This document shows, one piece after another, positions 1 to 64,000 of a stretch of DNA of 64,000 nucleotides. The notes under the pieces are model-generated. The model worked only from the letters and a program-made list of their open reading frames with translations. It searched no databases and was not told the origin of the DNA. The DNA is from Mycolicibacterium fluoranthenivorans (GTDB taxonomy: Bacteria > Actinomycetota > Actinomycetes > Mycobacteriales > Mycobacteriaceae). Both the position numbers and the translations under genes were made by a program. Location: positions 930,001 to 994,000 of the forward strand of contig NZ_JAANOW010000002.1 of NCBI RefSeq assembly GCF_011758805.1. The letters run 5' to 3'. Within the stretch, counting starts at the first letter, position 1. Each line of letters opens with the position of its first letter.

Positions 1-27
1 AGTGGAAGCGGCGGATCCGCCGATTGA
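1..27 (+). CDS. C-terminal tail of an upstream paralogue of the GH39-like protein (partial)
   Basis: Frame 1 reads SGSGGSAD and then a TGA stop at 25-27. The next gene ends SGSGGSE, and the bases after both stops also match (a GGGAGGAA stretch followed by a GGCCGCG hairpin). The simplest reading is that the gene entering from the left is a tandem copy of, or shares its end with, the glycosyl hydrolase at 704-2869. Only eight residues are visible, so its function rests on this similarity alone. Confidence 0.6.
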   Translation, partial: SGSGGSAD

Positions 28-40
28 GAAGCAGGGGAGG

Positions 41-75
41 AACGAAGGGCCGCGACATACTCGCGGCCCTTCGTT
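41..75 (+). terminator. Intrinsic-type terminator after the partial gene
   Basis: There is a perfect 15-bp inverted repeat, 41-55 with 61-75, around a 5-nt loop. It lies 13 bases after the stop codon. A short T run (72-77, broken by one G) follows on the plus strand, as is common for mycobacterial hairpin terminators with a poor U tract. Confidence 0.85.
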
Positions 76-703
76 TTGGGGCCGGCAGGACGCGTTCCCG
101 CCGTCGACGGGAACGCGTGACCCGCCCCGGTGGGCGTTCGGATCCCTCACTCGCCGATTCCCGGTGGCGTTGAACCTCATCCTGCGGCTTCGGTCCGGGA
201 ACGTGCCGGCCAGCAACCGGATTGACCCCCTCCCACATGTCAGGATCGGCGCGCCGAACGGTCGGCGACACGCAGCTGCTGGCAAACGTTGCCTCGGGTC
301 ATCGCGGCGGCGGGCATGGGGGTGGAGCGAACTTCCGTTCAACTTTGCCAAGTCGGTCCTCGGAGGGTCGGCTGGAACGTTCGAAGCAGGCGCCATTCGG
401 CGGGAAGTGGCGAGCGCAAAGCTAGAACCTGCGAGGTTGCTCCGCGCCGCGGGCTGGGGTCACTCTCGGGAACGGCGATCGCCCATGTTTGCCCCTTTGC
501 CATAACCCGGATTATGGGGACGCATTCGGATATTTCCGCATGGGTCAATTGTTTGCCTAAATTACGCAGTTTCGGCTAAGCGCTTTGGCGCATTTATTAC
601 CGCTGGGTAAGTTATGCAATTACCCGTCGGTTCAGTTAATTTGCGAGCAATGTGCAGGCAAGGCACAGGTGTCCCGATCTGCAGAAGAAACGAGGTGGTC
701 GAA
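76..703. other. Long non-coding region upstream of the GH39-like gene
   Basis: No gene is supported in these 628 bases. The open frames here lack a credible start and have no recognisable product. The right half (about 500-640) is clearly more AT-rich than the surroundings and holds small inverted repeats, for example GGGTAA at 605-610 with TTACCC at 620-625. It probably carries the promoter and leader of the next gene. I recognise no riboswitch class or sigma-factor consensus in it. Confidence 0.4.
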
Positions 704-2869
704 ATGTGGAGACATGCTCCTCGACCGGTGCGCGGCGTGATGGTGCGCGCAGTAATAGGGTTGACCGCCACAGCAATGATCGCGGCGACCGGAAGTCATT
801 TCGTCATGCCCGACGTGAAGCGTGTCGCGTCGTACGACATCCTCAACGTCGCCGCGATTGACGACTCCCCGTCGACGGTCGGCATTTCCGAGGGCTCGGA
901 CTGGTATTACGCGGTGAACGACGCCCTCTCCAAACCGGGCATCACGGCAGCTGAGATCGAGGCAATCCGGGCGGACGTCGACCAGCGACTCCAGTCGATG
1001 TTGGATATCGGTGTCACGAACGTTCGTGTGCTGGTGCCGTGGGCCAACATCGAACAGAAGGACCCGAGTCTCTCGCAGAGCACCCGGAACTGGAACGCGC
1101 TCGACATGATCGTCAATGCCGCGAATGCCAAGGGTATGGGCATTCTGGGCGTGCTCAACTCGACGCCGGTGTGGGCTACGGAGTCGACGCCGATCAACGG
1201 TCAGCCGACGGACGTCAACGACTTCGCCGATTTCGCCAAGCAGGTGGCTCTGCGCTACGGCGACAAGATCAGCGCCTACGAGGTCTGGAACGAACCGAAC
1301 GCCTTCATCTTCTGGAATCCGGTGGACCCGGTCGACTACACCACGATGTTGAAGGCGACGTACACCGCACTCAAACAAGCCGCCAGTCAGCTCAACATCG
1401 ACATCTCCGTGATCGGAGCGGTGGTGGGTGCCGGTTCGACGTGGGGCAATTTGACGATGAACCCTGTCGACTTCGTCACGGCGATGTATAACGCAGGGGC
1501 AAATGGCTACTTCGACGCGCTGTCATTTCACCCTTACGACTATTATGCGAAATTCTCTGACGGCAACGTTGCATTGTCGCAGGCTCAGCAGCTGCGCGAA
1601 CTGATGGATTCCTATCTCGCGCCGGGCCAGGAGCAACTGAAGTTGTGGATCAGTGAGTACGGGCTTCCGACGAACCTGGTTTCCGAAACAGCGCAAAAGG
1701 ACTTTATCACCGACTTCATCAACTTCTGGCAGACCGTCGCGGGAGCGGGACCCATCTTTCTGTACACCACACGGGACACTGCGGGGGCCGGTGAGGATCT
1801 CAACAACAATGAGGCACACTTCGGGCTGTTCTACGAGGACGGGACACCGAAACCCATCGCTCTCGTCCTCAAAGAGCTGATCCAGTCGCTGCAGCCGACC
1901 ACACCGACCGAACCTTCGAACCCGGTGACATCTGTGCTGCAGCTGCTCGGACAGCTGATCAACAATGTGCTGAGCTTCGTGCCGAATCTGATCAGTGCCC
2001 TCGTGACCTCGGTGGTCACCGCGATCACCCAGATTTTCAAGGGATTCGGCGGGCAGACGGCCACCGCGACGGCTCTGAGCGCTGCCCGCACGGCCACGGT
2101 AGAGGGGGTCTCCGCGGAGACGGTGGAGTCGGCGGCTCTCGCCGGGGACAAGGTCTCGACGGCTGGTGAAGAGGCCAAGTCCGGCGAATCCGAGGCCACC
2201 ACCGAGGCGGCTACCACCGAGGCGGCCACGACTGAGGTGGCGGCCACCGCCACCGAGGTGACCGAGCCGACCACCGTCACCACCGAGGCGACCGCCGTCG
2301 AGGCCGAGAAGGTCGACACGGTCGAGGAGTCGACGACCACGACACCGGCGGCCGAACCGGTCGGGACCGCTGTCGAACCCGTCGACACCACCAAGGTGGA
2401 CACCACCAAGGTCGACGCCACGAAGGAAGCAGAAGTTCCCTCAACAGGTACCGACACGACGACGAAGCCCGACACGACGACGAAGCCCGACACGACGACG
2501 AAGGACGACACCACCGAGTCGGAGACCACCAAGGCGGGCACGTCGAAGGATGACGCCAAGGGCGATACCAAGCCCGACAGCACGACCGATGGCAAGGCCG
2601 GCGATACGCCCAAGCCGGCTGCCGCGTCCGGCAGTGCCGGAGCCGACAAGAACGGCGAGGGTGCAAAGGCCACCCGCGAGGGATCGAAGGCCGGTCACCC
2701 CGAGCGCGGTACGAAGCCCAAGGATGGGGTCAAGGACAACGACGGGGTCAAGTCGGTCAAGCCGGCTCGCCACGGTGCGGCTGCAACGTCCGCTACCGCG
2801 TCCAAGTCCGACGATGGGGGCACGAAGGCCGGGGCGTCCGCATCTTCGGGTTCGGGCGGCTCCGAGTAG
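704..2869 (+). CDS. Secreted GH39/PslG-like glycosyl hydrolase with low-complexity C-terminal tail
   Basis: The 721-residue protein has a basic N-terminus and a hydrophobic segment (about residues 13-30) that looks like a signal or anchor. A clan GH-A TIM-barrel domain spans about 55-400. It has a WNEPN motif, with E197 the likely acid/base, and an ISEYG motif, with E318 the likely nucleophile, as in GH39 and PslG-like exopolysaccharide hydrolases. A hydrophobic linker (about 405-450) leads to roughly 270 residues rich in Thr, Glu, Lys, Ser and Asp, possibly a wall-spanning stalk. The start at 704 has a GAGG ribosome site; an in-frame ATG at 614 would add 30 non-signal-like residues. The substrate is unknown, perhaps a cell-wall or capsular glycan. 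Confidence 0.85.
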   Translation: MWRHAPRPVRGVMVRAVIGLTATAMIAATGSHFVMPDVKRVASYDILNVAAIDDSPSTVGISEGSDWYYAVNDALSKPGITAAEIEAIRADVDQRLQSMLDIGVTNVRVLVPWANIEQKDPSLSQSTRNWNALDMIVNAANAKGMGILGVLNSTPVWATESTPINGQPTDVNDFADFAKQVALRYGDKISAYEVWNEPNAFIFWNPVDPVDYTTMLKATYTALKQAASQLNIDISVIGAVVGAGSTWGNLTMNPVDFVTAMYNAGANGYFDALSFHPYDYYAKFSDGNVALSQAQQLRELMDSYLAPGQEQLKLWISEYGLPTNLVSETAQKDFITDFINFWQTVAGAGPIFLYTTRDTAGAGEDLNNNEAHFGLFYEDGTPKPIALVLKELIQSLQPTTPTEPSNPVTSVLQLLGQLINNVLSFVPNLISALVTSVVTAITQIFKGFGGQTATATALSAARTATVEGVSAETVESAALAGDKVSTAGEEAKSGESEATTEAATTEAATTEVAATATEVTEPTTVTTEATAVEAEKVDTVEESTTTTPAAEPVGTAVEPVDTTKVDTTKVDATKEAEVPSTGTDTTTKPDTTTKPDTTTKDDTTESETTKAGTSKDDAKGDTKPDSTTDGKAGDTPKPAAASGSAGADKNGEGAKATREGSKAGHPERGTKPKDGVKDNDGVKSVKPARHGAAATSATASKSDDGGTKAGASASSGSGGSE
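2453..2506 (+). repeat. Three 18-bp tandem repeats coding DTTTKP
   Basis: Units at 2453-2470, 2471-2488 and 2489-2506 encode DTTTKP, DTTTKP and DTTTKD. The first two are identical and the third differs only in its last codon. They lie in the low-complexity tail of the hydrolase and are a likely site of length variation between strains. Confidence 0.85.
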
Positions 2870-2884
2870 GGAAACAAGGGAGGA

Positions 2885-2916
2885 AATGAGGGGCCGCGGC
2901 GACGCGGCCCCTCATT
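2885..2916 (+). terminator. Terminator after the GH39-like gene
   Basis: There is a perfect 14-bp stem, 2885-2898 with 2903-2916, with a 4-nt loop and then CTTTAT. It starts 15 bases after the stop codon. It closely resembles the hairpin at 41-75 in sequence and position. It may also serve the tRNA transcribed toward it from the other side. Confidence 0.85.
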
Positions 2917-2930
2917 CTTTATGTCTGTCC

Positions 2931-3007
2931 TGGTGCCCTCGGTGAGATTCGAACTCACACTGCACGGGTTTTGAATCCGTTTCCTCTGCCAGTTGGGATA
3001 CGAGGGC
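2931..3007 (-). tRNA. tRNA-Leu (anticodon CAA), short variable arm
   Basis: On the minus strand there is a 7-bp acceptor stem (GCCCTCG with CGAGGGC), a D arm with TCC/GGA, an anticodon loop TTCAAAA giving anticodon CAA, a T arm GTGAG-TTCGAAT-CTCAC, discriminator A and encoded CCA. The variable region is only 5 nt (GCAGT), a class I shape, whereas leucine tRNAs normally have a long class II arm. The base pair at 31/39 of the anticodon stem is A-C. The gene call is firm. The amino-acid identity rests on the anticodon. Confidence 0.9.
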
Positions 3008-3124
3008 CTGCACTGGTGCGGGTTACCACCATAGAGGATGGCCGGACCGGTCCCAGATCCCGGGCCGACGCGCCCATTTAACCCCGAGGTCGCTCATCGC
3101 CGTCCTTCACGAGACAATGGCGGA

Positions 3125-3736
3125 ATGACCGACGCTCCTACGCCGCGCCGTGTCCTCATAGCCGAGGACGAAGCACTGATCCGACTCGACCTGGCAGAGA
3201 TGCTGCGCGAGGAGGGTTATGAGGTCGTGGGGCAGGCCGGCGACGGCCAGGAGGCTGTCGACCTGGCCGAGAGCCTCAAACCCGACCTGGTGATCATGGA
3301 CGTGAAGATGCCGCGCCGCGACGGTATCGACGCGGCCTCCGAGATCGCCTCCAAGCGCATCGCGCCCATCGTTATCCTGACCGCCTTCTCGCAGCGCGAG
3401 CTCGTCGAACGGGCCCGTGACGCCGGGGCGATGGCCTACCTGGTCAAGCCGTTCTCCATCACCGATCTGATCCCCGCCATCGAGGTCGCGGTGAGTCGGT
3501 TCAGTGAGATCGCGGCGCTGGAGAACGAGGTGGCGAGCCTGTCCGACCGGCTGGAGACACGCAAGCTCGTCGAGCGGGCCAAGGGTTTGCTGCAGGCCAA
3601 TCAGGGCATGACCGAACCCGAAGCGTTCAAATGGATCCAGCGCGCGGCGATGGATCGGCGCACCACCATGAAACGGGTCGCCGAGGTCGTCCTGGAAACA
3701 CTCGACCCGCCCAGCGGCGAATCGTCTTCTGCCTGA
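3125..3736 (+). CDS. pdtaR: PdtaR-type response regulator with ANTAR RNA-binding domain
   Basis: The 203-residue protein has an N-terminal receiver domain (acidic pocket E14-D15, phosphoacceptor D59 in IMDVKMP, K108 in VKPF). A C-terminal ANTAR domain (about 140-195) carries the LVERAKGLLQ...W...AM pattern that binds paired RNA hairpins and antiterminates transcription. It matches M. tuberculosis Rv1626, partner of the kinase PdtaS, in length and layout. The ATG at 3125 is chosen because the receiver begins directly after it. A weak -10-like GACAAT lies at 3113-3118, so the message may be leaderless. In M. tuberculosis, Rv1627c is the next gene; here about 10 kb of accessory genes intervene. 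Confidence 0.95.
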   Translation: MTDAPTPRRVLIAEDEALIRLDLAEMLREEGYEVVGQAGDGQEAVDLAESLKPDLVIMDVKMPRRDGIDAASEIASKRIAPIVILTAFSQRELVERARDAGAMAYLVKPFSITDLIPAIEVAVSRFSEIAALENEVASLSDRLETRKLVERAKGLLQANQGMTEPEAFKWIQRAAMDRRTTMKRVAEVVLETLDPPSGESSSA

Positions 3737-3934
3737 TCCCTGTGGACGGCCTGGGTTAACACTGCGTTTCCGGTCCTGCGCGACACCAGCTCGCGGTACC
3801 GACGCGCCGCGGGCAATCGTTCAACATCGCGCAACCCGGCGACCGGTTGGCTAGTGTCTACCCGAGGCATCAGCGAACGGCCGACCTGCGGCTCATCGTC
3901 GATGCCGTTGGAATCCATGACCCGGAGGTGAAGC

Positions 3935-5146
3935 GTGCGCAGTCGCGTGGCACGGAATGCATTTGCGCTCGGCGGTGCTGGTCTGCTGGTACTCGGCATT
4001 GCCGGGTGCAACCAGTCCTCGCCCGAGCAGAGCACGTCGAAGGCGGACCTGAAGATCGTCGAGCAGGTCCAGATCGACGAGAACGGCACGGAGGTCAAGG
4101 CGGCCGCGGGTGCCACTCCGGCCGATCCCGCCGGCGACGGCAAGGCCACCTGCCCGCCCGTGTCCATTGCGATGGCCGGTGCGCTCAACGGTCCGGACGC
4201 CGCCTTGGGCATCAACATCAAGAACGGTGTGCAGCTCGCGATCGACAAGCACAACGCCGCCAACCCCGGCTGCCAGGTTCAGCTCAAGCCGTTCGACACC
4301 GAGGGTGACCCGCAGAAGGCGACGGCCATCGCCCCCCAGATCGTGGACGACCAGTACACGATCGGTCTGGTCGGCCCGGCCTTCTCCGGCGAGACCAAAG
4401 CCACCGGTACGGTTTTCGACCAGGCCGGACTCGTCGCCGCCACGGCATCGGCCACCAACCCGACGCTGAGCCAGAACGGCTGGAAGACCTTCTTCCGCGG
4501 CCTCGCCAATGACGCCGTCCAGGGCCCGTCGGTGGCCAACTACCTGAAGAACACGTTGGGCTACAAGAAGATCTGTGTGATCGACGACAGCACCGACTAC
4601 GGGCTGGGCCTGGCCACCGCGGTGCGCGACACCCTGGGCCCGGTCGCCGACTCCGGTTGCAACATCTCGGTGAAGAAGGGCGACAAGGACTTCTCCGCCG
4701 CGGTCACCCAGGTCAAGGGGATCAGCCCGGATGCCGTCTTCTACAGCGGCTACTACTCCGAAGCGGCCCCGCTGGTGCAACAGCTCCGCGACGGTGGCTA
4801 CACCGGTGTCTTCTCCTCGGCTGACGGCACCAAGGATCCCGAGTTCGTCAAGCAGGCCGGCGAGGCCTCCAAGGACGCCATCCTGGCCTGCCCGTGCGGC
4901 CCGGCCACCGGCACGTTCGCCGAGGACTACAAGAAGAAGTTCAACACCGAGGCGGGGACCTACAGTGCGGAGGGCTATGACCTCGGCACCATCCTGCTCA
5001 AGGGCATCGACTCGGGTGCCATCACCCGGCCGGCGCTGCTGGACTTCGTGAAGAACTACAACGGCCAGGGTGTGGCCCGCAACTACCAGTGGACCGACAA
5101 GGGTGAGCTCACCACCAACCTGATCTGGATCTTCAAGGTCCAGTAG
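3935..5146 (+). CDS. Branched-chain amino acid ABC transporter substrate-binding lipoprotein
   Basis: The 403-residue protein has a signal peptide ending in lipobox LGIAGC, with lipidated C25. It then has a periplasmic-binding-protein type I fold of the LivJ/LivK/AmiC family. It would be anchored outside the membrane and deliver leucine, isoleucine, valine or related solutes to LivHM. The GTG start has a strong GGAGGT site at 3924-3929 with 5-nt spacing. It is first in an operon with livHMGF and separated from them by a hairpin that probably lowers expression of the later genes. The exact ligand cannot be read from the sequence. Confidence 0.92.
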   Translation: MRSRVARNAFALGGAGLLVLGIAGCNQSSPEQSTSKADLKIVEQVQIDENGTEVKAAAGATPADPAGDGKATCPPVSIAMAGALNGPDAALGINIKNGVQLAIDKHNAANPGCQVQLKPFDTEGDPQKATAIAPQIVDDQYTIGLVGPAFSGETKATGTVFDQAGLVAATASATNPTLSQNGWKTFFRGLANDAVQGPSVANYLKNTLGYKKICVIDDSTDYGLGLATAVRDTLGPVADSGCNISVKKGDKDFSAAVTQVKGISPDAVFYSGYYSEAAPLVQQLRDGGYTGVFSSADGTKDPEFVKQAGEASKDAILACPCGPATGTFAEDYKKKFNTEAGTYSAEGYDLGTILLKGIDSGAITRPALLDFVKNYNGQGVARNYQWTDKGELTTNLIWIFKVQ

Positions 5147-5162
5147 GTAATTCGCTGACGCC

Positions 5163-5198
5163 AGAACGCGTCCGGGACCCCGGTTCCGGACGCGTTCT
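5163..5198 (+). terminator. Attenuator-like hairpin between binding-protein and permease genes
   Basis: A perfect 13-bp stem, 5163-5175 with 5186-5198, surrounds a 10-nt loop, 16 bases after the stop of the binding-protein gene and 43 bases before livH. It has no T run. Partial termination here would explain an excess of binding protein over membrane components, a common arrangement in binding-protein-dependent operons. Its role is inferred. Confidence 0.7.
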
Positions 5199-5241
5199 CG
5201 TTCCAGACAGCCGCACTTATCGACCAGGAGCCCGCCACCGG

Positions 5242-6279
5242 ATGACCCCCGATTGCATCGGTCAGTACGTCTGCACCGCAGCCAATATCAACTTCAACGT
5301 CGACAACCTGGTGAACGGGTTCGGCCAGTTGACGATTGACGGTCTGTCGTGGGGAGCGATCTACGCACTCGTCGCGGTCGGCTACACCCTGGTGTTCGGC
5401 GTGCTGCGGTTGATCAACTTCGCCCATTCCGAGATCTTCATGCTCGGCATGTTCGGCGCCTATTTCGCGCTCGACATCATCCTCGGTTTCACCCCGAGTG
5501 GCACGCCGTACAACAAGGGCATCGCGTTGACGGTGTTGTATCTGGCGATCGCGATGGTGGTCGCCATGGCGGTGTCGGGGTCGGCCGCGGTCGGGCTGGA
5601 AATGGTGGCGTACCGCCCGTTGCGCAAGCGCAACGCCCGGCCGCTGACCTTCCTGATCACCGCCATCGGCATGTCGTTCGTGCTGCAGGAGTTCGTGCAC
5701 TTCGTCTTGCCGAAGTTGATCACAGGCTACGGCGGCAGTAACGCCCAACAACCGATCATCTTGGTGCAACCCAAGACTCAGTTCACGATCTTCGGCGCGA
5801 CGGTGTCCAACGTGACCATCGTGATCTTGCTGGCCGCGCTCGTGTTGGCGCTGCTGACCGATATCGCCATCAACCGCACCAAGTTCGGCCGCGGCATTCG
5901 CGCCGTCGCCCAAGACTCGACGACGGCCACCCTGATGGGTGTGTCGCGGGAGCGGGTCATCATGACGACGTTCCTGATCGGCGGTCTGCTCGCCGGTGCG
6001 GCCGCTCTGCTCTACACCCTGAAACTCCCGCAGGGGATCATCTACTCGGGCGGATTCCTGTTGGGAATCAAGGCGTTCTCGGCCGCGGTGCTCGGCGGTA
6101 TCGGCAACCTGCGCGGCGCCCTGCTCGGTGGTCTGATCCTCGGGATCATGGAGAACTACGGCCAGGCACTGTTCGGCACCCAATGGCGTGACGTGGTGGC
6201 GTTCGTGCTGCTGGTACTGGTGCTGTTGATCCGGCCGACGGGCATACTCGGTGAGAGCCTGGGGAAGGCACGCGCATGA
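5242..6279 (+). CDS. livH: Branched-chain amino acid ABC transporter permease LivH
   Basis: The 345-residue inner-membrane protein has eight or so hydrophobic segments. It carries the LivH signatures INFAHSEIFMLG near the N-terminus and GRGIRAVAQD, followed by G-V-x-x-x-R-V, in the cytoplasmic loop that couples to the ATPases. It has an extra hydrophilic N-terminal stretch (about 28 residues) before the first helix, so the true start could be later. It pairs with LivM to form the channel. Its stop overlaps the livM start (ATGA). Confidence 0.93.
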   Translation: MTPDCIGQYVCTAANINFNVDNLVNGFGQLTIDGLSWGAIYALVAVGYTLVFGVLRLINFAHSEIFMLGMFGAYFALDIILGFTPSGTPYNKGIALTVLYLAIAMVVAMAVSGSAAVGLEMVAYRPLRKRNARPLTFLITAIGMSFVLQEFVHFVLPKLITGYGGSNAQQPIILVQPKTQFTIFGATVSNVTIVILLAALVLALLTDIAINRTKFGRGIRAVAQDSTTATLMGVSRERVIMTTFLIGGLLAGAAALLYTLKLPQGIIYSGGFLLGIKAFSAAVLGGIGNLRGALLGGLILGIMENYGQALFGTQWRDVVAFVLLVLVLLIRPTGILGESLGKARA

Positions 6280-7466
6280 CTCATCAGCAGACGGGCGGCT
6301 GGCGGCGCACCGTGCTCGCGCCGGGAGACGGCCTGCGCCAGTGGTGGTCTGAGCTCGGCCGTCCGGGCAAGTGGATCTTCGGGGCCGTGCTGTTCCTGCT
6401 CCTCGGGCTGTTGCCGCTATACACCCCGGGCTTCCTGGACACCCCGGGAATCAGCTTCGGTGGCACCATGGCGCAGTTCGCGATGATCGCGATCATCGCG
6501 ATCGGCCTCAACGTCGTCGTGGGCCAGGCGGGCCTGCTCGATCTCGGCTACGTCGGTTTCTATGCCGTCGGCGCCTACACGGTCGCGTTGCTCACCAGCC
6601 CGGACAGTCCGTGGAACAAGGTCGGTCCGGACGGGTTCTTCAGCAAGGACTGGGCCTGGTTGTCCTGTGTCCCGATCGCCATGGCGGTGACGGCACTGGC
6701 CGGGCTGATCCTGGGCACGCCGACGCTGCGATTGCGCGGCGACTATCTGGCGATCGTCACCCTCGGGTTCGGTGAGATCATCCGGCTGCTCGCGGATAAC
6801 CTCACCGATGTCACCAACGGCCCGCGTGGGCTCAACGAGATCGCGTATCCGAGGCTGGGGGAGAACGAGCATCTGCCCAATGGTGTGTTCTCCAGCGGTA
6901 ATTCGGCGGGGGACGCCAACTACGGCACCTGGTGGTTCTGGCTGGGTCTGGTGTTCATCGTCATCGTGCTGCTTCTGGTCGGAAACCTGGAACGCAGCCG
7001 GGTCGGCCGGGCCTGGGTGGCCATCCGCGAGGACGAGGATGCCGCGGAGGTCATGGGCGTCAACACCTTCAAGTTCAAGCTGTGGGCGTTCGTCATCGGT
7101 GCGGCCATCGGTGGGCTCTCCGGTGCCCTGTACGCCGGCCAGGTCCAGTACGTGGCGCCGCCGACGTTCAACATCATCAACTCCATGCTGTTCCTGTGCG
7201 CCGTGGTCCTGGGTGGCCAGGGCAACAAGCTGGGGGTGGTCTTCGGCGCGTTCATCATCGTCTACCTGCCCAACCGGCTGCTCGGGGTGCACTTCCTCGG
7301 GATCAACCTGGGCGATCTGAAGTATCTCTTCTTCGGTCTGGCGCTGGTGGTACTGATGATCTTCCGGCCGCAGGGCCTGTTCCCGGTACGCCAGCAACTA
7401 CTGAGCTACGGCAAATCCGCGCGCAATCTGCTTCGCCGGGCCGACGACTCGAAGGCGGCAGCATGA
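6276..7466 (+). CDS. livM: Branched-chain amino acid ABC transporter permease LivM
   Basis: The 396-residue polytopic protein has LivM family motifs: GQAGLLDLGYVGFYAVGAY, the RLRGDYLAIVTLGFGEIIRL stretch, and the coupling loop GRAWVAIREDEDAAEVMG. Its N-terminus is hydrophilic before the first helix at about residue 33. It overlaps livH by 4 bp and livG by 4 bp, which supports translational coupling and one transport complex. Confidence 0.94.
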   Translation: MTHQQTGGWRRTVLAPGDGLRQWWSELGRPGKWIFGAVLFLLLGLLPLYTPGFLDTPGISFGGTMAQFAMIAIIAIGLNVVVGQAGLLDLGYVGFYAVGAYTVALLTSPDSPWNKVGPDGFFSKDWAWLSCVPIAMAVTALAGLILGTPTLRLRGDYLAIVTLGFGEIIRLLADNLTDVTNGPRGLNEIAYPRLGENEHLPNGVFSSGNSAGDANYGTWWFWLGLVFIVIVLLLVGNLERSRVGRAWVAIREDEDAAEVMGVNTFKFKLWAFVIGAAIGGLSGALYAGQVQYVAPPTFNIINSMLFLCAVVLGGQGNKLGVVFGAFIIVYLPNRLLGVHFLGINLGDLKYLFFGLALVVLMIFRPQGLFPVRQQLLSYGKSARNLLRRADDSKAAA

Positions 7467-8299
7467 CCGATCCGGCCGTCGATGAGGAACTGGCTGCGCT
7501 GCACCGCGACGTGAAGGCCGCCGAGGGTGAGAAACTGTTGGAGACAAAGGATCTCACCGTCAAGTTCGGCGGTCTCACCGCGCTTGACTCGGTGTCCTTC
7601 GACATCAAGCGCGGCGAGATCCTGGGTCTGATCGGTCCCAACGGGGCGGGCAAGACCACCTGCTTCAACGCGATCACCGGGGTGTACCGGCCCAGTGCCG
7701 GCAGCGTCACGTTCGACGGCGCACCGCTGGGCAAGATCAAGCGCCATCAGATCACCCGCCGCGGCATCGCCCGCACCTTCCAGAACATCCGGCTCTGGGG
7801 CGAGATGACCGCTCTGGAGAACGTGGTGGTGGGCACCGACGCCCGGCACAAGACCTCGGTGCCCGGCGCGCTTGTGCGCACGCCGCGGCACCGGCGCGAG
7901 GAGAAGGACGCCATCGAGCGGGCCGCCGCGCTGCTTCAGTTCGTCGGAATCGCGCACCGTGGTGAGGAGAAGGCCAAAAACCTGCCCTACGGCGACCAGC
8001 GTCGCCTGGAGATCGCACGCGCTCTGGCCACCGAGCCCAAGCTGCTGTGCCTGGACGAGCCGGCCGCGGGATTCAACCCGAGCGAGAAGGCCGCGCTCAT
8101 CGACCTGATCCGCGCAATCCGGGATGACGGCTACACCGTGCTGTTGATCGAGCACGATATGCGGCTGGTCATGGGCGTCACCGACCGCATCGTGGTGCTG
8201 GAGTTCGGGCGCAAGATCGCCGACGGGCTGCCCGCGGAGATCCGGGAGGATCCGAAAGTGATTGCCGCCTACCTGGGAGTGCCCGATGACGAGCTCTGA
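7463..8299 (+). CDS. livG: Branched-chain amino acid ABC transporter ATPase LivG
   Basis: The 278-residue ATPase has Walker A GPNGAGKTT, a LivG-type loop (RTFQNIRLW), the variant signature NLPYGDQRRLEIARAL, Walker B LLCLDEPAAG and the switch H in IEHDM. The first 25 residues precede the ABC domain and are acidic. The start at 7463 overlaps the livM stop. The signature has PYGDQ instead of LSGGQ, which is normal for LivG. It powers uptake with LivF. Confidence 0.95.
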   Translation: MTDPAVDEELAALHRDVKAAEGEKLLETKDLTVKFGGLTALDSVSFDIKRGEILGLIGPNGAGKTTCFNAITGVYRPSAGSVTFDGAPLGKIKRHQITRRGIARTFQNIRLWGEMTALENVVVGTDARHKTSVPGALVRTPRHRREEKDAIERAAALLQFVGIAHRGEEKAKNLPYGDQRRLEIARALATEPKLLCLDEPAAGFNPSEKAALIDLIRAIRDDGYTVLLIEHDMRLVMGVTDRIVVLEFGRKIADGLPAEIREDPKVIAAYLGVPDDEL

Positions 8300-9035
8300 T
8301 CCGGCGGACCCGCGCCCCATCCTGCTCGAGGTGCGCGACGCCGTCGTTCATTACGGCAGAATCCAAGCGCTGCACGGCGTTTCGCTGGAGGTGCGAGAAG
8401 GCGAACTGGTCACGCTGCTGGGCTCCAACGGGGCGGGCAAGACCACCATGATGCGCGCGATCTCCGGACTGCGGCCGCTGACGTCGGGATCGGTGTGGTT
8501 CGACGGCACGGACATCTCCAAGGTCAAAGCGCACCGACGGGTGACGCAGGGGCTCATCCAGGCCCCCGAAGGCCGCGGCGTGTTCCCCGGGATGACGGTG
8601 GTCGAGAATCTGGAAATGGGCTGTTACGGAAGGAAATTCGACTCCAAACGCGACCATGACGAGCGCCTCGACTGGGTGATGACGACGTTCCCCCGGCTGG
8701 CGGAGCGGCGCGCCCAGGTGGGTGGCACCCTGTCCGGCGGCGAACAGCAGATGCTGGCGATCGGCCGTGCGTTGATGGCCCGGCCGAAGGTGCTGCTGCT
8801 CGACGAGCCGTCGATGGGTCTGGCGCCCATGATCATCTCGCAGATCTTCCGGATCATCACCGAGATCAACAAGCAGGGCACGACGGTGCTGTTGGTCGAG
8901 CAGAACGCACAGCAGGCGCTCAGCAGGTCCGACCGCGCGTACATCCTGGAGACCGGGGCGGTGACCCGCAGCGGCAATGCCCCCGATCTGTTGAAGGACG
9001 ACAGCATCCGGGCGGCGTATCTCGGGGTGGCCTGA
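8286..9035 (+). CDS. livF: Branched-chain amino acid ABC transporter ATPase LivF
   Basis: The 249-residue ATPase has Walker A GSNGAGKTT, the LivF hallmark APEGRGVFPGMTV, signature LSGGEQQMLAIGRAL and Walker B VLLLDEPSMGLAP. It overlaps the end of livG by 14 bp. An earlier in-frame start at 8262 would deepen the overlap and add residues with no family match. It is the last gene of the liv operon; an inverted repeat follows at 9056-9078. Confidence 0.95.
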   Translation: MTSSDPADPRPILLEVRDAVVHYGRIQALHGVSLEVREGELVTLLGSNGAGKTTMMRAISGLRPLTSGSVWFDGTDISKVKAHRRVTQGLIQAPEGRGVFPGMTVVENLEMGCYGRKFDSKRDHDERLDWVMTTFPRLAERRAQVGGTLSGGEQQMLAIGRALMARPKVLLLDEPSMGLAPMIISQIFRIITEINKQGTTVLLVEQNAQQALSRSDRAYILETGAVTRSGNAPDLLKDDSIRAAYLGVA

Positions 9036-9055
9036 CGCTCCCTGCCTGTCGTCGG

Positions 9056-9078
9056 CCTGTGCGCAGTCTGCGCACAGG
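9056..9078 (+). terminator. Stem-loop after livF
   Basis: A perfect 10-bp inverted repeat (CCTGTGCGCA with TGCGCACAGG) has a 3-nt loop, 20 bases after the livF stop, and no T run. It may end the liv transcript. Its right arm is also part of the direct repeat at 9071-9107, so a protein-binding role is equally possible. Confidence 0.55.
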
Positions 9079-9107
9079 TATCTCATAACGACGCACAGGT
9101 TCCTCAT
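9071..9107 (+). repeat. Two 16-bp direct repeats 21 bp apart
   Basis: Copies at 9071-9086 and 9092-9107 match at 14 of 16 positions (CGCACAGG, two variable bases, CTCAT). The 21-bp period equals two helical turns, as expected for tandem regulator sites. They lie 69-105 bp before the exported protein gene at 9176. Confidence 0.5.
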
Positions 9108-9175
9108 GGCTGGCGCTGAATTCCAATCGGCAGACTCGATTTCGGTTGGGGCTTAGTGAATGGAGCGCGAGACCG

Positions 9176-9682
9176 ATGAACAGGTGCATCAAAGTGGTGG
9201 CGAGTTCGGCCGTCTTGGCTGGTCTGGCCGCCGGAGCGCTCGGCACCGGAGTTGCCACCGCGGCGCCGCAGTGCCCGCCTGGGGTGCAGAACTGCCAGGG
9301 CGGTGGCCCCGGTGGCCCTGCTGGGCGTGACAACGGTCCCGGTGGTGGTCCGGGCAATAACGGACCGGGTGGCCCCGGCCGGCACGACAACGGACCTGAC
9401 GGTCCTGGCTGGCACGACAATGGACCCGGCGGGCCCCCGCGGGACGGGTCACCCGGCTGGCATCCGGATCGGCCGCCGGCACTTCCGCCCGGTCAGTTCG
9501 ACCGGCCCGCGCCACCGAACTGGGCTCCCGACTGGAACTGGGGACCGGGCCAGGGGAACGTCCCGGGCTGGGCGTCGCAGCGGCCGGGACCCCCGTGGTG
9601 GGCGCCGTTCGCACGCGTCTTCTGGTCAGACGTGCGCAACTCGTGGGGGTTCTGGTGGGGTCCCTTCTGGTTCCCCGCCTAG
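9176..9682 (+). CDS. Gly/Pro/Asn-rich exported protein of unknown function
   Basis: The 168-residue protein has a clear signal peptide (VVASSAVLAGLAAGALGTGVATAAP, cut near A30) and two early cysteines that could form a disulphide. A region of NGPGGPG and HDNGPxGPG-like repeats (about 40-95) follows. The C-terminus is rich in Trp and Pro (GPPWWAP, GFWWGPFWFP). I recognise no catalytic motif. It resembles the many small mycobacterial wall-associated proteins of low complexity. The start at 9176 is preferred over 9146 because it begins the signal peptide. Confidence 0.75.
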   Translation: MNRCIKVVASSAVLAGLAAGALGTGVATAAPQCPPGVQNCQGGGPGGPAGRDNGPGGGPGNNGPGGPGRHDNGPDGPGWHDNGPGGPPRDGSPGWHPDRPPALPPGQFDRPAPPNWAPDWNWGPGQGNVPGWASQRPGPPWWAPFARVFWSDVRNSWGFWWGPFWFPA

Positions 9683-9768
9683 TCGACTGGCCGCCGAACA
9701 TGTGCTCGTGTACGTGAATTCGCAAATAGGCTGATACGCGAGCGCAGGTTTGCGCGCGGCAGCGCGGT

Positions 9769-9774
9769 TACACT
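9769..9774 (+). promoter_or_regulatory. Probable -10 element of the response-regulator gene
   Basis: TACACT lies 5-8 bases before the ATG (9779) and an in-frame GTG (9782). The transcript would therefore start at or next to the start codon and be leaderless. No strong -35 is visible. Confidence 0.5.
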
Positions 9775-9778
9775 CCCG

Positions 9779-10453
9779 ATGGTGAGTGATCGAATCTCGG
9801 TCGTGATCGCGGAGGATTCCCTGCTGGTCCGTGACAGTGTCATGCGATCGCTGTCCACCGTGCCCGAGGTCGATGTCGTCGGCGTCGCCGAGGACTACGA
9901 CTCCGCGGCAGAACTCGTCGCCTCATACCGTCCGACGATCCTGATGACGGATGTCCGGATGCCGCCGACCTCGACCGATGAGGGGATCCGGCTGGCGCGG
10001 TGGCTGCGCGCGGCGTATCCGGACGTCGGGGTGATCGTGTTGTCGAACTATGCGGACCCCGGTTACGCGGCGGGCCTGCTGGAAGGCGGCACCGCGGGCC
10101 GGGGTTACCTGCTCAAAGATCGGGTGTCGCATTTCGACGAACTGGGTGAGGCCGTGCGGCAAGTGGCTACCGGCGGCACGGTGCTCGACCCACTGGTGGT
10201 CGAGGCGCTGCTGGCCCAACCGCGGTCCGCGCCCGCACTGAGCAGGCTCACGCCCCGCGAGCGCGAGGTGCTCGGTGAACTGGCGACGGGCTTCAGCAAC
10301 CGTATCGTCGCGCAGCGCCTGGTGCTCTCGCAGCGGGCGGTGGAAAAGCACATCAACTCGATCTTCGCCAAGCTCGAATTGACCGTCGACGATGGCGTTG
10401 ACCGGCGGGTGAAGGCCGTGTTGATGTTCCTCGACCACCGTGGGACCGGCTGA
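9779..10453 (+). CDS. NarL/FixJ-family response regulator
   Basis: The 224-residue protein has a receiver domain (E12-D13 pocket, phosphoacceptor D58 in LMTDVRMPP, K in YLLKDR) and a LuxR-type helix-turn-helix (about 155-210: LTPREREVLGELATGFSNRIVAQRL). It would bind DNA as a dimer when phosphorylated. It heads a cluster with a receiver-only protein and a DesK-type kinase, whose likely target motif occurs at 10482-10495 and 12208-12221. ATG 9779 and GTG 9782 are both possible starts. Confidence 0.92.
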   Translation: MVSDRISVVIAEDSLLVRDSVMRSLSTVPEVDVVGVAEDYDSAAELVASYRPTILMTDVRMPPTSTDEGIRLARWLRAAYPDVGVIVLSNYADPGYAAGLLEGGTAGRGYLLKDRVSHFDELGEAVRQVATGGTVLDPLVVEALLAQPRSAPALSRLTPREREVLGELATGFSNRIVAQRLVLSQRAVEKHINSIFAKLELTVDDGVDRRVKAVLMFLDHRGTG

Positions 10454-10455
10454 TC

Positions 10456-10905
10456 GTGCCGCCCGCGAATCCCGAAAGCAGTGGTGTGTACACCATCGTG
10501 CCGAGCAAATCTCTCGGGCACGATGACGTGGTGGCTGGAGAACAGATACGTGTCTGGGTCGTCGACGATCAAGCCAGCTTCCGTCGTGCGACCGCGGCGA
10601 CGCTGGCGGCGATGGACGACTTCGTCATGGCCGGCGAATGTGAGACGGGCGAAACCGCCGTCGAACAGATGCGCAGCGGTGACGGCGACATGGTGCTGAT
10701 GGACATCCACATGCCCGGCATGGGAGGTATCGAGGCCGCTCGGCAAATCTGTTCGGTGCGAACAGATTTGATCATCGTCCTGATGTCGACCTACGACATC
10801 GAAGACCTTCCCGCCGCGGCTGCGGACTGTGGCGCCGCGTCCTATCTGCACAAGGAGCGGCTGAGTCCGGACCTGCTGAGGCGCATATGGCGAGCCGGCG
10901 GCTGA
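10456..10905 (+). CDS. Receiver-only response regulator (no DNA-binding domain)
   Basis: At 149 residues it is a receiver domain only (VWVVDDQ pocket, phosphoacceptor Asp in VLMDIHMPGMGG, Lys in YLHKERL) and stops where a NarL protein would continue into its helix-turn-helix. It may be a phosphate sink or a modulator of the neighbouring kinase. The GTG at 10456 is 2 bases past the preceding stop. However, about 30 residues precede the receiver, and a palindrome sits inside this stretch, so later GTGs at 10498 or 10528 are serious alternatives. It overlaps the kinase gene by 19 bp. Confidence 0.82.
   Translation: MPPANPESSGVYTIVPSKSLGHDDVVAGEQIRVWVVDDQASFRRATAATLAAMDDFVMAGECETGETAVEQMRSGDGDMVLMDIHMPGMGGIEAARQICSVRTDLIIVLMSTYDIEDLPAAAADCGAASYLHKERLSPDLLRRIWRAGG
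10482..10495. promoter_or_regulatory. Palindrome TGGTGTGTACACCA, copy 1
   Basis: This is a 14-bp element with TGGTGT and ACACCA arms. A near-identical element (TGGTGCATACACCA) lies just after the kinase gene at 12208-12221. Two copies bracketing the receiver and kinase genes suggest an operator for the cluster's own regulator. This is inference. Confidence 0.5.
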
Positions 10906-12206
10906 CCCTCGGACCCGCAACCCTGTCGGTGCCACGGTGGGAGGCCCCGAGGATCCTCATCCACGGCATCACGCGGTCCGCCTCGCCGCTTGATCGTGAC
11001 CTGATCCTGCGGTTCCAGGATGAACGCTTTCAGGTCTTTCTCGTCGGCCACTTCGCCATGTGGTTCGGCGCCGGTGTCCTGCTCCCGATGTTTCAGTACA
11101 TCTGGTTGCAGCGGTCGTTCTGGTTCCTGGTCCTGGGCGGGATCTCGGCCCTGCACTCCGTGGCGATCGTCGTCGCGATCCGGCTGGCGGCGCAGCAGAA
11201 GTACCAGCAGTCGATCGCCCTGGTGTGCATCGGCAACTGGATCGGTGTCCTGGTCGTCGTCTATGTCTCACCGCCGACGCTTGCGGTGATGGCAATCATG
11301 GCCTTGCTGCCGGCCTCGTTCGCCGAGCCGTACCTGCGATGGCAACGCGGGCTGGTGTATGCGGGAATGACCGGAGTCTGTCTGATGCTCGCCGGTGCAC
11401 TGGCCCGCTTCATCCCGCCCAACGACGCGGTCCGGCACGCCACGCAGTGGGTGGAGACCTCCTTCGTCGTGTTCGGGCTGGGCATCACCGGCCTGAATCT
11501 GATGGCGATCGTGTGGCACAACGCGGCGGCGCTGCGCACCTCCCAGGTGCACCTGGCCGAGCGCGCTGTCGAACTCGCGGCATCGCGCACCCGGCTGAGC
11601 ACCGCGGCCGACCAAGAACGCCGTCGTATCGAACGTGACCTGCACGACGGTGCCCAGCAACATCTGGTCGCCTTGTCGGTACTGATTCAGTTGGCGCGCA
11701 ACGCCGATCGCGATGGCTATCAGCCGTTGCTGACCGAGGCCGCCGATCTGGTGGACACGGCCATCGCCGAGATCCGCAGACTCGCCCACGGTATCTATCC
11801 ACCGCTGCTGCTCAGTGGTGGGCTCACCGAGGCACTGCCCACGCTGGGCGCGCACGCGGCCATACCCGTCCGGCTGGATCTGCAGAACATCGGGCGCTAT
11901 CCGTCGGCCACCGAGGCCGCGTTGTATTACTGCTGTAGCGAGGCGCTGCAGAACGCGGCCAAACACGGCGGCCCCGGCACCGCCGTGTCCATCACCGGTG
12001 GCGCCGACGGGCGCACCCTGCGGTTGGTGATCGCCGACACCGGACCGGGATTCGATCACGCGACTGCCGGGATCGGTCTGACCAACATGGCCGACCGGCT
12101 CTCGGCGATCGGCGGTCAACTTGTCATCGATACGGCACCGGGGCGTGGCACCCGGATCGTCGCCACGGTCGACATTCCCGACCCGTCTGCCCTGCCCGCC
12201 ACGTGA
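10887..12206 (+). CDS. DesK/NarX-type sensor histidine kinase (HisKA_3)
   Basis: The 439-residue membrane kinase has several hydrophobic segments between about 50 and 210, a short linker, and a HisKA_3 dimerisation helix ERRRIERDLHDGAQQ with phosphorylated H253. It ends in an HATPase domain (EALQNAAKHG N-box, ADTGPGF and GIGLTNM G-boxes). It has no obvious periplasmic sensor domain, so the stimulus may be membrane-related or sensed by the helices. It overlaps the receiver-only gene and is the likely phosphodonor for both regulators upstream. Confidence 0.92.
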   Translation: MASRRLTLGPATLSVPRWEAPRILIHGITRSASPLDRDLILRFQDERFQVFLVGHFAMWFGAGVLLPMFQYIWLQRSFWFLVLGGISALHSVAIVVAIRLAAQQKYQQSIALVCIGNWIGVLVVVYVSPPTLAVMAIMALLPASFAEPYLRWQRGLVYAGMTGVCLMLAGALARFIPPNDAVRHATQWVETSFVVFGLGITGLNLMAIVWHNAAALRTSQVHLAERAVELAASRTRLSTAADQERRRIERDLHDGAQQHLVALSVLIQLARNADRDGYQPLLTEAADLVDTAIAEIRRLAHGIYPPLLLSGGLTEALPTLGAHAAIPVRLDLQNIGRYPSATEAALYYCCSEALQNAAKHGGPGTAVSITGGADGRTLRLVIADTGPGFDHATAGIGLTNMADRLSAIGGQLVIDTAPGRGTRIVATVDIPDPSALPAT

Positions 12207-12207
12207 G

Positions 12208-12221
12208 TGGTGCATACACCA
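12208..12221. promoter_or_regulatory. Palindrome TGGTGCATACACCA, copy 2
   Basis: This 14-bp element matches the one at 10482-10495 at 12 positions. It is part of a 6-bp stem with a 4-nt loop (12207-12222). It lies right after the kinase stop and about 100 bp before the cyclase-like gene, so it could control that gene or act as a weak hairpin. Confidence 0.5.
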
Positions 12222-12319
12222 CCGCCGATCGTGTTGCGTGCACGGTAGACCCCATCGCGTGAGTCCCGCAGGATGGGGAATCAGCATCGAAAGCAGTTGG
12301 CTCGCAAAATGTTCTAGCC

Positions 12320-13927
12320 ATGGGGGTTCGCATGTCGACTACCGTTCTGCCGACCGGCACGGTGACGCTGCTGATGGCCGATGTCGAGGGTTCCACCCGG
12401 TCCTGGGAGGTGCAGCCAGAAGCGATGGCGGCCGCCATGTCGGGACTGGACCGTTCACTGTCCGAACTCGTCGACGTCCATCGCGGAGTGTGCCCGACGG
12501 CGCAGGGCGAGGGCGACAGCTTCGTCATCGCCTTCACCCGCGCCAGCGACGCGGTGGCCTGCGCGCTCGCGCTGCAGCAGGCCGTGCTGGCGCCCATCCG
12601 CTTGCGGATAGGTCTGCACAGCGGGGAAATCCAGCTGCGCGACCAAGGCAATTACATGGGACAGACGATCAACCGCGCCGCCCGGCTGCGCGATATCGCG
12701 GTGGGTGGGCAAACGCTGATGTCCGGAACGACGTCCGACCTCGCGGGTGAGTCGCTGCCCGAGGACGCCTGGCTGATCGACCTGGGCCGCCATCCGCTGC
12801 GCGACATCACGCGCCCGGAGCGGGTATCGCAACTGTGCCACCCCAGCCTGAGCATCAACGTCCCCCCACTGCGCGCCGACCGAGACGACGTACTCCACTG
12901 GCGCCCAGTCCAATTGACCTCGTTCGTGGGCAGGTCCTGCGAACTCGCGGAGATCGCGAAGCTCTTGGCGGAGTGCCGGCTGCTCACCCTCACCGGCGCC
13001 GGCGGCGTCGGCAAGACGCGGCTCGCCGTGGCGGCGGCCGACCACACGGCGGAGCTGTTCGAGGACGGGGTCCGGTGCGTGGAGCTTGCCGCGGTGACGG
13101 ACCCCGACATGGTGCCGCAAGCCGTGGCCCAGGCACTCGGGTTGTCCGATCCGCGCGGCCGCTGCGCCACCCCGGATGTGTTGACGCGCACCATCGGTGA
13201 CCGGCGCCTGCTCTTGGTCGTGGACAACTGTGAACACCTGTTGGACGCCGCCGCGGCGCTGGTCGGGGAGATCCTGCGGTCCTGCCCGAACGTCACCGTG
13301 CTGGCCACCAGCAGGGAGCCACTGGCGGTCGGCGGTGAGCAGGTGTGGCGGGTGCCGTCGATGTCGCTCGATGACGACGCGGTCGCGTTGTTCACCGAAC
13401 GCGCGCAGCGCGCCCGCGCCGAGTTCGTCCTCGACACCCACGCCACCGAGGTGGTGCGGGAGATCTGTCGCCGACTCGATGGCATGCCCTTGGCCATCGA
13501 ACTCGCGGCGTCGCGGGTACGCGCGCTCACGCTGGATGAGATCATCGGCAGCCTGCACGACCGGTTCCGCCTGCTGACCGGCGGCTGCCGCACGGTGGCA
13601 CGCCGCCAGCAGACCCTGAAGGCCTGTATCGACTGGTCCTACACGCTGCTCAACGAACACGAGAAGGCCGTTCTGCGGCGGGTTTCCGTGGTTCCGGGCG
13701 GATTCGACATGCACACCGCCCGCACGGTCGCCGTCGGTGGGGACGTGTGTGCCTTCCAGGTGGTCGACCTGCTCATGTCGCTGGTCGACAAATCGCTGCT
13801 GTCGGCCGAAACCCGTTGCGGGCGAACGCGCTACCGTCTCTCCGAGACGATGCGCCAGTACGCCCGGGACCGGCATGCCGAGACGGGGGAGCCCGACCTG
13901 CTCGGGGTGTCGCCGCTCAGGTGTTGA
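12320..13927 (+). CDS. Class III cyclase-homology/NB-ARC regulator, lacking the usual C-terminal part
   Basis: Residues 10-180 form a class III nucleotidyl cyclase domain (LLMADVEGSTRSWE with a metal Asp, GEGDSFVIAF, INRAARL). Residues about 195-530 form a STAND/NB-ARC ATPase (P-loop GAGGVGKTRL, VVDNCEHLLDAAA, TSREPL). Mycobacterial relatives (Rv0386, Rv0890c, Rv2488c type) continue for about 500 more residues to a LuxR helix-turn-helix. Here the family stretch ETMRQYARDR is followed by only about 17 residues and a stop that overlaps the convergent gene. It therefore looks C-terminally truncated by deletion; whether it works is unknown. An in-frame ATG at 12332 is an alternative start. Confidence 0.8.
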   Translation: MGVRMSTTVLPTGTVTLLMADVEGSTRSWEVQPEAMAAAMSGLDRSLSELVDVHRGVCPTAQGEGDSFVIAFTRASDAVACALALQQAVLAPIRLRIGLHSGEIQLRDQGNYMGQTINRAARLRDIAVGGQTLMSGTTSDLAGESLPEDAWLIDLGRHPLRDITRPERVSQLCHPSLSINVPPLRADRDDVLHWRPVQLTSFVGRSCELAEIAKLLAECRLLTLTGAGGVGKTRLAVAAADHTAELFEDGVRCVELAAVTDPDMVPQAVAQALGLSDPRGRCATPDVLTRTIGDRRLLLVVDNCEHLLDAAAALVGEILRSCPNVTVLATSREPLAVGGEQVWRVPSMSLDDDAVALFTERAQRARAEFVLDTHATEVVREICRRLDGMPLAIELAASRVRALTLDEIIGSLHDRFRLLTGGCRTVARRQQTLKACIDWSYTLLNEHEKAVLRRVSVVPGGFDMHTARTVAVGGDVCAFQVVDLLMSLVDKSLLSAETRCGRTRYRLSETMRQYARDRHAETGEPDLLGVSPLRC

Positions 13928-14138
13928 CGCGGAACCGCTTGATCCGCGCCGTCGCGCCCGACACCAACTCCAGGCTGCTGCGCGGCACGCCCAGATGTGC
14001 CGCGAGCAGCTTGGTCACCGCCGCATTGGCTTTTCCGTCCACCGCGCGTTCGGCGACGTAGATGGTCAGCTGGCCCTCGGCGCCGACCTCGACGAGCGGG
14101 CCCTTGCGGCTTCCCGGCTTGACCAGGACGGTGATCAC
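13917..14138 (-). CDS. DUF167 (YggU) family protein
   Basis: The 73-residue protein matches the DUF167 fold: a Lys/Pro start (VLVKPGSRK), VYVAERAVDGKANAAV-like core and LELVSGATARIKRF end. Family members are small alpha/beta proteins of unknown role found across bacteria and eukaryotes. It sits directly after the thiolase-like gene (3-bp gap) on the same strand. Its 3' end overlaps the truncated cyclase gene by 11 bp. Confidence 0.9.
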   Translation of the reverse strand: MITVLVKPGSRKGPLVEVGAEGQLTIYVAERAVDGKANAAVTKLLAAHLGVPRSSLELVSGATARIKRFRVNT

Positions 14139-14141
14139 TGG

Positions 14142-15341
14142 CTACCGCGCGACGATCACCGAGGAGCCGTGTCCGAACAGCCCCTGGTTGGCGGTCACGC
14201 CGACCTTGGCCCCTTCGACCTGCCTGCCGATGGCTTGCCCCTTGAGCTGCCAGGTCAGCTCGCATACCTGCGCGATGGCCTGCGCGGGGATGGCCTCACC
14301 GAAGGAGGCCAGACCGCCGGAGGCGTTGACCGGGACCCGGCCGCCGAGGGTGGTGGCGCCGCTGCGCAGGAGTGCTTCGGCTTCGCCTTTGGCGCACAGG
14401 CCCAGGTGTTCGTACCAGTCCAGTTCCAATGCGGTGGACAGGTCGTACACCTCGGCCAGATCCACGTCGCTGGGGCCTATCCCGGCTTCGGCGTAGGCGG
14501 CATCGAGGATCTGGTCTTTGAACACGCGTTCCGGTGCGGCGACGACCGCCGTCGAGTCGGTGGCGATATCGGGAAGTTCGGGCAGATGCTGGGGGTAGCG
14601 CGGGGTGACGGTGCTGATCGCGCGGACCGACGGGACACCGGCGACCGAGCCGAGGTGTTTCTCGGCGAAGCTCTTGCTGGCCACGATCAGTGCGGCAGCG
14701 CCGTCGGAGGTGGCGCAGATGTCGAGCAGACGCAGGGGGTCGGCGACGACTGGGCTGGCGAGCACATCCTCGACGGTGGCTTCCTTGCGGAAGCGGGCAT
14801 TCGGGTTGCTCAGACCGTGTTGGGCGTTCTTCACCTTGACCTGGGCAAAGTCCTCCAAAGTGGCGCCGTAGAGGTCCATCCGACGCCGGGCCAGCAGTGC
14901 GAAGTACACCGGGTTGGAGGCGCCGATGAGGTGGAACCGCTGCCAGTCGGGGTCGTTCTTGCGCTCACCACCGACCGGGGCGAACGCACCCTTGGGGGTG
15001 GTGTCGGCGCCGATCACGAGGGCGACATCGCAGAATCCGGCCAGGATGTGCGCGCGGGCGCTCTGCAGGGCTTGGGAGCCACTGGCGCAGGCGGCGTAGC
15101 TGGAGGAGACGGGCACCCCGTTCCAGCCCAACTTCTGCGCGAACGTCGAGCCGGCGATGAAGCCGGGGTAGCCGTTGCGGATGGTGTCCGCGCCGGCGAC
15201 CATCTGGATCTGACGCCAGTCCAGGCCGGCTTCGGCCAGCGCGGCGCGGGCGGCGACGACGCCGTACTCGGTGAAGTCGTGGCCCCATTTGCCCCACGGG
15301 TGCATACCGGCGCCGAGGATGTACACGGGTTCCGGGGTCAT
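14142..15341 (-). CDS. Thiolase-fold acyl-CoA protein, Rv1627c type (SCP-x/Ltp family)
   Basis: The 399-residue protein has the thiolase fold with the nucleophile region SSSYAACASGSQAL (C85). The usual GHPxGATG histidine loop is replaced by GEAIPAQA, and the final CxGGGxG loop by NQGLFGHGSS. Canonical thiolysis is therefore doubtful. Related Ltp2-type proteins pair with a DUF35 partner and act as retro-aldolases on CoA thioesters. Here the DUF35 gene lies upstream and overlaps by 4 bp, and both follow a KstR-type operator, pointing to sterol or lipid catabolism. The cytosolic aldolase role is inferred. Confidence 0.88.
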   Translation of the reverse strand: MTPEPVYILGAGMHPWGKWGHDFTEYGVVAARAALAEAGLDWRQIQMVAGADTIRNGYPGFIAGSTFAQKLGWNGVPVSSSYAACASGSQALQSARAHILAGFCDVALVIGADTTPKGAFAPVGGERKNDPDWQRFHLIGASNPVYFALLARRRMDLYGATLEDFAQVKVKNAQHGLSNPNARFRKEATVEDVLASPVVADPLRLLDICATSDGAAALIVASKSFAEKHLGSVAGVPSVRAISTVTPRYPQHLPELPDIATDSTAVVAAPERVFKDQILDAAYAEAGIGPSDVDLAEVYDLSTALELDWYEHLGLCAKGEAEALLRSGATTLGGRVPVNASGGLASFGEAIPAQAIAQVCELTWQLKGQAIGRQVEGAKVGVTANQGLFGHGSSVIVAR

Positions 15342-15775
15342 GCGATTCTCCAGGCGTGGGTGATCCGCTCGACGCCCTCGGCGTCGGTGAACAGGACCAT
15401 GGTGGTCAATTCCATCTCCATACCGACTTTCAGGTCGGCGGCCAGGGTGCCTTCGACCACTTTGCCCAGCACGATGAGGCCCTCATCGGCGAGTTTCACC
15501 GCGGCAATCGCGAACGGCTCGAACGGGTCGGTGGCCGGGTACGGCGGCGGCGGTGCGTAGCGGTTCTCGGTGTAGCTCCAGACCTTGCCGCGCCGAGACA
15601 GCGGAACCTGCTCGAGCACGTCGCTGTCGCACGCCGGGTTGGGGCAGTTGTTGGCCCGCGGTGGGAAGACGTAGGTGGCGCACTGCGGGCACGTGGCCCC
15701 GATCAGGTGAGTGGCACCGGAGTCGTCGGTGGCGAACCACCCTTCGACGGCGGGCTCCGAGGATGCTGCTGGCAC
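15338..15775 (-). CDS. DUF35 (zinc-ribbon/OB-fold) partner of the thiolase-fold protein, Rv1628c type
   Basis: The 145-residue protein has a rubredoxin-like zinc ribbon (CPQC, then CPNPAC) and an OB-fold (SRRGKVWSYTENRYAPPPPYP, then DPFEPFAIAAVKL). DUF35 proteins bind acyl-CoA and stabilise thiolase-like partners. The GTG at 15775 is chosen because a -10 hexamer (TAGTCT) ends 7 bases before it and a KstR-type site lies behind, giving a leaderless message. A longer frame begins at 15844 but would contain the promoter. It overlaps the next gene by 4 bp (translational coupling). Confidence 0.88.
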   Translation of the reverse strand: MPAASSEPAVEGWFATDDSGATHLIGATCPQCATYVFPPRANNCPNPACDSDVLEQVPLSRRGKVWSYTENRYAPPPPYPATDPFEPFAIAAVKLADEGLIVLGKVVEGTLAADLKVGMEMELTTMVLFTDAEGVERITHAWRIA

Positions 15776-15782
15776 GAGCGTC

Positions 15783-15788
15783 AGACTA
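15783..15788 (-). promoter_or_regulatory. -10 element of the DUF35/thiolase operon
   Basis: On the minus strand TAGTCT lies 7 bases before the GTG at 15775, predicting a leaderless transcript. A suitable -35 region, about 18 bp further up, overlaps the 3' half of the operator at 15808-15821. Confidence 0.6.
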
Positions 15789-15807
15789 CCCAGTTTCGCG
15801 GAGAAAC

Positions 15808-15821
15808 TGAAACGTGTTGCA
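15808..15821. promoter_or_regulatory. KstR-type operator
   Basis: The minus-strand sequence TGCAACACGTTTCA fits the KstR consensus TnnAACnnGTTnnA at every fixed position. KstR is the TetR repressor of mycobacterial cholesterol catabolism and is released by sterol CoA thioesters. The site overlaps the predicted -35 region of the DUF35/thiolase operon, so repression is likely. Divergent control of the gene at 15958 is possible. Confidence 0.75.
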
Positions 15822-15957
15822 GTTCTGTTCGGGGTTCGATGCACCCAGGACCCGCTTCGTCGAATTGGGATCGGTAGCGATCGCGGCGGCGTGTACTGAC
15901 CGGGAACAGCGTTTCGCGGCGAGAACGCCCGGGGCCCGGCCGAAGGGGAGTATCACG

Positions 15958-16341
15958 ATGGGATTTTTCGACAAAGCCAAGGAAAAGGCGAAGGAGGCCG
16001 CCGCCGCGCAGCAGGGCTGGGCTCAGCAGCACGACGGCAGGGTGCACGTGCAGAACGCCGGACCCGTCGACCCGGCCATCTTCGGTGGGCCGTCCACCAA
16101 GTCGGTCGCAGCCGACGATCCGATCTGGGCACCCATCAACGGGATCTCGCTGCAGGATTACGCCGACCTCGCGCGGGACGCGCAGGCGCGTGGGATCAAC
16201 GACGAAGCGGGCATGATTGCCCTGTCCCAGGAGCGCGGCTGGGATCCGGCCGACACCAAGGCCGCGCTCGACGGCTGGGTGCAGCGGATGGGGCAGTCGA
16301 TGGCCGTGGGTCAGCAGTTCCGCACGTTGCTCGGCTACTGA
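15958..16341 (+). CDS. Small soluble protein of unknown function, MGFFDKAKEKAKE start
   Basis: The 127-residue protein starts with an amphipathic, Lys/Ala-rich helix and has no signal peptide or membrane segment. The middle contains ISLQDYADLARDAQARGI and EAGMIALSQERGW, and the C-terminus is helical. I recognise it only as a conserved actinobacterial hypothetical type. A good AAGGGGAG ribosome site lies upstream of the ATG. It is divergent from the DUF35 gene and convergent with the hydrolase gene. Confidence 0.8.
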   Translation: MGFFDKAKEKAKEAAAAQQGWAQQHDGRVHVQNAGPVDPAIFGGPSTKSVAADDPIWAPINGISLQDYADLARDAQARGINDEAGMIALSQERGWDPADTKAALDGWVQRMGQSMAVGQQFRTLLGY

Positions 16342-16346
16342 CCTGG

Positions 16347-17018
16347 CTAGCGGCGCGCCACTTCCAGCAGGATGCGCACCAGATCGTCGTGGTTGTCCCG
16401 CATCAGGTTGTGCGCGCCGTCCAGGGAATGCGTCCGCCACGCCGGGTCGGCCCGTAAGCGCTCGAAGGTCGGGGCGAACGGCGACTCCGTCGGCCACCGT
16501 TGCGCGTAGACGAATTCGCGCCTGCGCAAGCCCGACAGGTCACCTTCCAGGCGTACCGGCTGCATGAGCGAGGCCAGGGGATGCGCGGTCGCGCGCTCGT
16601 CGAAGAACGGCAGCGGGGGCACCCCGTATCCGCTGGCATCCACGGCGGTGTACCACCGGCGCTGTTCGTCAGTCGTCAGCGTCCAGCAGGATTCGCCGTC
16701 GCGCGGTACGAACGCATCGAGGAACACCAGTGAATCGATCTGTCCGGCAGCGCGATCCGCCACCGCGGTGATCACCATGCCGCCGTAGCTGTGCCCGACC
16801 AGGACCGCATCGGACACCCGATGTGCGGCGAGTTCGGCCAGCACGTCGCTGATATGGGTTTCCAGGTTCACCCCGGCGTGCAGGAGGTGCGCCCGTTCTG
16901 CGACACCGGTCAAGGTGGGTGCCAGCACCCGGTGGCCCTGTTTGCGCAGGGCTGCCGCCAGGTCGTCGAAGCACCAGCCGCCGTGGCAGGCGCCGGGGAC
17001 CAGTACGAAGGTGGTCAT
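16347..17018 (-). CDS. Alpha/beta hydrolase (esterase-like)
   Basis: The 223-residue protein starts with the oxyanion-hole stretch LVPGACHGGW. It has the nucleophile elbow GHSYGG (Ser about residue 97), a lid region and a final catalytic His in DGAHNLM. It resembles the SABP2/pheophorbidase-like group of small esterases. Its start overlaps the flavin monooxygenase gene by 4 bp, so the two probably act in sequence on one compound. The substrate is unknown. Confidence 0.87.
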   Translation of the reverse strand: MTTFVLVPGACHGGWCFDDLAAALRKQGHRVLAPTLTGVAERAHLLHAGVNLETHISDVLAELAAHRVSDAVLVGHSYGGMVITAVADRAAGQIDSLVFLDAFVPRDGESCWTLTTDEQRRWYTAVDASGYGVPPLPFFDERATAHPLASLMQPVRLEGDLSGLRRREFVYAQRWPTESPFAPTFERLRADPAWRTHSLDGAHNLMRDNHDDLVRILLEVARR

Positions 17019-18136
17019 CGGGAACTCCTGTCTGCGAGAGTCTTTCGCCGGTAGTCCGCCGTCACCCGGGCCAGCTCATCCGGTGAGCTGCGGTACATCT
17101 CGCGGTTGGCGTGTACCACGGCGGCGGTCTCCGGGAGTCGACGCGCCTCATAGCCGGCGAGGCCATGTCCGAGGGCGAGCGCATCGGCCAGCGCACGGGC
17201 ATCGAGGATGGCTTGCGAGCCCCCGTTGGCGCCCACCGGATACATCGGGTGCGCGGCGTCGCCGAGCAAGGTCACCCGACGGGTACCCCAGTGCGGCAAC
17301 GGATCACGGTCCACCATCGGATAGTGGAACACGGCATCGGAGGTGGTCACCAACTGTGCGGTGTCCAGCCAGTCCAGTCGCCAGTCGTTCATCAGGGACG
17401 CCACCTCGGTGGGGTCGGCAGGGGTGTTCCAGCCGGTATCCCCAGACCGTGTCGCGGGGTCCGATTCCGGGACTTGCAGCACCCAGTTCACCAGTCCGCC
17501 GCCGATCGGATAGGTGATCAGCTCGACCCCGTCGGGGCCTTTGACGATCGCCATGGTGCGGGCGTCCAGGAACGCCGGCATGCGCGCCGCCCCGCGGAAC
17601 ATCCGCGCTCCCGACCATCGCATCGGATCCGGACCGGGGTGCAACCGGGAGCGCACCGTCGAATGGATCCCGTCGGCACCGATCAGGATGTCCGCGCCGA
17701 AGTCGCCGATTGCTGTGCGCACGGTGACACCGTCCGGCGATTCGGTGAAGCCGGCCACGGCCGCGCCGGTGCGCACCGCTTCCGGGCCCAGCCGGTCGAC
17801 GACCGCGGCCAGCAGCAGCATCTGCAACCGCCCGCGGTGCACCGAGCACTGCGGGTAGCCGTAGCCGCCCTCGATGCCCCGGGGTTCCCGGAAGAGCAGC
17901 GTGCCGTCGTGGGTATAGAAGTCGATGGTGGCCGGGGTGGCCGCGATGGCACGCAGTTCGTCGCCGAGTCCGAGTTCGTGAAGCTCGCGCACCGCGTGGG
18001 GGAGCAGATTGATGCCGACGCCGAGGGCGCGCAGCTCGGCGGCCGACTCGAGGAGGGTCGCGTGGATGCCGCGCGAGTGCAGGGCCAGTGCCGTGCTGAG
18101 CCCGCCGATTCCCGCGCCGGCGATCAGGATGTCCAT
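17015..18136 (-). CDS. FAD-dependent monooxygenase (PHBH/UbiH-like)
   Basis: The 373-residue protein has an N-terminal Rossmann motif (GAGIGGLSTALALHSRG), the DG motif (GADGIHSTVRSRL) and the GD motif (LLGDAAHPMYPVGANGG), which together mark class A flavoprotein monooxygenases. Such enzymes hydroxylate aromatic or related rings using NAD(P)H and oxygen. The gene is divergent from a LysR regulator 71 bp away and followed by a hydrolase, a typical inducible catabolic module. Confidence 0.92.
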   Translation of the reverse strand: MDILIAGAGIGGLSTALALHSRGIHATLLESAAELRALGVGINLLPHAVRELHELGLGDELRAIAATPATIDFYTHDGTLLFREPRGIEGGYGYPQCSVHRGRLQMLLLAAVVDRLGPEAVRTGAAVAGFTESPDGVTVRTAIGDFGADILIGADGIHSTVRSRLHPGPDPMRWSGARMFRGAARMPAFLDARTMAIVKGPDGVELITYPIGGGLVNWVLQVPESDPATRSGDTGWNTPADPTEVASLMNDWRLDWLDTAQLVTTSDAVFHYPMVDRDPLPHWGTRRVTLLGDAAHPMYPVGANGGSQAILDARALADALALGHGLAGYEARRLPETAAVVHANREMYRSSPDELARVTADYRRKTLADRSSR

Positions 18137-18193
18137 CTCTCAAGGGTGCGCGGACCTGCTGCTATTCGTCCAATACCATCTCGCTACAGAAAC

Positions 18194-18199
18194 TATAAT
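18194..18199 (+). promoter_or_regulatory. Perfect -10 hexamer of the LysR gene
   Basis: TATAAT lies 8 bases before the ATG at 18208 in the 71-bp divergent region, so the LysR message should be nearly leaderless. The region is AT-rich for this genome and is where a LysR protein would bind for both genes. Confidence 0.65.
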
Positions 18200-18207
18200 C
18201 ATTGCTT

Positions 18208-19098
18208 ATGGAACTTCGGCAGCTGGAGTATTTCATCGCGGTCGTCGAGGAGGCCAACTTCACCAGGGCGGCGCAGCGGATGCTGGTCGCGCAGCCGGCC
18301 GTCAGCGTCCAGATCGCCCGGCTGGAACGCGAGCTCGGGCAGACACTGCTGGATCGGTCCCGCCGGGAGGTCCGACCGACCGCGGCGGGGGACGCGGTGC
18401 TGCCCTTCGCCCGCGCCGCCCTGCGTGCGGTCCGCGAGGCGCGCACCGCCGTGGACGAGCTGACCCAGCTTGTTCGCGGCGTCGTCACGATCGGCACCGT
18501 CACCTCGCACAATGTCGACATGCCGCGACTGCTCGCCGGCTATCACCGGGCCCATCCCGGTGTGGAGATCCTGCTGTCCACCGACACGTCGGATGCGGTG
18601 ATCGACGGTGTGCGCACCGGTCGGCTCGATGTGGCGATCGCCTCGGTCGGCGCCGACGAGACACCCGAGGGGCTGGCGGTCCTGCCCACCACCGAGGAAG
18701 CCGTCGTCGCCCTGGTGAGCACCGACGACCCGTGGGCGCGGCGCCGCGAGGTCGGCTTGGCGGCACTGGCGGACCGACCCCTGATCTCGCTGCCGAGGGG
18801 TGCCGGTATCCGGCGCCAGTTCGACCACGCCTGCGTGGCGGCGGGAGTGAGCCCGCGGGTGGCATTCGAGGCGGCCACCCCCGAGGCGCTGGCGGATCTG
18901 GCCGCCCGCGGCCTGGGTGTGGCGATCGTGCCCCACTCGGTGGCCCGGGCCCGCGACGATGTGCACGCCATCGCGATCGTGCCGCAGCTGCGCGGCCGCC
19001 TGGTGTTGACGTGGCGGGCCGAGGGTCCGGTCAGCCCGGCGGCCCGGGCCCTCGTGCAGATGGCCCGGGAGCAGCTGGACGTCGGTGGCGGTGAATAG
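18208..19098 (+). CDS. LysR-family transcriptional regulator
   Basis: The 296-residue protein has an N-terminal winged helix (MELRQLEYFIAVVEEANFTRAAQRMLVAQPAVSVQIARLE) and a periplasmic-binding-like effector domain (about 90-290). It is divergent from the monooxygenase/hydrolase pair and probably activates it when its ligand is present. The ATG at 18208 is preferred to an in-frame TTG at 18202 because the helix-turn-helix begins right after it. It ends 10 bp before the chosen polA start. Confidence 0.93.
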   Translation: MELRQLEYFIAVVEEANFTRAAQRMLVAQPAVSVQIARLERELGQTLLDRSRREVRPTAAGDAVLPFARAALRAVREARTAVDELTQLVRGVVTIGTVTSHNVDMPRLLAGYHRAHPGVEILLSTDTSDAVIDGVRTGRLDVAIASVGADETPEGLAVLPTTEEAVVALVSTDDPWARRREVGLAALADRPLISLPRGAGIRRQFDHACVAAGVSPRVAFEAATPEALADLAARGLGVAIVPHSVARARDDVHAIAIVPQLRGRLVLTWRAEGPVSPAARALVQMAREQLDVGGGE

Positions 19099-19108
19099 AG
19101 TGAACGCC

Positions 19109-21805
19109 GTGAGCTCAACCGCGACGGACACCAAACCCACCCTGATGCTGCTGGATGGCAACTCACTGGCGTTCCGGGCGTTCTATGCGCTGCCTGCCGA
19201 GAACTTCAAGACCCAGGGCGGGCTCACCACCAACGCCGTGTACGGGTTCACCGCCATGCTGATCAACCTGCTGCGCGATGAGCAGCCCAGCCACGTGGCC
19301 GCCGCGTTCGATGTGTCGCGGCAGACCTTCCGTAAGGAGAAGTACCCGGAGTACAAGGAGGGGCGCTCGGCCACCCCCGACGAGTTCCGGGGGCAGATCG
19401 ACATCACCAAAGAGGTGCTGAACGCGCTCGGTATCACCGTGCTGGCCGAGGACGGCTTCGAGGCCGACGACATCATCGCCACCCTGGCTACCCAGGCCCA
19501 GGATGCCGGCTACCGGGTGCTGGTGGTCACCGGGGACCGGGACTCGCTGCAGTTGGTCAGCGAGGACGTCACGGTGCTCTACCCCGTCAAGGGTGTCAGC
19601 GAGCTGACCCGCTTCACTCCGGACGCCGTCCAGGCCAAGTACGGGCTCACGCCCGCCCAGTACCCCGACTTCGCCGCGTTGCGCGGCGACCCGAGCGATA
19701 ACCTGCCCGGCATCCCCGGGGTGGGCGAGAAGACCGCCACCAAATGGATCGTCGAGCACGGCTCCCTGCAGACGCTGGTCGACAATGTCGACCAGGTCAA
19801 GGGCAAAGTCGGTGATGCGTTGCGGGCCAATCTGTCCCACGTCATCCTCAACCGTGAACTGACCGAACTGGTCAAAAATGTGCCGCTGCCGCACACGCCC
19901 GACACCTTGCGGATGCTGCCGTGGGACCGCGACCACATCCACCGCCTGTTCGACGACCTGGAATTCCGGGTACTGCGCGACCGGTTGTTCGACACCCTCG
20001 CCTCGGCCGATCCCGAGGTCGATCAGGGCTTCGATGTCCGCGGGGGTGCGCTGGTGCCGGGTGAGCTCGCGGCCTGGTTGTCCGAGCACAGTCTCGGCGA
20101 TCGGTTCGGCCTGGCGGTGGTCGGTACGCATAAAGCCTTCGACTCGGACGCGACGGCGCTGGCCATCGTGGCCAACGACGGCGACGGGCGCTATATCGAC
20201 ACCACCACCCTGCACCCCGACGACGAGGCTGCCCTGGCTTCGTGGCTCGCCGACCCCGGCCCGCCCAAGGCGCTACACGAGGCCAAACTGGCCATGCACG
20301 ACCTGGCGGGGCGCGGCTGGAAACTCGCCGGCGTCACCTCCGACACCGCGCTGGCGGCCTATCTGGTGCGGCCCGGCCAGCGCAGCTTCTCACTCGATGA
20401 TCTGTCGTTGCGTTACTTGAAGCGCGAGCTGCGCGCGGAAGACACTGGACAGCAGCAACTTTCGCTGCTCGACGACAATGACGGTGTCGACGAACAGGCG
20501 GTCCAGGCCGTGCTGCTGCGGGCGGGCGCGGTGATGGACCTCGCCGACGCCCTCGATGAGGAGCTGGCCCGCATCGACTCGTCGTCGCTGCTGGACCGGA
20601 TGGAACTGCCGGTGCAGCGGGTGCTGGCGGAGTTGGAGTCCACCGGCATCGCCGTCGACACCGCCCATCTGCAGGAGCTGCAGAGTGAGTTCGGCGACCA
20701 GATCCGCAACGCCGCCGAGGCCGCGTACGGCGTCATCGGCAAGCAGATCAATCTCGGGTCTCCCAAACAGCTGCAGGTTGTCCTGTTCGACGAGCTGGAG
20801 ATGCCGAAGACCAAGAAGACCAAGACCGGCTACACCACCGACGCCGACGCGCTGCAGACGCTCTTCGACAAGACCGGTCACCCTTTCCTGCAGCACCTGT
20901 TGGCTCACCGGGACGCCACCCGGCTGAAGGTCACCGTCGACGGCCTGCTGGCAGCGACGGCCGCGGACGGCCGGATTCACACCACGTTCAACCAGACCAT
21001 CGCGGCGACGGGCCGGCTCTCCTCAACCGAACCCAACCTGCAGAACATCCCGATCCGCACCGAGGCGGGCCGGCGCATCCGCGACGGTTTCGTCGTGGGC
21101 GCAGGCTATGCCGAGCTGATGACCGCCGACTACAGCCAGATCGAGATGCGCATCATGGCGCACCTGTCCCGCGACGAGGGCCTCATCGAGGCGTTCAACA
21201 CCGGCGAGGATCTGCACTCGTTCGTGGCGTCCCGAGCGTTCGACGTGCCGATCGGCGAGGTCAACCCCGAGCTGCGGCGCCGGGTGAAGGCGATGTCCTA
21301 CGGCTTGGCCTACGGGCTGAGTGCCTACGGCTTGTCGGCCCAGCTGAAGATCAGCACCGAAGAGGCCAAGAATCAGATGGAGCAGTACTTCGACCGCTTC
21401 GGCGGGATCCGGGACTACCTGCGCGACGTCGTCGACCAGGCCCGTAAAGACGGTTACACCTCAACGGTTCTCGGCCGCCGCCGGTATCTGCCCGAACTGG
21501 ACAGCAGCAACCGCAACGTCCGCGAGGCCGCCGAACGGGCCGCGCTCAACGCCCCGATCCAGGGCAGCGCCGCCGACATCATCAAGGTGGCGATGATCAA
21601 CGTCGACGAGGCGATCAAATCCGCCGGCCTGCGCTCCCGGATGCTGCTGCAGGTGCACGACGAGTTGCTGTTCGAGGTGGCCGAGGGGGAGCGCGACACC
21701 CTCGAAGCGCTGGTGCGCGAGCACATGGGGAATGCCTACCCGCTCGACGTGCCGCTGGAGGTGTCGGTGGGGTATGGGCGTAGTTGGGATGCCGCAGCGC
21801 ATTAG
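19109..21805 (+). CDS. polA: DNA polymerase I
   Basis: The 898-residue protein has a 5'-nuclease domain (LLLDGNSLAFRAFYALP start, EADDIIATLA, GDPSDNLPGIPGVGEKTA). It has a degenerate 3'-exonuclease domain and a polymerase domain with motif A (TADYSQIEMRIMAHLS), motif B (RRVKAMSYGLAYGLSAYGLS) and motif C (QVHDELLFEV). It acts in Okazaki fragment maturation and repair synthesis. Mycobacterial PolA lacks the proofreading residues, and I see none here. The GTG at 19109 matches the known N-terminus. Upstream GTGs at 19085, 19091 and 19100 are in frame. Confidence 0.97.
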   Translation: MSSTATDTKPTLMLLDGNSLAFRAFYALPAENFKTQGGLTTNAVYGFTAMLINLLRDEQPSHVAAAFDVSRQTFRKEKYPEYKEGRSATPDEFRGQIDITKEVLNALGITVLAEDGFEADDIIATLATQAQDAGYRVLVVTGDRDSLQLVSEDVTVLYPVKGVSELTRFTPDAVQAKYGLTPAQYPDFAALRGDPSDNLPGIPGVGEKTATKWIVEHGSLQTLVDNVDQVKGKVGDALRANLSHVILNRELTELVKNVPLPHTPDTLRMLPWDRDHIHRLFDDLEFRVLRDRLFDTLASADPEVDQGFDVRGGALVPGELAAWLSEHSLGDRFGLAVVGTHKAFDSDATALAIVANDGDGRYIDTTTLHPDDEAALASWLADPGPPKALHEAKLAMHDLAGRGWKLAGVTSDTALAAYLVRPGQRSFSLDDLSLRYLKRELRAEDTGQQQLSLLDDNDGVDEQAVQAVLLRAGAVMDLADALDEELARIDSSSLLDRMELPVQRVLAELESTGIAVDTAHLQELQSEFGDQIRNAAEAAYGVIGKQINLGSPKQLQVVLFDELEMPKTKKTKTGYTTDADALQTLFDKTGHPFLQHLLAHRDATRLKVTVDGLLAATAADGRIHTTFNQTIAATGRLSSTEPNLQNIPIRTEAGRRIRDGFVVGAGYAELMTADYSQIEMRIMAHLSRDEGLIEAFNTGEDLHSFVASRAFDVPIGEVNPELRRRVKAMSYGLAYGLSAYGLSAQLKISTEEAKNQMEQYFDRFGGIRDYLRDVVDQARKDGYTSTVLGRRRYLPELDSSNRNVREAAERAALNAPIQGSAADIIKVAMINVDEAIKSAGLRSRMLLQVHDELLFEVAEGERDTLEALVREHMGNAYPLDVPLEVSVGYGRSWDAAAH

Positions 21806-21815
21806 CGCCGCGCGG

Positions 21816-22970
21816 TCAGTGCACCCGGTAGTGCGTCAGCCAACCCAGTGCCGGCGCGGAAGCCCGGGCGGCGTGCACCCAGTAGGCCTCCTCGTGGAGC
21901 AGCGCCTGCACCCTGGCGTCGCCGAACCCGCGGTCGATCCGATCCCGGACGAAGGCCAGCTCGACCACCTGGGCCGCGAAGTCCCGCACCGCCTTGCCGT
22001 CCCGCTTGCCGCTGTGCCTGCTGACTTCGGCGATCGCCTGCTTGCGGGTACGGATCGAGCCCAGCCAGCTCGCCTCGTTCGCGGTGATCAGCCCTGCGGA
22101 CACCATCCCGGGCAACTTCTCGGCGACGATCCGCTGTTCCCGCTTGCGGCTGTACACGCCCAGCGCGATCGCCAGCGTGAAGATCGGCACCATCCACAGC
22201 GCGTACACCGCGAAGTACGTCCCGATACCCAGCAGCGACGAGCCGTTCCACAACATGTGCATGAGGACGGCGGCGACGTAACCGAGGCCGATGCACGCCG
22301 CTTTGGCGATCGCGGTGCGCTGTGTGAGGGCGAAGTACACGCCGATACCGGTGAACGTGGTGAACAGCGAATGCGCGAACGGGGCCATCACCAGGCGTAG
22401 CGCGGCGGTCAGCAGCGATCCCGACACCGATTCGCCGTTGGCGATGTAGAGGATGTCTTCCAGCCACGCGAAACCCGCGCCCACCAGCCCGGCGTACACC
22501 AGGCAGTCCGTCAGCGAGTTCAGCTCGTTGCGGCGCCGCCCGGTCATCATGACCAGCAGGAACAGGCCTTTGGCCGCCTCTTCGATGAGCGGCGCACGGA
22601 TCGCGGTGGATTCGAAGCCCTCCGGCAGGCCCGCGACGGGGGCGAATGCCGAGTCGAACCACAGCTCGACGATCAGCGACACCACGATCGCCAGCGACGC
22701 GCCCCAGATGAAGGCCAGGTGCAGCAGTCGCGGTGGCTCCGGTTCCCAGCGGTCCAGCCACAGGTAACTCAGCACCACGACGGCGATGGCCACCGTGGAC
22801 AGCACGAATCCGATCGCGGCGCCGACCGGATTGGTCAGCGTGAGCAGGATGATCAACAGCCCGGTCACCGCACCCAGGCCGATCAGCACGGCCAGCGGCG
22901 CACCGACTTTGCGGACCCGGCGGGGCCACGGCGGGATGTGTGGATGCGGCGGCTGCGCGGCGGGATGCAC
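21816..22970 (-). CDS. PrsW-family intramembrane metalloprotease
   Basis: The 384-residue protein has about eight membrane helices in its first 280 residues. It carries the PrsW signature elements IEEAAKG, FAWLEDILYI and a late His in HMLWN. These form the metal site of the CPBP/PrsW group of membrane proteases. A hydrophilic C-terminal domain (about 285-384) follows. In Bacillus, PrsW starts cleavage of an anti-sigma factor. Here no anti-sigma gene is adjacent, so the substrate is unknown. It is convergent with polA and divergent from rpsA. Confidence 0.88.
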   Translation of the reverse strand: MHPAAQPPHPHIPPWPRRVRKVGAPLAVLIGLGAVTGLLIILLTLTNPVGAAIGFVLSTVAIAVVVLSYLWLDRWEPEPPRLLHLAFIWGASLAIVVSLIVELWFDSAFAPVAGLPEGFESTAIRAPLIEEAAKGLFLLVMMTGRRRNELNSLTDCLVYAGLVGAGFAWLEDILYIANGESVSGSLLTAALRLVMAPFAHSLFTTFTGIGVYFALTQRTAIAKAACIGLGYVAAVLMHMLWNGSSLLGIGTYFAVYALWMVPIFTLAIALGVYSRKREQRIVAEKLPGMVSAGLITANEASWLGSIRTRKQAIAEVSRHSGKRDGKAVRDFAAQVVELAFVRDRIDRGFGDARVQALLHEEAYWVHAARASAPALGWLTHYRVH

Positions 22971-23121
22971 GACAGCAGGTTAACCGGGTTTGGCCTGCGT
23001 GCACCCGGTCGAGTACCCTTTGAACGTACCTGTGTGTCCTGTGGGTTCGGCGGATGCGGCGGGTACGCAAAAATCAATCGTTCTGTCCCTTCTAGTAAAC
23101 CTGTCCGGAGCAACCCACCAC

Positions 23122-24564
23122 ATGCCAAGTCCCTCCATCACCTCGCCGCAAGTAGCCATCAACGACATTGGCTCGGCCGAGGACTTTCTCGCCGCGATCG
23201 ACAAGACCATCAAGTACTTCAACGATGGCGACATCGTCGAAGGGACCATCGTCAAGGTGGACCGCGATGAGGTTCTGCTCGACATCGGCTACAAGACCGA
23301 AGGTGTCATTCCTTCTCGCGAACTTTCCATCAAGCACGACGTCGACCCCAATGAGGTCGTTTCCGTGGGTGATGAGGTCGAAGCCCTCGTTCTCACCAAG
23401 GAGGACAAGGAAGGCCGCCTGATCCTGTCCAAGAAGCGGGCTCAGTACGAGCGCGCTTGGGGCACCATCGAGGAGCTCAAGGAGAAGGACGAGGCCGTCA
23501 AGGGCACCGTCATCGAGGTCGTCAAGGGCGGCCTGATCCTCGACATCGGCCTGCGTGGCTTCCTGCCCGCCTCCCTGGTCGAGATGCGTCGTGTCCGCGA
23601 TCTGCAGCCGTACATCGGCAAGGAGATCGAGGCCAAGATCATCGAGCTGGACAAGAACCGCAACAACGTGGTGCTGAGCCGCCGCGCCTGGCTGGAGCAG
23701 ACCCAGTCCGAGGTGCGCAGCGAGTTCCTCAACCAGCTCACCAAGGGCGCCATCCGTAAGGGTGTCGTGTCCTCGATCGTCAACTTCGGCGCGTTCGTCG
23801 ATCTCGGCGGCGTCGACGGCCTGGTGCACGTCTCCGAGCTGTCCTGGAAGCACATCGATCACCCGTCCGAGGTCGTCACCGTGGGCGACGAGGTCACCGT
23901 CGAGGTCCTCGACGTCGACATGGATCGCGAGCGGGTTTCGCTGTCGCTCAAGGCGACTCAGGAAGATCCGTGGCGCCACTTCGCCCGTACGCACGCCATC
24001 GGCCAGATCGTGCCGGGCAAGGTCACCAAGCTGGTGCCGTTCGGTGCGTTCGTCCGCGTCGAAGAGGGCATCGAGGGTCTGGTGCACATCTCGGAGCTGT
24101 CCGAGCGCCACGTCGAGGTCCCGGACCAGGTGGTCCAGGTCGGCGACGACGCGATGGTCAAGGTCATCGACATCGACCTGGAGCGTCGCCGGATCTCGCT
24201 GAGCCTCAAGCAGGCCAACGAGGACTACACCGAGGAGTTCGACCCCTCGAAGTACGGTATGGCCGACAGCTACGACGAGCAGGGGAACTACATCTTCCCC
24301 GAGGGCTTCGACGCCGACACCAACGAGTGGCTCGACGGCTTCGACAAGCAGCGCACCGAGTGGGAAGCCCGGTACGCCGAGGCCGAGCGCCGGCACAAGA
24401 TGCACACCGCGCAGATGGAGAAGTTCGCGGCCGCCGAGGCTGAGGAGGCGGCACGTCCGTCCACCTCGAGCAGCTCGTCGCGCTCGGAGGAATCCACCGG
24501 TGGCTCGCTGGCCAGCGACGCTCAGCTCGCCGCGCTTCGTGAGAAGCTCGCGGGCAACGCGTAA
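23122..24564 (+). CDS. rpsA: 30S ribosomal protein S1
   Basis: The 480-residue protein has four S1 RNA-binding domains (about 35-105, 120-190, 205-275 and 290-360; DGDIVEGTIVKVDRDEVLLDIGYKTEG opens the first). An acidic, Ser-rich C-terminal tail of about 110 residues follows. The actinobacterial form is shorter than the six-domain E. coli protein. It brings mRNA to the 30S subunit. The start at 23122 matches the M. tuberculosis protein; upstream in-frame sequence lies in the promoter region. A strong terminator follows. Confidence 0.97.
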   Translation: MPSPSITSPQVAINDIGSAEDFLAAIDKTIKYFNDGDIVEGTIVKVDRDEVLLDIGYKTEGVIPSRELSIKHDVDPNEVVSVGDEVEALVLTKEDKEGRLILSKKRAQYERAWGTIEELKEKDEAVKGTVIEVVKGGLILDIGLRGFLPASLVEMRRVRDLQPYIGKEIEAKIIELDKNRNNVVLSRRAWLEQTQSEVRSEFLNQLTKGAIRKGVVSSIVNFGAFVDLGGVDGLVHVSELSWKHIDHPSEVVTVGDEVTVEVLDVDMDRERVSLSLKATQEDPWRHFARTHAIGQIVPGKVTKLVPFGAFVRVEEGIEGLVHISELSERHVEVPDQVVQVGDDAMVKVIDIDLERRRISLSLKQANEDYTEEFDPSKYGMADSYDEQGNYIFPEGFDADTNEWLDGFDKQRTEWEARYAEAERRHKMHTAQMEKFAAAEAEEAARPSTSSSSSRSEESTGGSLASDAQLAALREKLAGNA

Positions 24565-24580
24565 CAGATCGTCTGAGAAG

Positions 24581-24614
24581 AACTCCCCGGCTCACCACGA
24601 GCCGGGGAGTTTTT
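24581..24614 (+). terminator. Rho-independent terminator of rpsA
   Basis: A perfect 13-bp GC-rich stem, 24581-24593 with 24599-24611, has a 5-nt loop and runs into TTTTT (24610-24614), 16 bases after the rpsA stop. This is the clearest canonical terminator in the window. Confidence 0.95.
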
Positions 24615-24641
24615 CGTTGCGGCACATGCACGTATCGCTTC

Positions 24642-24658
24642 TTGACAATCATTTTCAA
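24642..24658. promoter_or_regulatory. Zur (FurB) box before the AztD-like gene
   Basis: TTGACAATCATTTTCAA is a 17-bp near-perfect inverted repeat (8-bp arms, one mismatch) that fits mycobacterial Zur boxes of the TGAAAATNATTTTCA type. It lies 26 bp before the ATG of a predicted zinc chaperone, so zinc-dependent repression is expected. Confidence 0.8.
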
Positions 24659-24684
24659 CAACTGTTTGACTCGCCGGCGTGTCG

Positions 24685-25911
24685 ATGACGAAGCGAGTTC
24701 TTACCGTGCTGTCCCTGTCCGTGCTCACCGCCGGCTGCGGCGAGTCCGGCACCGAAGCCGTATCCAGCGAGGCGGCGACCACCACAGCCATGGCGGTCAA
24801 GCCGACCGAACAAGCCTCACCCACACCGCGTCTGGCGTTGAGCTATGACGGCGGCCTGCTCGTGCTGGACGCCGAATCGCTGCAGCAGGTCGCCGATATC
24901 CCGGTCGACGGTTTCGTCCGGCTGAACTCCGCCGCCAACGGTCGCCACGTCCTGGTCTCGCAGTCCGACGGTTTCGCCGTTCTGGACATGGGCACCTGGA
25001 CCGCCCGCCACGGCGACCACGGGCATCACTACACGGCACCTCCCACGCTGACGGATATCCGCTTCGGCGGTGCCGAGCCCGGGCATGTGGTCGCACATGA
25101 CGGCATGCTCACGCTATTCAGCGACGGCACCGGAGCCGTCGACGTGGTGGACCCGGCGAAACTGCTCAAGGGGGACACCGCCGCGCGCAGCGCCACTGTG
25201 ACCGCGCCGCATCACGGTGTCGCCGTGGCACGCGCCGACGGCACCACCGTGGTCAGCGTCGGAGACAGTGAAACCCGTTCCGGCGCCGTCATTCTCGACG
25301 GCACCGGCGTCCCCGTCGCCACCAATGAGACCTGCCCGGGGCTACACGGTGAGGCGGCCGCCGCCGGTGGGACGCTGACCTTCGGCTGCCAGGACGGCAT
25401 CCTCATCGTGCGGGGCAACGCTATCCGCAAGGTGGCCAGCCCCGACCCCTATGGCCGCATCGGCAACCAGGCCGGCAGCGACGTGTCACCGGTGGTGCTC
25501 GGCGACTACAAGACCGACCCGGACGCCGAATTGGAGCGGCCCCGCCGGTTCACCCTCACCGACACCGCGACCGGGGCCCTGCGGGTGGTGCCCGTCGACG
25601 CCAGCTACAGCTTCCGGTCCCTGGACCGCGGACCCAAGGGGGAGGCGGTCATCCTGGGCACCGACGGGCACCTGCACGTCTTCGATCCGGTGACGGCCCA
25701 GCGCACCGCGCACATCGCCGCCATCGACGCCTGGACTGAGCCCGACGAGTGGCAGTCGCCCATGCCCAATCTGCACATCCAGGACGGTGTCGCCTTCGTC
25801 AGTGACCCGGCAGCCCAGCGTCTGGTGGCGATCGACCTGTCCGACGGTACGACGGTGGCGCAGACGCAGGTGGCACATCCGACGGTGGAGTTGACCGGCG
25901 TCGGCGGCTGA
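24685..25911 (+). CDS. aztD: AztD-like periplasmic zinc metallochaperone lipoprotein
   Basis: The 408-residue protein has a lipoprotein signal (LTAGC, lipidated C18), a Ser/Thr-rich linker and then a beta-propeller-like body with repeated (V/L)LDxx and VDP strands. A His-rich loop HGDHGHH (residues 109-115) could bind zinc. AztD proteins hand zinc to the AztC binding protein of an ABC importer. The Zur box upstream supports this. No aztABC genes are adjacent, so the partner must lie elsewhere. A GTG at 24679 is an alternative start. Confidence 0.8.
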   Translation: MTKRVLTVLSLSVLTAGCGESGTEAVSSEAATTTAMAVKPTEQASPTPRLALSYDGGLLVLDAESLQQVADIPVDGFVRLNSAANGRHVLVSQSDGFAVLDMGTWTARHGDHGHHYTAPPTLTDIRFGGAEPGHVVAHDGMLTLFSDGTGAVDVVDPAKLLKGDTAARSATVTAPHHGVAVARADGTTVVSVGDSETRSGAVILDGTGVPVATNETCPGLHGEAAAAGGTLTFGCQDGILIVRGNAIRKVASPDPYGRIGNQAGSDVSPVVLGDYKTDPDAELERPRRFTLTDTATGALRVVPVDASYSFRSLDRGPKGEAVILGTDGHLHVFDPVTAQRTAHIAAIDAWTEPDEWQSPMPNLHIQDGVAFVSDPAAQRLVAIDLSDGTTVAQTQVAHPTVELTGVGG

Positions 25912-25941
25912 GCCCCGATCGCACCCTGCCAGACTGGGGCG

Positions 25942-27105
25942 GTGCTAAGGATTGGATTGACCGGGGGAATCGGTGCCGGCAAGTCGACGGTGTCCTCGAC
26001 ATTCAGTGAACTCGGCGGGATCGTCGTGGACGGCGACGTCATCGCCCGGGAGGTCGTCGAACCGGGCACCGACGGACTGGCGCGGCTGGTCGAGGCGTTC
26101 GGCGAGGACATTCTGCAACCCGACGGCGCGCTGAACCGGCCCGCCCTGGCGGCGGTGGCGTTCAGCGACGACGAGAAGCGCCAAACCCTGAATGGCATCG
26201 TGCATCCGCTGGTGGCGCACCGCCGCTCCGAACTGATCGCCGCCGCCTCTGAGGACGCCGTGATCGTCGAGGACATCCCGCTGTTGGTGGAGTCCCAGAT
26301 GGCGCCGATGTTCCCGCTGGTGATCGTGGTGAACGCCGACGCCGAACTCCGCGTCGCACGGCTCATCGAGTACCGCGGTTTCACCGAGGCCGACGAACGG
26401 GCCAGGATCGCCGCCCAGGCCACCGAGGAGCAGCGCCGGGCCGTCGCCGACGTGTGGCTGGACAACTCCGGGTCGTCGGGCGAGTTGATCGAAAAGGCAA
26501 GGGGGCTTTGGTATGAGCGCATCCTGCCGTTCGCGCACAACCTGACGGCCGGCTCACCCGCATCCCGCGACAATGTCGTCGTGCCCTATGACCCCACGTG
26601 GCCGGAGCAGGCGCAGCGGATCACGGCCCGACTGCGCACGGCGTGTGGACACCGGGCGGTGCGGATCGATCACATCGGCTCCACCGCGGTACCGGGGATG
26701 GACGGCAAGGACGTGATCGACATCCAGATCACCATCGCCGCGCCCGAAGTGGCCGACGAACTGATCGAACCGCTGCTGGCCGCCGGTTATCCGCAGGTCG
26801 CGTCGGTCACCGCGGACACCGCGCACTCCGATGATACGGCGTTGTGGCACAAGCGGTTTCACGCCTCCGCGGACCCCGGTCGACCCACCAATGTGCACAT
26901 CCGGGTGCAGGGCCGTCCCAACCAGCAGTTCGCGCTGCTGTTCGTGGACTGGCTGAAGGCCAACCCCGGGGTGCGGGCCGACTACCTGGCGGCCAAGCGT
27001 GCCGCGCAGGCCACCGCCGACTACGCACACGCCAAAGAGCCGTGGTTCCTGGACAACTACCGGCGGGCCCGGCTGTGGGCCGACAGCACCGGCTGGCGGT
27101 CCTGA
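25942..27105 (+). CDS. coaE: Dephospho-CoA kinase fused to a GrpB-like nucleotidyltransferase domain
   Basis: The 387-residue protein has CoaE in residues 1-200 (P-loop GLTGGIGAGKST, DADE-type core, RIAAQATEEQRR lid) and a GrpB/UPF0157 domain in 210-385 (VPYDPTWPEQAQRI, HIGSTAVPGMDGKDVIDIQI). CoaE phosphorylates dephospho-CoA in the last step of CoA synthesis. The same fusion is known in M. tuberculosis Rv1631; the second domain's task is unclear. The GTG start sits 2 residues before the core strand. Confidence 0.95.
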   Translation: MLRIGLTGGIGAGKSTVSSTFSELGGIVVDGDVIAREVVEPGTDGLARLVEAFGEDILQPDGALNRPALAAVAFSDDEKRQTLNGIVHPLVAHRRSELIAAASEDAVIVEDIPLLVESQMAPMFPLVIVVNADAELRVARLIEYRGFTEADERARIAAQATEEQRRAVADVWLDNSGSSGELIEKARGLWYERILPFAHNLTAGSPASRDNVVVPYDPTWPEQAQRITARLRTACGHRAVRIDHIGSTAVPGMDGKDVIDIQITIAAPEVADELIEPLLAAGYPQVASVTADTAHSDDTALWHKRFHASADPGRPTNVHIRVQGRPNQQFALLFVDWLKANPGVRADYLAAKRAAQATADYAHAKEPWFLDNYRRARLWADSTGWRS

Positions 27106-27112
27106 CCCGGGA

Positions 27113-27670
27113 CTATTCGGGCGGAGCCGGGACCGTCGTGGGTGCCGGCGCCGGGAGCTGACCGGCGGCCGGGACGTCCAGCGGCGCACCGCACTGCAGC
27201 GTGCCGTACAGCGGATCGTCTTTGACGCGGAACACCCGCGGCGCGATGAACTGATCGGCCTGCACGACGGTCTGGTCGTCGACCAGGATCTCGCAGTGCA
27301 GATTGGATCCGTACGGCCACTGGATGGTCAGCTCCATCCCGGCCAACTTCGGATCCGACATCACGGTGTTGATCTCGAACGTCTGCCCGGGCAGCAGCGT
27401 CGGCTGCTCACTGTTGATGTTGTGGTCGTCGGCCTTGTAGGCCACGGTCGCACCGCGCGACGTGCCGTCGGCCCTGGCCTTGTAGGTGATGTTGTGCAGT
27501 AGCCCGGGGGCCGCGGCCGGGTCCGTCGCCTGGGTGGGGGTCGGGGACGGGGGTGCAGGCTCCGGGTCGGCGGCCGCGACGGCCGGTATCAGCTGCCCTG
27601 CACACAGCAATGCGGCCGAGAGGGCCGCCGCCAGTCCTGCGCGCCTGGTAACACTCATAACGCCAGACAT
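27113..27670 (-). CDS. Exported protein of unknown function with Pro-rich ends
   Basis: The protein has 185 residues from the ATG at 27670, or 181 from the ATG at 27658. It has a signal peptide (GLAAALSAALLCAGQLIPAVAAADP), a Pro/Thr linker and a beta-rich central domain (LHNITYKARADGTSRG, LPGQTFEINTVMSDPKLAGM). Two later Cys may form a disulphide, and the tail is Pro/Ala-rich. The start forms TAATG with the stop of the upstream DUF402 gene, suggesting coupling. It is convergent with coaE. Confidence 0.78.
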   Translation of the reverse strand: MSGVMSVTRRAGLAAALSAALLCAGQLIPAVAAADPEPAPPSPTPTQATDPAAAPGLLHNITYKARADGTSRGATVAYKADDHNINSEQPTLLPGQTFEINTVMSDPKLAGMELTIQWPYGSNLHCEILVDDQTVVQADQFIAPRVFRVKDDPLYGTLQCGAPLDVPAAGQLPAPAPTTVPAPPE

Positions 27671-28182
27671 TACGCCCGCCAGGTCAGCGGCATATCCCGA
27701 CCGGTCAGCCAGCGCTCCAGGTCGTAATCGTGGCGGGCCAGTGCGTCCACCGCCGTCAGCGCGGTCCGGATGGCCTGCTCGGCGGCGTGCGCGTCCAGCA
27801 GTCCGTGCGCCACGGCGGCCACCAACTCGTCGATATCCGCCACGGCGGCGTCCTTGCCGGTGCGCACCACGACATCCAGGTAGTGGTCCTCGGCCTCCCA
27901 GACATCCGGGCCGGCGGTGTACCGGCCGACATCGAGGTAGAAGTCCTGGTCGCGCTCGAAGCCCGGGTTGAAATGGAAGATCGTCGCCCGTAGCCCGAGG
28001 GCCGGCAGCAGCCAGGACTCCAGATAGTGGAATTGGGCCCGGCCGGGCGTGGGCCGGGCCATGTACAGACCCCACGGCTGCACCGTGTAGACGTCCACCG
28101 CCCGGACGATTCCCTTGGGATCGGTGTTGGTGCGGGCGTGGAGGTCGAAGATCTCGCGTTTGGGCGGGTGGATGGCCTGCAC
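27670..28182 (-). CDS. DUF402 family protein (FomD/Ntdp-like)
   Basis: The 170-residue protein has the DUF402 pattern: early basic segment, [20 protein letters not shown], then the acidic [26 protein letters not shown] stretch. Related structures are nucleoside tri/diphosphatases with metal-binding acidic residues. It lies between coaE and uvrB, where M. tuberculosis has Rv1632c. It is divergent from uvrB. Confidence 0.85.
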
Positions 28183-28223
28183 CGCGTCACGGTAACCCAG
28201 CGCGGCTCAGGTGGGGAATGAAG

Positions 28224-28246
28224 TTGTCGGTGTTCGCGCTTAACCT
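28224..28246 (+). promoter_or_regulatory. RecA-independent DNA-damage (PafBC-type) promoter of uvrB
   Basis: TTGTCGGTG (28224-28232), exactly 8 bases, then TAACCT (28241-28246) fits the mycobacterial RecA-NDp consensus TTGTCRGTG-N8-TAnnnT used by PafBC. The -10 ends 7 bases before the uvrB ATG, so the message would be leaderless. Confidence 0.85.
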
Positions 28247-28253
28247 GGTGACC

Positions 28254-30425
28254 ATGGCTTTCGCTACCGAACATCCCGTACTGGCGCATTCGGAGTACCG
28301 GCCTGCCGCCGACGCCGTGGATGGCATCGTGCGCGCCGGCGGTGCGTTCGAGGTGGTCAGCGAGTACCAGCCGGCCGGTGACCAGCCGGCTGCCATCGAC
28401 GACCTGGAGCGCAGAGTCAGGGCAGGGGAGCGTGACGTCGTGCTGCTCGGCGCCACCGGTACCGGTAAATCGGCGACCACGGCGTGGCTCATCGAACGGC
28501 TGCAGCGGCCCACCCTGGTGATGGCGCCGAACAAGACCCTGGCCGCGCAGCTGGCCAATGAACTGCGGGAGATGTTGCCGCACAACGCTGTCGAGTACTT
28601 CGTGTCGTACTACGACTACTACCAGCCCGAAGCGTATATCGCGCAGACGGACACCTACATCGAGAAGGACAGCTCGATCAACGACGATGTCGAGCGGCTG
28701 CGGCACTCGGCGACGTCGAGCCTGCTCTCGCGCCGCGACGTCGTCGTGGTCGCCTCGGTATCCTGCATCTACGGCCTGGGTACCCCGCAGTCCTATCTGG
28801 ACCGCTCGGTGGAGCTCAAGGTCGGCGACGACGTGCCCCGCGACGGCCTGCTGCGGCTGCTGGTGGACGTGCAGTACGACCGCAACGACATCGCGTTCAC
28901 CCGCGGCTCCTTCCGGGTCCGCGGTGACACCGTCGAGATCATCCCGGCTTACGAGGAACTCGCGATCCGCATCGAGTTCTTCGGCGACGAGGTCGAAGCG
29001 CTGTACTACCTGCACCCGCTGACCGGTGATGTGGTGCGCCAGGTCGACTCGGTGCGTATCTTCCCGGCCACCCACTACGTGGCGGGCCCGGATCGGATGG
29101 CCACCGCGATCTCCAGCATCGAGGCCGAACTCGAGGACCGGCTGGCCGAACTGGAGGGCCAGGGCAAGCTGCTGGAGGCCCAGCGGCTGCGCATGCGCAC
29201 CAACTACGACCTGGAGATGATGAAGCAGGTCGGGTTCTGTTCCGGCATCGAGAACTACTCCCGCCACATCGACGGCCGCGGCGCGGGAACGGCGCCGGCC
29301 ACGCTGATCGACTATTTCCCGGAGGACTTCCTGCTGGTCATCGACGAATCGCACGTCACGGTGCCGCAGATCGGCGGCATGTACGAGGGCGATATGTCGC
29401 GTAAGCGCAATCTGGTGGACTTCGGGTTCCGGCTGCCCTCGGCCGTCGACAACCGCCCGCTGACGTGGGAGGAGTTCGCCGAACGCATCGGCCAGACGGT
29501 CTACCTGTCGGCGACGCCGGGCAACTACGAGATGGCGCAGGCCGGTGGCGAGTTCGTCGAGCAGGTCATCCGCCCCACCGGGCTGGTCGATCCGCAGGTG
29601 CACGTCAAGCCCACCAAGGGCCAGATCGACGATCTGATCGGCGAGATCCGGCTGCGCACCGAACGCGATGAGCGGGTGCTTGTCACCACGCTGACCAAGA
29701 AGATGGCCGAGGATCTCACCGACTATCTGCTGGAGATGGGTATCCGGGTGCGGTACCTGCACTCCGAGGTGGACACGCTGCGGCGGGTCGAACTGCTGCG
29801 ACAGCTGCGGCTCGGCGAGTACGACGTGCTGGTGGGTATCAACCTGCTTCGCGAGGGTCTGGACCTGCCGGAGGTGTCGCTGGTGGCCATCCTCGACGCC
29901 GACAAGGAAGGGTTCCTGCGGTCCCCGCGCAGCCTCATCCAGACCATCGGCCGGGCGGCGCGCAACGTGTCCGGCGAGGTGCACATGTACGCCGACAAGA
30001 TCACCGACTCGATGAAGCAGGCGATCGAGGAGACCGAGCGGCGCCGGGCCAAGCAGATCGCCTACAACGAGGCGCACGGGATCGATCCTCAGCCGCTGCG
30101 CAAGAAGATCGCCGACATCCTCGACCAGGTGTACCGCGAAGCCGATGACACTGAGTCGGTGCAGGTTGGCGGATCGGGCCGGAATGCCTCCCGTGGGCGC
30201 CGCGCGCAGGGCGAACCCGGACGCGCCGTCAGCGCCGGCATTATCGAGGGCCGCGACACCGCGAATATGCCGCGGGCCGAGCTGGCCGACCTGATCAAGG
30301 ACCTCACCGAGCAGATGATGACGGCGGCTCGGGATCTGCAGTTCGAGTTGGCCGCGCGCATCCGCGACGAGATTCAGGATCTGAAGAAGGAGTTGCGCGG
30401 GATGGACGCGGCCGGGCTGAAATGA
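28254..30425 (+). CDS. uvrB: Excinuclease ABC subunit B
   Basis: The 723-residue protein has Walker [12 protein letters not shown], the beta-hairpin region [15 protein letters not shown] that probes the DNA strand, the DEAD-box-like VIDESHV, helicase motifs V and VI ([19 protein letters not shown]) and a C-terminal UVR domain (about 680-720) for UvrC contact. It loads onto damaged DNA with UvrA. The ATG at 28254 is fixed by the leaderless damage promoter just upstream; an in-frame start at 28218 would lie ahead of the -35. Confidence 0.97.
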
Positions 30426-30432
30426 GCCTCCC

Positions 30433-30463
30433 TTGACCTCAACCGTGGTTGAGCATCTAGCGT
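30433..30463 (+). promoter_or_regulatory. MerR-type promoter with 19-bp spacer
   Basis: A -35 TTGACC (30433-30438) and a -10 TAGCGT (30458-30463) are separated by 19 bp. The spacer region holds a perfect 7-bp inverted repeat CTCAACC-GT-GGTTGAG (30438-30453). This is the geometry of MerR/SoxR-family activator promoters. The -10 ends 7 bases before the GTG of the MFS gene. Confidence 0.75.
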
Positions 30464-30470
30464 CTTCCCG

Positions 30471-31919
30471 GTGACCGAGACACACGCCGAATCCGTGACC
30501 GCAGGCAGCTGGCGAGAGCTCCTCGGCCCGAAAAACCTTGGTGCGTCGACGGTTCTGGCCGGCGGTGTCGCACTGTATGCGACCAACGAATTCCTCACCA
30601 TTAGCCTGCTGCCGAGCGCCGTCGCCGAGATCGGCGGGCACCGGTTCTATGCGTGGGTGACGACGGTCTATCTGGTGGCCTCGGTCGTGGCCGCGACGAC
30701 TGTCGGTGCGGTGCTCAGCCGGCTTGGGCCCCGCTGGTCGTATCTGTCCGGGCTGGCTGTTTTCGGCACCGGCAGCTTGTTGTGCGCCACCGCGCCGACC
30801 ATGGAACTGCTGCTGGTGGGCCGCACCGTGCAGGGCGCGGCAGGTGGCCTGCTGGCCGGCCTGGGCTACGCCGTCATCAATGCGGCTCTGCCGCAGTCGT
30901 TGTGGGTGCGTGCGTCGGCGCTCGTGTCGGCGATGTGGGGTGTGGGTACGCTGCTCGGACCGGCCGGCGGTGGACTGTTCGCCCAGTTCGGTTCGTGGCG
31001 TTGGGCATTCGGCGTCCTGGTGATCCTGACCGCGGCGATGGCCGTGCTGGTGCCCCTGGCGCTGCCCGGTCGCGCCCCGGCGGACAAGCCGGCCGGGGCG
31101 GGTGCACTCCGGATCCCGGTCTGGTCGCTGCTGCTGCTCGGCACGGCCGCCCTGGCGATCAGCGTGGCCGGTATCCCGCGTGATCCGGTGCTCACGTCGG
31201 TCCTGCTGGTCGCGGGGCTGGGTCTGGTCGCGGCGTTCCTCGTGGTGGACAGACGGCTCGCCCGAGCGGGGACGGCACGAGCGTCGGTGTTGCCGCCCAC
31301 GGCATTCCGGCCCGGGCCGCTGAAATGGATCTACCTGACCCTGGGGCTGTTGATGGCGGCGACCATGGTCGACATGTACGTGCCGTTGTTCGGGCAGCGG
31401 CTGGCTCACCTCGAACCGTTGGTGGCGGGGTTCCTCGGGGTCACCCTGGCCGTCGGATGGACGACGGGGGAGATCGCCAGCGCGTCCGTGGAGCGCAGAC
31501 AGGCGGTGACCCGCATCGTGGCCGTCGCGCCGCTGGTGATGGCGATCGGCCTCGGATCCGTCGCGCTGAGTGTGCGAGCCGACGCGTCCGCCGCGGTCAC
31601 GATCGGTTGGGCGGCAGCGCTGATCGTCACCGGCACGGGGATCGGGATGGCCTGGCCGCATCTGTCGGCGTGGGCGATGGGCTCGGTGGACGACGCGGCC
31701 GAAGGAGCAACGGCGGCCGCGGCGATCAACACGGTTCAGCTGATCTGCGGGGCCTTCGGCGCGGGGCTGGCCGGTGTCATCGTCAACGCCAACCAGAACA
31801 ATGACGCCGCGGCGGCACGGTGGATGTTCGGAGTGTTCGCCGTGCTGGCGGCCCTCACCGCGGTGGCGTCATACCGGGCCACCCGAGCGGGTGTTCAGTC
31901 GGGATCTTCGTCGAGCTGA
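30471..31919 (+). CDS. MFS drug-efflux transporter, Rv1634 type (DHA2-like)
   Basis: The 482-residue protein has about 14 hydrophobic segments, the motif-A-like stretch AVLSRLGPRWSYLSG and the antiporter motif C-like GTLLGPAGGG in helix 5. It would export small lipophilic compounds using the proton gradient. It lies directly after uvrB, as in M. tuberculosis. The upstream MerR-type promoter suggests induction by a ligand or redox signal. The MerR gene is not in this window. Its end overlaps mgtC by 25 bp. Confidence 0.92.
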   Translation: MTETHAESVTAGSWRELLGPKNLGASTVLAGGVALYATNEFLTISLLPSAVAEIGGHRFYAWVTTVYLVASVVAATTVGAVLSRLGPRWSYLSGLAVFGTGSLLCATAPTMELLLVGRTVQGAAGGLLAGLGYAVINAALPQSLWVRASALVSAMWGVGTLLGPAGGGLFAQFGSWRWAFGVLVILTAAMAVLVPLALPGRAPADKPAGAGALRIPVWSLLLLGTAALAISVAGIPRDPVLTSVLLVAGLGLVAAFLVVDRRLARAGTARASVLPPTAFRPGPLKWIYLTLGLLMAATMVDMYVPLFGQRLAHLEPLVAGFLGVTLAVGWTTGEIASASVERRQAVTRIVAVAPLVMAIGLGSVALSVRADASAAVTIGWAAALIVTGTGIGMAWPHLSAWAMGSVDDAAEGATAAAAINTVQLICGAFGAGLAGVIVNANQNNDAAAARWMFGVFAVLAALTAVASYRATRAGVQSGSSSS

Positions 31920-32629
31920 CGGATTGACGTCACCCCGGGAATTCCGGCCAACAGCAGCGGTGCCTGGGTGACACCGTTGCCGGCCAGCGTCAGCATCGCG
32001 CCGGCCAGGTGGGCGGGTGCATCCAGCGGCTTCCCGCCGGGGTCGGCGGCCAGCTCCGTGAGCTGCCACTGGCGCCGGTCGCAGGCCGCCAGCAGTTGCG
32101 TCATCACCCCGCGATCCTCCTCGTAGGTGATGTGCATGCGGACCGTCCCTGCCAGTCGGGCGGCCAGCCGGCGCGCCAGCGGCATGAACCCGACGATGAT
32201 CAGGAAGTGGATGGCGGTCACCGTGACAGCCAGCAGTAACAGCCCCGCACCCGCGGCCATACCGATGGCGGCGGACTCCCAGACCGCCGCGGCCGTGGTC
32301 AGACCGTGCACCGCCCCGCGCCGGGTGATGATGATGCCGGCGCCGAGAAAGCCGATGCCCGAGACGATCTGGGCCGCGACCCGGGACGGGTCGACCATCA
32401 CGGTCCCGGCGACCAGCACATCGGTGAAGCCGTACTTACTGATCAGCATGATCAACGCCGCGGCGGTGCCGACGATGGTCTGGGTGCGCAACCCGGCAGC
32501 CTTGCCCTGGATCTCGCGTTCCAAGCCGATCAGCGCGGTCAAGCCGAATGCGGCGAACAACTCGACGATCTGGCGGGTGCCCTGGCCGGGACCGCCGAAC
32601 AGTGGGGGATCGGCCAGCCACTCAATCAT
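31895..32629 (-). CDS. mgtC: MgtC/SapB family membrane protein
   Basis: The 244-residue protein has the MgtC N-terminal membrane part (GLTALIGLEREIQGKAAGLRTQTIVG, about five helices to residue 160, GIGFLGAGIIITRRG) and a C-terminal ACT-like soluble domain (about 165-240). MgtC proteins help survival in low magnesium and in macrophages by acting on ATP synthase or phosphate control rather than by moving magnesium. It is convergent with the MFS gene. Confidence 0.92.
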   Translation of the reverse strand: MIEWLADPPLFGGPGQGTRQIVELFAAFGLTALIGLEREIQGKAAGLRTQTIVGTAAALIMLISKYGFTDVLVAGTVMVDPSRVAAQIVSGIGFLGAGIIITRRGAVHGLTTAAAVWESAAIGMAAGAGLLLLAVTVTAIHFLIIVGFMPLARRLAARLAGTVRMHITYEEDRGVMTQLLAACDRRQWQLTELAADPGGKPLDAPAHLAGAMLTLAGNGVTQAPLLLAGIPGVTSIRQLDEDPD

Positions 32630-32721
32630 GCGAACAACCTAAACCGTGTGTGGCCTGCCGTGATGAGTTTCGGTGTCCGGGCGGGTCGGTACTGGGACAC
32701 GACTCACAGGAGGTCGAACCG

Positions 32722-33474
32722 ATGTCATTGAGCACCGTCTATCCCGACGTGGTGTCCCGCGAGCAGTGGCTCGCGGCGCGAAAGAAGCTGCTGGCACGCG
32801 AACGCGAGGCCACCCACCTGCGTGATGCGGTGAACGCCGAGCGGCGCAGGCTGCCGATGGTGTTGGTCGACAAGGAGTACCGCTTCGACGGCCCGCACGG
32901 CGAGGTCCGGCTCCTTGACTTGTTCGAGGGACGTCAGCAGCTCTACATCCATCACTTCATGTGGCTCGACGATATCGACCAGGGCTGCCCCAGCTGCACC
33001 GCCGCTGCCGACCTGACCTTCACCGAATCGGACCGGGCTCTGCTGACCGCGAAAGGGGTGACGTTCGTCTGTGTGTCGCGGGCACCGTACGCCAGCATCG
33101 CCCGCTACCGCGATGCCCACGGGTGGACGTTCCCGTGGTACTCCTCGCGCGACGGAGATTTCACCTACGACCTCGGCGTCACGCTCGACCCGAAACGTGC
33201 TGTGGTGCAGTACAACTACAAATCGCTCGACGAACTGCGCGCCGACGGCTGGACCGACCGTGACCTGCGCGGCGACTGGCCCGGGGCGAGCGTCTTCCTG
33301 CGCCGCGGTGACGCGGTGTTCCACACGTATTCGACGTACGCCCGCGGGCTGGACCACACCGCGGTCGGGTATCCGTTCCTGGATCTCACCCCGTTCGGCC
33401 GGCAGGAACCCTGGGAGGATTCCCCGCCGGGCTGGCCGCAGAGCGGACTGGCCGCGGGTATGCCGCACGAATAG
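32722..33474 (+). CDS. DUF899 family thioredoxin-fold protein
   Basis: The 250-residue protein has the DUF899 pattern: RREATHLRDAVNAERRRLPMV-like start, HHFMWLDDIDQGCPSCTAAAD with a CxxC pair, and ARYRDAHGWTFPWYSS. The family is related to thioredoxin/AhpC folds, with unproven function. A strong AGGAGG site lies 9 bases before the ATG. It stands alone between mgtC and the P-type ATPase. Confidence 0.9.
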   Translation: MSLSTVYPDVVSREQWLAARKKLLAREREATHLRDAVNAERRRLPMVLVDKEYRFDGPHGEVRLLDLFEGRQQLYIHHFMWLDDIDQGCPSCTAAADLTFTESDRALLTAKGVTFVCVSRAPYASIARYRDAHGWTFPWYSSRDGDFTYDLGVTLDPKRAVVQYNYKSLDELRADGWTDRDLRGDWPGASVFLRRGDAVFHTYSTYARGLDHTAVGYPFLDLTPFGRQEPWEDSPPGWPQSGLAAGMPHE

Positions 33475-33489
33475 TGATCGCGGTGAGCG

Positions 33490-33509
33490 CACCCGTTCTG
33501 CGGCGGGTG
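33490..33509 (+). terminator. Weak hairpin after the DUF899 gene
   Basis: CACCCG (33490-33495) pairs with CGGGTG (33504-33509) across an 8-nt loop, 15 bases after the stop. It has no T run, so termination here is only possible, not clear. Confidence 0.35.
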
Positions 33510-33594
33510 ACTTACGGCTCTAGTCGACACCGGCTTGTCTGGACCAATGTGGAAACCAAGGGATTGGTTGGTGCCGTTCGCGGAGGTGAGGTTG

Positions 33595-36333
33595 TTGCCG
33601 GTATCGGTATCGCCGACGACGGCTCATCATGGTTTGCCGGCGCATGAAGTGGTGCTGCTGTTGCAGACCGATCCACACGGCGGCCTGTCCAACGCTGAGG
33701 CGGCCGAGCGGCTCGAGCGTTTCGGGCCGAACATGTTGCCGCCGACCGTAGGTACAGGCTTGCTGTTACGGATACTGCGCCAGTTTCATCACCCACTGAT
33801 TTATGTTCTGCTCGTCGCCGGGGTCATCACCGCCGGTCTGCAGGAATTCGTCGACTCCGCGGTGATCTTCAGCGTGGTGGTGATCAACGCGATCGTGGGT
33901 TTCATCCAGGAATCCAAGGCCGAGGCCGCGCTGGAGAGCCTACGCTCCATGGTGCAGACCCAGGCCAAAGTGATGCGCGATGGCCATGAGCACACCGTGC
34001 CGTCTGAAGACCTGGTGCCGGGTGATCTGGTGCTGCTGGAGGCCGGCGACAAGGTTCCGGCCGATCTGCGGGTGGTGCGCGAGACCGAGCTAAGGGTGAA
34101 CGAGTCGGCGCTCACCGGGGAATCAGCGCCGGTGCGCAAAGACGAGGTAGTACTGCCAGCGGCGACGCCGGTGGCCGATCGCCGCAATATGGCCTATTCG
34201 AGCGCCTTGGTGACGGCGGGTAACGGCGCCGGCGTCGTCGTCGCGACAGGCGCCGAAACCGAGCTCGGTGAAATTCATCGCCTCGTGGGTGCTGCCGAAG
34301 TTCTCGCGACGCCGCTGACCGCAAAGCTCGCGCGGTTCAGCAAGGTCCTGACAATCGCCATCCTTGGCCTGGCTGCGGTCACCTTCGGTGTCGGGCTGCT
34401 GCGCCGCCAGGATGCCGTCGAAACCTTCACCGCCGCGATCGCGCTGGCGGTCGGGGCGATCCCCGAAGGCCTGCCCGCCGCCGTCACGATCACGCTGGCC
34501 ATCGGTGTGGCTCGAATGGCCAAGCGCCGAGCGGTCATTCGACGACTTCCTGCGGTGGAGACGCTGGGAAGTACCACGGTGATTTGCGCGGACAAGACCG
34601 GAACGCTGACCGAAAACCAAATGACGGTGCAGGTGATCTGGACCCCCGACGGCCTCGCTGAGGTGACCGGAACCGGTTACGCCCCCGACGGTGTATTACG
34701 GGACCGCGATGGTGCGCCGGTGACGGTAGATGCCAACGCGGCGCTGCGATGGTCGCTGCTGGCTGGTGCATTCTGCAACGACGCCGCACTCACCCACGAC
34801 GGCCGACGCTGGGACATCGTTGGTGATCCCACCGAGGGTGCGATGCTCGTGGCCGTCGCCAAGGCCGGCCTCGACCGGGACCGGCTCGCTGCGAAACTGC
34901 CCCGGCTGGCGGCGATTCCGTTCAGCTCCGAACGCCAATTCATGGCCACGTTGCATCGCGACGGTGGCAGCGACCAGGTCGTGCTGGTCAAGGGCTCGGT
35001 GGAGCGGATGCTCGAGCTGTGCAGCACCCAGATGGGCGCCGACGGTACGCCACAGCGGCTGGACCGCGCCGAAGTGATGCGGACGGCCGAGATGCTGTCC
35101 GCGCGGGGGCTGCGGGTGCTGGCTACCGGGGTGCGCTCCGCGATCGACCCTGAAGACTTTCAGGAGGGTGCGCTTGGAGGTTCGCTGACTCTGACCGGCT
35201 TGCAGGCGATGCTCGATCCGCCCCGCGCAGCGGCGACGTCTGCGGTGGCCGCCTGCCAGACCGCGGGCATCGCGGTCAAGATGATCACCGGCGACCACGC
35301 AGGGACCGCCGCCTCGATCGCCACCAAGGTGGGATTGTTCGCAGGAGGCGAACCCATGCCGGGCGCGGTTCTCACCGGTGCTGACCTCGCCGCGCTGAAG
35401 TCCGAGGACTATCCCGACGCCGTGGACGGGGCGAGCGTGTTCGCCAGGGTGTCGCCCGAGCAGAAGCTGCGGCTCGTGGAGGCACTGCAGGCCAGGGGAC
35501 ACGTGGTGGCGATGACCGGTGACGGTGTCAACGATGCGCCGGCGTTGCGGCAGGCCAACATTGGCGTCGCGATGGGAAAGGGCGGCACCGAGGTCGCCAA
35601 GGATGCCGCTGACATGGTGCTGACCGACGATGACTTCGCCACCATCGAAGCCGCGGTCGAAGAGGGCCGCGGGGTATTCGACAACCTCACCAAGTTCATC
35701 ACCTGGACCTTGCCCACGAATATCGGTGAGGGACTGGTCATTCTGGCGGCCATCGCGTTTGGCGCTACGCTGCCGATCCTGCCCACCCAGATTCTGTGGA
35801 TCAACATGACCACCGCCATCGCACTGGGCTTGATGCTCGCGTTCGAGCCCAAGGAACCGGGCATCATGACTCGTCCGCCGCGCAACCCCGACGAGCCGCT
35901 ACTCACGCGCGCGCTCGTCACGCGGATTCTGCTGGTGTCGGCGCTGCTCGTCGCCTGCGCGTGGTGGTTATTCGAATGGGAATTCAGCAACGGTGCCAGT
36001 CTCCCAGAGGCCAGAACGGCAGCACTTAACCTTTTCGTTGCCGTCGAGGCGTTCTATCTGTTCAGCTGCCGGTCGTTGACCCACTCAGCCTGGCGCATCG
36101 GTGTCTTCTCAAACCGCTGGATTATTCTCGGTGTCACCGCCCAGGCCGTCGCACAGCTGGCCATCACCTACCTGCCGGTGATGAATACGGTCTTCAGTAC
36201 GGCGCCGATCGGCTTCGGCGCGTGGTTGCGCATCTTCGGCATCGCGGTTGCGGCAAGCGGCGTCGTTGCTCTCGATAAGTGGCTGCGCGGGCGAACGACG
36301 TCGGTGGTTCGATCGGCTCCCTGTAAGCCGTGA
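33595..36333 (+). CDS. ctpF: P2-type cation ATPase, CtpF-like
   Basis: The protein has 912 residues from a TTG at 33595 with GGAGG at 33582-33586. This start gives PVSVSPTTAHHGLPAHE, close to the M. tuberculosis CtpF N-terminus (from memory). It has a cation-ATPase N-domain, TGES actuator loop, PEGLP in helix 4, phosphorylation motif DKTGTLTENQ, GDGVNDAP hinge and ten or so membrane helices. CtpF is a calcium-type exporter in the DosR regulon of M. tuberculosis. I see no convincing DosR box here. Upstream in-frame ATG (33547) and TTG (33535) are alternatives. Confidence 0.93.
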   Translation: MPVSVSPTTAHHGLPAHEVVLLLQTDPHGGLSNAEAAERLERFGPNMLPPTVGTGLLLRILRQFHHPLIYVLLVAGVITAGLQEFVDSAVIFSVVVINAIVGFIQESKAEAALESLRSMVQTQAKVMRDGHEHTVPSEDLVPGDLVLLEAGDKVPADLRVVRETELRVNESALTGESAPVRKDEVVLPAATPVADRRNMAYSSALVTAGNGAGVVVATGAETELGEIHRLVGAAEVLATPLTAKLARFSKVLTIAILGLAAVTFGVGLLRRQDAVETFTAAIALAVGAIPEGLPAAVTITLAIGVARMAKRRAVIRRLPAVETLGSTTVICADKTGTLTENQMTVQVIWTPDGLAEVTGTGYAPDGVLRDRDGAPVTVDANAALRWSLLAGAFCNDAALTHDGRRWDIVGDPTEGAMLVAVAKAGLDRDRLAAKLPRLAAIPFSSERQFMATLHRDGGSDQVVLVKGSVERMLELCSTQMGADGTPQRLDRAEVMRTAEMLSARGLRVLATGVRSAIDPEDFQEGALGGSLTLTGLQAMLDPPRAAATSAVAACQTAGIAVKMITGDHAGTAASIATKVGLFAGGEPMPGAVLTGADLAALKSEDYPDAVDGASVFARVSPEQKLRLVEALQARGHVVAMTGDGVNDAPALRQANIGVAMGKGGTEVAKDAADMVLTDDDFATIEAAVEEGRGVFDNLTKFITWTLPTNIGEGLVILAAIAFGATLPILPTQILWINMTTAIALGLMLAFEPKEPGIMTRPPRNPDEPLLTRALVTRILLVSALLVACAWWLFEWEFSNGASLPEARTAALNLFVAVEAFYLFSCRSLTHSAWRIGVFSNRWIILGVTAQAVAQLAITYLPVMNTVFSTAPIGFGAWLRIFGIAVAASGVVALDKWLRGRTTSVVRSAPCKP

Positions 36334-36541
36334 GCGTGGTGGCACAACCGCGGGCCAGCATCGCCGCTACCGGCGTTCCACCACCCCCACGTCATCCCCC
36401 CCAGCTGGCGGTGATCTCGGCGGAGTCCTCGCCGATGGCGGCGTGTAACACCCGGGCTGCTTCCCGTCGCCGGACATCACCGTGCCGTCTGGCACGCAGG
36501 TGCGGGGCGGAGGTGCGGCGCGCCGCTGGTGACGATGTGGA
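36334..36541. other. Non-coding stretch after ctpF
   Basis: No gene is supported between the ctpF stop and the SigF-like promoter. One short open frame runs through it, but it has no ribosome site, no homologous motif and a Pro/Arg-rich composition typical of chance frames in GC-rich DNA. Confidence 0.4.
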
Positions 36542-36567
36542 GTTTCAACTCCTGGTCAAACGGGTAT
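36542..36567 (+). promoter_or_regulatory. SigF-type stress promoter of the CsbD gene
   Basis: GTTT (36542-36545), 16 bp, then GGGTAT (36562-36567) matches the mycobacterial SigF consensus GTTT-N15-17-GGGTAT. It would give a leader of about 130 nt before the CsbD gene. CsbD in Bacillus is controlled by the related SigB. Confidence 0.7.
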
Positions 36568-36703
36568 CCGCGCGCGAGATGCGGTCCGCCCTGACCTGAC
36601 ACAGACGTCCGGCGCAGATGGTACGAGGGGTCTGCGTCGGGTCGAAATAAAAACGGGCAGAACACCTTTGATGCGCTGCCCACAACGAAAGGAAACACCC
36701 GAC

Positions 36704-36916
36704 ATGGGAATCGCCGACAGCGCGAAGAACAAGGCCCAGGACCTGAAGGGACAGGCCAAGGAAGCCGTCGGTTCGGCTACCGACAATTCCGATCTTCAGG
36801 CCGAAGGCCAGGTCGACCAGGCCGTCGCAGCGGTGAAGGACCACATCGCCGACGCGGCCGACAAGGTCAGGGACGGCGTCGAGGCGGTCAAGGACAAGCT
36901 GACCGGCAATTCCTGA
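36704..36916 (+). CDS. CsbD-family stress protein
   Basis: The 70-residue hydrophilic, helical protein (MGIADSAKNKAQDLKGQAKEAVG, later QAEGQVDQAVAAVKDHIADAADKVRDGVE) matches the CsbD pattern. Such proteins are among the most abundant stress-induced products in many bacteria; their molecular role is not settled. An AAAGGA ribosome site precedes the ATG. The SigF-type promoter about 140 bp upstream fits general-stress control. A terminator follows. Confidence 0.88.
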   Translation: MGIADSAKNKAQDLKGQAKEAVGSATDNSDLQAEGQVDQAVAAVKDHIADAADKVRDGVEAVKDKLTGNS

Positions 36917-36933
36917 TCACCTGACAGAAGACT

Positions 36934-36964
36934 GGCGGTGCCGGGCTACGAACCCGGCACCGCC
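36934..36964. terminator. Bidirectional terminator between CsbD and the secreted-protein gene
   Basis: A perfect 12-bp GC-rich stem, 36934-36945 with 36953-36964, has a 7-nt loop. It lies 17 bases after the CsbD stop and 18 bases from the end of the convergent gene, so it can serve both. Confidence 0.8.
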
Positions 36965-36982
36965 CGTCTTCGTCTGGTCGAT

Positions 36983-37561
36983 CTAGATGCAGGGGCGGAA
37001 GAACACGAGCTTGACGGGCAGGCAGTTCTGGAAGAGCTTGGGCATGCTGAGCTTCGGAAGACCAACCTTGGGCACACCCACCGACGGCACCGCCTGGGCC
37101 ACGTTGGCGGCCGCCGAGAAAGGTGTTTTCAGGAGGCTTCCGCCGCCACCGATCTGATTCAGAATGTAGAACGTGCTGGCGACATCGTTCAACCCACCGG
37201 AGATGCTGGTGGGGATGTCGATCGCCGCGTTCACGACGCTGTTGACGTCGTTGAGCGTTCCCGGCAACCGGCGGACCGAGTCCAGGGTGGCGTAGGAGTT
37301 GGCCCACTGCTCGGGGGTCACCTTCGAGATGGCGGGCGGCTGCGCCTTGCGCAGCGCCTCGGAGAGGGCGCTACTGCAGAGGCCGCTGTCGGTGCGCACG
37401 GAACCCTTGTTGCAGGTCTCGGCGACGCAGTTGCCGTTGAAATCGATCTTGCCCTCGCCGCACGCGGCAGAACTGGGCGCGGCAGTGATCACGGAAACAG
37501 CGGCCAACGGGGTGAAGGCGGCCAGCGTCGCCGCAGCGTAGCGGCGCTTCGACTTCTGCAC
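36983..37561 (-). CDS. Exported cysteine-containing protein of unknown function
   Basis: The 192-residue protein has a signal peptide (RRYAAATLAAFTPLAAVSVITAAPSSA) and then a Cys-rich start (ACGEGKIDFNGNCVAETCNKG, CSS). A central helical region (TPEQWANSYATLDSVRRLPGTL) precedes a C-terminus with VPKVGLPKLSMPKL repeats and final Cys in NCLP and RPCI. The GTG at 37561 is chosen for its GAGGGG ribosome site; a longer frame starts at 37603. I recognise it only as a mycobacterial exported hypothetical. Confidence 0.75.
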   Translation of the reverse strand: MQKSKRRYAAATLAAFTPLAAVSVITAAPSSAACGEGKIDFNGNCVAETCNKGSVRTDSGLCSSALSEALRKAQPPAISKVTPEQWANSYATLDSVRRLPGTLNDVNSVVNAAIDIPTSISGGLNDVASTFYILNQIGGGGSLLKTPFSAAANVAQAVPSVGVPKVGLPKLSMPKLFQNCLPVKLVFFRPCI

Positions 37562-37738
37562 GACGTGCCCCTCAATATCCGATCCAGCTAACGATTCAGT
37601 CAAAGTGTAGCCGAGCTACTGACCCATGACCGCGCTCTCGCTGGAACGCCAGGTCAGGCGCCCGGCGTGGCGAACTCGGGCGTCGGTGGGGAACGCGCAG
37701 CAACCAGTCGGCCGGCGATCCGATCTCTCGGCATCTCA

Positions 37739-37754
37739 CAGTCAAGCATGACCG
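37739..37754. promoter_or_regulatory. TetR operator, copy upstream of the tetR gene
   Basis: CAGTCA-AGCA-TGACCG repeats the core of the palindrome at 38402-38427 (CAGTCA-N4-TGACTG). It lies just upstream of a -10-like TAGGCT (37762-37767), which ends 6 bases before the ATG of the regulator. Autorepression is inferred. Confidence 0.6.
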
Positions 37755-37773
37755 CAATGAGTAGGCTGCTGCC

Positions 37774-38397
37774 ATGGATGAAGTGCCCCGTGCGGAACGC
37801 AGGCCTCATGTCGTGCGGCGTGCCGACAGCCGGGCCGTCATCCTCGATGCGGCCGTGCGGGCGTTGGTCGAGTACGGATACGGCGGAGCGACGACCGTGG
37901 TGATCCAGCGGCTTGCGGGTGTCTCCCGGGGGCGGTTGTTGCACTATTTCCCATCCCGCGAGGAGCTACTGGTTGCCGCCGCGCAGCATCTGGCCGTCGA
38001 GCGCATCTCCGAGATGGAACGGTGGTTCGACGCCGCGCCCGAGCACTCGGTCGCGAGTCCGCAGCGGATCGACTACGCAGTCGTGTTGTTGTGGCGGACA
38101 TTTCAGCAACCCTATTTCTGGGCGGCGATGGAACTCTGGCTGGCCGCGCGCACAGACCCCACACTGCGGGCGGAGCTGGCCGCATCCGAGCGGCGACTGG
38201 GGCGCGCGATCGAGCACGTCATCGCGACGATGTTCGGCCCGGTGCACAGCAGTCATGCAGGGTTCGCCGACCTCCGCGAGCTGCTGTTCACCAGCATGCG
38301 CGGGGTGGCGCTCACCTATGCGATCGACGACCGCGACGCCGATGCGGATGTGCACCTCGCGCTGTGGCAGAAGCTGGCCCGGGGGGTGCTGACCTAA
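37774..38397 (+). CDS. TetR-family transcriptional regulator
   Basis: The 207-residue protein has an N-terminal helix-turn-helix (VILDAAVRALVEYGYGGATTVVIQRLAGVSRGRLLHYFPSREELL, about 20-65) and a helical ligand domain with many aromatic residues (VVLLWRTFQQPYFWAAMELWL). It precedes an acyl-CoA dehydrogenase gene by 38 bp. The same palindrome occurs before both genes, so it most likely represses itself and the dehydrogenase and is released by an acyl-CoA or acid. Confidence 0.92.
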   Translation: MDEVPRAERRPHVVRRADSRAVILDAAVRALVEYGYGGATTVVIQRLAGVSRGRLLHYFPSREELLVAAAQHLAVERISEMERWFDAAPEHSVASPQRIDYAVVLLWRTFQQPYFWAAMELWLAARTDPTLRAELAASERRLGRAIEHVIATMFGPVHSSHAGFADLRELLFTSMRGVALTYAIDDRDADADVHLALWQKLARGVLT

Positions 38398-38401
38398 GTC
38401 C

Positions 38402-38427
38402 ATTACCAGTCAATGCTGACTGCTAAT
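38402..38427. promoter_or_regulatory. TetR operator between tetR and acyl-CoA dehydrogenase
   Basis: ATTACCAGTCA (38402-38412) and TGACTGCTAAT (38417-38427) form an 11-bp inverted repeat with one mismatch and a 4-bp centre. It lies 8 bp before the GTG of the dehydrogenase gene. Confidence 0.75.
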
Positions 38428-38435
38428 GTGGGCTC

Positions 38436-39665
38436 GTGACCGCTTCACCTCCCCGTACTCAGGACCGGATGACCCACGATCTCTGGTTGCCCGACGAGAT
38501 CGTCTCGTTGCGCGCCGAGGCGCGGGACGCTGTGCAACGCAGCGTCGCCCCTTACGCGCGCGAGATCGGGCAGCGCGAGGAATCCGCAGACAGCTTCCCG
38601 TGGGTGGCGTTCCGCGGCCTCGCCGACGAGGGCATGTTCGCGGTCCCGTTCGGGGCCGAGTTCGGCCGGGGCTTGAACCATCCGATGCTCGGCACCTGCA
38701 CGGTCGCCGAGGAGATCGCCTACCATTCGTCCTCGCTGGCCGGTGTGTACGACGGGCAGTGCATTCTGGTTCCGCAGACGCTGACGTTCGCCACGGATGA
38801 GCTGCGGGCCCGGCTCATTCCGGAGCTGGTGAGCGGCCGGGTGGCCTTCGCCTTCGCCACCACGGAGCCGGACACCAGTTCCGACCTCACCGCGGTGCGG
38901 CTGCAGACGGTCGCCGAGGAAACGGCGGACGGGTTCGTGGTGAACGGCCGAAAGCGCTGGATCACCAACAGCGTGGCGGCCGGCTGGGTGTCGGTGCTGG
39001 TGCGCGCCGGTGCGCACGGTGACCGGGCAACCATGCTGTTGGTCGACCTCACGTCGCCGGGCGTACGGATCGGAACTCCCGATCTGAAAATGGGTCATCG
39101 CGGACAGATCACCGCGGATATCGAGTTCACCGATGTGCAGGTACCCCGGGAAAACCTGCTGGGTGCGCACGGCGGCGGGATGAGTGTGGCGCTCTCGGCC
39201 CTGGTGCGCGGGCGCATCGGCATCGGCGCCGCCGGAGTCGGTGTCGCACAGGCGGCGCTGGATCTGGCAGTGGAGCGGTTGCGAACGCGCGAGGTGTTCG
39301 GCGCCCCGCTGGGAGCGATGCAACATTGGCAGTTCGTCATGGCGCAACGCGCCACCGAGATCGAGTGTGCACGCACGCTCTATCAGAAGGCGGCCACTCT
39401 GGTGGATCGCGGTGACCGCACCGCCGAACCGGAGGCGGCGATGGCCAAGGCTTACGGCACCAGGCTGGCCAACGATCTCGTCCGCGAGGCGATCCAGATC
39501 TACGGGGCGCTGGGCTTCGCTCGCCAGGTCGGGGAGACGGGTGAATCCGTGCGACTGGAGGAGATGTATCGCGACGCCAAGATCCTGGAGATCTTCGAAG
39601 GTGCCAACGAACTGCAGCAGTGGATCATCGCACGACGTCTCATCGGTCGCGATGTGACCGGATAG
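38436..39665 (+). CDS. Acyl-CoA dehydrogenase
   Basis: The 409-residue protein has the family layout: helical N-domain, FAFATTEPDTSSDL and KRWITNS FAD-contact strands, and a C-terminal helical domain with RDAKILEIFEGANELQ, where the Glu of FEGANE is the usual catalytic base position. It oxidises an acyl-CoA to the 2-enoyl-CoA, passing electrons to ETF. It is preceded by the TetR operator. An in-frame ATG at 38469 is an alternative start. It is the first of the acyl-CoA enzymes around the mce operon. Confidence 0.93.
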   Translation: MTASPPRTQDRMTHDLWLPDEIVSLRAEARDAVQRSVAPYAREIGQREESADSFPWVAFRGLADEGMFAVPFGAEFGRGLNHPMLGTCTVAEEIAYHSSSLAGVYDGQCILVPQTLTFATDELRARLIPELVSGRVAFAFATTEPDTSSDLTAVRLQTVAEETADGFVVNGRKRWITNSVAAGWVSVLVRAGAHGDRATMLLVDLTSPGVRIGTPDLKMGHRGQITADIEFTDVQVPRENLLGAHGGGMSVALSALVRGRIGIGAAGVGVAQAALDLAVERLRTREVFGAPLGAMQHWQFVMAQRATEIECARTLYQKAATLVDRGDRTAEPEAAMAKAYGTRLANDLVREAIQIYGALGFARQVGETGESVRLEEMYRDAKILEIFEGANELQQWIIARRLIGRDVTG

Positions 39666-39701
39666 GTCGGCGGTGGGGTACCCGGCCCTCTCGCCCGGCG
39701 C

Positions 39702-39717
39702 TCTAATCTATATTAAA
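39702..39717. promoter_or_regulatory. Copy of the shared 16-bp element before the MaoC gene
   Basis: TCTAATCTATATTAAA matches the element at 62074-62089 at 13 of 16 positions. It covers a -10-like TATATT (39709-39714) upstream of the ATG at 39750, as a repressor site would. Confidence 0.5.
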
Positions 39718-39749
39718 ATCTTGTGCCGCGGCCGGAGAGAAGGTACCCG

Positions 39750-40757
39750 ATGAACAACGATGTGCAAGCCCAGGTGTCGGGTGGGCCGTTCTTCGATGAT
39801 CTGCGGGTAGGACAGGTTTTCGACAGTGCCCCGCGGATGACGCTGACCGAAGGGGCGGCCGCGCTGCACCAGGCTGTCCTGGGTGACCGGATGCGGCTGT
39901 CACTCGACACGACACTGGCCACCGCGGTGACGGGAAGTGCACGCCCGCTTGCGCATCCGTGCCTGGTCACCGATATCGCGATCGGACAGAGCACGTTGGC
40001 GACCCAGCGTGTGAAAGCCAATCTCTTCTATCGTGGCCTGGCCTTTCATCGCTTTGTCGAGCTGGGGGATTCGCTGTCCACCCGCACCGAAGTCGTCGGG
40101 ATGAAGCAGAACTCCGTACGGGAGGGGCGTGCGCCGACCGGCCTGGTGGCGCTGCGGATGACGACAGTCGACCAGCGCGACCGCCTCGTCCTCGATTTCC
40201 ACCGGTGCGCGATGCTGCCCCTGTCGCCGGGTGTCGTCGAGACGGGCCGGGCTGACGACTTGTCATCGATCGGCGTCGATGAGGTGGTCACAGACCCGGC
40301 ACGCGACTGGGACGCAGAGGCGTTCCGGTCGCGAGTTCCCGGGCCGCACTTCACTGTCGACCTGGCGGGCGTGCGGATGCGCAGCACCGGTGACGTGGTG
40401 AGCAGTGCGCCGGAACTGGCCAGGTTGAGTCTGAACATTGCTGCCACTCACCATGATTGGCGAAGTGGTGGCCAGCGGCTGGTATACGGCGGCCACACCA
40501 TCGGAATCGCGATGGCGCAGGCGACGCGACTGCTGCCCAATGTGGCGAGCATCTTGAGTTGGGCTTCCTGCGATCACACCGGTCCGGTCCATGAAGGCGA
40601 CACTTTGTACAGTGACCTCCACGTCGAGGACGCCGTCGCGCTGCCGGATGGGCGTGGGGGGCGACTGAATCTCCGGTCGCAGGTCTATGCCGTCGGCGCC
40701 GGCGAGGAAACCGATCGCCAGGTGCTCGACTGGCGCTTCACCGTACTGATGTTCTGA
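39750..40757 (+). CDS. MaoC-like double-hotdog acyl-CoA hydratase/dehydratase
   Basis: The 335-residue protein has two hotdog halves. The first opens with GPFFDDLRVGQVFDSAPRMTLTE, and the second includes ATHHDWRSGGQRLVYGGHTIGIAMAQATRLLP, a hydratase-2-like stretch. It most resembles mesaconyl/itaconyl-CoA hydratase-like proteins. It probably hydrates an enoyl-CoA made by the adjacent dehydrogenase. The start at 39750 has GAGAAGG upstream. Confidence 0.85.
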   Translation: MNNDVQAQVSGGPFFDDLRVGQVFDSAPRMTLTEGAAALHQAVLGDRMRLSLDTTLATAVTGSARPLAHPCLVTDIAIGQSTLATQRVKANLFYRGLAFHRFVELGDSLSTRTEVVGMKQNSVREGRAPTGLVALRMTTVDQRDRLVLDFHRCAMLPLSPGVVETGRADDLSSIGVDEVVTDPARDWDAEAFRSRVPGPHFTVDLAGVRMRSTGDVVSSAPELARLSLNIAATHHDWRSGGQRLVYGGHTIGIAMAQATRLLPNVASILSWASCDHTGPVHEGDTLYSDLHVEDAVALPDGRGGRLNLRSQVYAVGAGEETDRQVLDWRFTVLMF

Positions 40758-40784
40758 CTTTCGCCCCCGACCGTGCGGTGACAC

Positions 40785-41243
40785 TCAGGGGCGAGGCTTC
40801 GCGACCAGCGACTGCCCGAGCTGCTCGACCAGGAGTCCGACGTCCCAGTAGTCGTGATGGCTGGTCAACTTTCCCTCCTGGTCGAACCGGCAGGTGGCGA
40901 TACCGGTGACCGAGAAGTGGCGGCCGGCCGCGTCGACGCGGCCGCCGCTGGGGAGCAGGAGGGGGCCGTTGATCGAGCCGCTCCACGTCCACTCGTAGTA
41001 GGCGCGGTCGTCCTGCACGGCGGGATGGGAGAACACGATCAGCGAATCAGGCGAGAATCTGAGCATCCACCGGTGAAAGCGCCGAATTTCCTCCCGGCCC
41101 ACATAGGTTCCGCCCATCGCCACATCCGCGTACGTGCCGCCCTCGGCAAAGTACGTGCAAAGCAAATTGGGATCGTCGGTCCACGCTCGACCGTAGGCCT
41201 CGGCGAAATCGTCGGCGGCGGGATGGGGAGTGGTGTTGACCAT
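40785..41243 (-). CDS. NTF2/SnoaL-like fold protein
   Basis: The 152-residue single-domain protein has the NTF2-like pattern (ADDFAEAYGRAWTDDPNLLCTYFAEGGTYAD, later GREEIRRFHRWM and HHDYWDVG). The fold serves isomerases, epoxide hydrolases, dehydratases and oxygenase beta subunits; no specific activity is evident. It points away from the mce operon, and its promoter shares the 425-bp region with it. Confidence 0.8.
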   Translation of the reverse strand: MVNTTPHPAADDFAEAYGRAWTDDPNLLCTYFAEGGTYADVAMGGTYVGREEIRRFHRWMLRFSPDSLIVFSHPAVQDDRAYYEWTWSGSINGPLLLPSGGRVDAAGRHFSVTGIATCRFDQEGKLTSHHDYWDVGLLVEQLGQSLVAKPRP

Positions 41244-41668
41244 CGAAGAAATTTATCACTGATTCAAAAAATGTGGGAGTCGTTTGGCGGCTTTCATCTC
41301 GGATGCGATCGCGGTCGGCGTCGTTCTGTGGATGGCGCTGGCGCCGTGGCGGCTCGGGAATCAATTTAGTGCTGTTAACCAGTGATACCGCCGAGGCTGG
41401 GTAGCCAGATCTCTGACGATTGCGTCAAAACGGGGTCAGCCTGCGCGGATGGCCGGGCCGTGAAAATCGGACTGTGTGCGCCCCTCGTTCAGACTTGACG
41501 TTTTTAGTCTAAGTTTGATTCTATCCGTGAGCCGCGTCACTCGATGGCTATCGATGTGACCCACGGCCGGAGGGCGAAGGAGATGCGCGCTGTGCTTGCT
41601 TCAGCGAACTGCCGGCCGGGGTCGAGCGGGCGCGGCGTACCCGTGACCGTCAGTTCAGACGGGAACTT
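41244..41668. other. Divergent regulatory region between the NTF2-like gene and the mce operon
   Basis: No coding gene is supported. It holds a weak partial copy of the shared element (41252-41267, 11 of 16) near the NTF2-like start and AT-rich patches at 41350-41385. The likely mce promoter lies at 41495-41524. Confidence 0.5.
41495..41524 (+). promoter_or_regulatory. Likely mce promoter with overlapping shared element
   Basis: A -35 TTGACG (41495-41500), an 18-bp spacer and a -10-like TTCTAT (41519-41524). The 16-bp sequence at 41508-41523 matches the shared element at 12 positions and sits between the two hexamers. The leader to the yrbEA start would be about 140 nt. Confidence 0.5.
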
Positions 41669-42448
41669 GTGAGGAGCTTGGTGTTCAAGACCAGTACCGC
41701 GGCGAAACCTGTACGGGCCATCGGCGGATTCTTCGCCATGGCGTTGGATACGGCTGTCGCCATCTTCCGGCCGCCGTTCCCGTGGCGTGAATTCGTCCTC
41801 CAGTCATGGTTTGTCGCACGGGTGTCACTGTTGCCGACGCTGATGCTGTCGATCCCGTTCACCGTTCTGACGGTGTTCACCTTCAACGTGCTGTTGGCCG
41901 AATTCGGCGCAGCAGACTTCTCGGGTACCGGCGCAGCGCTGGGAGCGGTCACCCAGATCGGTCCGATCGTCACTGTGCTGGTCGTCGCCGGCGCCGGCGC
42001 CACGGCGATGTGCGCGGACCTCGGAGCACGCACCATCCGCGAGGAACTGGACGCCCAACGCGTGATGGGGATCGATCCGATCCGGGCCCTGGTGGTCCCA
42101 CGTGTGCTGGCCGCAACCGTGGTGGCGCTGCTGTTGTCCTCACTGGTCATTCTGGTCGGTCTCGCAGGCGGATTCGCCTTCTCCGTGTTCTTTCAGCACG
42201 TGACACCTGGTGCGTTCGTGGCCGGACTCACCCTGGTCACAGGTGTCGGGGACGTCGTCGTCTCCCTCGTCAAGGCCACGTTGTTCGGGATGACGGCCGG
42301 CTTGATCGCCTGCTACATGGGCACCACCGTCGGCGGCGGCCCGGCCGGTGTCGGCAATGCGGTCAACGAGACCGTGGTGTTCTCGTTCCTCGCGCTCTTC
42401 ATCATCAACATCTTCATGACCGCAGTGGGAATCAAGGTGAACCTGTGA
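41669..42448 (+). CDS. yrbEA: Mce transporter permease YrbE-A
   Basis: The 259-residue MlaE/YrbE permease has about five or six membrane helices. It has the conserved cytoplasmic EExD-like stretch IREELDAQRVMGIDPIRALVVPRVLA and the family C-terminus GGGPAGVGNAVNETVV. Two YrbE subunits form the membrane core of the Mce lipid importer, driven by an MceG ATPase encoded elsewhere. The GTG at 41669 is taken. A GTG at 41681 with GAGGAG just upstream is a close alternative. Confidence 0.93.
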   Translation: MRSLVFKTSTAAKPVRAIGGFFAMALDTAVAIFRPPFPWREFVLQSWFVARVSLLPTLMLSIPFTVLTVFTFNVLLAEFGAADFSGTGAALGAVTQIGPIVTVLVVAGAGATAMCADLGARTIREELDAQRVMGIDPIRALVVPRVLAATVVALLLSSLVILVGLAGGFAFSVFFQHVTPGAFVAGLTLVTGVGDVVVSLVKATLFGMTAGLIACYMGTTVGGGPAGVGNAVNETVVFSFLALFIINIFMTAVGIKVNL

Positions 42449-43302
42449 GCGTCAAAACCACTATCCGACAGCGTTTCCCGCGGCTGTCGCGGCAGTCGCG
42501 GGCATGGCACGCGAGCTGGACCAGGGTCGGGGAGCAGACCCAGTTCTACGGGCGCACGCTCGGCTCGGCGGTGGATGTGTTCGTGCATTACAAGACCGAA
42601 CTGGTCAGGTTGATCGCTCAGATGAGTCTGGGAACGGGCGCGCTCGCCGTCATCGGTGGCACGGTCGTCATCGTCGGTTTTCTCACCGTCTCGACCGGTG
42701 CGCTGGTTGCCGTGCAGGGCTACAACCAGTTCGCCCAGGTCGGTGTGGAGGCGTTGACGGGTTTCGCCTCAGCGTATTTCAACGTGCGACTCATCGCGCC
42801 GCTGACGGCGGCCATCGCGATGGCCGCCACCATCGGTGCCGGCTCGACTGCGCAACTCGGTGCCATGCGCATCAACGAGGAGATCGACGCCTTGGAGGTG
42901 ATGGGGGTTCGTTCGCTGGCCTATCTGGCCACGACGCGCGTGCTCGCCGGTGTCGTTGTGGTGATACCGCTCTACTGCGTCGCGGTGATCATGTCCTTCC
43001 TGGCCGCCCGTGTCGGTACCACCGTGATATACGGCCAGTCCACCGGCGTCTACGACCACTACTTCCGCACCTTCCTCATTCCCACCGACCTGATCTGGTC
43101 GTTCGTCCAAGCCGTGGTCACCGCCGTCGTCATCATGCTCGTCCACACGTACTACGGTTTCACCGCTTCCGGGGGCCCCGCCGGGGTGGGTGAAGCGGTC
43201 GGTCGGGCCACGCGGACCTCACTGGTCGTCGCCGTATTCGTCACCCTGTTGGTCACGCTGTCCATCTATGGGCAGTCCGGCAACTTCAACCTGGCGGGCT
43301 GA
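42445..43302 (+). CDS. yrbEB: Mce transporter permease YrbE-B
   Basis: The 285-residue second YrbE permease has the family motif INEEIDALEVMGVRSLAYLATTRVLAG and the GGPAGVGEAVGRATRTS end. Its N-terminal 60 residues are basic and cytoplasmic. The GTG start overlaps the yrbEA stop (GTGA), so the two subunits are made in step. Confidence 0.94.
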   Translation: MSVKTTIRQRFPRLSRQSRAWHASWTRVGEQTQFYGRTLGSAVDVFVHYKTELVRLIAQMSLGTGALAVIGGTVVIVGFLTVSTGALVAVQGYNQFAQVGVEALTGFASAYFNVRLIAPLTAAIAMAATIGAGSTAQLGAMRINEEIDALEVMGVRSLAYLATTRVLAGVVVVIPLYCVAVIMSFLAARVGTTVIYGQSTGVYDHYFRTFLIPTDLIWSFVQAVVTAVVIMLVHTYYGFTASGGPAGVGEAVGRATRTSLVVAVFVTLLVTLSIYGQSGNFNLAG

Positions 43303-43306
43303 GCAG

Positions 43307-44704
43307 ATGGCGCGTCGAGCAGGCGAACCTCGGATCCACCCCGATTGGTGGACAGCGATTCTCATCGTGTTCACCGTCGGATGCATCGCCCTCACCTGGG
43401 CGCTGTTCAACGGCTCGTTCCGGCAGTATGTTCCGGTCACCCTCACCTCCGATCGCGCCGGCCTGGTGATGGAGGTCGGCGCGAAAGTCAAGATGCGCGG
43501 CGTGCAGGTGGGGCGTGTCGGGTCGATCGCCGGGGGGCGAGATCCGGTGAGTCTGCGACTGGAGCTGGACCCTGACAAGGTCCGCTATGTGCCCTCCAAC
43601 GTGGTGGCGCGGATCGCGTCGACCACGGTCTTCGGGGCCAAGTATGTCGACTTGATCTACCCCGAGGACCCGTCGGGTAAAGCGCTGGCGGCCGGTGCGG
43701 TGCTGCAGTCCCAGAACGTGAGCACCGAGGTGAACACCGTGTTCCAGGACCTCGTCGGCGTCATCAAGAAGATCGATCCCGCGAAGCTGAATTCGGTGCT
43801 CTCGGCGGTTGCCGAGGGTGTGCGTGGTCAGGGTCCGCGGATGGGCGAGGCCACGACGTCGGCCAATGAAGTGCTGACCGCCCTGAACGCGCGGTCGGAG
43901 ACCATCGGGCAGGACTGGCGCGCGTTCAGAGATTTCAACGACACCTATGCGGCCGCGGCACCGGACCTCATCCGGATCCTCGACGCTGCCGGCACCACCA
44001 GCACCACGGTGGCGTCCCAGGCGCACCAACTGGATTCGTTGTTGGTCAACGTCATCGGGTTCTCCCGGAGCGGCACCCAACTTCTCGGTCCGAACAAGGA
44101 CAACCTCGTCGATGCGATCAACGTCCTGCGTCCCACCACGGGTCTGTTCAACAAGTACAACCCCGAGTTGACGTGTCTGTTCCTCGGCGGAAAGAACGCG
44201 ATCGATTTCGGCCAGGCGGACTACACCGGTGGCGCCAACGGCAAGTCGCTGATCGTCGACGCCGCGCTGCTCCTCGGTGATGATCCCTACCGATATCCCG
44301 ACAACCTCCCGATCAACGGGGCCAAGGGCGGCCCCGGGGGTAAACCGGGCTGTGGATCGTTGCCGGATGTGGCCAAGAACTGGCCGGTACGCACCCTCGT
44401 CACCAACACCGGGTTCGGTACTGGACTGGACAACCGACCCAATCCGGGAATCGGTTTCCCGGGGTGGGCCAACTTCTTCCCGGTGACCCGGGCCGTGCCG
44501 GAACCTCCGAGCATCCGCTACCAGGGTGGTCCGGCCCCAGGTCCCACCTCGCCATGGGAACCGCCCTACGGCGCTGCGCAGTACGGACCCGGCGGGGCGC
44601 CGCTCTTCCCCGGAGTGCCACCCGCGCCGCCGGATGCCCAGGCGCCCATCCCTCCGGGGATCGGCGGCCCGGCGCCGGATCCGTCGACGCAGCCACCGGG
44701 ATGA
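43307..44704 (+). CDS. mceA: Mce family protein, MceA position
   Basis: The 465-residue protein has one N-terminal membrane helix (about 15-35) and then an MCE/MlaD domain (about 40-120: LVMEVGAKVKMRGVQVGRVGSI). A helical region (to about 300) and a Pro/Gly-rich tail follow. Six such proteins (A-F) form a hexameric tube that carries lipids across the periplasm to YrbE. The ATG is 4 bp after the yrbEB stop. Confidence 0.95.
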   Translation: MARRAGEPRIHPDWWTAILIVFTVGCIALTWALFNGSFRQYVPVTLTSDRAGLVMEVGAKVKMRGVQVGRVGSIAGGRDPVSLRLELDPDKVRYVPSNVVARIASTTVFGAKYVDLIYPEDPSGKALAAGAVLQSQNVSTEVNTVFQDLVGVIKKIDPAKLNSVLSAVAEGVRGQGPRMGEATTSANEVLTALNARSETIGQDWRAFRDFNDTYAAAAPDLIRILDAAGTTSTTVASQAHQLDSLLVNVIGFSRSGTQLLGPNKDNLVDAINVLRPTTGLFNKYNPELTCLFLGGKNAIDFGQADYTGGANGKSLIVDAALLLGDDPYRYPDNLPINGAKGGPGGKPGCGSLPDVAKNWPVRTLVTNTGFGTGLDNRPNPGIGFPGWANFFPVTRAVPEPPSIRYQGGPAPGPTSPWEPPYGAAQYGPGGAPLFPGVPPAPPDAQAPIPPGIGGPAPDPSTQPPG

Positions 44705-44753
44705 GCACAGCCATGACACGACTCCATCAGACGAACAGTGAGAGGCCGACGAC

Positions 44754-45782
44754 GTGAGAGACAACCTGTCAGGCGCAGCCTGGCGGCTCACCGTGTTCGT
44801 GATCGTGGCAGCACTGGGAATGTTCGCACTGCTCACGATTTTCGCGCAGTTCCGTTTCGACGAGGCACGGACGTTTCGGGCGGCGTTCACGAATGTGACC
44901 GGACTGGAGAACGGAAACTTCGTGCGCATCGCCGGTGTCGAAGTCGGCAAGGTCAAGCGCATCGCGCTGAACAAGGACAGCACGGTGACCGTCGAGTTCA
45001 CCGCGCAGGACTCGGTCGTGCTGACCGAAGGCAGCCGCGCGGCGATCCGTTACGACAACGTCATCGGCGGTCGCTACCTGGCTCTCGAAGAGGGCACCGG
45101 GTCACCCAGGCTGCTGCAGCCCGGCGCCACCATCCCCGTCGACCGCACCTCACCCGCCCTGGACCTGGATGCCTTGATCGGTGGCTTCCGGCCGTTGTTC
45201 CGCGCCTTGGATCCCAACCAGGTGAATGCGCTGAGCGGACAACTACTTTCGGCGCTACAAGGTCAGGGCGCGACGGTCGGCTCGTTTCTCTCGCAGACCG
45301 CGGCACTGACCAACACCCTGGCCGACCGCGACCAACTGGTGGGCCAGGTCGTGACCAATCTCAGCACCGTGCTCGGTTCCCTCGGCGATCAGAAGGAGAA
45401 GTTCGGCACCGCAGTCGATTCGCTGTCGGAGATCGTGCACACCCTCGAATCGCGAAAAGGCGATCTGAGCAATGCCGTGGCGTATTCGAATGCCGCGGCC
45501 GGCAGTATCGCCGATCTCTTGGCCCAGGCGCGGCCGCCGCTGGCCACCACGGTCAAGGAGACCGACCGGACAGCCGGCATCGTGGTCGCCGACCACGACT
45601 ACGTCGACAATCTGTTGGCGACCCTGCCCGAGTCGTACCGAATTCTGGGACGGCAGGGCCTCAACGGCGACTACTTCTCGTTCTACATCTGCGATCTGGT
45701 GTTGAAGCTCAACGGTAAAGGTGGACAGCCCGTCTACGTCAAGATGGCAGGCCAGGATTCGGGGAGGTGCACTCCGCGATGA
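44754..45782 (+). CDS. mceB: Mce family protein, MceB position
   Basis: The 342-residue protein has an N-terminal helix (LTVFVIVAALGMFALLTIFAQ), an MCE domain (VTGLENGNFVRIAGVEVGKVKRI) and a helical tail without the Pro-rich extension, which is usual for MceB. A 49-bp gap separates it from mceA; the GTG start has a weak ribosome site. Its stop overlaps the mceC start (ATGA). Confidence 0.95.
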   Translation: MRDNLSGAAWRLTVFVIVAALGMFALLTIFAQFRFDEARTFRAAFTNVTGLENGNFVRIAGVEVGKVKRIALNKDSTVTVEFTAQDSVVLTEGSRAAIRYDNVIGGRYLALEEGTGSPRLLQPGATIPVDRTSPALDLDALIGGFRPLFRALDPNQVNALSGQLLSALQGQGATVGSFLSQTAALTNTLADRDQLVGQVVTNLSTVLGSLGDQKEKFGTAVDSLSEIVHTLESRKGDLSNAVAYSNAAAGSIADLLAQARPPLATTVKETDRTAGIVVADHDYVDNLLATLPESYRILGRQGLNGDYFSFYICDLVLKLNGKGGQPVYVKMAGQDSGRCTPR

Positions 45783-47140
45783 AGGCATTCCAAGAACGAA
45801 ACCCGTTCATCATCGGTGCCGTCGGAGTGGTCGCGGTGACGGCGATCGGCGTCGGTGTCCTCAACTACGACAAGCTGCCCCTGGTGTCCGCGCAGACCAG
45901 CTACGCCGCCTATTTCGCCGAAGCGGGTGGTCTCACGTCCGGTGCCGAGGTGCAGGTCTCCGGATTCAAGATCGGCAAGGTCGAGAGCATCTCCCTAGAC
46001 GGCGCAAAGGTTCTCGTCCGGTTCCAGGTCGACGACGATGTGCACCTGGGTGATCGCACCGAAGCCGCGGTCAAGACGAAAAGCCTGCTGGGGTCCAAGA
46101 TTCTGGACATCACCCCGCGCGGTGACGGAGAGCAGAAGGACGTCATCCCGCTGGAGCGCACCATTTCGGCATATCAGCTGCCGGATGCGCTCGGCGACAT
46201 CACGGCTCAGATCAGCGGATTGAACACCGATCAGCTGTCCGCCTCGCTGTCCACACTGGCCGACACCTTTCGCAATACCCCGGAAGACCTCCGGCTCGCC
46301 GTGGACGGTGTCGGTCGCTTCTCGGACACCCTCAACCGCCGTGACGACCAACTGCGCAACCTGCTGGCCAACGCGAACAAGGCGACCAGCGTTCTCGCCG
46401 AGCGCAGTGACAAGATCGTCCAACTCGTCCGTGATTCCAACGCGTTGCTGATCGCACTGGAGGGTCAGCGCGCCGCGCTGGATCAGATCTCGAACAACAT
46501 CTCGGCGCTGGCGGCCCAGATCAACGGGTTCATCGGTGACAACCGTGACACGCTCAAACCGGCTCTGGACAAGCTGAACGGCGCGCTGACCATCGTCGCC
46601 AATCGGAAAGCCGAAGTCCAGCAGTCGATCAAGGGCTTCACGTCGTACGCCTTCGCACTCGGCGAGTCGGTGGCATCGGGTCCGTTCTTCAAGGCCTACC
46701 TGTCCAACCTGTTGCCGGGGCAGTTCGTTCAGCCGTTCATCGACGCCGCCTTCTCGGATCTCGGCCTGGACCCGCACGTGCTCGCGCCCTCCCAGCGCAC
46801 CGACCCCCAGACCGGCCAGCCCGGCACCCCGGCACTTCCCGTTCCGTTCCCGCGGACCGGGCAGAGTGGCGAGCCCAGGATGACCATCCCGGATGCCATC
46901 ACCGGCAAGCCCGGCGATCAGCAATGCGGGCCGCCGGGCATCCCGTTGCCCGGTCCCGGGTGCTATCCCTACCGCGACCCCGGTCCGCCGGCGGCGCCCG
47001 GCGGACCCCCGCCCGGTCCACCGGCGCCCGAATCCCCGGGCCACGTGTCCGTGCCCGAGCCGACTCCGAGCGCTGTCTACCAGCCCGCGCCCGGTGAGAT
47101 CGGTCCCGACGGCACTCCCGTTGCAGGAGAACACCAATGA
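45779..47140 (+). CDS. mceC: Mce family protein, MceC position
   Basis: The 453-residue protein has a helix at about 11-30, an MCE domain (GGLTSGAEVQVSGFKIGKVESI), a long coiled helical part, and a tail of about 110 residues rich in Pro and Gly after residue 340. ATGA overlaps join it to mceB and mceD. Pro-rich tails in MceC and MceA may contact the cell envelope. Confidence 0.95.
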   Translation: MKAFQERNPFIIGAVGVVAVTAIGVGVLNYDKLPLVSAQTSYAAYFAEAGGLTSGAEVQVSGFKIGKVESISLDGAKVLVRFQVDDDVHLGDRTEAAVKTKSLLGSKILDITPRGDGEQKDVIPLERTISAYQLPDALGDITAQISGLNTDQLSASLSTLADTFRNTPEDLRLAVDGVGRFSDTLNRRDDQLRNLLANANKATSVLAERSDKIVQLVRDSNALLIALEGQRAALDQISNNISALAAQINGFIGDNRDTLKPALDKLNGALTIVANRKAEVQQSIKGFTSYAFALGESVASGPFFKAYLSNLLPGQFVQPFIDAAFSDLGLDPHVLAPSQRTDPQTGQPGTPALPVPFPRTGQSGEPRMTIPDAITGKPGDQQCGPPGIPLPGPGCYPYRDPGPPAAPGGPPPGPPAPESPGHVSVPEPTPSAVYQPAPGEIGPDGTPVAGEHQ

Positions 47141-48420
47141 CCCAACCGCGCATCCGCATTGCCGTGGTGGCCCTCTTTGCACTACTGCTGATCGCCGGGC
47201 TCGTCGTGGTCATCCCGGCGACGACGAACATCTCGCGCACCCAGGTCGTGGCCTATTTCGACAACACGAACGGTCTCTTCGTCGGTGACGAAGTCCGCAT
47301 CCTCGGCGTCCCGGTCGGCGAGATCGACCGGATCGACGTCGAGCCGCAGCGGGCGAAGGTCAGCTTCTGGGTGCAGGACAAGTACAAGGTGCCGGCCGAC
47401 GCCAAGGCGGTCATTCTCGCGCCCTCGCTGGTCACCGCCCGGGCCATTCAGCTCACGCCTGCCTACACGGCGGGACCGACGTTGGCCGACGGGGCCGTCA
47501 TCCCGCGGGAGCGGACCGCCGTCCCGGTCGAATGGGACGATGTCCGTACCCAGCTGCAGCGTTTGACCGAGATGCTGCAGCCCACCGAACCCGGCGGTAC
47601 CAGCACACTCGGGTCTTTGGTCAACACCGCCGCCGACAACCTGCGCGGTCGTGGGGCGAGCATCCACGACACTCTGGTCAAGTTGTCCCAGGCGACCTCG
47701 GCGCTCGGTGACCACAGCAGCGACCTGTTCAGCACGCTGCGGAATCTGTCACTGCTGGTCTCGGCGCTGCAGGACAGCTCGGGTCTGATGAAGCAGCTCA
47801 ACCAGAATCTCGCGTCGGTCAGCGGGGCTCTCGCCGACGACCCGGATGAGGTGAGCAACGCCGTGCGCAATGTCAGCGATGTCTCGCGATCAGTGTCGAA
47901 ATTCGTGGCAGACAACAAGGAATCACTGGGCACCACCTCCGACAAACTGGGTGCGGTGTCGCAGACGGTCACCGAGAGCATCGACGATGTCAAGCAGTTG
48001 CTGCACATCTCGCCGACCGTCTTGCAGAACTTCATCAACATCTATCAGCCGGCGCAGGGAACGTTGTCGGGCGCCCTGTCGACGAACAACTTCAGCGATC
48101 CGATCAGCTTCATCTGTGGTGCGGTCCAGGCCGCGTCACGACTCAACGCCGAGCAATCGTCGAAGCTGTGCGTGCAGTATCTGGCCCCGATTGTGAAGAA
48201 CCGCCAGATGAACTTCTTCCCGATCGGCGGCAACCCCATCGTCGGCGCCACCGCCCGGCCAAACGAAGTGACCTACAGCGAGGACTGGATGCGTCCCGAC
48301 TACGTCCCGCCGTCACCGGCAGCCCCAGCCGCCGCAGCGCCGCTGCCGGCCGAGGCGGCTCAACCGGATCCCGCGGCAGGACTTCCGGGAATGATGGTTC
48401 CCGCCGGAGCAGGCTCATGA
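47137..48420 (+). CDS. mceD: Mce family protein, MceD position
   Basis: The 427-residue protein has an N-terminal helix (IAVVALFALLLIAGLVVVI), an MCE domain (NGLFVGDEVRILGVPVGEIDRIDVEPQ), helical repeats to about 320, and an Ala/Pro-rich end. It is joined by 4-bp overlaps to mceC and mceE. Confidence 0.95.
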   Translation: MTQPRIRIAVVALFALLLIAGLVVVIPATTNISRTQVVAYFDNTNGLFVGDEVRILGVPVGEIDRIDVEPQRAKVSFWVQDKYKVPADAKAVILAPSLVTARAIQLTPAYTAGPTLADGAVIPRERTAVPVEWDDVRTQLQRLTEMLQPTEPGGTSTLGSLVNTAADNLRGRGASIHDTLVKLSQATSALGDHSSDLFSTLRNLSLLVSALQDSSGLMKQLNQNLASVSGALADDPDEVSNAVRNVSDVSRSVSKFVADNKESLGTTSDKLGAVSQTVTESIDDVKQLLHISPTVLQNFINIYQPAQGTLSGALSTNNFSDPISFICGAVQAASRLNAEQSSKLCVQYLAPIVKNRQMNFFPIGGNPIVGATARPNEVTYSEDWMRPDYVPPSPAAPAAAAPLPAEAAQPDPAAGLPGMMVPAGAGS

Positions 48421-49556
48421 CGGCGCCCAGGCGTCTCGGCGCGGCGGTGATCGCGGTGACTGTGCTGTCCATGCTGCTCACCGGCTGCGGGGGTTGGCAC
48501 GGTTTGAACTCCGTGCCCATGCCGGGGACCGAGGGCGACGGGCCCGGAGCCTTCACCATCCAGGCGCAGATGCCGGACGTGAACAACATTCAGCAGAACT
48601 CCCGCGTCCGGGTCGGGGACGTCAACGTGGGCACGGTGACCAATATCGAACGCCAGGGCTGGCACGCTCTGCTGACGATGCGCCTCAACGGTGATGTGAA
48701 GTTGCCCGCCAACGCGACCGCGACGATCGGCCAGACCAGCCTGCTCGGTTCACTGCACATCGAGCTGGCGCCACCGGTCGCCGAACCGGCCGAGGGCCGA
48801 CTGCACGAGGGGTCGTTGATCCCGTTGGCATCCGGGGGTGGGTACCCGTCGACGGAACAGACGTTGGCCGCGGTATCGCTGCTGCTCAACGGCGGCGGTA
48901 TCGGCCAGATACAAGACATCACCACCGCATTCGGCACGGCATTCGCCGGACGTGAGAAAGATCTGAGAAGTCTGATCACTCAACTCGATACGTTCGTGCG
49001 GAATACCAATGCTCAGACCGACGACATCATCGCCGCCACCGACAGCCTCAACAATCTGGTCTCCGGATTCGCCGAGCAGAGGCCCGTGGTGGACAAAGCG
49101 CTGGACACCATCCCGGATGCGTTGGCGGTTCTCAAAGACGAACGCACCAAGCTGGCCGACACCCTCGATCAGCTCGGCAAATTCAGTGCACTGGCCGCAG
49201 ATTCGGCCAACCAGACCAAGGAGGCTCTGGTCCAGGAACTCAAGGACATCGGCCCCGTGCTGAAGTCGCTGGCCGACTCCGGACCTGCACTCACCCGTTC
49301 CCTGAGCTTCTTCTCGGTGTACCCCTTCGCGAAGGAGACGCTGAGCAAGTGGTTCCGCGGTGACTACGCGAACCTGACCGCGATCATCGACCTGACACTG
49401 AGCCGGCTCGACTCGTCCTTCCTCACCGGCACGCGGTGGGAGGGCAACCTCACCGAACTCGAAATGCAATGGGGCCGCACCATCGGTCAATTGCCGAGTC
49501 CGTACACCTCAGGCAATCCATTGATCATTCCGTACCACCTGAATCAGGGGCCCTAG
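48417..49556 (+). CDS. mceE: Mce family lipoprotein, MceE (LprK-like) position
   Basis: The 379-residue protein has a lipobox LLTGC with lipidated C24 in place of the transmembrane anchor, the hallmark of the MceE subunit. Its MCE domain includes VNNIQQNSRVRVGDVNVGTVTNI. It overlaps the mceD stop (ATGA) and ends directly before the mceF ATG. Confidence 0.95.
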   Translation: MTAPRRLGAAVIAVTVLSMLLTGCGGWHGLNSVPMPGTEGDGPGAFTIQAQMPDVNNIQQNSRVRVGDVNVGTVTNIERQGWHALLTMRLNGDVKLPANATATIGQTSLLGSLHIELAPPVAEPAEGRLHEGSLIPLASGGGYPSTEQTLAAVSLLLNGGGIGQIQDITTAFGTAFAGREKDLRSLITQLDTFVRNTNAQTDDIIAATDSLNNLVSGFAEQRPVVDKALDTIPDALAVLKDERTKLADTLDQLGKFSALAADSANQTKEALVQELKDIGPVLKSLADSGPALTRSLSFFSVYPFAKETLSKWFRGDYANLTAIIDLTLSRLDSSFLTGTRWEGNLTELEMQWGRTIGQLPSPYTSGNPLIIPYHLNQGP

Positions 49557-51032
49557 ATGGTTCTCAGCAGACGAGTCCTCATCCAGCTGGCGTTCTTCGC
49601 CGTGATCACGCTGGTCGGCGGGACCATCATGATCTTCAACTACATGGGTCTGCCCGGCCTGCTGTTCGGCGTCGGTCAGTACAAGGTCTCCGTCGAGTTG
49701 CCCGCGGCCGCAGGTCTCTACAAGAACGCCAACGTCACTTACCGGGGCACCGAGGTCGGCAAGGTGACCGATGTCCGCCTCGACGACAACGGCGTGGTCG
49801 CCGATCTTGCGCTGAAATCCGGAATCCCTATTCCCGGCGACCTGACGGCCGAAGTGCACAGTGCGTCATCGATCGGTGAGCAGTACGTCGCCCTGCTGCC
49901 GCACGGGGACGGAAGTCCGCTGAAGGCAGGCGATGTCATCCCGAGGGATCGCACCTCGGTCCCTCCTGATATCAGCACGCTGCTGGCGGCGACGGACAAG
50001 GGGCTGGACGCGATCCCCGGTGACAACCTGCAGACGGCGGTCGGTGAGGCGGCCACCGCGGTCGGGGGATTGGGACCGGATCTGGCCAGACTGGTCAAGG
50101 GCTCCACCACGCTGGCGATCGACGCACGCAAGAATCTCGACTCCCTCACCAATCTGATCGACAATTCCAGACCCATCCTCGATTCGCAGACCGCGACCGC
50201 CGGCTCGATCGAGAACTGGGCCGCGAACCTGGCATCGGTGACATCGCAACTGAAGCGCGAGGACACGTCGGTCCGGGGGATCCTCAAGGACGGCCCGGAG
50301 GCGGCAGATCAGGTCCGGCAGTTGTTCGACCGGTTGCAGCCCACCCTGCCGGTGGTCCTGGCGAACCTGGTCACGATCGGCGACGTGGCGGTGACCTATC
50401 AGCCGAATATCGAACAGCTCCTGGTTCTCGCCCCGTCGGCGGTCGAGGTGGTACAGGGTGCAGGCGTCACCAACCGCAACACCAAGCAGGCGTACAAAGG
50501 TGCCTTCTTGAGCTTCAACCTGAACCTCAACCTGCCGCCACCATGCCTGACCGGCTATCTCCCGCCACAGCAGGCCCGGACGACCAGTCTCACCGACTAT
50601 CCGGACCGCCCGGCCGGTGAATTCTATTGCCGGGTACCGCAGGACTCGCAATTCAACGTGCGGGGTGCGCGCAACTATCCGTGCGAAACGCGTCCGGGTA
50701 AGCGCGCGCCGACGGTGAAGATGTGTGAAAGCGACGAGAACTACGTCCCCCTCAACGACGGCTTCAACTGGAAGGGCGACCCCAACGCGACGTTGTCCGG
50801 GCAGCCGATTCCTCAGCTGCCGCCCGCGGCGGGGCCGGGTACGGCACCTACCGGCACATCGGGTGCCGCGCCGCCGGGCCCGGTTGCGCCGCCGATCGCC
50901 GTGGCGCAGTACGACCCGGCGACGGGGAGTTACCTCGGTCCGGACGGCCACGTCTACACCCAGGCCAACCTGGCCCACAACGCTCAGGAGCAGACATGGC
51001 AGTCGATGATGATGCCGCCGAACCCGAAGTGA
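49557..51032 (+). CDS. mceF: Mce family protein, MceF position
   Basis: The 491-residue protein has an N-terminal helix (LIQLAFFAVITLVGGTIMIFNYMG), an MCE domain (AGLYKNANVTYRGTEVGKVTDVRL), a helical section, a Cys-containing region after about residue 330 and a Pro/Gly-rich tail. The ATG follows the mceE stop with no gap. Its end overlaps the first mce-associated gene by 37 bp. Confidence 0.95.
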   Translation: MVLSRRVLIQLAFFAVITLVGGTIMIFNYMGLPGLLFGVGQYKVSVELPAAAGLYKNANVTYRGTEVGKVTDVRLDDNGVVADLALKSGIPIPGDLTAEVHSASSIGEQYVALLPHGDGSPLKAGDVIPRDRTSVPPDISTLLAATDKGLDAIPGDNLQTAVGEAATAVGGLGPDLARLVKGSTTLAIDARKNLDSLTNLIDNSRPILDSQTATAGSIENWAANLASVTSQLKREDTSVRGILKDGPEAADQVRQLFDRLQPTLPVVLANLVTIGDVAVTYQPNIEQLLVLAPSAVEVVQGAGVTNRNTKQAYKGAFLSFNLNLNLPPPCLTGYLPPQQARTTSLTDYPDRPAGEFYCRVPQDSQFNVRGARNYPCETRPGKRAPTVKMCESDENYVPLNDGFNWKGDPNATLSGQPIPQLPPAAGPGTAPTGTSGAAPPGPVAPPIAVAQYDPATGSYLGPDGHVYTQANLAHNAQEQTWQSMMMPPNPK

Positions 51033-51580
51033 CGACAGCAACCCCGGATACCGCGGAGTACCCGCCGGACCAGGACGGCGCATCACGCACATGGCGCCGT
51101 GACCCGGCAAAGCTGGCCTTGGTGGGCGGTCTCCTCGCCGCCATCGGCGTGGCATCGCTGGGGGCTTGGCTCGGTGTGCGGGCCCATCAGTCCCGGCAGC
51201 TCGACCAACGGCAGACATCGTTTGTCGACGTGGCGCGGCAAGCCGCGACCGATCTCACGACGATCGATCACCATGAGGTCGAAGGCGATGTGAAGCGCAT
51301 TCTCGACTCGGCGACCGGCGCGTTCTACGACGACTTCAACAATCGCGCAGAGCCTTTCATCGAGGTGGTGAAGAAGACGCAGTCGAAGTCCGTGGGAACG
51401 GTGGTCTCGGCCGGCATCGAGTCCGAGACCGATCAGGACGCGCAGGTACTGGTCGCGGTGAGCGTCAAGACGACTGTCGCCGACGGGACAGAACAACGGC
51501 CTCGGTCGTGGCGGATGCGGATCTCGGTACAGAGGCTGGGGAACGAGGTCAAGGTATCCAACGTCGCCTTCGTGCCCTAG
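50996..51580 (+). CDS. Mce-associated membrane protein 1
   Basis: The 194-residue protein has a hydrophilic N-terminus, one membrane helix (about 40-62: LALVGGLLAAIGVASLGAWLGV) and an outer domain of the Mas type (EGDVKRILDSATGAFYDDF). These accessory proteins stabilise Mce complexes. The start lies 37 bp inside the end of mceF. Confidence 0.9.
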   Translation: MAVDDDAAEPEVTTATPDTAEYPPDQDGASRTWRRDPAKLALVGGLLAAIGVASLGAWLGVRAHQSRQLDQRQTSFVDVARQAATDLTTIDHHEVEGDVKRILDSATGAFYDDFNNRAEPFIEVVKKTQSKSVGTVVSAGIESETDQDAQVLVAVSVKTTVADGTEQRPRSWRMRISVQRLGNEVKVSNVAFVP

Positions 51581-51619
51581 GCACTTCATCATCAGTTCCG
51601 AACCGCGAGAAGGATACCC

Positions 51620-52204
51620 GTGACCGCCCCCAGCATGACCAGCGCGCCGACCTCATCCGCCGACCTCATCGACGAGGAAAGCGAGCCGGCGACCTCGACG
51701 AATTCGGTGGCAAAGAACCGTATGTCATGGCGGCAGGTCGTCGCCTATATCGTGGTGCCGCTGCTTGTGGTCGTACTCGGCGGCGTCACCGGATGGTTGA
51801 AGTGGGTGGACGGATCCTCGCGGGATGCCCGGGCGGCCGCGACCGCGTCGGTCCAGGCCGCCCGCGATGGCACCGTCGCGCTGCTTTCCTACCAGCCGGA
51901 TACCGTCGAGCAGACGCTCGGCGCCGCTCAGGCGCGGCTCACGGGCGCGTTCCGTGACTCCTACGCAAAGCTGATCCATGATGTGGTGATCCCCGGCGCT
52001 CGGGAGAAGAAGATCTCGGCGATCGCGAACGTACCTGCAGCGGGCTCGATTTCGGCAACCGGCGACCACGCAGAGGTCTTGGTCTTCGTCAATCAGACGT
52101 CGATCGTCGGTACCGATGCGCCCACCGACACCGCCTCATCAGTGCGGGTCGGTCTGGACAAGGTCGATGGGCAGTGGTTGATCTCCTCGTTCGAGCCCAT
52201 CTGA
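51620..52204 (+). CDS. Mce-associated membrane protein 2
   Basis: The 194-residue protein has the same layout as the preceding gene product: an acidic cytoplasmic start, a helix (about 38-58: VVAYIVVPLLVVVLGGVTGWL) and an outer NTF2-like Mas domain (GAAQARLTGAFRDSYAKLIHDVV). A GAGAAGG site lies upstream of the GTG. It is the last gene of the mce operon and converges on an SDR gene 5 bp away. Confidence 0.9.
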   Translation: MTAPSMTSAPTSSADLIDEESEPATSTNSVAKNRMSWRQVVAYIVVPLLVVVLGGVTGWLKWVDGSSRDARAAATASVQAARDGTVALLSYQPDTVEQTLGAAQARLTGAFRDSYAKLIHDVVIPGAREKKISAIANVPAAGSISATGDHAEVLVFVNQTSIVGTDAPTDTASSVRVGLDKVDGQWLISSFEPI

Positions 52205-52209
52205 CCGGG

Positions 52210-53007
52210 TCACGGCATCGTGTAGCCGCCGCTCACCGAGATCATCTGCCCGGTCACCTGGCGTGCGGCCAGCGGCGAGGAGAACCACAGCACCGCCCGA
52301 GCGACATCCTCGGCGGTCGTCAACCGGCGCATCGGGGTGTCCTTGAGCATGAACTCGATCTGGTTGGGGTTGAACACTTCGTCTTCGCCCACGGCCCAGA
52401 GGCTGGAGGCGCCCACGGCGTCGGCACTCTCCGGCATCACCAGACCAGGACAGACGATGTTGGAGCGGATTCCATGGCGGCCGTGTTCACGTGCGGTGGT
52501 ACGCGCGAACGCGACCATGGCGGCCTTCGACGCGCCGTAGATGCCCTGGCGTATCTGACCGAACGCCGCGTCGCTGGCGATGAAGACCAACGCGCCACCG
52601 CCGTCGTTCTTCATCGGGCCGATGGCCGCCTGGGTGGTGGCCACCGCGCTGTAGAAGTTCACCTCGATGGTGCGCTGCCATTTGTCGCGATCGGTATCGG
52701 TGGCGACGAAACCGGGCACACTCCAGCCGGCGTTGTTGACCACCACATCGACACCACCCCAGGTGGTGACCGCCAGGCCGATGGTGTCCTCCGCGCCCCC
52801 GGGGGTCGTCAGATCGTTGATGGCCAGTTCCACTGCTTCGGCTCCGAGGTCGAGGGCCTCGTCCCGCACCTTCTTGGCCTGAGGTTCGTCGATGTCGTTC
52901 AACACGATTCGGGCGCCCTCGGCGGCGTATGCGTGCACGATTCCCCGGCCGATGTTGGAGGCGCCGCCGGTCACGACGACCCGTGCTCCTGACAGTCCCA
53001 GATCCAT
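52210..53007 (-). CDS. SDR-family oxidoreductase
   Basis: The 265-residue classical short-chain dehydrogenase has the cofactor motif TGGASNIGRGI, NNAGWSVPG, and the catalytic Ser with YGASK (Tyr and Lys) about residue 155. It probably acts as a hydroxyacyl-CoA or alcohol dehydrogenase in the surrounding pathway. It is divergent from a second SDR gene, and the 114 bp between them hold the shared element at 53058-53073. Confidence 0.92.
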   Translation of the reverse strand: MDLGLSGARVVVTGGASNIGRGIVHAYAAEGARIVLNDIDEPQAKKVRDEALDLGAEAVELAINDLTTPGGAEDTIGLAVTTWGGVDVVVNNAGWSVPGFVATDTDRDKWQRTIEVNFYSAVATTQAAIGPMKNDGGGALVFIASDAAFGQIRQGIYGASKAAMVAFARTTAREHGRHGIRSNIVCPGLVMPESADAVGASSLWAVGEDEVFNPNQIEFMLKDTPMRRLTTAEDVARAVLWFSSPLAARQVTGQMISVSGGYTMP

Positions 53008-53057
53008 GGTGGTCCTTCTTCCTCGACGTGGCCTGTTGAATCACCGTAGCCACTTGA

Positions 53058-53073
53058 TTTAACCTAGATTAGA
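53058..53073. promoter_or_regulatory. Shared 16-bp element in the divergent SDR promoter
   Basis: TTTAACCTAGATTAGA contains 11 bases (TAACCTAGATT) identical to the element at 62074-62089. The core AACCTAGATT is a 10-bp near-palindrome. TAGATT inside it could be the -10 of the rightward gene. Confidence 0.65.
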
Positions 53074-53121
53074 AATATCGGCTAGATTTGTCTATGCCGG
53101 AGGTGTCGACGGGAGACGGGT

Positions 53122-53868
53122 ATGGAGAAACTGCTGCAGGGCAAGGTTGCGGTGGTCACCGGCGCCGCCCAGGGGATCGGCCTCGAGATCGCGCGCACGT
53201 TGCATCAGCACGGAGCACAGGTGGTGCTGGCCGATCTCGACGGGGACGCCACGGCCCGTGCGGCAGGCGACATCGCCACCCCGGATCTCGACTGTGTCGG
53301 CGCGGTGTGCGATGTGACGGCAGAAGACCAGGTGCAGACGCTGGTGGCGAACACGTGTCGCGACTTCGGCCGCCTGGACGTGTTCGTCAACAACGCCGGC
53401 ATCACGCGTGACGCCTCCCTGAAGAAGATGCAGGTCGCCGACTTCGACGCGGTCATCACGGTGCACTTGCGCGGTACCTGGCTCGGTATCCGTGAGGCTT
53501 CGGCGGTGATGCGGGAGCAGAAGTCCGGCAGCATCGTCAACATCTCGTCGCTGTCGGGGAAGTCGGGTAATCCCGGCCAGACCAACTACAGCGCCGCCAA
53601 GGCCGGAATCGTGGGACTGACGAAGGCCGCCGCCAAAGAGGTGGCCCACCACAATGTGCGGATCAATGCGGTGCAACCCGGTCTGATCCGCACGCCGATG
53701 ACCGCGGCCATGCCCCCGGATGTCTTCGCTCAGCGCGAGGCCGATGTGCCGATGAAGCGTGCCGGCGAACCGGGCGAGGTTGCCGGTGCCGTCGTGTTCC
53801 TGGGCTCAGAACTGTCCAGCTACATCACCGGAACGGTGATCGAAGTGGGTGGCGGGAGGTACATGTGA
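53122..53868 (+). CDS. SDR-family oxidoreductase, FabG-like
   Basis: The 248-residue protein has the motif TGAAQGIGLEI, NNAGITRDASLKKM and YSAAKAG with the Ser about 14 residues before it. It resembles 3-oxoacyl-CoA/ACP reductases and hydroxyacyl-CoA dehydrogenases. It heads an operon of crotonases and a Rieske oxygenase and overlaps the next gene by 4 bp (GTGA). Confidence 0.92.
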   Translation: MEKLLQGKVAVVTGAAQGIGLEIARTLHQHGAQVVLADLDGDATARAAGDIATPDLDCVGAVCDVTAEDQVQTLVANTCRDFGRLDVFVNNAGITRDASLKKMQVADFDAVITVHLRGTWLGIREASAVMREQKSGSIVNISSLSGKSGNPGQTNYSAAKAGIVGLTKAAAKEVAHHNVRINAVQPGLIRTPMTAAMPPDVFAQREADVPMKRAGEPGEVAGAVVFLGSELSSYITGTVIEVGGGRYM

Positions 53869-54635
53869 AATCTGTTCTCACCGATATCGAAGGCGGTATC
53901 GGGCGCATTACGCTGAATCGGCCGGATCGGATGAACGCGATCAACGTCGCGCTCGGCCATGCGCTGGAGAGCGCGATCGACCAGCTCGGCGACCGCCAGG
54001 ACGTCAATGTCATCGTGATCCGCGGGGCCGGCGGGAATTTCTGCGCCGGAGGCGATTTCGACGAAGTCCAGAGGTTGCGTGCCGAAGGCTCCGCCGAGTT
54101 GCGGACGTTGTTCACCTCGTTCAAAGCCGCCTGTGAGGCGATCACCCGCGCGAAGGTGCCGGTTGTCGCAGTTGTCGAAGGTGTGGCCATGGCCGGTGGC
54201 TTCGAGCTGATGCAGGCCGCCGACATCGTGCTGGTCGCGAACGAGGCACGAATCGCGGACAACCACATCAACTTCGGCATGATCCCCGGCGGGGGGAGCA
54301 CCGCACGTCTGCCGCGCCTGCTCGGTCGGCAGCAGGCCCTGGGGCTGCTGTTGTCCGGCGACAAGATCACCGGTTCGGCTGCCGTCGACTTGGGCTTGGC
54401 CTACAAGAGCTTTCCCGCGGACACCTTCGACGAATCCGTCGAAGTGTTCCTGGCGAAACTGGCCGGACGTGACCGCTCGGCTCTCACCACCGTCAAGCGG
54501 CTGGTGACCGATGGTCTGAACAAGGATTTCGACATCGCAAACGCCGATGAGACCGATGCCGTCGTGTGGCGGATCGGCGGTCAGGCCGGCCAAGCCGGGG
54601 TATCGGCATTCAAGAACAGAGAGGTCAAGGCATGA
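53865..54635 (+). CDS. Enoyl-CoA hydratase/isomerase family protein 1
   Basis: The 256-residue crotonase-fold protein has the oxyanion-hole strand GAGGNFCAGGD. The first hydratase Glu position is kept (GGFELMQAADI). The second, usually Glu in PExxLG, reads NHINFG, so simple hydration may be altered. GMIPGGGST matches the glycine-rich turn. It is co-translated with its neighbours (4-bp overlaps). Confidence 0.92.
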   Translation: MKSVLTDIEGGIGRITLNRPDRMNAINVALGHALESAIDQLGDRQDVNVIVIRGAGGNFCAGGDFDEVQRLRAEGSAELRTLFTSFKAACEAITRAKVPVVAVVEGVAMAGGFELMQAADIVLVANEARIADNHINFGMIPGGGSTARLPRLLGRQQALGLLLSGDKITGSAAVDLGLAYKSFPADTFDESVEVFLAKLAGRDRSALTTVKRLVTDGLNKDFDIANADETDAVVWRIGGQAGQAGVSAFKNREVKA

Positions 54636-55435
54636 CCACAGCGATCGACGCCGCAGTATTACGAGAGGTCGCGCCCAACGGTGTCGCCAGTATCCGGCTG
54701 AACCGCCCCGGCACGTCGAACGGTCTCAACGTCGAAACCCTCAAGGCACTGCACGAGGCGGTGCTCGCCTGCCACGCCGACCCCGCGGTCACGGTGGTGC
54801 TGCTCACCGGAGCAGGCCGTAATTTCTGCGCCGGCGGTGACATTCACACCTTCGAATCCAAAGGTGAGGCGCTGCCGGATTACCTGCGCGAAGCCACCGC
54901 CTGGCTGCAGCTGGCCACCGCTGCCCTCATCCAACTGCGGGTACCGGTGGTCACCGCCGTACAAGGGTTCGCGGCCGGTGGCGGCGGACTCGGACTGGTC
55001 TGCGCCTCCGACATTGTGATCGCCGCGCAGTCGGCCAAGTTCTTCTCCGGGGCCGTGCGGGTCGGGATGGCACCCGATGGCGGGTCCTCGGTCACTCTCA
55101 CGCAGCTGGTGGGGTTGCGGCAGGCGCTGCGCATCCTGCTCACCAACCCCACGTTGACTGCGACCGAGGCCGCGGCGATCGGACTGATCACCGAGGTCGT
55201 CGACGATGCCGACCTCACCGATCGCGCCGAGACCATCGCCGCCGAGCTGGCTGCGATGCCCACCAAGGCACTGTCGGCCACCAAACGGCTGGTGTGGTCG
55301 GGTGTCGGTGCCTCGATCGAGGAGCGGCTCCCGGAGGAATCGCGCACCGTCTCGGAGTTGTCCGGCACAGCCGATGCCCTGGAGGGGCTTCGCGCCGTCA
55401 TCGAACGGCGAGCACCGAAGTTCACCGGGCGATGA
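54632..55435 (+). CDS. Enoyl-CoA hydratase/isomerase family protein 2 (PaaG-like)
   Basis: The 267-residue crotonase has the oxyanion strand GAGRNFCAGGD. Both hydratase Glu positions are lost (GGLGLVCASD and SGAVRVG), and an Asp sits in the turn GMAPDGGSS. This is the pattern of PaaG-type isomerases and delta3-delta2 enoyl-CoA isomerases, which use one acidic residue. It overlaps both neighbours by 4 bp. A longer frame begins at 54566 but would run into the previous gene. Confidence 0.92.
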   Translation: MTTAIDAAVLREVAPNGVASIRLNRPGTSNGLNVETLKALHEAVLACHADPAVTVVLLTGAGRNFCAGGDIHTFESKGEALPDYLREATAWLQLATAALIQLRVPVVTAVQGFAAGGGGLGLVCASDIVIAAQSAKFFSGAVRVGMAPDGGSSVTLTQLVGLRQALRILLTNPTLTATEAAAIGLITEVVDDADLTDRAETIAAELAAMPTKALSATKRLVWSGVGASIEERLPEESRTVSELSGTADALEGLRAVIERRAPKFTGR

Positions 55436-56217
55436 ACGTCCTCATCGAGGATGACGGCGCCGTGCGCACCCTCACCCTCAATCGCCCGCAGGTGCGCAAC
55501 GCGATCGACATCCCGCTGCGGCTGGAACTGGCCGATGCCCTCGAATCGGCGGACGCCGACGCCGGGGTGCGGGCGATCATCCTCACCGGTGCGGGCAGCA
55601 CATTCTGCTCGGGCGGTGACATCTCCACGATGAAGCTCATGTCCGAAGCCGAGGCCATGGACCGCGCGCAGCTGGCACAGCGCGTGATCCGGGCGATCTG
55701 GAACACGCCGAAACCGGTCATCGCCGCGGTCGAAGGCGCCGCATTCGGTGCGGGCGCCGCGCTGGCCGCGGCCTGCGACCGCGTCGTCGCCGGCAGCGAC
55801 GCCCGTTTCGCGACGACCTTCACCAACGTCGGTCTCGCCGGCGACATGGGCGCATTCGCGTCGCTGCCACGTCGTGTCGGCACGGCCCGTGCCCGGCAGA
55901 TGCTGCTGCTCCCGCAACCGATCGACGCACGGGTTGCCGAGAGTTGGGGGCTGGTCGACGCCACCACCGAACCCGGCGCGGCTCTCGCGACCGCGCACGT
56001 CGACGCGCACCGGCTCGCCGCGGGACCTGCGCAGGCCTATGGCGTCATCAAGGCCCTGCTGGCCATCAGTCCCACGCTGCCTCCGGTCGAGGTTCTCGAT
56101 CACGAAGCCGCGCATCAGGCACGACTGTTCGGCAGCGACGACTTCGCCGAAGGCGTCGCCGCCTTCGGCGAGAAGCGGCGACCCTCGTTCGGCCCACGAC
56201 AAGGAGTTCACTCATGA
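55432..56217 (+). CDS. Enoyl-CoA hydratase/isomerase family protein 3 (PaaG-like)
   Basis: The 261-residue crotonase has GAGSTFCSGGD. Again neither hydratase Glu is present (ALAAACD, TTFTNVG), and an Asp follows in GLAGDMG, aligned with the Asp of the preceding protein. An isomerase or ring-modifying role is more likely than hydration. It overlaps its neighbours by 4 bp. Confidence 0.92.
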   Translation: MNVLIEDDGAVRTLTLNRPQVRNAIDIPLRLELADALESADADAGVRAIILTGAGSTFCSGGDISTMKLMSEAEAMDRAQLAQRVIRAIWNTPKPVIAAVEGAAFGAGAALAAACDRVVAGSDARFATTFTNVGLAGDMGAFASLPRRVGTARARQMLLLPQPIDARVAESWGLVDATTEPGAALATAHVDAHRLAAGPAQAYGVIKALLAISPTLPPVEVLDHEAAHQARLFGSDDFAEGVAAFGEKRRPSFGPRQGVHS

Positions 56218-57482
56218 CCTCTGTCATCGATCCCTCAGCGGACACCGGCAGCCGGTACGACCGGCTGATCCGGCCGGAGAAGGTGCACGGCACGCTGTAC
56301 ACCGATGCCTCGATCTACGCCGAAGAACTGGCCAAGATCTGGTACCGCACCTGGGTGTTCGTCGGCCACGAGAGTGAGGTCGCCCAGCCCAACGACTACG
56401 TGCGCAAGAAGCTCGGACCCCAGGACGTCATCATGACCAGGGACCGGGACGGCGAGGTGCACCTGCTGCTCAATCGGTGCGCTCATCGTGGCAACCAGGT
56501 GTGTGATGACGCCAAGGGCAACTCCAGCACCTTCCGTTGCCCGTACCACGGCTGGACCTTCCGAAATGACGGCGAGCTCATCGGATTTCCGTTCTTCAAG
56601 GGTTACGGCGACCGTAAGCTGGACCTCGCGATGGGGCGGGTACCGCGCGTGGACTCCTACGGCGGCTTCGTCTTCGGCAGCTTTGCACCCGACGGGCCGT
56701 CGCTGGTCGAGCATCTGGGTGCCGCCGCCGGCGAGATCGACCGGCTGACCCGGCTGTCGCCGGAGGGCCGGGTGGAACTCACCGCCGGCTGGCTTCAGCA
56801 CAAGGCGCAGGCCAACTGGAAGTTGCTGGCCGAGAACGAGACCGATGGCTACCACCCCCAGTTCGTGCACGGATCCATCTTCGGCGTCACCGGCAGCACC
56901 ATCGGCCCGCTCTACAGTGACTCCTCGACCGCGGTGACCCGAGACCTCGGCGGCGGACACAGCGAGAACGACCTGCGGCCGGAGTTCCGCAAGTACGCCG
57001 AGCCGATGCGCTGGTTCGGCACCACCGAATCACGGGTGCCCCACTACGTTGCCGCGATGCGGGCCAAGCATGGGGAGGCCGCCGAGCAGATCCTCATCGA
57101 AGGCGCGCCGCACGTGATGATCTTCCCGAACCTGTTCATCGCCGAAATTCAGGTCTTCAACATCCAGCCGGTCGCGGTGGACCAGTGCGTGCAGTACGCC
57201 ACCGCGGTCCAACTGGCCGGCGCGCCAGAACTGAATCGCCGCATGGTTTCTCAGTGCATCGGCTCGGTGGGACCGGCAGGCATGCTGCTCGCCGACGACA
57301 CCGAGATGTATGAGCGCAATCAGCAGGGCATCGCCGCCCTGACCCCGGAGTGGCTCGATGTGCGCCGGGGGATGAACCGCGAAACCGTCGACGAGAACGG
57401 ATTCAAGATCGGTACCAATACCGATGAGACGGGGATGCGCGGCTTCTGGTCCCACTACAAGACGCTGATGGAAAGGGACTGA
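56214..57482 (+). CDS. Rieske ring-hydroxylating oxygenase, alpha subunit
   Basis: The 422-residue protein has a Rieske [2Fe-2S] site C89-x-H91 and C109-x2-H112 (NRCAHRG, RCPYHGW). The mononuclear iron site follows in ENETDGYHPQFVH (D211 bridging, H214, H219). The late ADDTEMYERNQQG region resembles benzoate/anthranilate-type dioxygenases. Together with the beta subunit it would insert oxygen into an aromatic or alicyclic substrate. No reductase or ferredoxin gene is in the window. It overlaps the crotonase gene by 4 bp. Confidence 0.95.
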   Translation: MTSVIDPSADTGSRYDRLIRPEKVHGTLYTDASIYAEELAKIWYRTWVFVGHESEVAQPNDYVRKKLGPQDVIMTRDRDGEVHLLLNRCAHRGNQVCDDAKGNSSTFRCPYHGWTFRNDGELIGFPFFKGYGDRKLDLAMGRVPRVDSYGGFVFGSFAPDGPSLVEHLGAAAGEIDRLTRLSPEGRVELTAGWLQHKAQANWKLLAENETDGYHPQFVHGSIFGVTGSTIGPLYSDSSTAVTRDLGGGHSENDLRPEFRKYAEPMRWFGTTESRVPHYVAAMRAKHGEAAEQILIEGAPHVMIFPNLFIAEIQVFNIQPVAVDQCVQYATAVQLAGAPELNRRMVSQCIGSVGPAGMLLADDTEMYERNQQGIAALTPEWLDVRRGMNRETVDENGFKIGTNTDETGMRGFWSHYKTLMERD

Positions 57483-57487
57483 GCACC

Positions 57488-58021
57488 GTGACCACGTCAC
57501 TGCACGGCTCGGACGTGCTCGAGGCGGCGCCCGAGGAGTTCGATCGATTCGCCGTCGAACAGTTCCTCTACCGCGAGGCGCGCTACGCGGACGAGAACAA
57601 CTACGACGCGTGGGAGTCCCTCTGGACCGATGATGCGTTGTACTGGGTGCCTGCCGACTCAGGCGGATCCGACCCCACGCGTCAGATGTCGATCATCTAC
57701 GACAACCGCAGCCGAATCTCGACCAGGCTCAAACAAGTGCGTACCGGGCGCCGGTACGCGCAGGCTCCGCCGTCACATCTGCGACGGCTGATCTCCAACA
57801 TCGAATTCCTCGGTGGGCGACCGAATCCCGAAGGCTCCCTCGATCTTGAGGTCGGGGCGAACTTCCTTGTCGTCGAATCGCGCCCGCGCGGCAACCACAT
57901 CTGGGGCGGCCGGGTCACCTACCGTCTGCGCCTCGTCGATGGGCAGATGCGGCTGGCGTACAAGAAGGTGCAGCTGGTCGACGCCGACCAGCCGGTGCCG
58001 TCACTGAGCTTCCTCATCTAA
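57488..58021 (+). CDS. Ring-hydroxylating oxygenase, beta subunit
   Basis: The 177-residue NTF2-fold protein has the beta-subunit pattern (FAVEQFLYREARYADENNYDAWESLWTDDALYWVP, then YDNRSRISTRLKQVRTG and HLRRLISN). It holds the alpha-beta hexamer together and has no cofactor. The GTG start is 5 bp after the alpha stop. Confidence 0.94.
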   Translation: MTTSLHGSDVLEAAPEEFDRFAVEQFLYREARYADENNYDAWESLWTDDALYWVPADSGGSDPTRQMSIIYDNRSRISTRLKQVRTGRRYAQAPPSHLRRLISNIEFLGGRPNPEGSLDLEVGANFLVVESRPRGNHIWGGRVTYRLRLVDGQMRLAYKKVQLVDADQPVPSLSFLI

Positions 58022-58030
58022 GGAGCATTC

Positions 58031-58285
58031 ATGGGAATCCAGTTCGACGAGTCGGCACCGGTGACGATTCCGGGGGTGGGTGCCGTCATCGGCAGCGAGT
58101 TCGCCGAGGTCGCCGTGAGCATCGATGACCAGGCCAATTCGCCACGGCTGAAGTTGGTGGACCTGCGCACGGGCCGGGTGCGTTTCCTCGACGCACTCGA
58201 ACTCGAGACCATCGTGTGGTTACCCGACGAGCGGCTCAACAGCCTGCTCGACCCGTCGGCCGATCGCTGGCGGGGCGACAAATGA
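58031..58285 (+). CDS. Small protein of unknown function in the oxygenase operon
   Basis: The 84-residue protein (MGIQFDESAPVTIPGVGAVIG start, VDLRTGRVRFLDALELETIVWLPDERL later) is acidic and beta-rich. It contains no cysteine, so it is not a ferredoxin. It has an AAGGAG site and is joined by ATGA to the thiolase gene. Its constant position next to the oxygenase suggests an accessory or CoA-enzyme partner role, but I recognise no family. Confidence 0.82.
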   Translation: MGIQFDESAPVTIPGVGAVIGSEFAEVAVSIDDQANSPRLKLVDLRTGRVRFLDALELETIVWLPDERLNSLLDPSADRWRGDK

Positions 58286-59487
58286 GGCGCGCCGCCATCG
58301 TCGCGCCGCTGCGCACACCGGTGGGCACCTTCGGTGGCAGCCTGCGGCCGCTTCGGGCCGAAGACCTCGCGGCGCACGTCATCAAGTCCGTGGTCGCCCA
58401 GAGTGGTATCGATCCCGAGGTCATCGAAGACGTCGTCATGGCGCAGTCCTATGCCAACTCCGAGGCCCCGTGTATCGGTCGGTGGGCGGCCCTGCACGCC
58501 GGATTGCCGATCACCGTCTCCGGCCTGCAGATCGACCGTCGCTGTGGTGGTGGGCTGCAAGCCGTCATCACGGCAGCGATGACGGTGCAGACCGGTGCGG
58601 CCGATGTCGTCCTGGCCGGCGGTGTGGAGTCGATGAGCAATATCGAGCACTACACCACCACCGCCCGGTGGGGTTCGCGGTCCGGTAACCAGATGCTCTA
58701 CGACCGCCTGGACCGTGGGCGCGAATTGTCGCAGCCGGTATGGCGGTTCGGTCCCATCAGCGGAATGATCGAAACCGCGGAGAATCTCGCCTCCGATTAC
58801 GGTATCGACAGGTCGGCTGCGGACGAGTTCGCGGTGCGAAGCCATCGACGCGCCGTCGCGGCACAGGACAACGGCCTCTTCGACGACGAACTGGTCAGCG
58901 TGGAGGTGCCTCAGCGGCGCGGTGATCCGATCGTGGTGGTCGCCGATGAGGGCGTGCGGCCCGACACCACCATCGACACCCTGGCGCGACTGCGTACGGT
59001 CCAGCCGGGTGGCACCGTCACCGCGGGGAATGCCGCCCAACAGAACGATGCCGCCGCCGCGTGTCTCGTCGTGGCCGAGGATCGGCTGGAGTCGCTGGGC
59101 CTGGAACCGATCGGATTCCTGGAAGGCTGGGCCGCGGTCGGTTGCGAGCCCTCCCGGATGGGGATCGGGCCGGTCGGCGCGGTCGAGAAGCTTTTCAGCC
59201 GAACGGGTTTGACCTTTGATGACCTCGCGTTGATCGAGATCAACGAGGCCTTCGCCGTCCAGGTGCTGGCGGTGCTGTCCGGGTGGGGGCTCAAGCCGGC
59301 CGATGTCGAGGACCGATTGAACGTGAACGGTTCGGGCATCTCGCTCGGCCACCCGATCGGGGCGACCGGCGTGCGCATCCTGGCCACCATGCTTCACGAA
59401 CTTCGGCGCCGCGGTGGGGGGCTGGCCCTGGAGACGATGTGCATCGGCGGCGGGCAGGGGATCGCTGCCGTGTTCAGGGGGGCATAG
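58282..59487 (+). CDS. Acetyl-CoA acyltransferase (thiolase)
   Basis: The 401-residue protein has the complete thiolase active site: nucleophile C88 in DRRCGGGLQAV, GHPIGATG with the His, and the second Cys in MCIGGGQG, as well as NEAFAVQ. It can cleave 3-oxoacyl-CoA with CoA. It overlaps its neighbours on both sides, and the following gene starts in its stop codon. Confidence 0.95.
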   Translation: MRRAAIVAPLRTPVGTFGGSLRPLRAEDLAAHVIKSVVAQSGIDPEVIEDVVMAQSYANSEAPCIGRWAALHAGLPITVSGLQIDRRCGGGLQAVITAAMTVQTGAADVVLAGGVESMSNIEHYTTTARWGSRSGNQMLYDRLDRGRELSQPVWRFGPISGMIETAENLASDYGIDRSAADEFAVRSHRRAVAAQDNGLFDDELVSVEVPQRRGDPIVVVADEGVRPDTTIDTLARLRTVQPGGTVTAGNAAQQNDAAAACLVVAEDRLESLGLEPIGFLEGWAAVGCEPSRMGIGPVGAVEKLFSRTGLTFDDLALIEINEAFAVQVLAVLSGWGLKPADVEDRLNVNGSGISLGHPIGATGVRILATMLHELRRRGGGLALETMCIGGGQGIAAVFRGA

Positions 59488-60842
59488 TGACGTTCGGATT
59501 GCTGCGGTACGGCAGCTACCTGCCCCGTCATCGACTGAGTGCAGCCGATATCGGCCTGCGCAAGGGTGACCGGGTGGTCGCCTCGTACGACGAAGACTCG
59601 ACCACCATGGCCGTCAGCGCTGCCGGCCTGGTGGTGAAGCCAGGTGCGCACCCGGGTGCGCTCTACCTGGCCACCACCACGCCCGCCTACGCCGACAAGA
59701 CGAACGCGAGCGCGGTGCACGCGGCACTCGGTCTGCCCACCGAGGTGTTGGCCGCCGATCTGGGCGGTACGGCCCGCAGCGCCATCGCCGGATTGCTCGC
59801 CTGCGCGCGGGGTGGGGGACTGGTCATCGCCGCCGACGTGCGCGTCGGCAAACCGGGGTCGGCCGACGAGAAGACCGGCGGCGATGGCGCGGCGGCCCTC
59901 TGGTTCGGCGACGGCGACCCGATCGCCGAGATTCTCGCAGCCCGTTCGCAGACCGACGAGTTCCTGGACCGGTGGCGGGATCCGGCGTCCACCACCGGGT
60001 ACCAGTGGGAGGAACGGTTCGGGGCCGAGCGCTACAGCGCGTTGATCCGGTCGACCGCGCGCGAGGCGCTGGATGCGGCCGGCCTGGCCGATGCCGATCA
60101 CGTCGTCCTCGCCTGTCCGAACACGGCTGTGGTCAAGCGCGCCGCCACCTTGGTCAAAGGCCAGAAATCGGTCATCACCTCGCCCGTCGGGCACACCGGT
60201 GCCGCCGATCCGCTCATCGCCCTGGCCGGCGCCCTCGATACCGCCGAACCGGGCGAGACCATCCTGCTGCTGTCGGCCGTGGACGGCTGTGACGCCGTCG
60301 TCTTCCGCACCACTGCCGCGCTCACCGGGGCTCGTCAGCGCACAGCGCTCAGCGCGCAGCGCGGTGGCGGACTCCCGGTGCCGCACCTGACCTACCTGTC
60401 GTGGCGCGGACTCGTCGAACGGGAATCGCCGCGCAGGCCCGAACCCGATCGGGCTGCTGCGCCACCGGCCGCACGATCGCAGCGATGGAAGTTCGGATTC
60501 ACCGGATCACGCTGCACGCACTGCGGTTTCACCCATCTGCCGCCGACGCGCGTGTGCCGATCGTGCGCCGCGGTCGACGATATGGTCGACGTCGCGGCCG
60601 GGCAGTTGGCCGGTACGGTCGTCACCTACACGGTGGACAGGCTGGCGTTCTCGCCGTCGCCGCCGATGGTGCAGGCCGTGATCGACATCGACGGCGGCGG
60701 ACGGTGCACCCTGGAGGTGGCCGATGCCCGACCCTCGGAGTTGAACGTCGGCAGCCGGGTTCGGTTCTCCTTCCGGCGGCTGTTCACCGCCGGCGGTGTG
60801 CACGACTACTTCTGGAAGGCGGTGCAGGACAGTGCCGAGTAA
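59487..60842 (+). CDS. HMG-CoA-synthase-like protein fused to DUF35
   Basis: In this 451-residue protein, residues 1-310 follow the HMG-CoA synthase/KAS III fold (YGSYLPRHRL, DEDSTTMAVSAA with the acidic base, SPVGHTGAADPL with the His). The position of the catalytic Cys reads AADLGGTARS, so Asp (D91) replaces it. Residues 335-451 form a DUF35 zinc ribbon (CTHC, CRSC) and OB-fold. It resembles the thiolase/HMGCS/DUF35 assembly of archaea, here as a fusion between two thiolase genes. The GTG start shares one base with the previous stop. Confidence 0.9.
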   Translation: MTFGLLRYGSYLPRHRLSAADIGLRKGDRVVASYDEDSTTMAVSAAGLVVKPGAHPGALYLATTTPAYADKTNASAVHAALGLPTEVLAADLGGTARSAIAGLLACARGGGLVIAADVRVGKPGSADEKTGGDGAAALWFGDGDPIAEILAARSQTDEFLDRWRDPASTTGYQWEERFGAERYSALIRSTAREALDAAGLADADHVVLACPNTAVVKRAATLVKGQKSVITSPVGHTGAADPLIALAGALDTAEPGETILLLSAVDGCDAVVFRTTAALTGARQRTALSAQRGGGLPVPHLTYLSWRGLVERESPRRPEPDRAAAPPAARSQRWKFGFTGSRCTHCGFTHLPPTRVCRSCAAVDDMVDVAAGQLAGTVVTYTVDRLAFSPSPPMVQAVIDIDGGGRCTLEVADARPSELNVGSRVRFSFRRLFTAGGVHDYFWKAVQDSAE

Positions 60843-62034
60843 CGGAATCGCAGGCAAGGTCGCGGTCGTGTCCATGGGCTGCAGCAAGTTCGGCGAACGC
60901 TGGGACGCCTCCACCGATGACCTCATCCTCGAGGCCTACCAGGAATGCCTTGCCGGTGTGCCCCAGGTCGGTCGCGCGGATGTGGACGCCTACTGGCTCG
61001 GCACGTTGAGCTCGGGCCTGGGCGGTCTGACCCTGAGCCGCGCGATCGGTAGCGACGACAAACCGGTCACCCGTGTCGAGAACTTCTGTGCCACCGGTTC
61101 GGAGGCATTCCGCAATGCGTGCTACGCCGTCGCCGCGGGCGCCTACGACATCGTGATGGCAGTGGGTGTGGAGAAGCTCAAGGACTCGGGCTATTCGGGG
61201 CTGTTACGTCAGGACCCGCCGGGCGACGGTACCGCGCCGGAGATCTCGATGACCGCGCCGGCCGCTTTCTCGTTGCTCGATCCCGCCTACTGCGACCGTT
61301 TCGGCGTGCATCCCGACGAGATGCGGGCCGCGATGACACACGTCGCGTGGAAGAACCACGACAACGGCACGCGAAACCCGAAGGCGCAGTTCCGTTCCCC
61401 GGTGGCCCGCGAGACCATCGACGGTGCCCCGAAGGTGGCCGGCCGCCTCGGGGTGTTCGACTGCTCCGGTGTGTCCGACGGTGCGGCCTGCGCCCTGATC
61501 GTCTCCGCCGAGCGGGCACACGAGTTCACCGACACACCCATGTACGTCGAGGCGCTGTCGCTGATCGCGGGATCGACGCGTGGATCGATGGACTCGGCGT
61601 ATGACTACACGACATTTCCCGAGGTGGTGAAGGCGGCCAAAGATGCCTACGCCCAGGCGGGAATCGAGCGGCCGGCCGAGCAGCTGTCGCTGGCCGAGGT
61701 GCACGACTGCTTCACACCGACCGAGATCGTGTTGATGGAGGACCTGGGGTTCTCCGACACCGGGCAGGCCTGGAAGGACGTGCTGGCGGGCGAATTCGAC
61801 GCGGGCGGACGGCTGCCGGTCAATCCCGACGGCGGGTTGAAGTCGTTCGGTCACCCGGTGGGCGCCAGTGGATTGCGCATGCTCTACGAGGCGTGGCTGC
61901 AATTCCGTGGGCAAGCCGGCGAACGACAGCTGGCCGATCCGCACACCGCGCTGACGCACAATCTCGGTGGGCGGCCCGGTGGGTGCGTGTCGTTCGTATC
62001 GGTGGTGTCACGGGAGCCGCGCCGGCTCCAGTAG
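60832..62034 (+). CDS. SCP-x/lipid-transfer-type thiolase
   Basis: The 400-residue protein has a nucleophile region VENFCATGSEAF (C86), a full GHPVGASG loop and a final GGCVSF, so thiolytic activity is plausible. It belongs to the SCP2-thiolase group that often works with DUF35 proteins. The GTG at 60832 lies 11 bp inside the DUF35 fusion gene, consistent with a complex of the two products. Confidence 0.9.
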   Translation: MPSNGIAGKVAVVSMGCSKFGERWDASTDDLILEAYQECLAGVPQVGRADVDAYWLGTLSSGLGGLTLSRAIGSDDKPVTRVENFCATGSEAFRNACYAVAAGAYDIVMAVGVEKLKDSGYSGLLRQDPPGDGTAPEISMTAPAAFSLLDPAYCDRFGVHPDEMRAAMTHVAWKNHDNGTRNPKAQFRSPVARETIDGAPKVAGRLGVFDCSGVSDGAACALIVSAERAHEFTDTPMYVEALSLIAGSTRGSMDSAYDYTTFPEVVKAAKDAYAQAGIERPAEQLSLAEVHDCFTPTEIVLMEDLGFSDTGQAWKDVLAGEFDAGGRLPVNPDGGLKSFGHPVGASGLRMLYEAWLQFRGQAGERQLADPHTALTHNLGGRPGGCVSFVSVVSREPRRLQ

Positions 62035-62073
62035 GGGGCGGCGCGCTGCGACTGCCTTGACGCGAGACTTTTT

Positions 62074-62089
62074 TCTAACCTAGATTCAA
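62074..62089. promoter_or_regulatory. Shared 16-bp element before the MFE-2-type SDR
   Basis: TCTAACCTAGATTCAA overlaps a -10 TAGATT (62081-62086) that has a -35 TTGACG (62057-62062) 18 bp upstream. The predicted leader to the GTG at 62120 is about 27 nt and has a GGAGGAG ribosome site. It is the best-formed copy of the element in the window. Confidence 0.65.
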
Positions 62090-62119
62090 TCGCAAAGCAC
62101 AGTTAACGGAGGAGTTCAA

Positions 62120-62980
62120 GTGTCGGGTGTTCAAGACAAGGTTGTCGTTGTCACGGGTGCGGGAAACGGCTTGGGGCGCTCGTACGCCCGGTTCCTGGCG
62201 GCCAACGGCGCACTCGTCGTCGTCAATGACCTCGGTGGCGCTCGGGACGGCTCCGGCGCGGGAACCCAGGCCGCCGACACCGTGGTCGAGGAGATCCGCA
62301 GCGCCGGCGGAAAGGCAGTGGCGAGCTACGATTCCGTGGCCGATGAAAGTGGTGCGGCGGCGATCATCGACACCGCGCTCAACGAGTTCGGCGCGGTGCA
62401 CGGCGTGGTGAGCAACGCCGGCATCCTGCGCGATGGCGCCTTCCACAAGATGACGGCAGACAGCTGGGACGCCGTGCAGAAGGTGCACCTCTACGGTGGT
62501 TTCAACGTGATCCGTGCCGCGTGGCCGCACTTCCGCGAGCAGAAGTTCGGCCGGATCGTCGTCGCGACCTCCACCAGCGGCCTGTACGGCAACTTCGGCC
62601 AGGCGAACTACGCGGCCGCCAAGGCCGGTCTGGTCGGTCTGATCAACACGTTGGCGATCGAAGGCGCGAAGTACTCCATCACCGCGAACGCCATTGCGCC
62701 CATGGCGGCGACCCGGATGACTGCCGACATCGCCCCGCAGGAGTTGTTGGACAAGCTGAATCCCGAACTCGTCGCTCCGGCGGTCGGCTATCTGGTCTCT
62801 GCCGAGAACGAGGACACCGCATCGGTGTTCGTCGTCGGCGGAGGCCTGGTGCAGCGCGTGGCGCAGTTCCAGAACGACGGCGTCACCTTCACCGCCCAGC
62901 CCAGCCTGGCGGAGATCACGGCGAAGTGGTCGCAGATCAGCGACATGTCCGACGCCAAGCTCGGCAGCAACCCCGTCTGA
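62120..62980 (+). CDS. SDR-family hydroxyacyl-CoA dehydrogenase (MFE-2 type)
   Basis: The 286-residue protein has TGAGNGLGRSYARFLAANGALVVVNDLGG, the extended cofactor region typical of peroxisomal multifunctional enzyme 2 dehydrogenases. It also has SNAGILRDGAFHKM, the Ser in VATSTSG and YAAAKAG. It likely oxidises a 3-hydroxyacyl-CoA. A GGAGGAG site precedes the GTG. Confidence 0.94.
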   Translation: MSGVQDKVVVVTGAGNGLGRSYARFLAANGALVVVNDLGGARDGSGAGTQAADTVVEEIRSAGGKAVASYDSVADESGAAAIIDTALNEFGAVHGVVSNAGILRDGAFHKMTADSWDAVQKVHLYGGFNVIRAAWPHFREQKFGRIVVATSTSGLYGNFGQANYAAAKAGLVGLINTLAIEGAKYSITANAIAPMAATRMTADIAPQELLDKLNPELVAPAVGYLVSAENEDTASVFVVGGGLVQRVAQFQNDGVTFTAQPSLAEITAKWSQISDMSDAKLGSNPV

Positions 62981-62988
62981 GCGACACC

Positions 62989-64000
62989 ATGAGATCTGCG
63001 CCGGCGTACCGGGAGGGCGATCGCTCGGTGCCGCTCATCGACGATTCGGTGGGTGGGTTGCTCGCGGCGCGAGCCGCAGATCACCCGGACACCGAAGCCG
63101 TGATCGGCGTCCGGCACGGTACGGGTGATATCGAACGGCTCACGTACGCAGCCCTTTTCGGCGAAGCGTGTCGGGTGGCAGCGGCGCTGTCGACGTTGGT
63201 GGAGCCCGGCCAGTACGTCGCCTTGTGGGCCCCCAACCTCGTCGAGTGGACCGTGATCCAGTACGGCGCCGCACTGGCCGGGGCCGTACTGGTCGCACTC
63301 AACCCGGTGCTGCGCGACGACGAACTCGACTACGCGTTGCGGCACAGCCGTGCCCATGTGTTGCTGCACGCCGATGTCAGCCGCGGGTACGCGATGGGTG
63401 AAGTCGCAGAGCGCGTGTGCGCGGATATCCCTGGTCTGCGGCGAATCTCGCTGTCAGAACGTGAGGTGTGGCTGGCCCCGGCGGCAGCAGCCTCGGCACC
63501 CGAGATCAGTGCTGACTCGCCGGTCATGCTGCAGTACACCTCGGGTACCACCGGTCGCCCCAAGGGTGTGCTGTTGACCCACCGGGCCCTGGTCAACGTG
63601 GCCAAACTGACGATGGAAGCCACGGGGGCACCCCCCAAGGCGCGGTGTTTCAATCCGTTGCCGTTGTTCCACACCGCGGGGTGTGTCATCGCCACCCTGG
63701 GGCCGCTCTGGTTGGCGGGCACCTCGGTATTGTGCGAGCGTTTCGCCGCGGACGAGGCGCTGGAAGCGATACGCCGGGAGAACGTCTCGGTGCTGTTCTA
63801 CGTCCCGACGGTGCTGCACGCCCTGTTGCGGCGCCAGCGTGAGATCGATATGCCCGCAACGCAGTTGAGTGTCATCATGGGTGGGGCCTCGAATGTCGCC
63901 GCCGATCTGATCGACGGTGCGGCCTCGGTCTTCGGGGCGCACGTGTACAACCTGTTCGGCCAGACCGAGCTGGCGCCGGTGCTGTCGCTCACCCGTCCGG
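62989..64000 (+). CDS. AMP-dependent acyl-CoA synthetase/ligase (partial, runs off the window)
   Basis: The visible 337 residues are the N-terminal domain of the ANL superfamily. The P-loop YTSGTTGRPKGV is at about residue 185 and the later FGQTE motif at about 325. It would activate a carboxylic acid to its CoA thioester, the entry step for the surrounding pathway. It begins 8 bp after the SDR stop and is probably co-transcribed. The C-terminal domain lies outside the window. Confidence 0.93.
   Translation, partial: MRSAPAYREGDRSVPLIDDSVGGLLAARAADHPDTEAVIGVRHGTGDIERLTYAALFGEACRVAAALSTLVEPGQYVALWAPNLVEWTVIQYGAALAGAVLVALNPVLRDDELDYALRHSRAHVLLHADVSRGYAMGEVAERVCADIPGLRRISLSEREVWLAPAAAASAPEISADSPVMLQYTSGTTGRPKGVLLTHRALVNVAKLTMEATGAPPKARCFNPLPLFHTAGCVIATLGPLWLAGTSVLCERFAADEALEAIRRENVSVLFYVPTVLHALLRRQREIDMPATQLSVIMGGASNVAADLIDGAASVFGAHVYNLFGQTELAPVLSLTRP

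Follow-up and report, generated by a model that had tools for sequence, protein, structure and literature searches.

Mycobacterial genomes are rich in mce operons with no cargo assigned as yet, and in the stretch of DNA considered here one of them is followed by the genes of a Rieske oxygenase. The question is whether the importer and the oxygenase belong to one catabolic system, and which compounds such a system would act on. The window (the whole stretch analyzed, 64,000 nt of Mycolicibacterium fluoranthenivorans, GCF_011758805.1, NZ_JAANOW010000002.1:930,001-994,000, forward strand) had been annotated initially from its sequence, and Pfam and NCBIfam scans found all gene families named there in their places (Table 1). 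The description of the genes as one continuous block holds for their contiguity, but not for their transcription: the SnoaL gene and SDRrev are on the minus strand, hence the mce and Rieske genes form separate transcription units with a reversed gene between them. The gene block extends for about 35 kb beyond the window end. The downstream part of the regulon encodes a P450, an SDR scoring above the coniferyl-alcohol-dehydrogenase cut-off, an SCP2 protein and an ALDH, for which the nearest model is MdlD, with a score below the MdlD cut-off.

Table 1. Genes and putative operator sites of the locus, in window positions
Feature	Position	Strand	Support or remark
TetR-family regulator	37774..38397	+	Pfam TetR_N 2.9e-11
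Acyl-CoA dehydrogenase AcDH1	38436..39665	+	Pfam
Putative operator site	39700..39719		31 bp 5' of MaoC1; matrix 15.8 bits
MaoC-like hydratase MaoC1	39750..40757	+	Pfam 1.7e-7
SnoaL/NTF2-like protein	40785..41243	-	Pfam
Operator-like site	41501..41518	-	151 bp 5' of YrbEA; weak (2 mismatches, 5.4 bits)
Ten-gene mce operon, type I	41669..52204	+	Pfam MlaE, MlaD, Mce4_CUP1
YrbEA	41669..42448	+	MlaE permease
YrbEB	42445..43302	+	MlaE permease
MceA (ORF)	43190..44704	+	
MceB	44754..45782	+	
MceC	45767..47140	+	
MceD	47137..48420	+	
MceE	end 49556	+	
MceF	49557..51032	+	
Mas-like ORF (presumed name)	50996..51580	+	no Pfam match
Mas-like ORF (presumed name)	51620..52204	+	no Pfam match
SDR (SDRrev)	52210..53007	-	Pfam; divergent from Rieske operon
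Putative operator TTTAACCTAGATTAGAAAT	53056..53076		between SDRrev and FabG-like SDR
FabG-like SDR	53122..53868	+	NF004198 (NCBIfam), 348.8 bits vs cut-off 296
Crotonase ECH1	53865..54635	+	
Crotonase ECH2	54632..55435	+	
Crotonase ECH3	55432..56217	+	
Rieske dioxygenase alpha subunit RieA	56214..57482	+	Pfam
Ring-hydroxylating dioxygenase beta subunit RieB	57488..58021	+	Pfam 1.7e-22
Conserved 83-aa ORF	58028..58279	+	no Pfam match
Acetyl-CoA acyltransferase-type thiolase Thl1	58282..59487	+	NF004853, 656.8 bits vs cut-off 551
HMGCS-like domain fused to DUF35/ChsH2 zinc-ribbon OB domain	59487..60842	+	
SCP2-type thiolase Thl2	60832..62034	+	NF004810, 611.6 bits vs cut-off 403
Putative operator site	62072..62089	-	31 bp 5' of SDR3; 20.9 bits
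SDR3	62120..62980	+	Pfam
Acyl-CoA ligase Lig1	62977..64000, continues beyond window end	+	Pfam AMP-binding on downstream stretch (L009:7977-9587)

The grouping of the Rieske genes is not due to chance, as the order ECH2-ECH3-RieA-RieB-Thl1-HMGCS/DUF35-Thl2 is kept in 16/16 fetched mycobacterial genomes. The deviations concern a ligase inserted between ECH3 and RieA (5/16), ECH1 moved about 30 kb away (1/16) and the FabG-like SDR, absent at the locus in 7/16. At 32 loci of other actinobacteria, genes for Thl1 (27/32), HMGCS-DUF35 (28/32) and Thl2 (27/32) are likewise located near RieA.

A near copy of the motif TTTAACCTAGATTAGAAAT is present in 24/24 mycobacterial sequences extracted. When up to three mismatches to the exact 19-mer are allowed, the single match in the genome is the Rieske promoter, with 0 matches in the control. 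The degenerate pattern of this putative operator has 13 matches, which fall in 10 places within C2:969,700-1,029,628 (window 39,700-99,628); there are none elsewhere in the 6.4-Mb genome, and the reversed-pattern control gives 0. Among the places are the Rieske operon, MaoC1 and SDR3 promoters and, as a weak match, the mce promoter; 7/10 of the places are situated 10-151 bp upstream of a gene start, and the genome search with the degenerate pattern yields no match upstream of the TetR gene. As the pattern was drawn up after inspection of the sites, the weak mce site included, its specificity rests on the zero matches elsewhere, the zero control and a matrix trained solely on Rieske-operon sites. 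This matrix recovers further sites in the cluster; its background rate was derived from simulated rather than real genomic sequence.

Alternatively, the mce operon may be a neighbour by chance, a transporter of unrelated cargo that came to lie between SnoaL and the SDR next to an independent Rieske operon. Confinement of the pattern to a 60-kb block, with one match upstream of YrbEA, argues against this. Moreover, sites of at least 5 bits are found in 7/11 linked mce promoters vs 3/27 control promoters (Fisher 0.002). Several promoters count against a single regulon: that of the window mce operon has a weak site (5.4 bits), the best sites in genomes G109 and G121 have 4 mismatches, the type III mce promoters of G018, G012, G100 and pP7a have no site despite the presence of RieA, and the promoter of the type III mce operon on contig C5 of the studied genome itself scores 2.1. 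Genome G090 has a type I mce operon with a similar site, yet neither RieA nor Thl2.

The window operon, one of ten full mce operons of its genome (62 MlaD matches), comprises two MlaE permeases and six MlaD proteins (Pfam), the set expected of a Mce lipid importer. With the Mce4 and Mce1 importers it shares two YrbE permeases and MceA-F, the nearest solved chains being those of the 8fed Mce complex and Mce4A (7ai2), and it differs from them in being tied to a Rieske regulon by an operator-like site. Comparison of neighbourhoods shows no fixed linkage of the mce block to the Rieske block, and on this point the initial interpretation is not supported as stated. The type I operon adjoins the Rieske operon in 2/16 other genomes, near relatives only, and is not beside it in 14/16, while no mce gene is found in the flanks (up to 10 kb) of RieA at 32/32 loci of other actinobacteria; in genome G098, SnoaL directly adjoins SDRrev with no mce in between. 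All this would suit a chance neighbour, as would the general proximity of mce operons to acyl-CoA dehydrogenase genes: any mce operon is located within 20 kb of RieA in 5/15 genomes vs 13/83 own-genome acyl-CoA dehydrogenases (P = 0.07). Adjacency by itself was thus rejected as proof of linkage. However, within 40 kb the proportions are 11/15 vs 21/83 (P = 1.3e-4; the 15 genomes are related, and 3/15 stretches have one short flank). In 9 genomes beyond those with adjacent type I, an mce operon of another kind is located no more than 40 kb from the Rieske genes, and the mce operons near RieA belong to three or more non-orthologous types, type III YrbE proteins being 34-42% identical to those of type I. 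Type III YrbEA (at least 80% identity) is present in 10/148 genomes, 9/10 of which have RieA (p = 6e-9). Where type III does not lie within 40 kb of RieA (6 RieA-positive genomes), a site above 7 bits is found in 3/6, including G145, in which the two may yet be linked, as RieA is on a short contig. We consider a chance neighbour unlikely. As the initial annotation proposed, import and catabolism appear to belong to one system, on account of the common operator-like motif and the type III co-occurrence more than of adjacency.

On the whole, we lean, with moderate confidence, towards reading the region as the left half of one coregulated import and catabolic cassette of about 60 kb for a hydrophobic ring acid. 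The computation itself gives the gene content, the distribution of the sites, the conservation of the Rieske and thiolase residues examined and the mce co-occurrence, while the operator function of the sites, the identity of the repressor, the substrate class, the order of the steps and the action on CoA esters are what we infer. A probable TetR-type repressor would bind TTTAACCTAGATTAGAAAT-like operators before the cassette operons, and the Mce ABC importer would take up the hydrophobic substrate. The P450, an alcohol dehydrogenase and a benzaldehyde-dehydrogenase-like enzyme could convert an alkyl group to a carboxylic acid, AMP-ligases would form the CoA thioester, and acyl-CoA dehydrogenases, MaoC, SDRs and thiolases would shorten the chain. 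RieAB may then dihydroxylate the ring of the CoA thioester, by analogy with IpfAB acting on ibuprofenyl-CoA. Finally, a complex of thiolase, pseudo-HMGCS and DUF35, similar in build to PhlACB and its archaeal relative, would cleave a carbon-carbon bond. As mce operons are connected here with a defined oxygenase pathway, both by the operator-like motif and by co-occurrence, their cargo could be searched for by inducing a single regulon.

The eight metal-site residues of RieA that were examined are each kept in 75/75 homologues. Among the characterised oxygenases compared here the closest to RieA is IpfA, acting in ibuprofen-CoA degradation (RieA-IpfA 42.6% over 418 aa, RieB-IpfB 44.0% over 159 aa). 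In the ipf genes of plasmid pIBU218 of Rhizorhabdus wittichii MPO218, the Rieske alpha and beta subunits, a ligase, an SCP2-type thiolase and a DUF35 protein are clustered as well, but DUF35 is encoded there by a separate gene without the HMGCS domain, to which it is fused here; a gene annotated bphC adjoins, whereas no bphC-like gene was found in our cluster, and neither mce nor P450 is annotated within the 15 kb examined. The shared ligase, thiolase and DUF35 components would allow a route of the ipf type, in which an aryl-acyl-CoA is dioxygenated beside the side chain and a thiolase pair frees a catechol and an acyl-CoA, the catechol dioxygenases being encoded elsewhere. Outside the regulon, the genome does have one intradiol dioxygenase locus that scores above the cut-off. 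A 45% homologue of IpfA, which may or may not be a RieA orthologue, is present in a strain of M. aubagnense that removes ibuprofen (PMC11347016). Still, no extradiol or intradiol ring-cleavage dioxygenase was found among the regulon ORFs scanned with Pfam, a scan that left out small and some other ORFs. Furthermore, Thl2 is 29% identical to IpfD over 217 aa, about half of the protein, and DUF35 is 28% identical to IpfE over 74 aa, too little to call them IpfD and IpfE orthologues, while another mycobacterial locus carries a closer IpfD homologue (40-44% in 9/9 loci). The ipf scheme, as we interpret it, also leaves the unusual crotonases without a function, and we regard this route as rather doubtful, though worth keeping in mind.

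The DUF35 partner, the SCP2 protein and the mce operon could also fit a steroid or bile-acid branch with an Ltp2- or Sal-type side-chain aldolase formed by the DUF35/thiolase pair, the more so as the sterol degrader M. neoaurum (PMC10398937) carries the mce-Rieske block, with mce of type I in strain ATCC 25795. In Thl2, however, Cys86, His291, Cys293 and His341 are kept in 65/65 homologues, and Cys86 together with the His and Cys of its HDCF motif contrasts with YDHF of Ltp2 and YDCY of Sal, as these are given in the available text of PMC12329534. The family scores point the same way. For the proteins scanned, all scores with equivalogs of the mycobacterial cholesterol gene set are well below the cut-offs: the KstR model yields 22 of 280 bits for the TetR regulator at 37774, EchA19 no more than 183 of 400, IpdE2 no more than 60 of 450 and ketosteroid dehydrogenase 50 of 789 bits. 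RieA scores 32 of 600 bits with the sole sterol oxygenase model listed, KshA being outside this comparison, and 185 bits vs the NCBIfam equivalog cut-off of 781 as benzoate 1,2-dioxygenase (BenA). The steroid, cholesterol and benzoate readings were rejected on these weak family scores and the thiolase motif; for the steroid branch we see very little probability.

Thl2 and the HMGCS-DUF35 protein match chains of the same solved complexes, PhlACB (5m3k) and the archaeal thiolase-HMGCS-DUF35 complex (6esq), which consist of the same three components. The differences are that HMGCS and DUF35 form one chain here and that the setting is catabolic. At the expected nucleophile position of the HMGCS domain, assigned by eye from the motif, the window protein has Gly, and the homologues have Cys in 31/68 and another residue in 37/68, so the nucleophilic Cys that marks a functional HMG-CoA synthase is missing here. 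In this the domain and those 37/68 homologues are like PhlA, which has no nucleophilic Cys according to the available text of PMC6392133. A fused pseudo-HMGCS-DUF35 protein with a competent-looking thiolase would widen a family of carbon-carbon bond enzymes of synthetic use.

The crotonases also deviate from canonical hydratases. At the positions that we take, from rat crotonase, to be those of the catalytic glutamates, ECH1 keeps one of the two hydratase glutamates and has the other replaced, while ECH2 and ECH3 have none, with an invariant Asp in each; thus none of the three has the glutamate pair of a canonical enoyl-CoA hydratase. A bolder version of the preferred scheme, which we offer as speculative and unlikely, would be a hitherto unassigned aerobic hybrid pathway of actinobacteria, where the CoA-bound ring is dearomatised by a Rieske dioxygenase in place of a Paa- or Box-type epoxidase, non-hydratase crotonases and the thiolase/pseudo-HMGCS/DUF35 complex open and shorten it without a ring-cleavage dioxygenase, and exchangeable Mce importers are governed by one repressor. 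The RieA gene is found in Mycobacterium, Nocardia, Rhodococcus, Gordonia, Nocardioides and others, and also on an M. avium plasmid, so a widely occurring, as yet unassigned pathway would gain a name. In Rhodococcus opacus PD630, the 41 kb examined contain the Rieske operon but no mce genes.

In its gene content, the system cannot be called undescribed, as it had been initially, since nearly the same gene order, plus an mce operon, is already listed for MmGI-1, a genomic island of Mycobacterium massiliense JCM 15300 (Sekizuka 2014, PMC4263727). The annotation of the window and the downstream region was compared with Table 1 of that paper by eye, without sequence alignment. The common order starts with a reversed SDR, a FabG-like SDR, three crotonases, Rieske alpha and beta subunits and a small ORF, followed by thiolase, HMGCS, thiolase, SDR, two ligases, a reversed hypothetical gene, MaoC, crotonase and acyl-CoA dehydrogenase; then come a phytoene-dehydrogenase-like enzyme, CitE, a small ORF, ligase, P450, SDR, ALDH and a small ORF, and the end is formed by a reductase, a CoA transferase and a reversed acyl-CoA dehydrogenase-thiolase-TetR group. 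In the available text of that paper, the role given is lipid metabolism, with no operator or pathway. Much of the gene set is thus on record already, while its control sites and its link to the importer open the importer cargo to testing. The MmGI-1 mce operon, seemingly of type III as judged only from the species of its best hits (M. avium, M. vulneris and others), stops about 16 kb before the reversed SDR, while here type I adjoins the Rieske operon. Moreover, the beta subunit is listed in the MmGI-1 table at only 68 aa, and, compared with that table, our region additionally has an APH-like gene, DUF7064/7065 and a second P450.

Every gene class that the initial annotation had named was confirmed by Pfam and NCBIfam scans, and what it had noticed is a real system. 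The genome (6.4 Mb, six contigs; the window is C2:930,001-994,000) contains 62 MlaD matches, of which all but two isolated ones belong to ten complete mce operons. SDRrev, the short-chain dehydrogenase beside the Rieske operon, is divergent from it (see the table), so that the mce and Rieske genes form different transcription units. The block continues beyond the window with further ligases, a metallo-hydrolase, an APH-like kinase, DUF7064/7065, MaoC, a SnoaL-crotonase fusion, acyl-CoA dehydrogenases, an FAD amine-oxidase-like enzyme, a CitE-like lyase, an SCP2 protein, a ligase, two P450s, a coniferyl-alcohol-dehydrogenase-type SDR, an aldehyde dehydrogenase, a ferredoxin reductase, a CoA transferase, a third thiolase (Thl3) and a TetR. 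A small lysine/alanine-rich ORF at window positions 36705-36917 presumably resembles CsbD-kind stress proteins.

The system cannot be called undescribed, as its gene content is already in print: the same block, together with an mce operon, appears as genomic island MmGI-1, which M. bolletii BD and M. avium 104 share and which was interpreted as extra lipid metabolism (PMC4263727). In the open-access literature searched, no pathway assignment for the block was found.

The best matches of RieA, the Rieske alpha subunit, in protein comparison are Mycobacterium and Mycolicibacterium proteins. Among 148 genomes sampled from the genus, 18 (this one counted) carry an orthologue with at least 82% identity, the next matches being at most 45% identical. 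All 16 other genomes whose surroundings were compared, a set that leaves out the fragmented assembly G008, share the order ECH2-ECH3-RieA-RieB-Thl1-HMGCS/DUF35-Thl2. A ligase stands between the crotonase ECH3 and RieA in five of them, the crotonase ECH1 is displaced by about 30 kb in one, and the FabG-like SDR is missing at its usual place in seven. The orthologue of the thiolase Thl2 at G012:C1:1362263-1363453 has one in-frame TGA, so the gene may be broken or the assembly wrong there. G140, a genome without a RieA orthologue, has two Thl2 homologues (C1:3598378, C1:331311; 62%), perhaps a sister pathway. A conserved 83-aa ORF between RieB and Thl1 (window 58028-58279), matching no Pfam family, is also present in the block as found in R. 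opacus and M. avium. A betaproteobacterial version of the block (L146, Variovorax sp. SRS16 plasmid; RieA 61%) also has a thiolase, crotonases, an FAD enzyme and a 2Fe-2S protein, and its HMGCS-DUF35 lacks three of four zinc cysteines.

In the neighbourhood comparison proposed initially, some mce operon lies within 40 kb on either side of RieA, as contigs allow, in 11/16 genomes; the window's own type adjoins the Rieske block in two (G109, G121). Within the same limits no mce operon was seen in G098, G012, G043, G027 and G145 (short contig). By identity of the permease YrbEB, type I comprises the own operon, G109, G121 and, at 71%, G018; type II comprises G045 and G132 (about 55% to own), to which G031, whose YrbE is outside the stretch, was added by MceD-F; type III comprises G030, G100, G141, G039, G068 and the M. 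avium plasmid (34-42% to own). With flanks examined up to 10 kb, some loci being short, mce genes were found in 10 of 40 named mycobacterial loci and in none of 32 from other actinobacteria. G098 has no mce between SnoaL and SDRrev, which lie side by side there; this would fit an mce operon that was inserted between the two genes in the lineage of the window. YrbEA of type III is present in 10/148 genomes when at least 80% identity is required, nine RieA-positive (hypergeometric p = 6e-9), and in 14 when 73% is enough, ten RieA-positive (3.5e-8), both p-values ignoring species relatedness. On the M. avium plasmid pP7a the block copy has its own ABC ATPase (L149:32291-33361) near the SCP2 gene besides the type III mce operon, so the whole importer may be mobile.

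The sequence TTTAACCTAGATTAGAAAT or a near copy stands between SDRrev and the FabG-like SDR in all 24 mycobacterial sequences extracted (some loci twice), with larger differences at the same promoter in three sequences from other genera; where the FabG-like SDR is missing, the site would, by its position, stand before ECH1. A matrix built from ten Rieske-promoter sequences, scoring at least 6 bits about once per Mb of simulated sequence, picks up further sites along the cluster, the mce site being the weakest used among those scored. Across the whole own genome, the degenerate pattern (at most two mismatches) gave 13 matches at 10 places, all in C2:969,700-1,029,628, and the reversed-pattern control gave none. 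Seven of the places lie 10-151 bp before annotated gene starts, and one could be assigned to no gene.

Predicted operators and reversed genes of the cluster (window coordinates)
Feature	Position	Orientation	Basis
SnoaL	40785-41243	reversed	Pfam/NCBIfam scans
SDRrev (SDR)	52210-53007	reversed, divergent from Rieske operon	Pfam/NCBIfam scans
predicted operator	31 bp before MaoC1		degenerate pattern
predicted operator	151 bp before YrbEA		degenerate pattern; 5.4 bits
predicted operator	47 bp before FabG-like SDR, 49 bp before SDRrev		degenerate pattern
predicted operator	31 bp before SDR3		degenerate pattern
predicted operator	10 bp before Thl3		degenerate pattern
predicted operator	11 bp before another acyl-CoA dehydrogenase		degenerate pattern
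predicted operator	94 bp before APH-like gene		degenerate pattern
predicted operator	~24 bp before membrane-protein ORF		degenerate pattern; distance counted by hand
predicted operator	inside longest P450 reading frame		degenerate pattern

At mce promoters of other genomes, sites of at least 5 bits occur in 7/11 near RieA vs 3/27 others (Fisher p = 0.002), and in 1/24 controls after removal of three close type I relatives (p = 0.0003), relatedness being ignored in both values. Among the RieA-near promoters, G018 (1.5 bits) and G121 (3.9) fall below this level, and G100 (-4) and the M. avium plasmid (-5) have no site. Two of the three control matches are type I relatives: G145, with RieA on another contig, and G090, where neither RieA nor Thl2 was found, which counts against exclusive mce-Rieske coupling. 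Among ten type III promoters examined, the site is clear near RieA in G141, G039 and G068, and also in G027, G145 and G098, where RieA is not within 40 kb (the RieA contig of G145 being short); it is absent in G018, G012 and RieA-negative G119, and weak (2.1 bits) in the own type III operon on contig C5. The proposed unity of import and catabolic genes is supported by the shared motif and co-occurrence, but not by fixed adjacency.

Eight residues of the Rieske and mononuclear-iron sites of RieA were examined, and all are kept in 75/75 homologues; the same holds for Cys86, His291, Cys293 and His341 of Thl2 in 65/65. Among 68 homologues of the fused HMGCS/DUF35 protein, each of the four zinc cysteines of the DUF35 part is present in 67 or all 68, and the position at which the HMGCS nucleophile is expected holds Cys in just 31. 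Of the two glutamates expected in a hydratase, ECH1 lacks one, and ECH2 and ECH3 lack both; the latter two have an invariant Asp. Thl2 and HMGCS-DUF35 have matching chains in two known complexes, the archaeal thiolase/HMGCS/DUF35 complex 6esq and PhlACB. In the latter, the nucleophile is likewise missing from PhlA, and acyl transfer involves residues of PhlC alone (PMC6392133).

Compared with the ipf scheme, described in PMC9195938 and PMC11347016 (the latter noting that M. aubagnense has an IpfA homologue at 45%), RieA and RieB are 42.6% and 44.0% identical to IpfA and IpfB, but Thl2 and DUF35 are only distant matches to IpfD and IpfE. A second mycobacterial Rieske locus (L029 to L037), 42-45% identical to RieA, is flanked by a thiolase 40-44% identical to IpfD, closer than Thl2.
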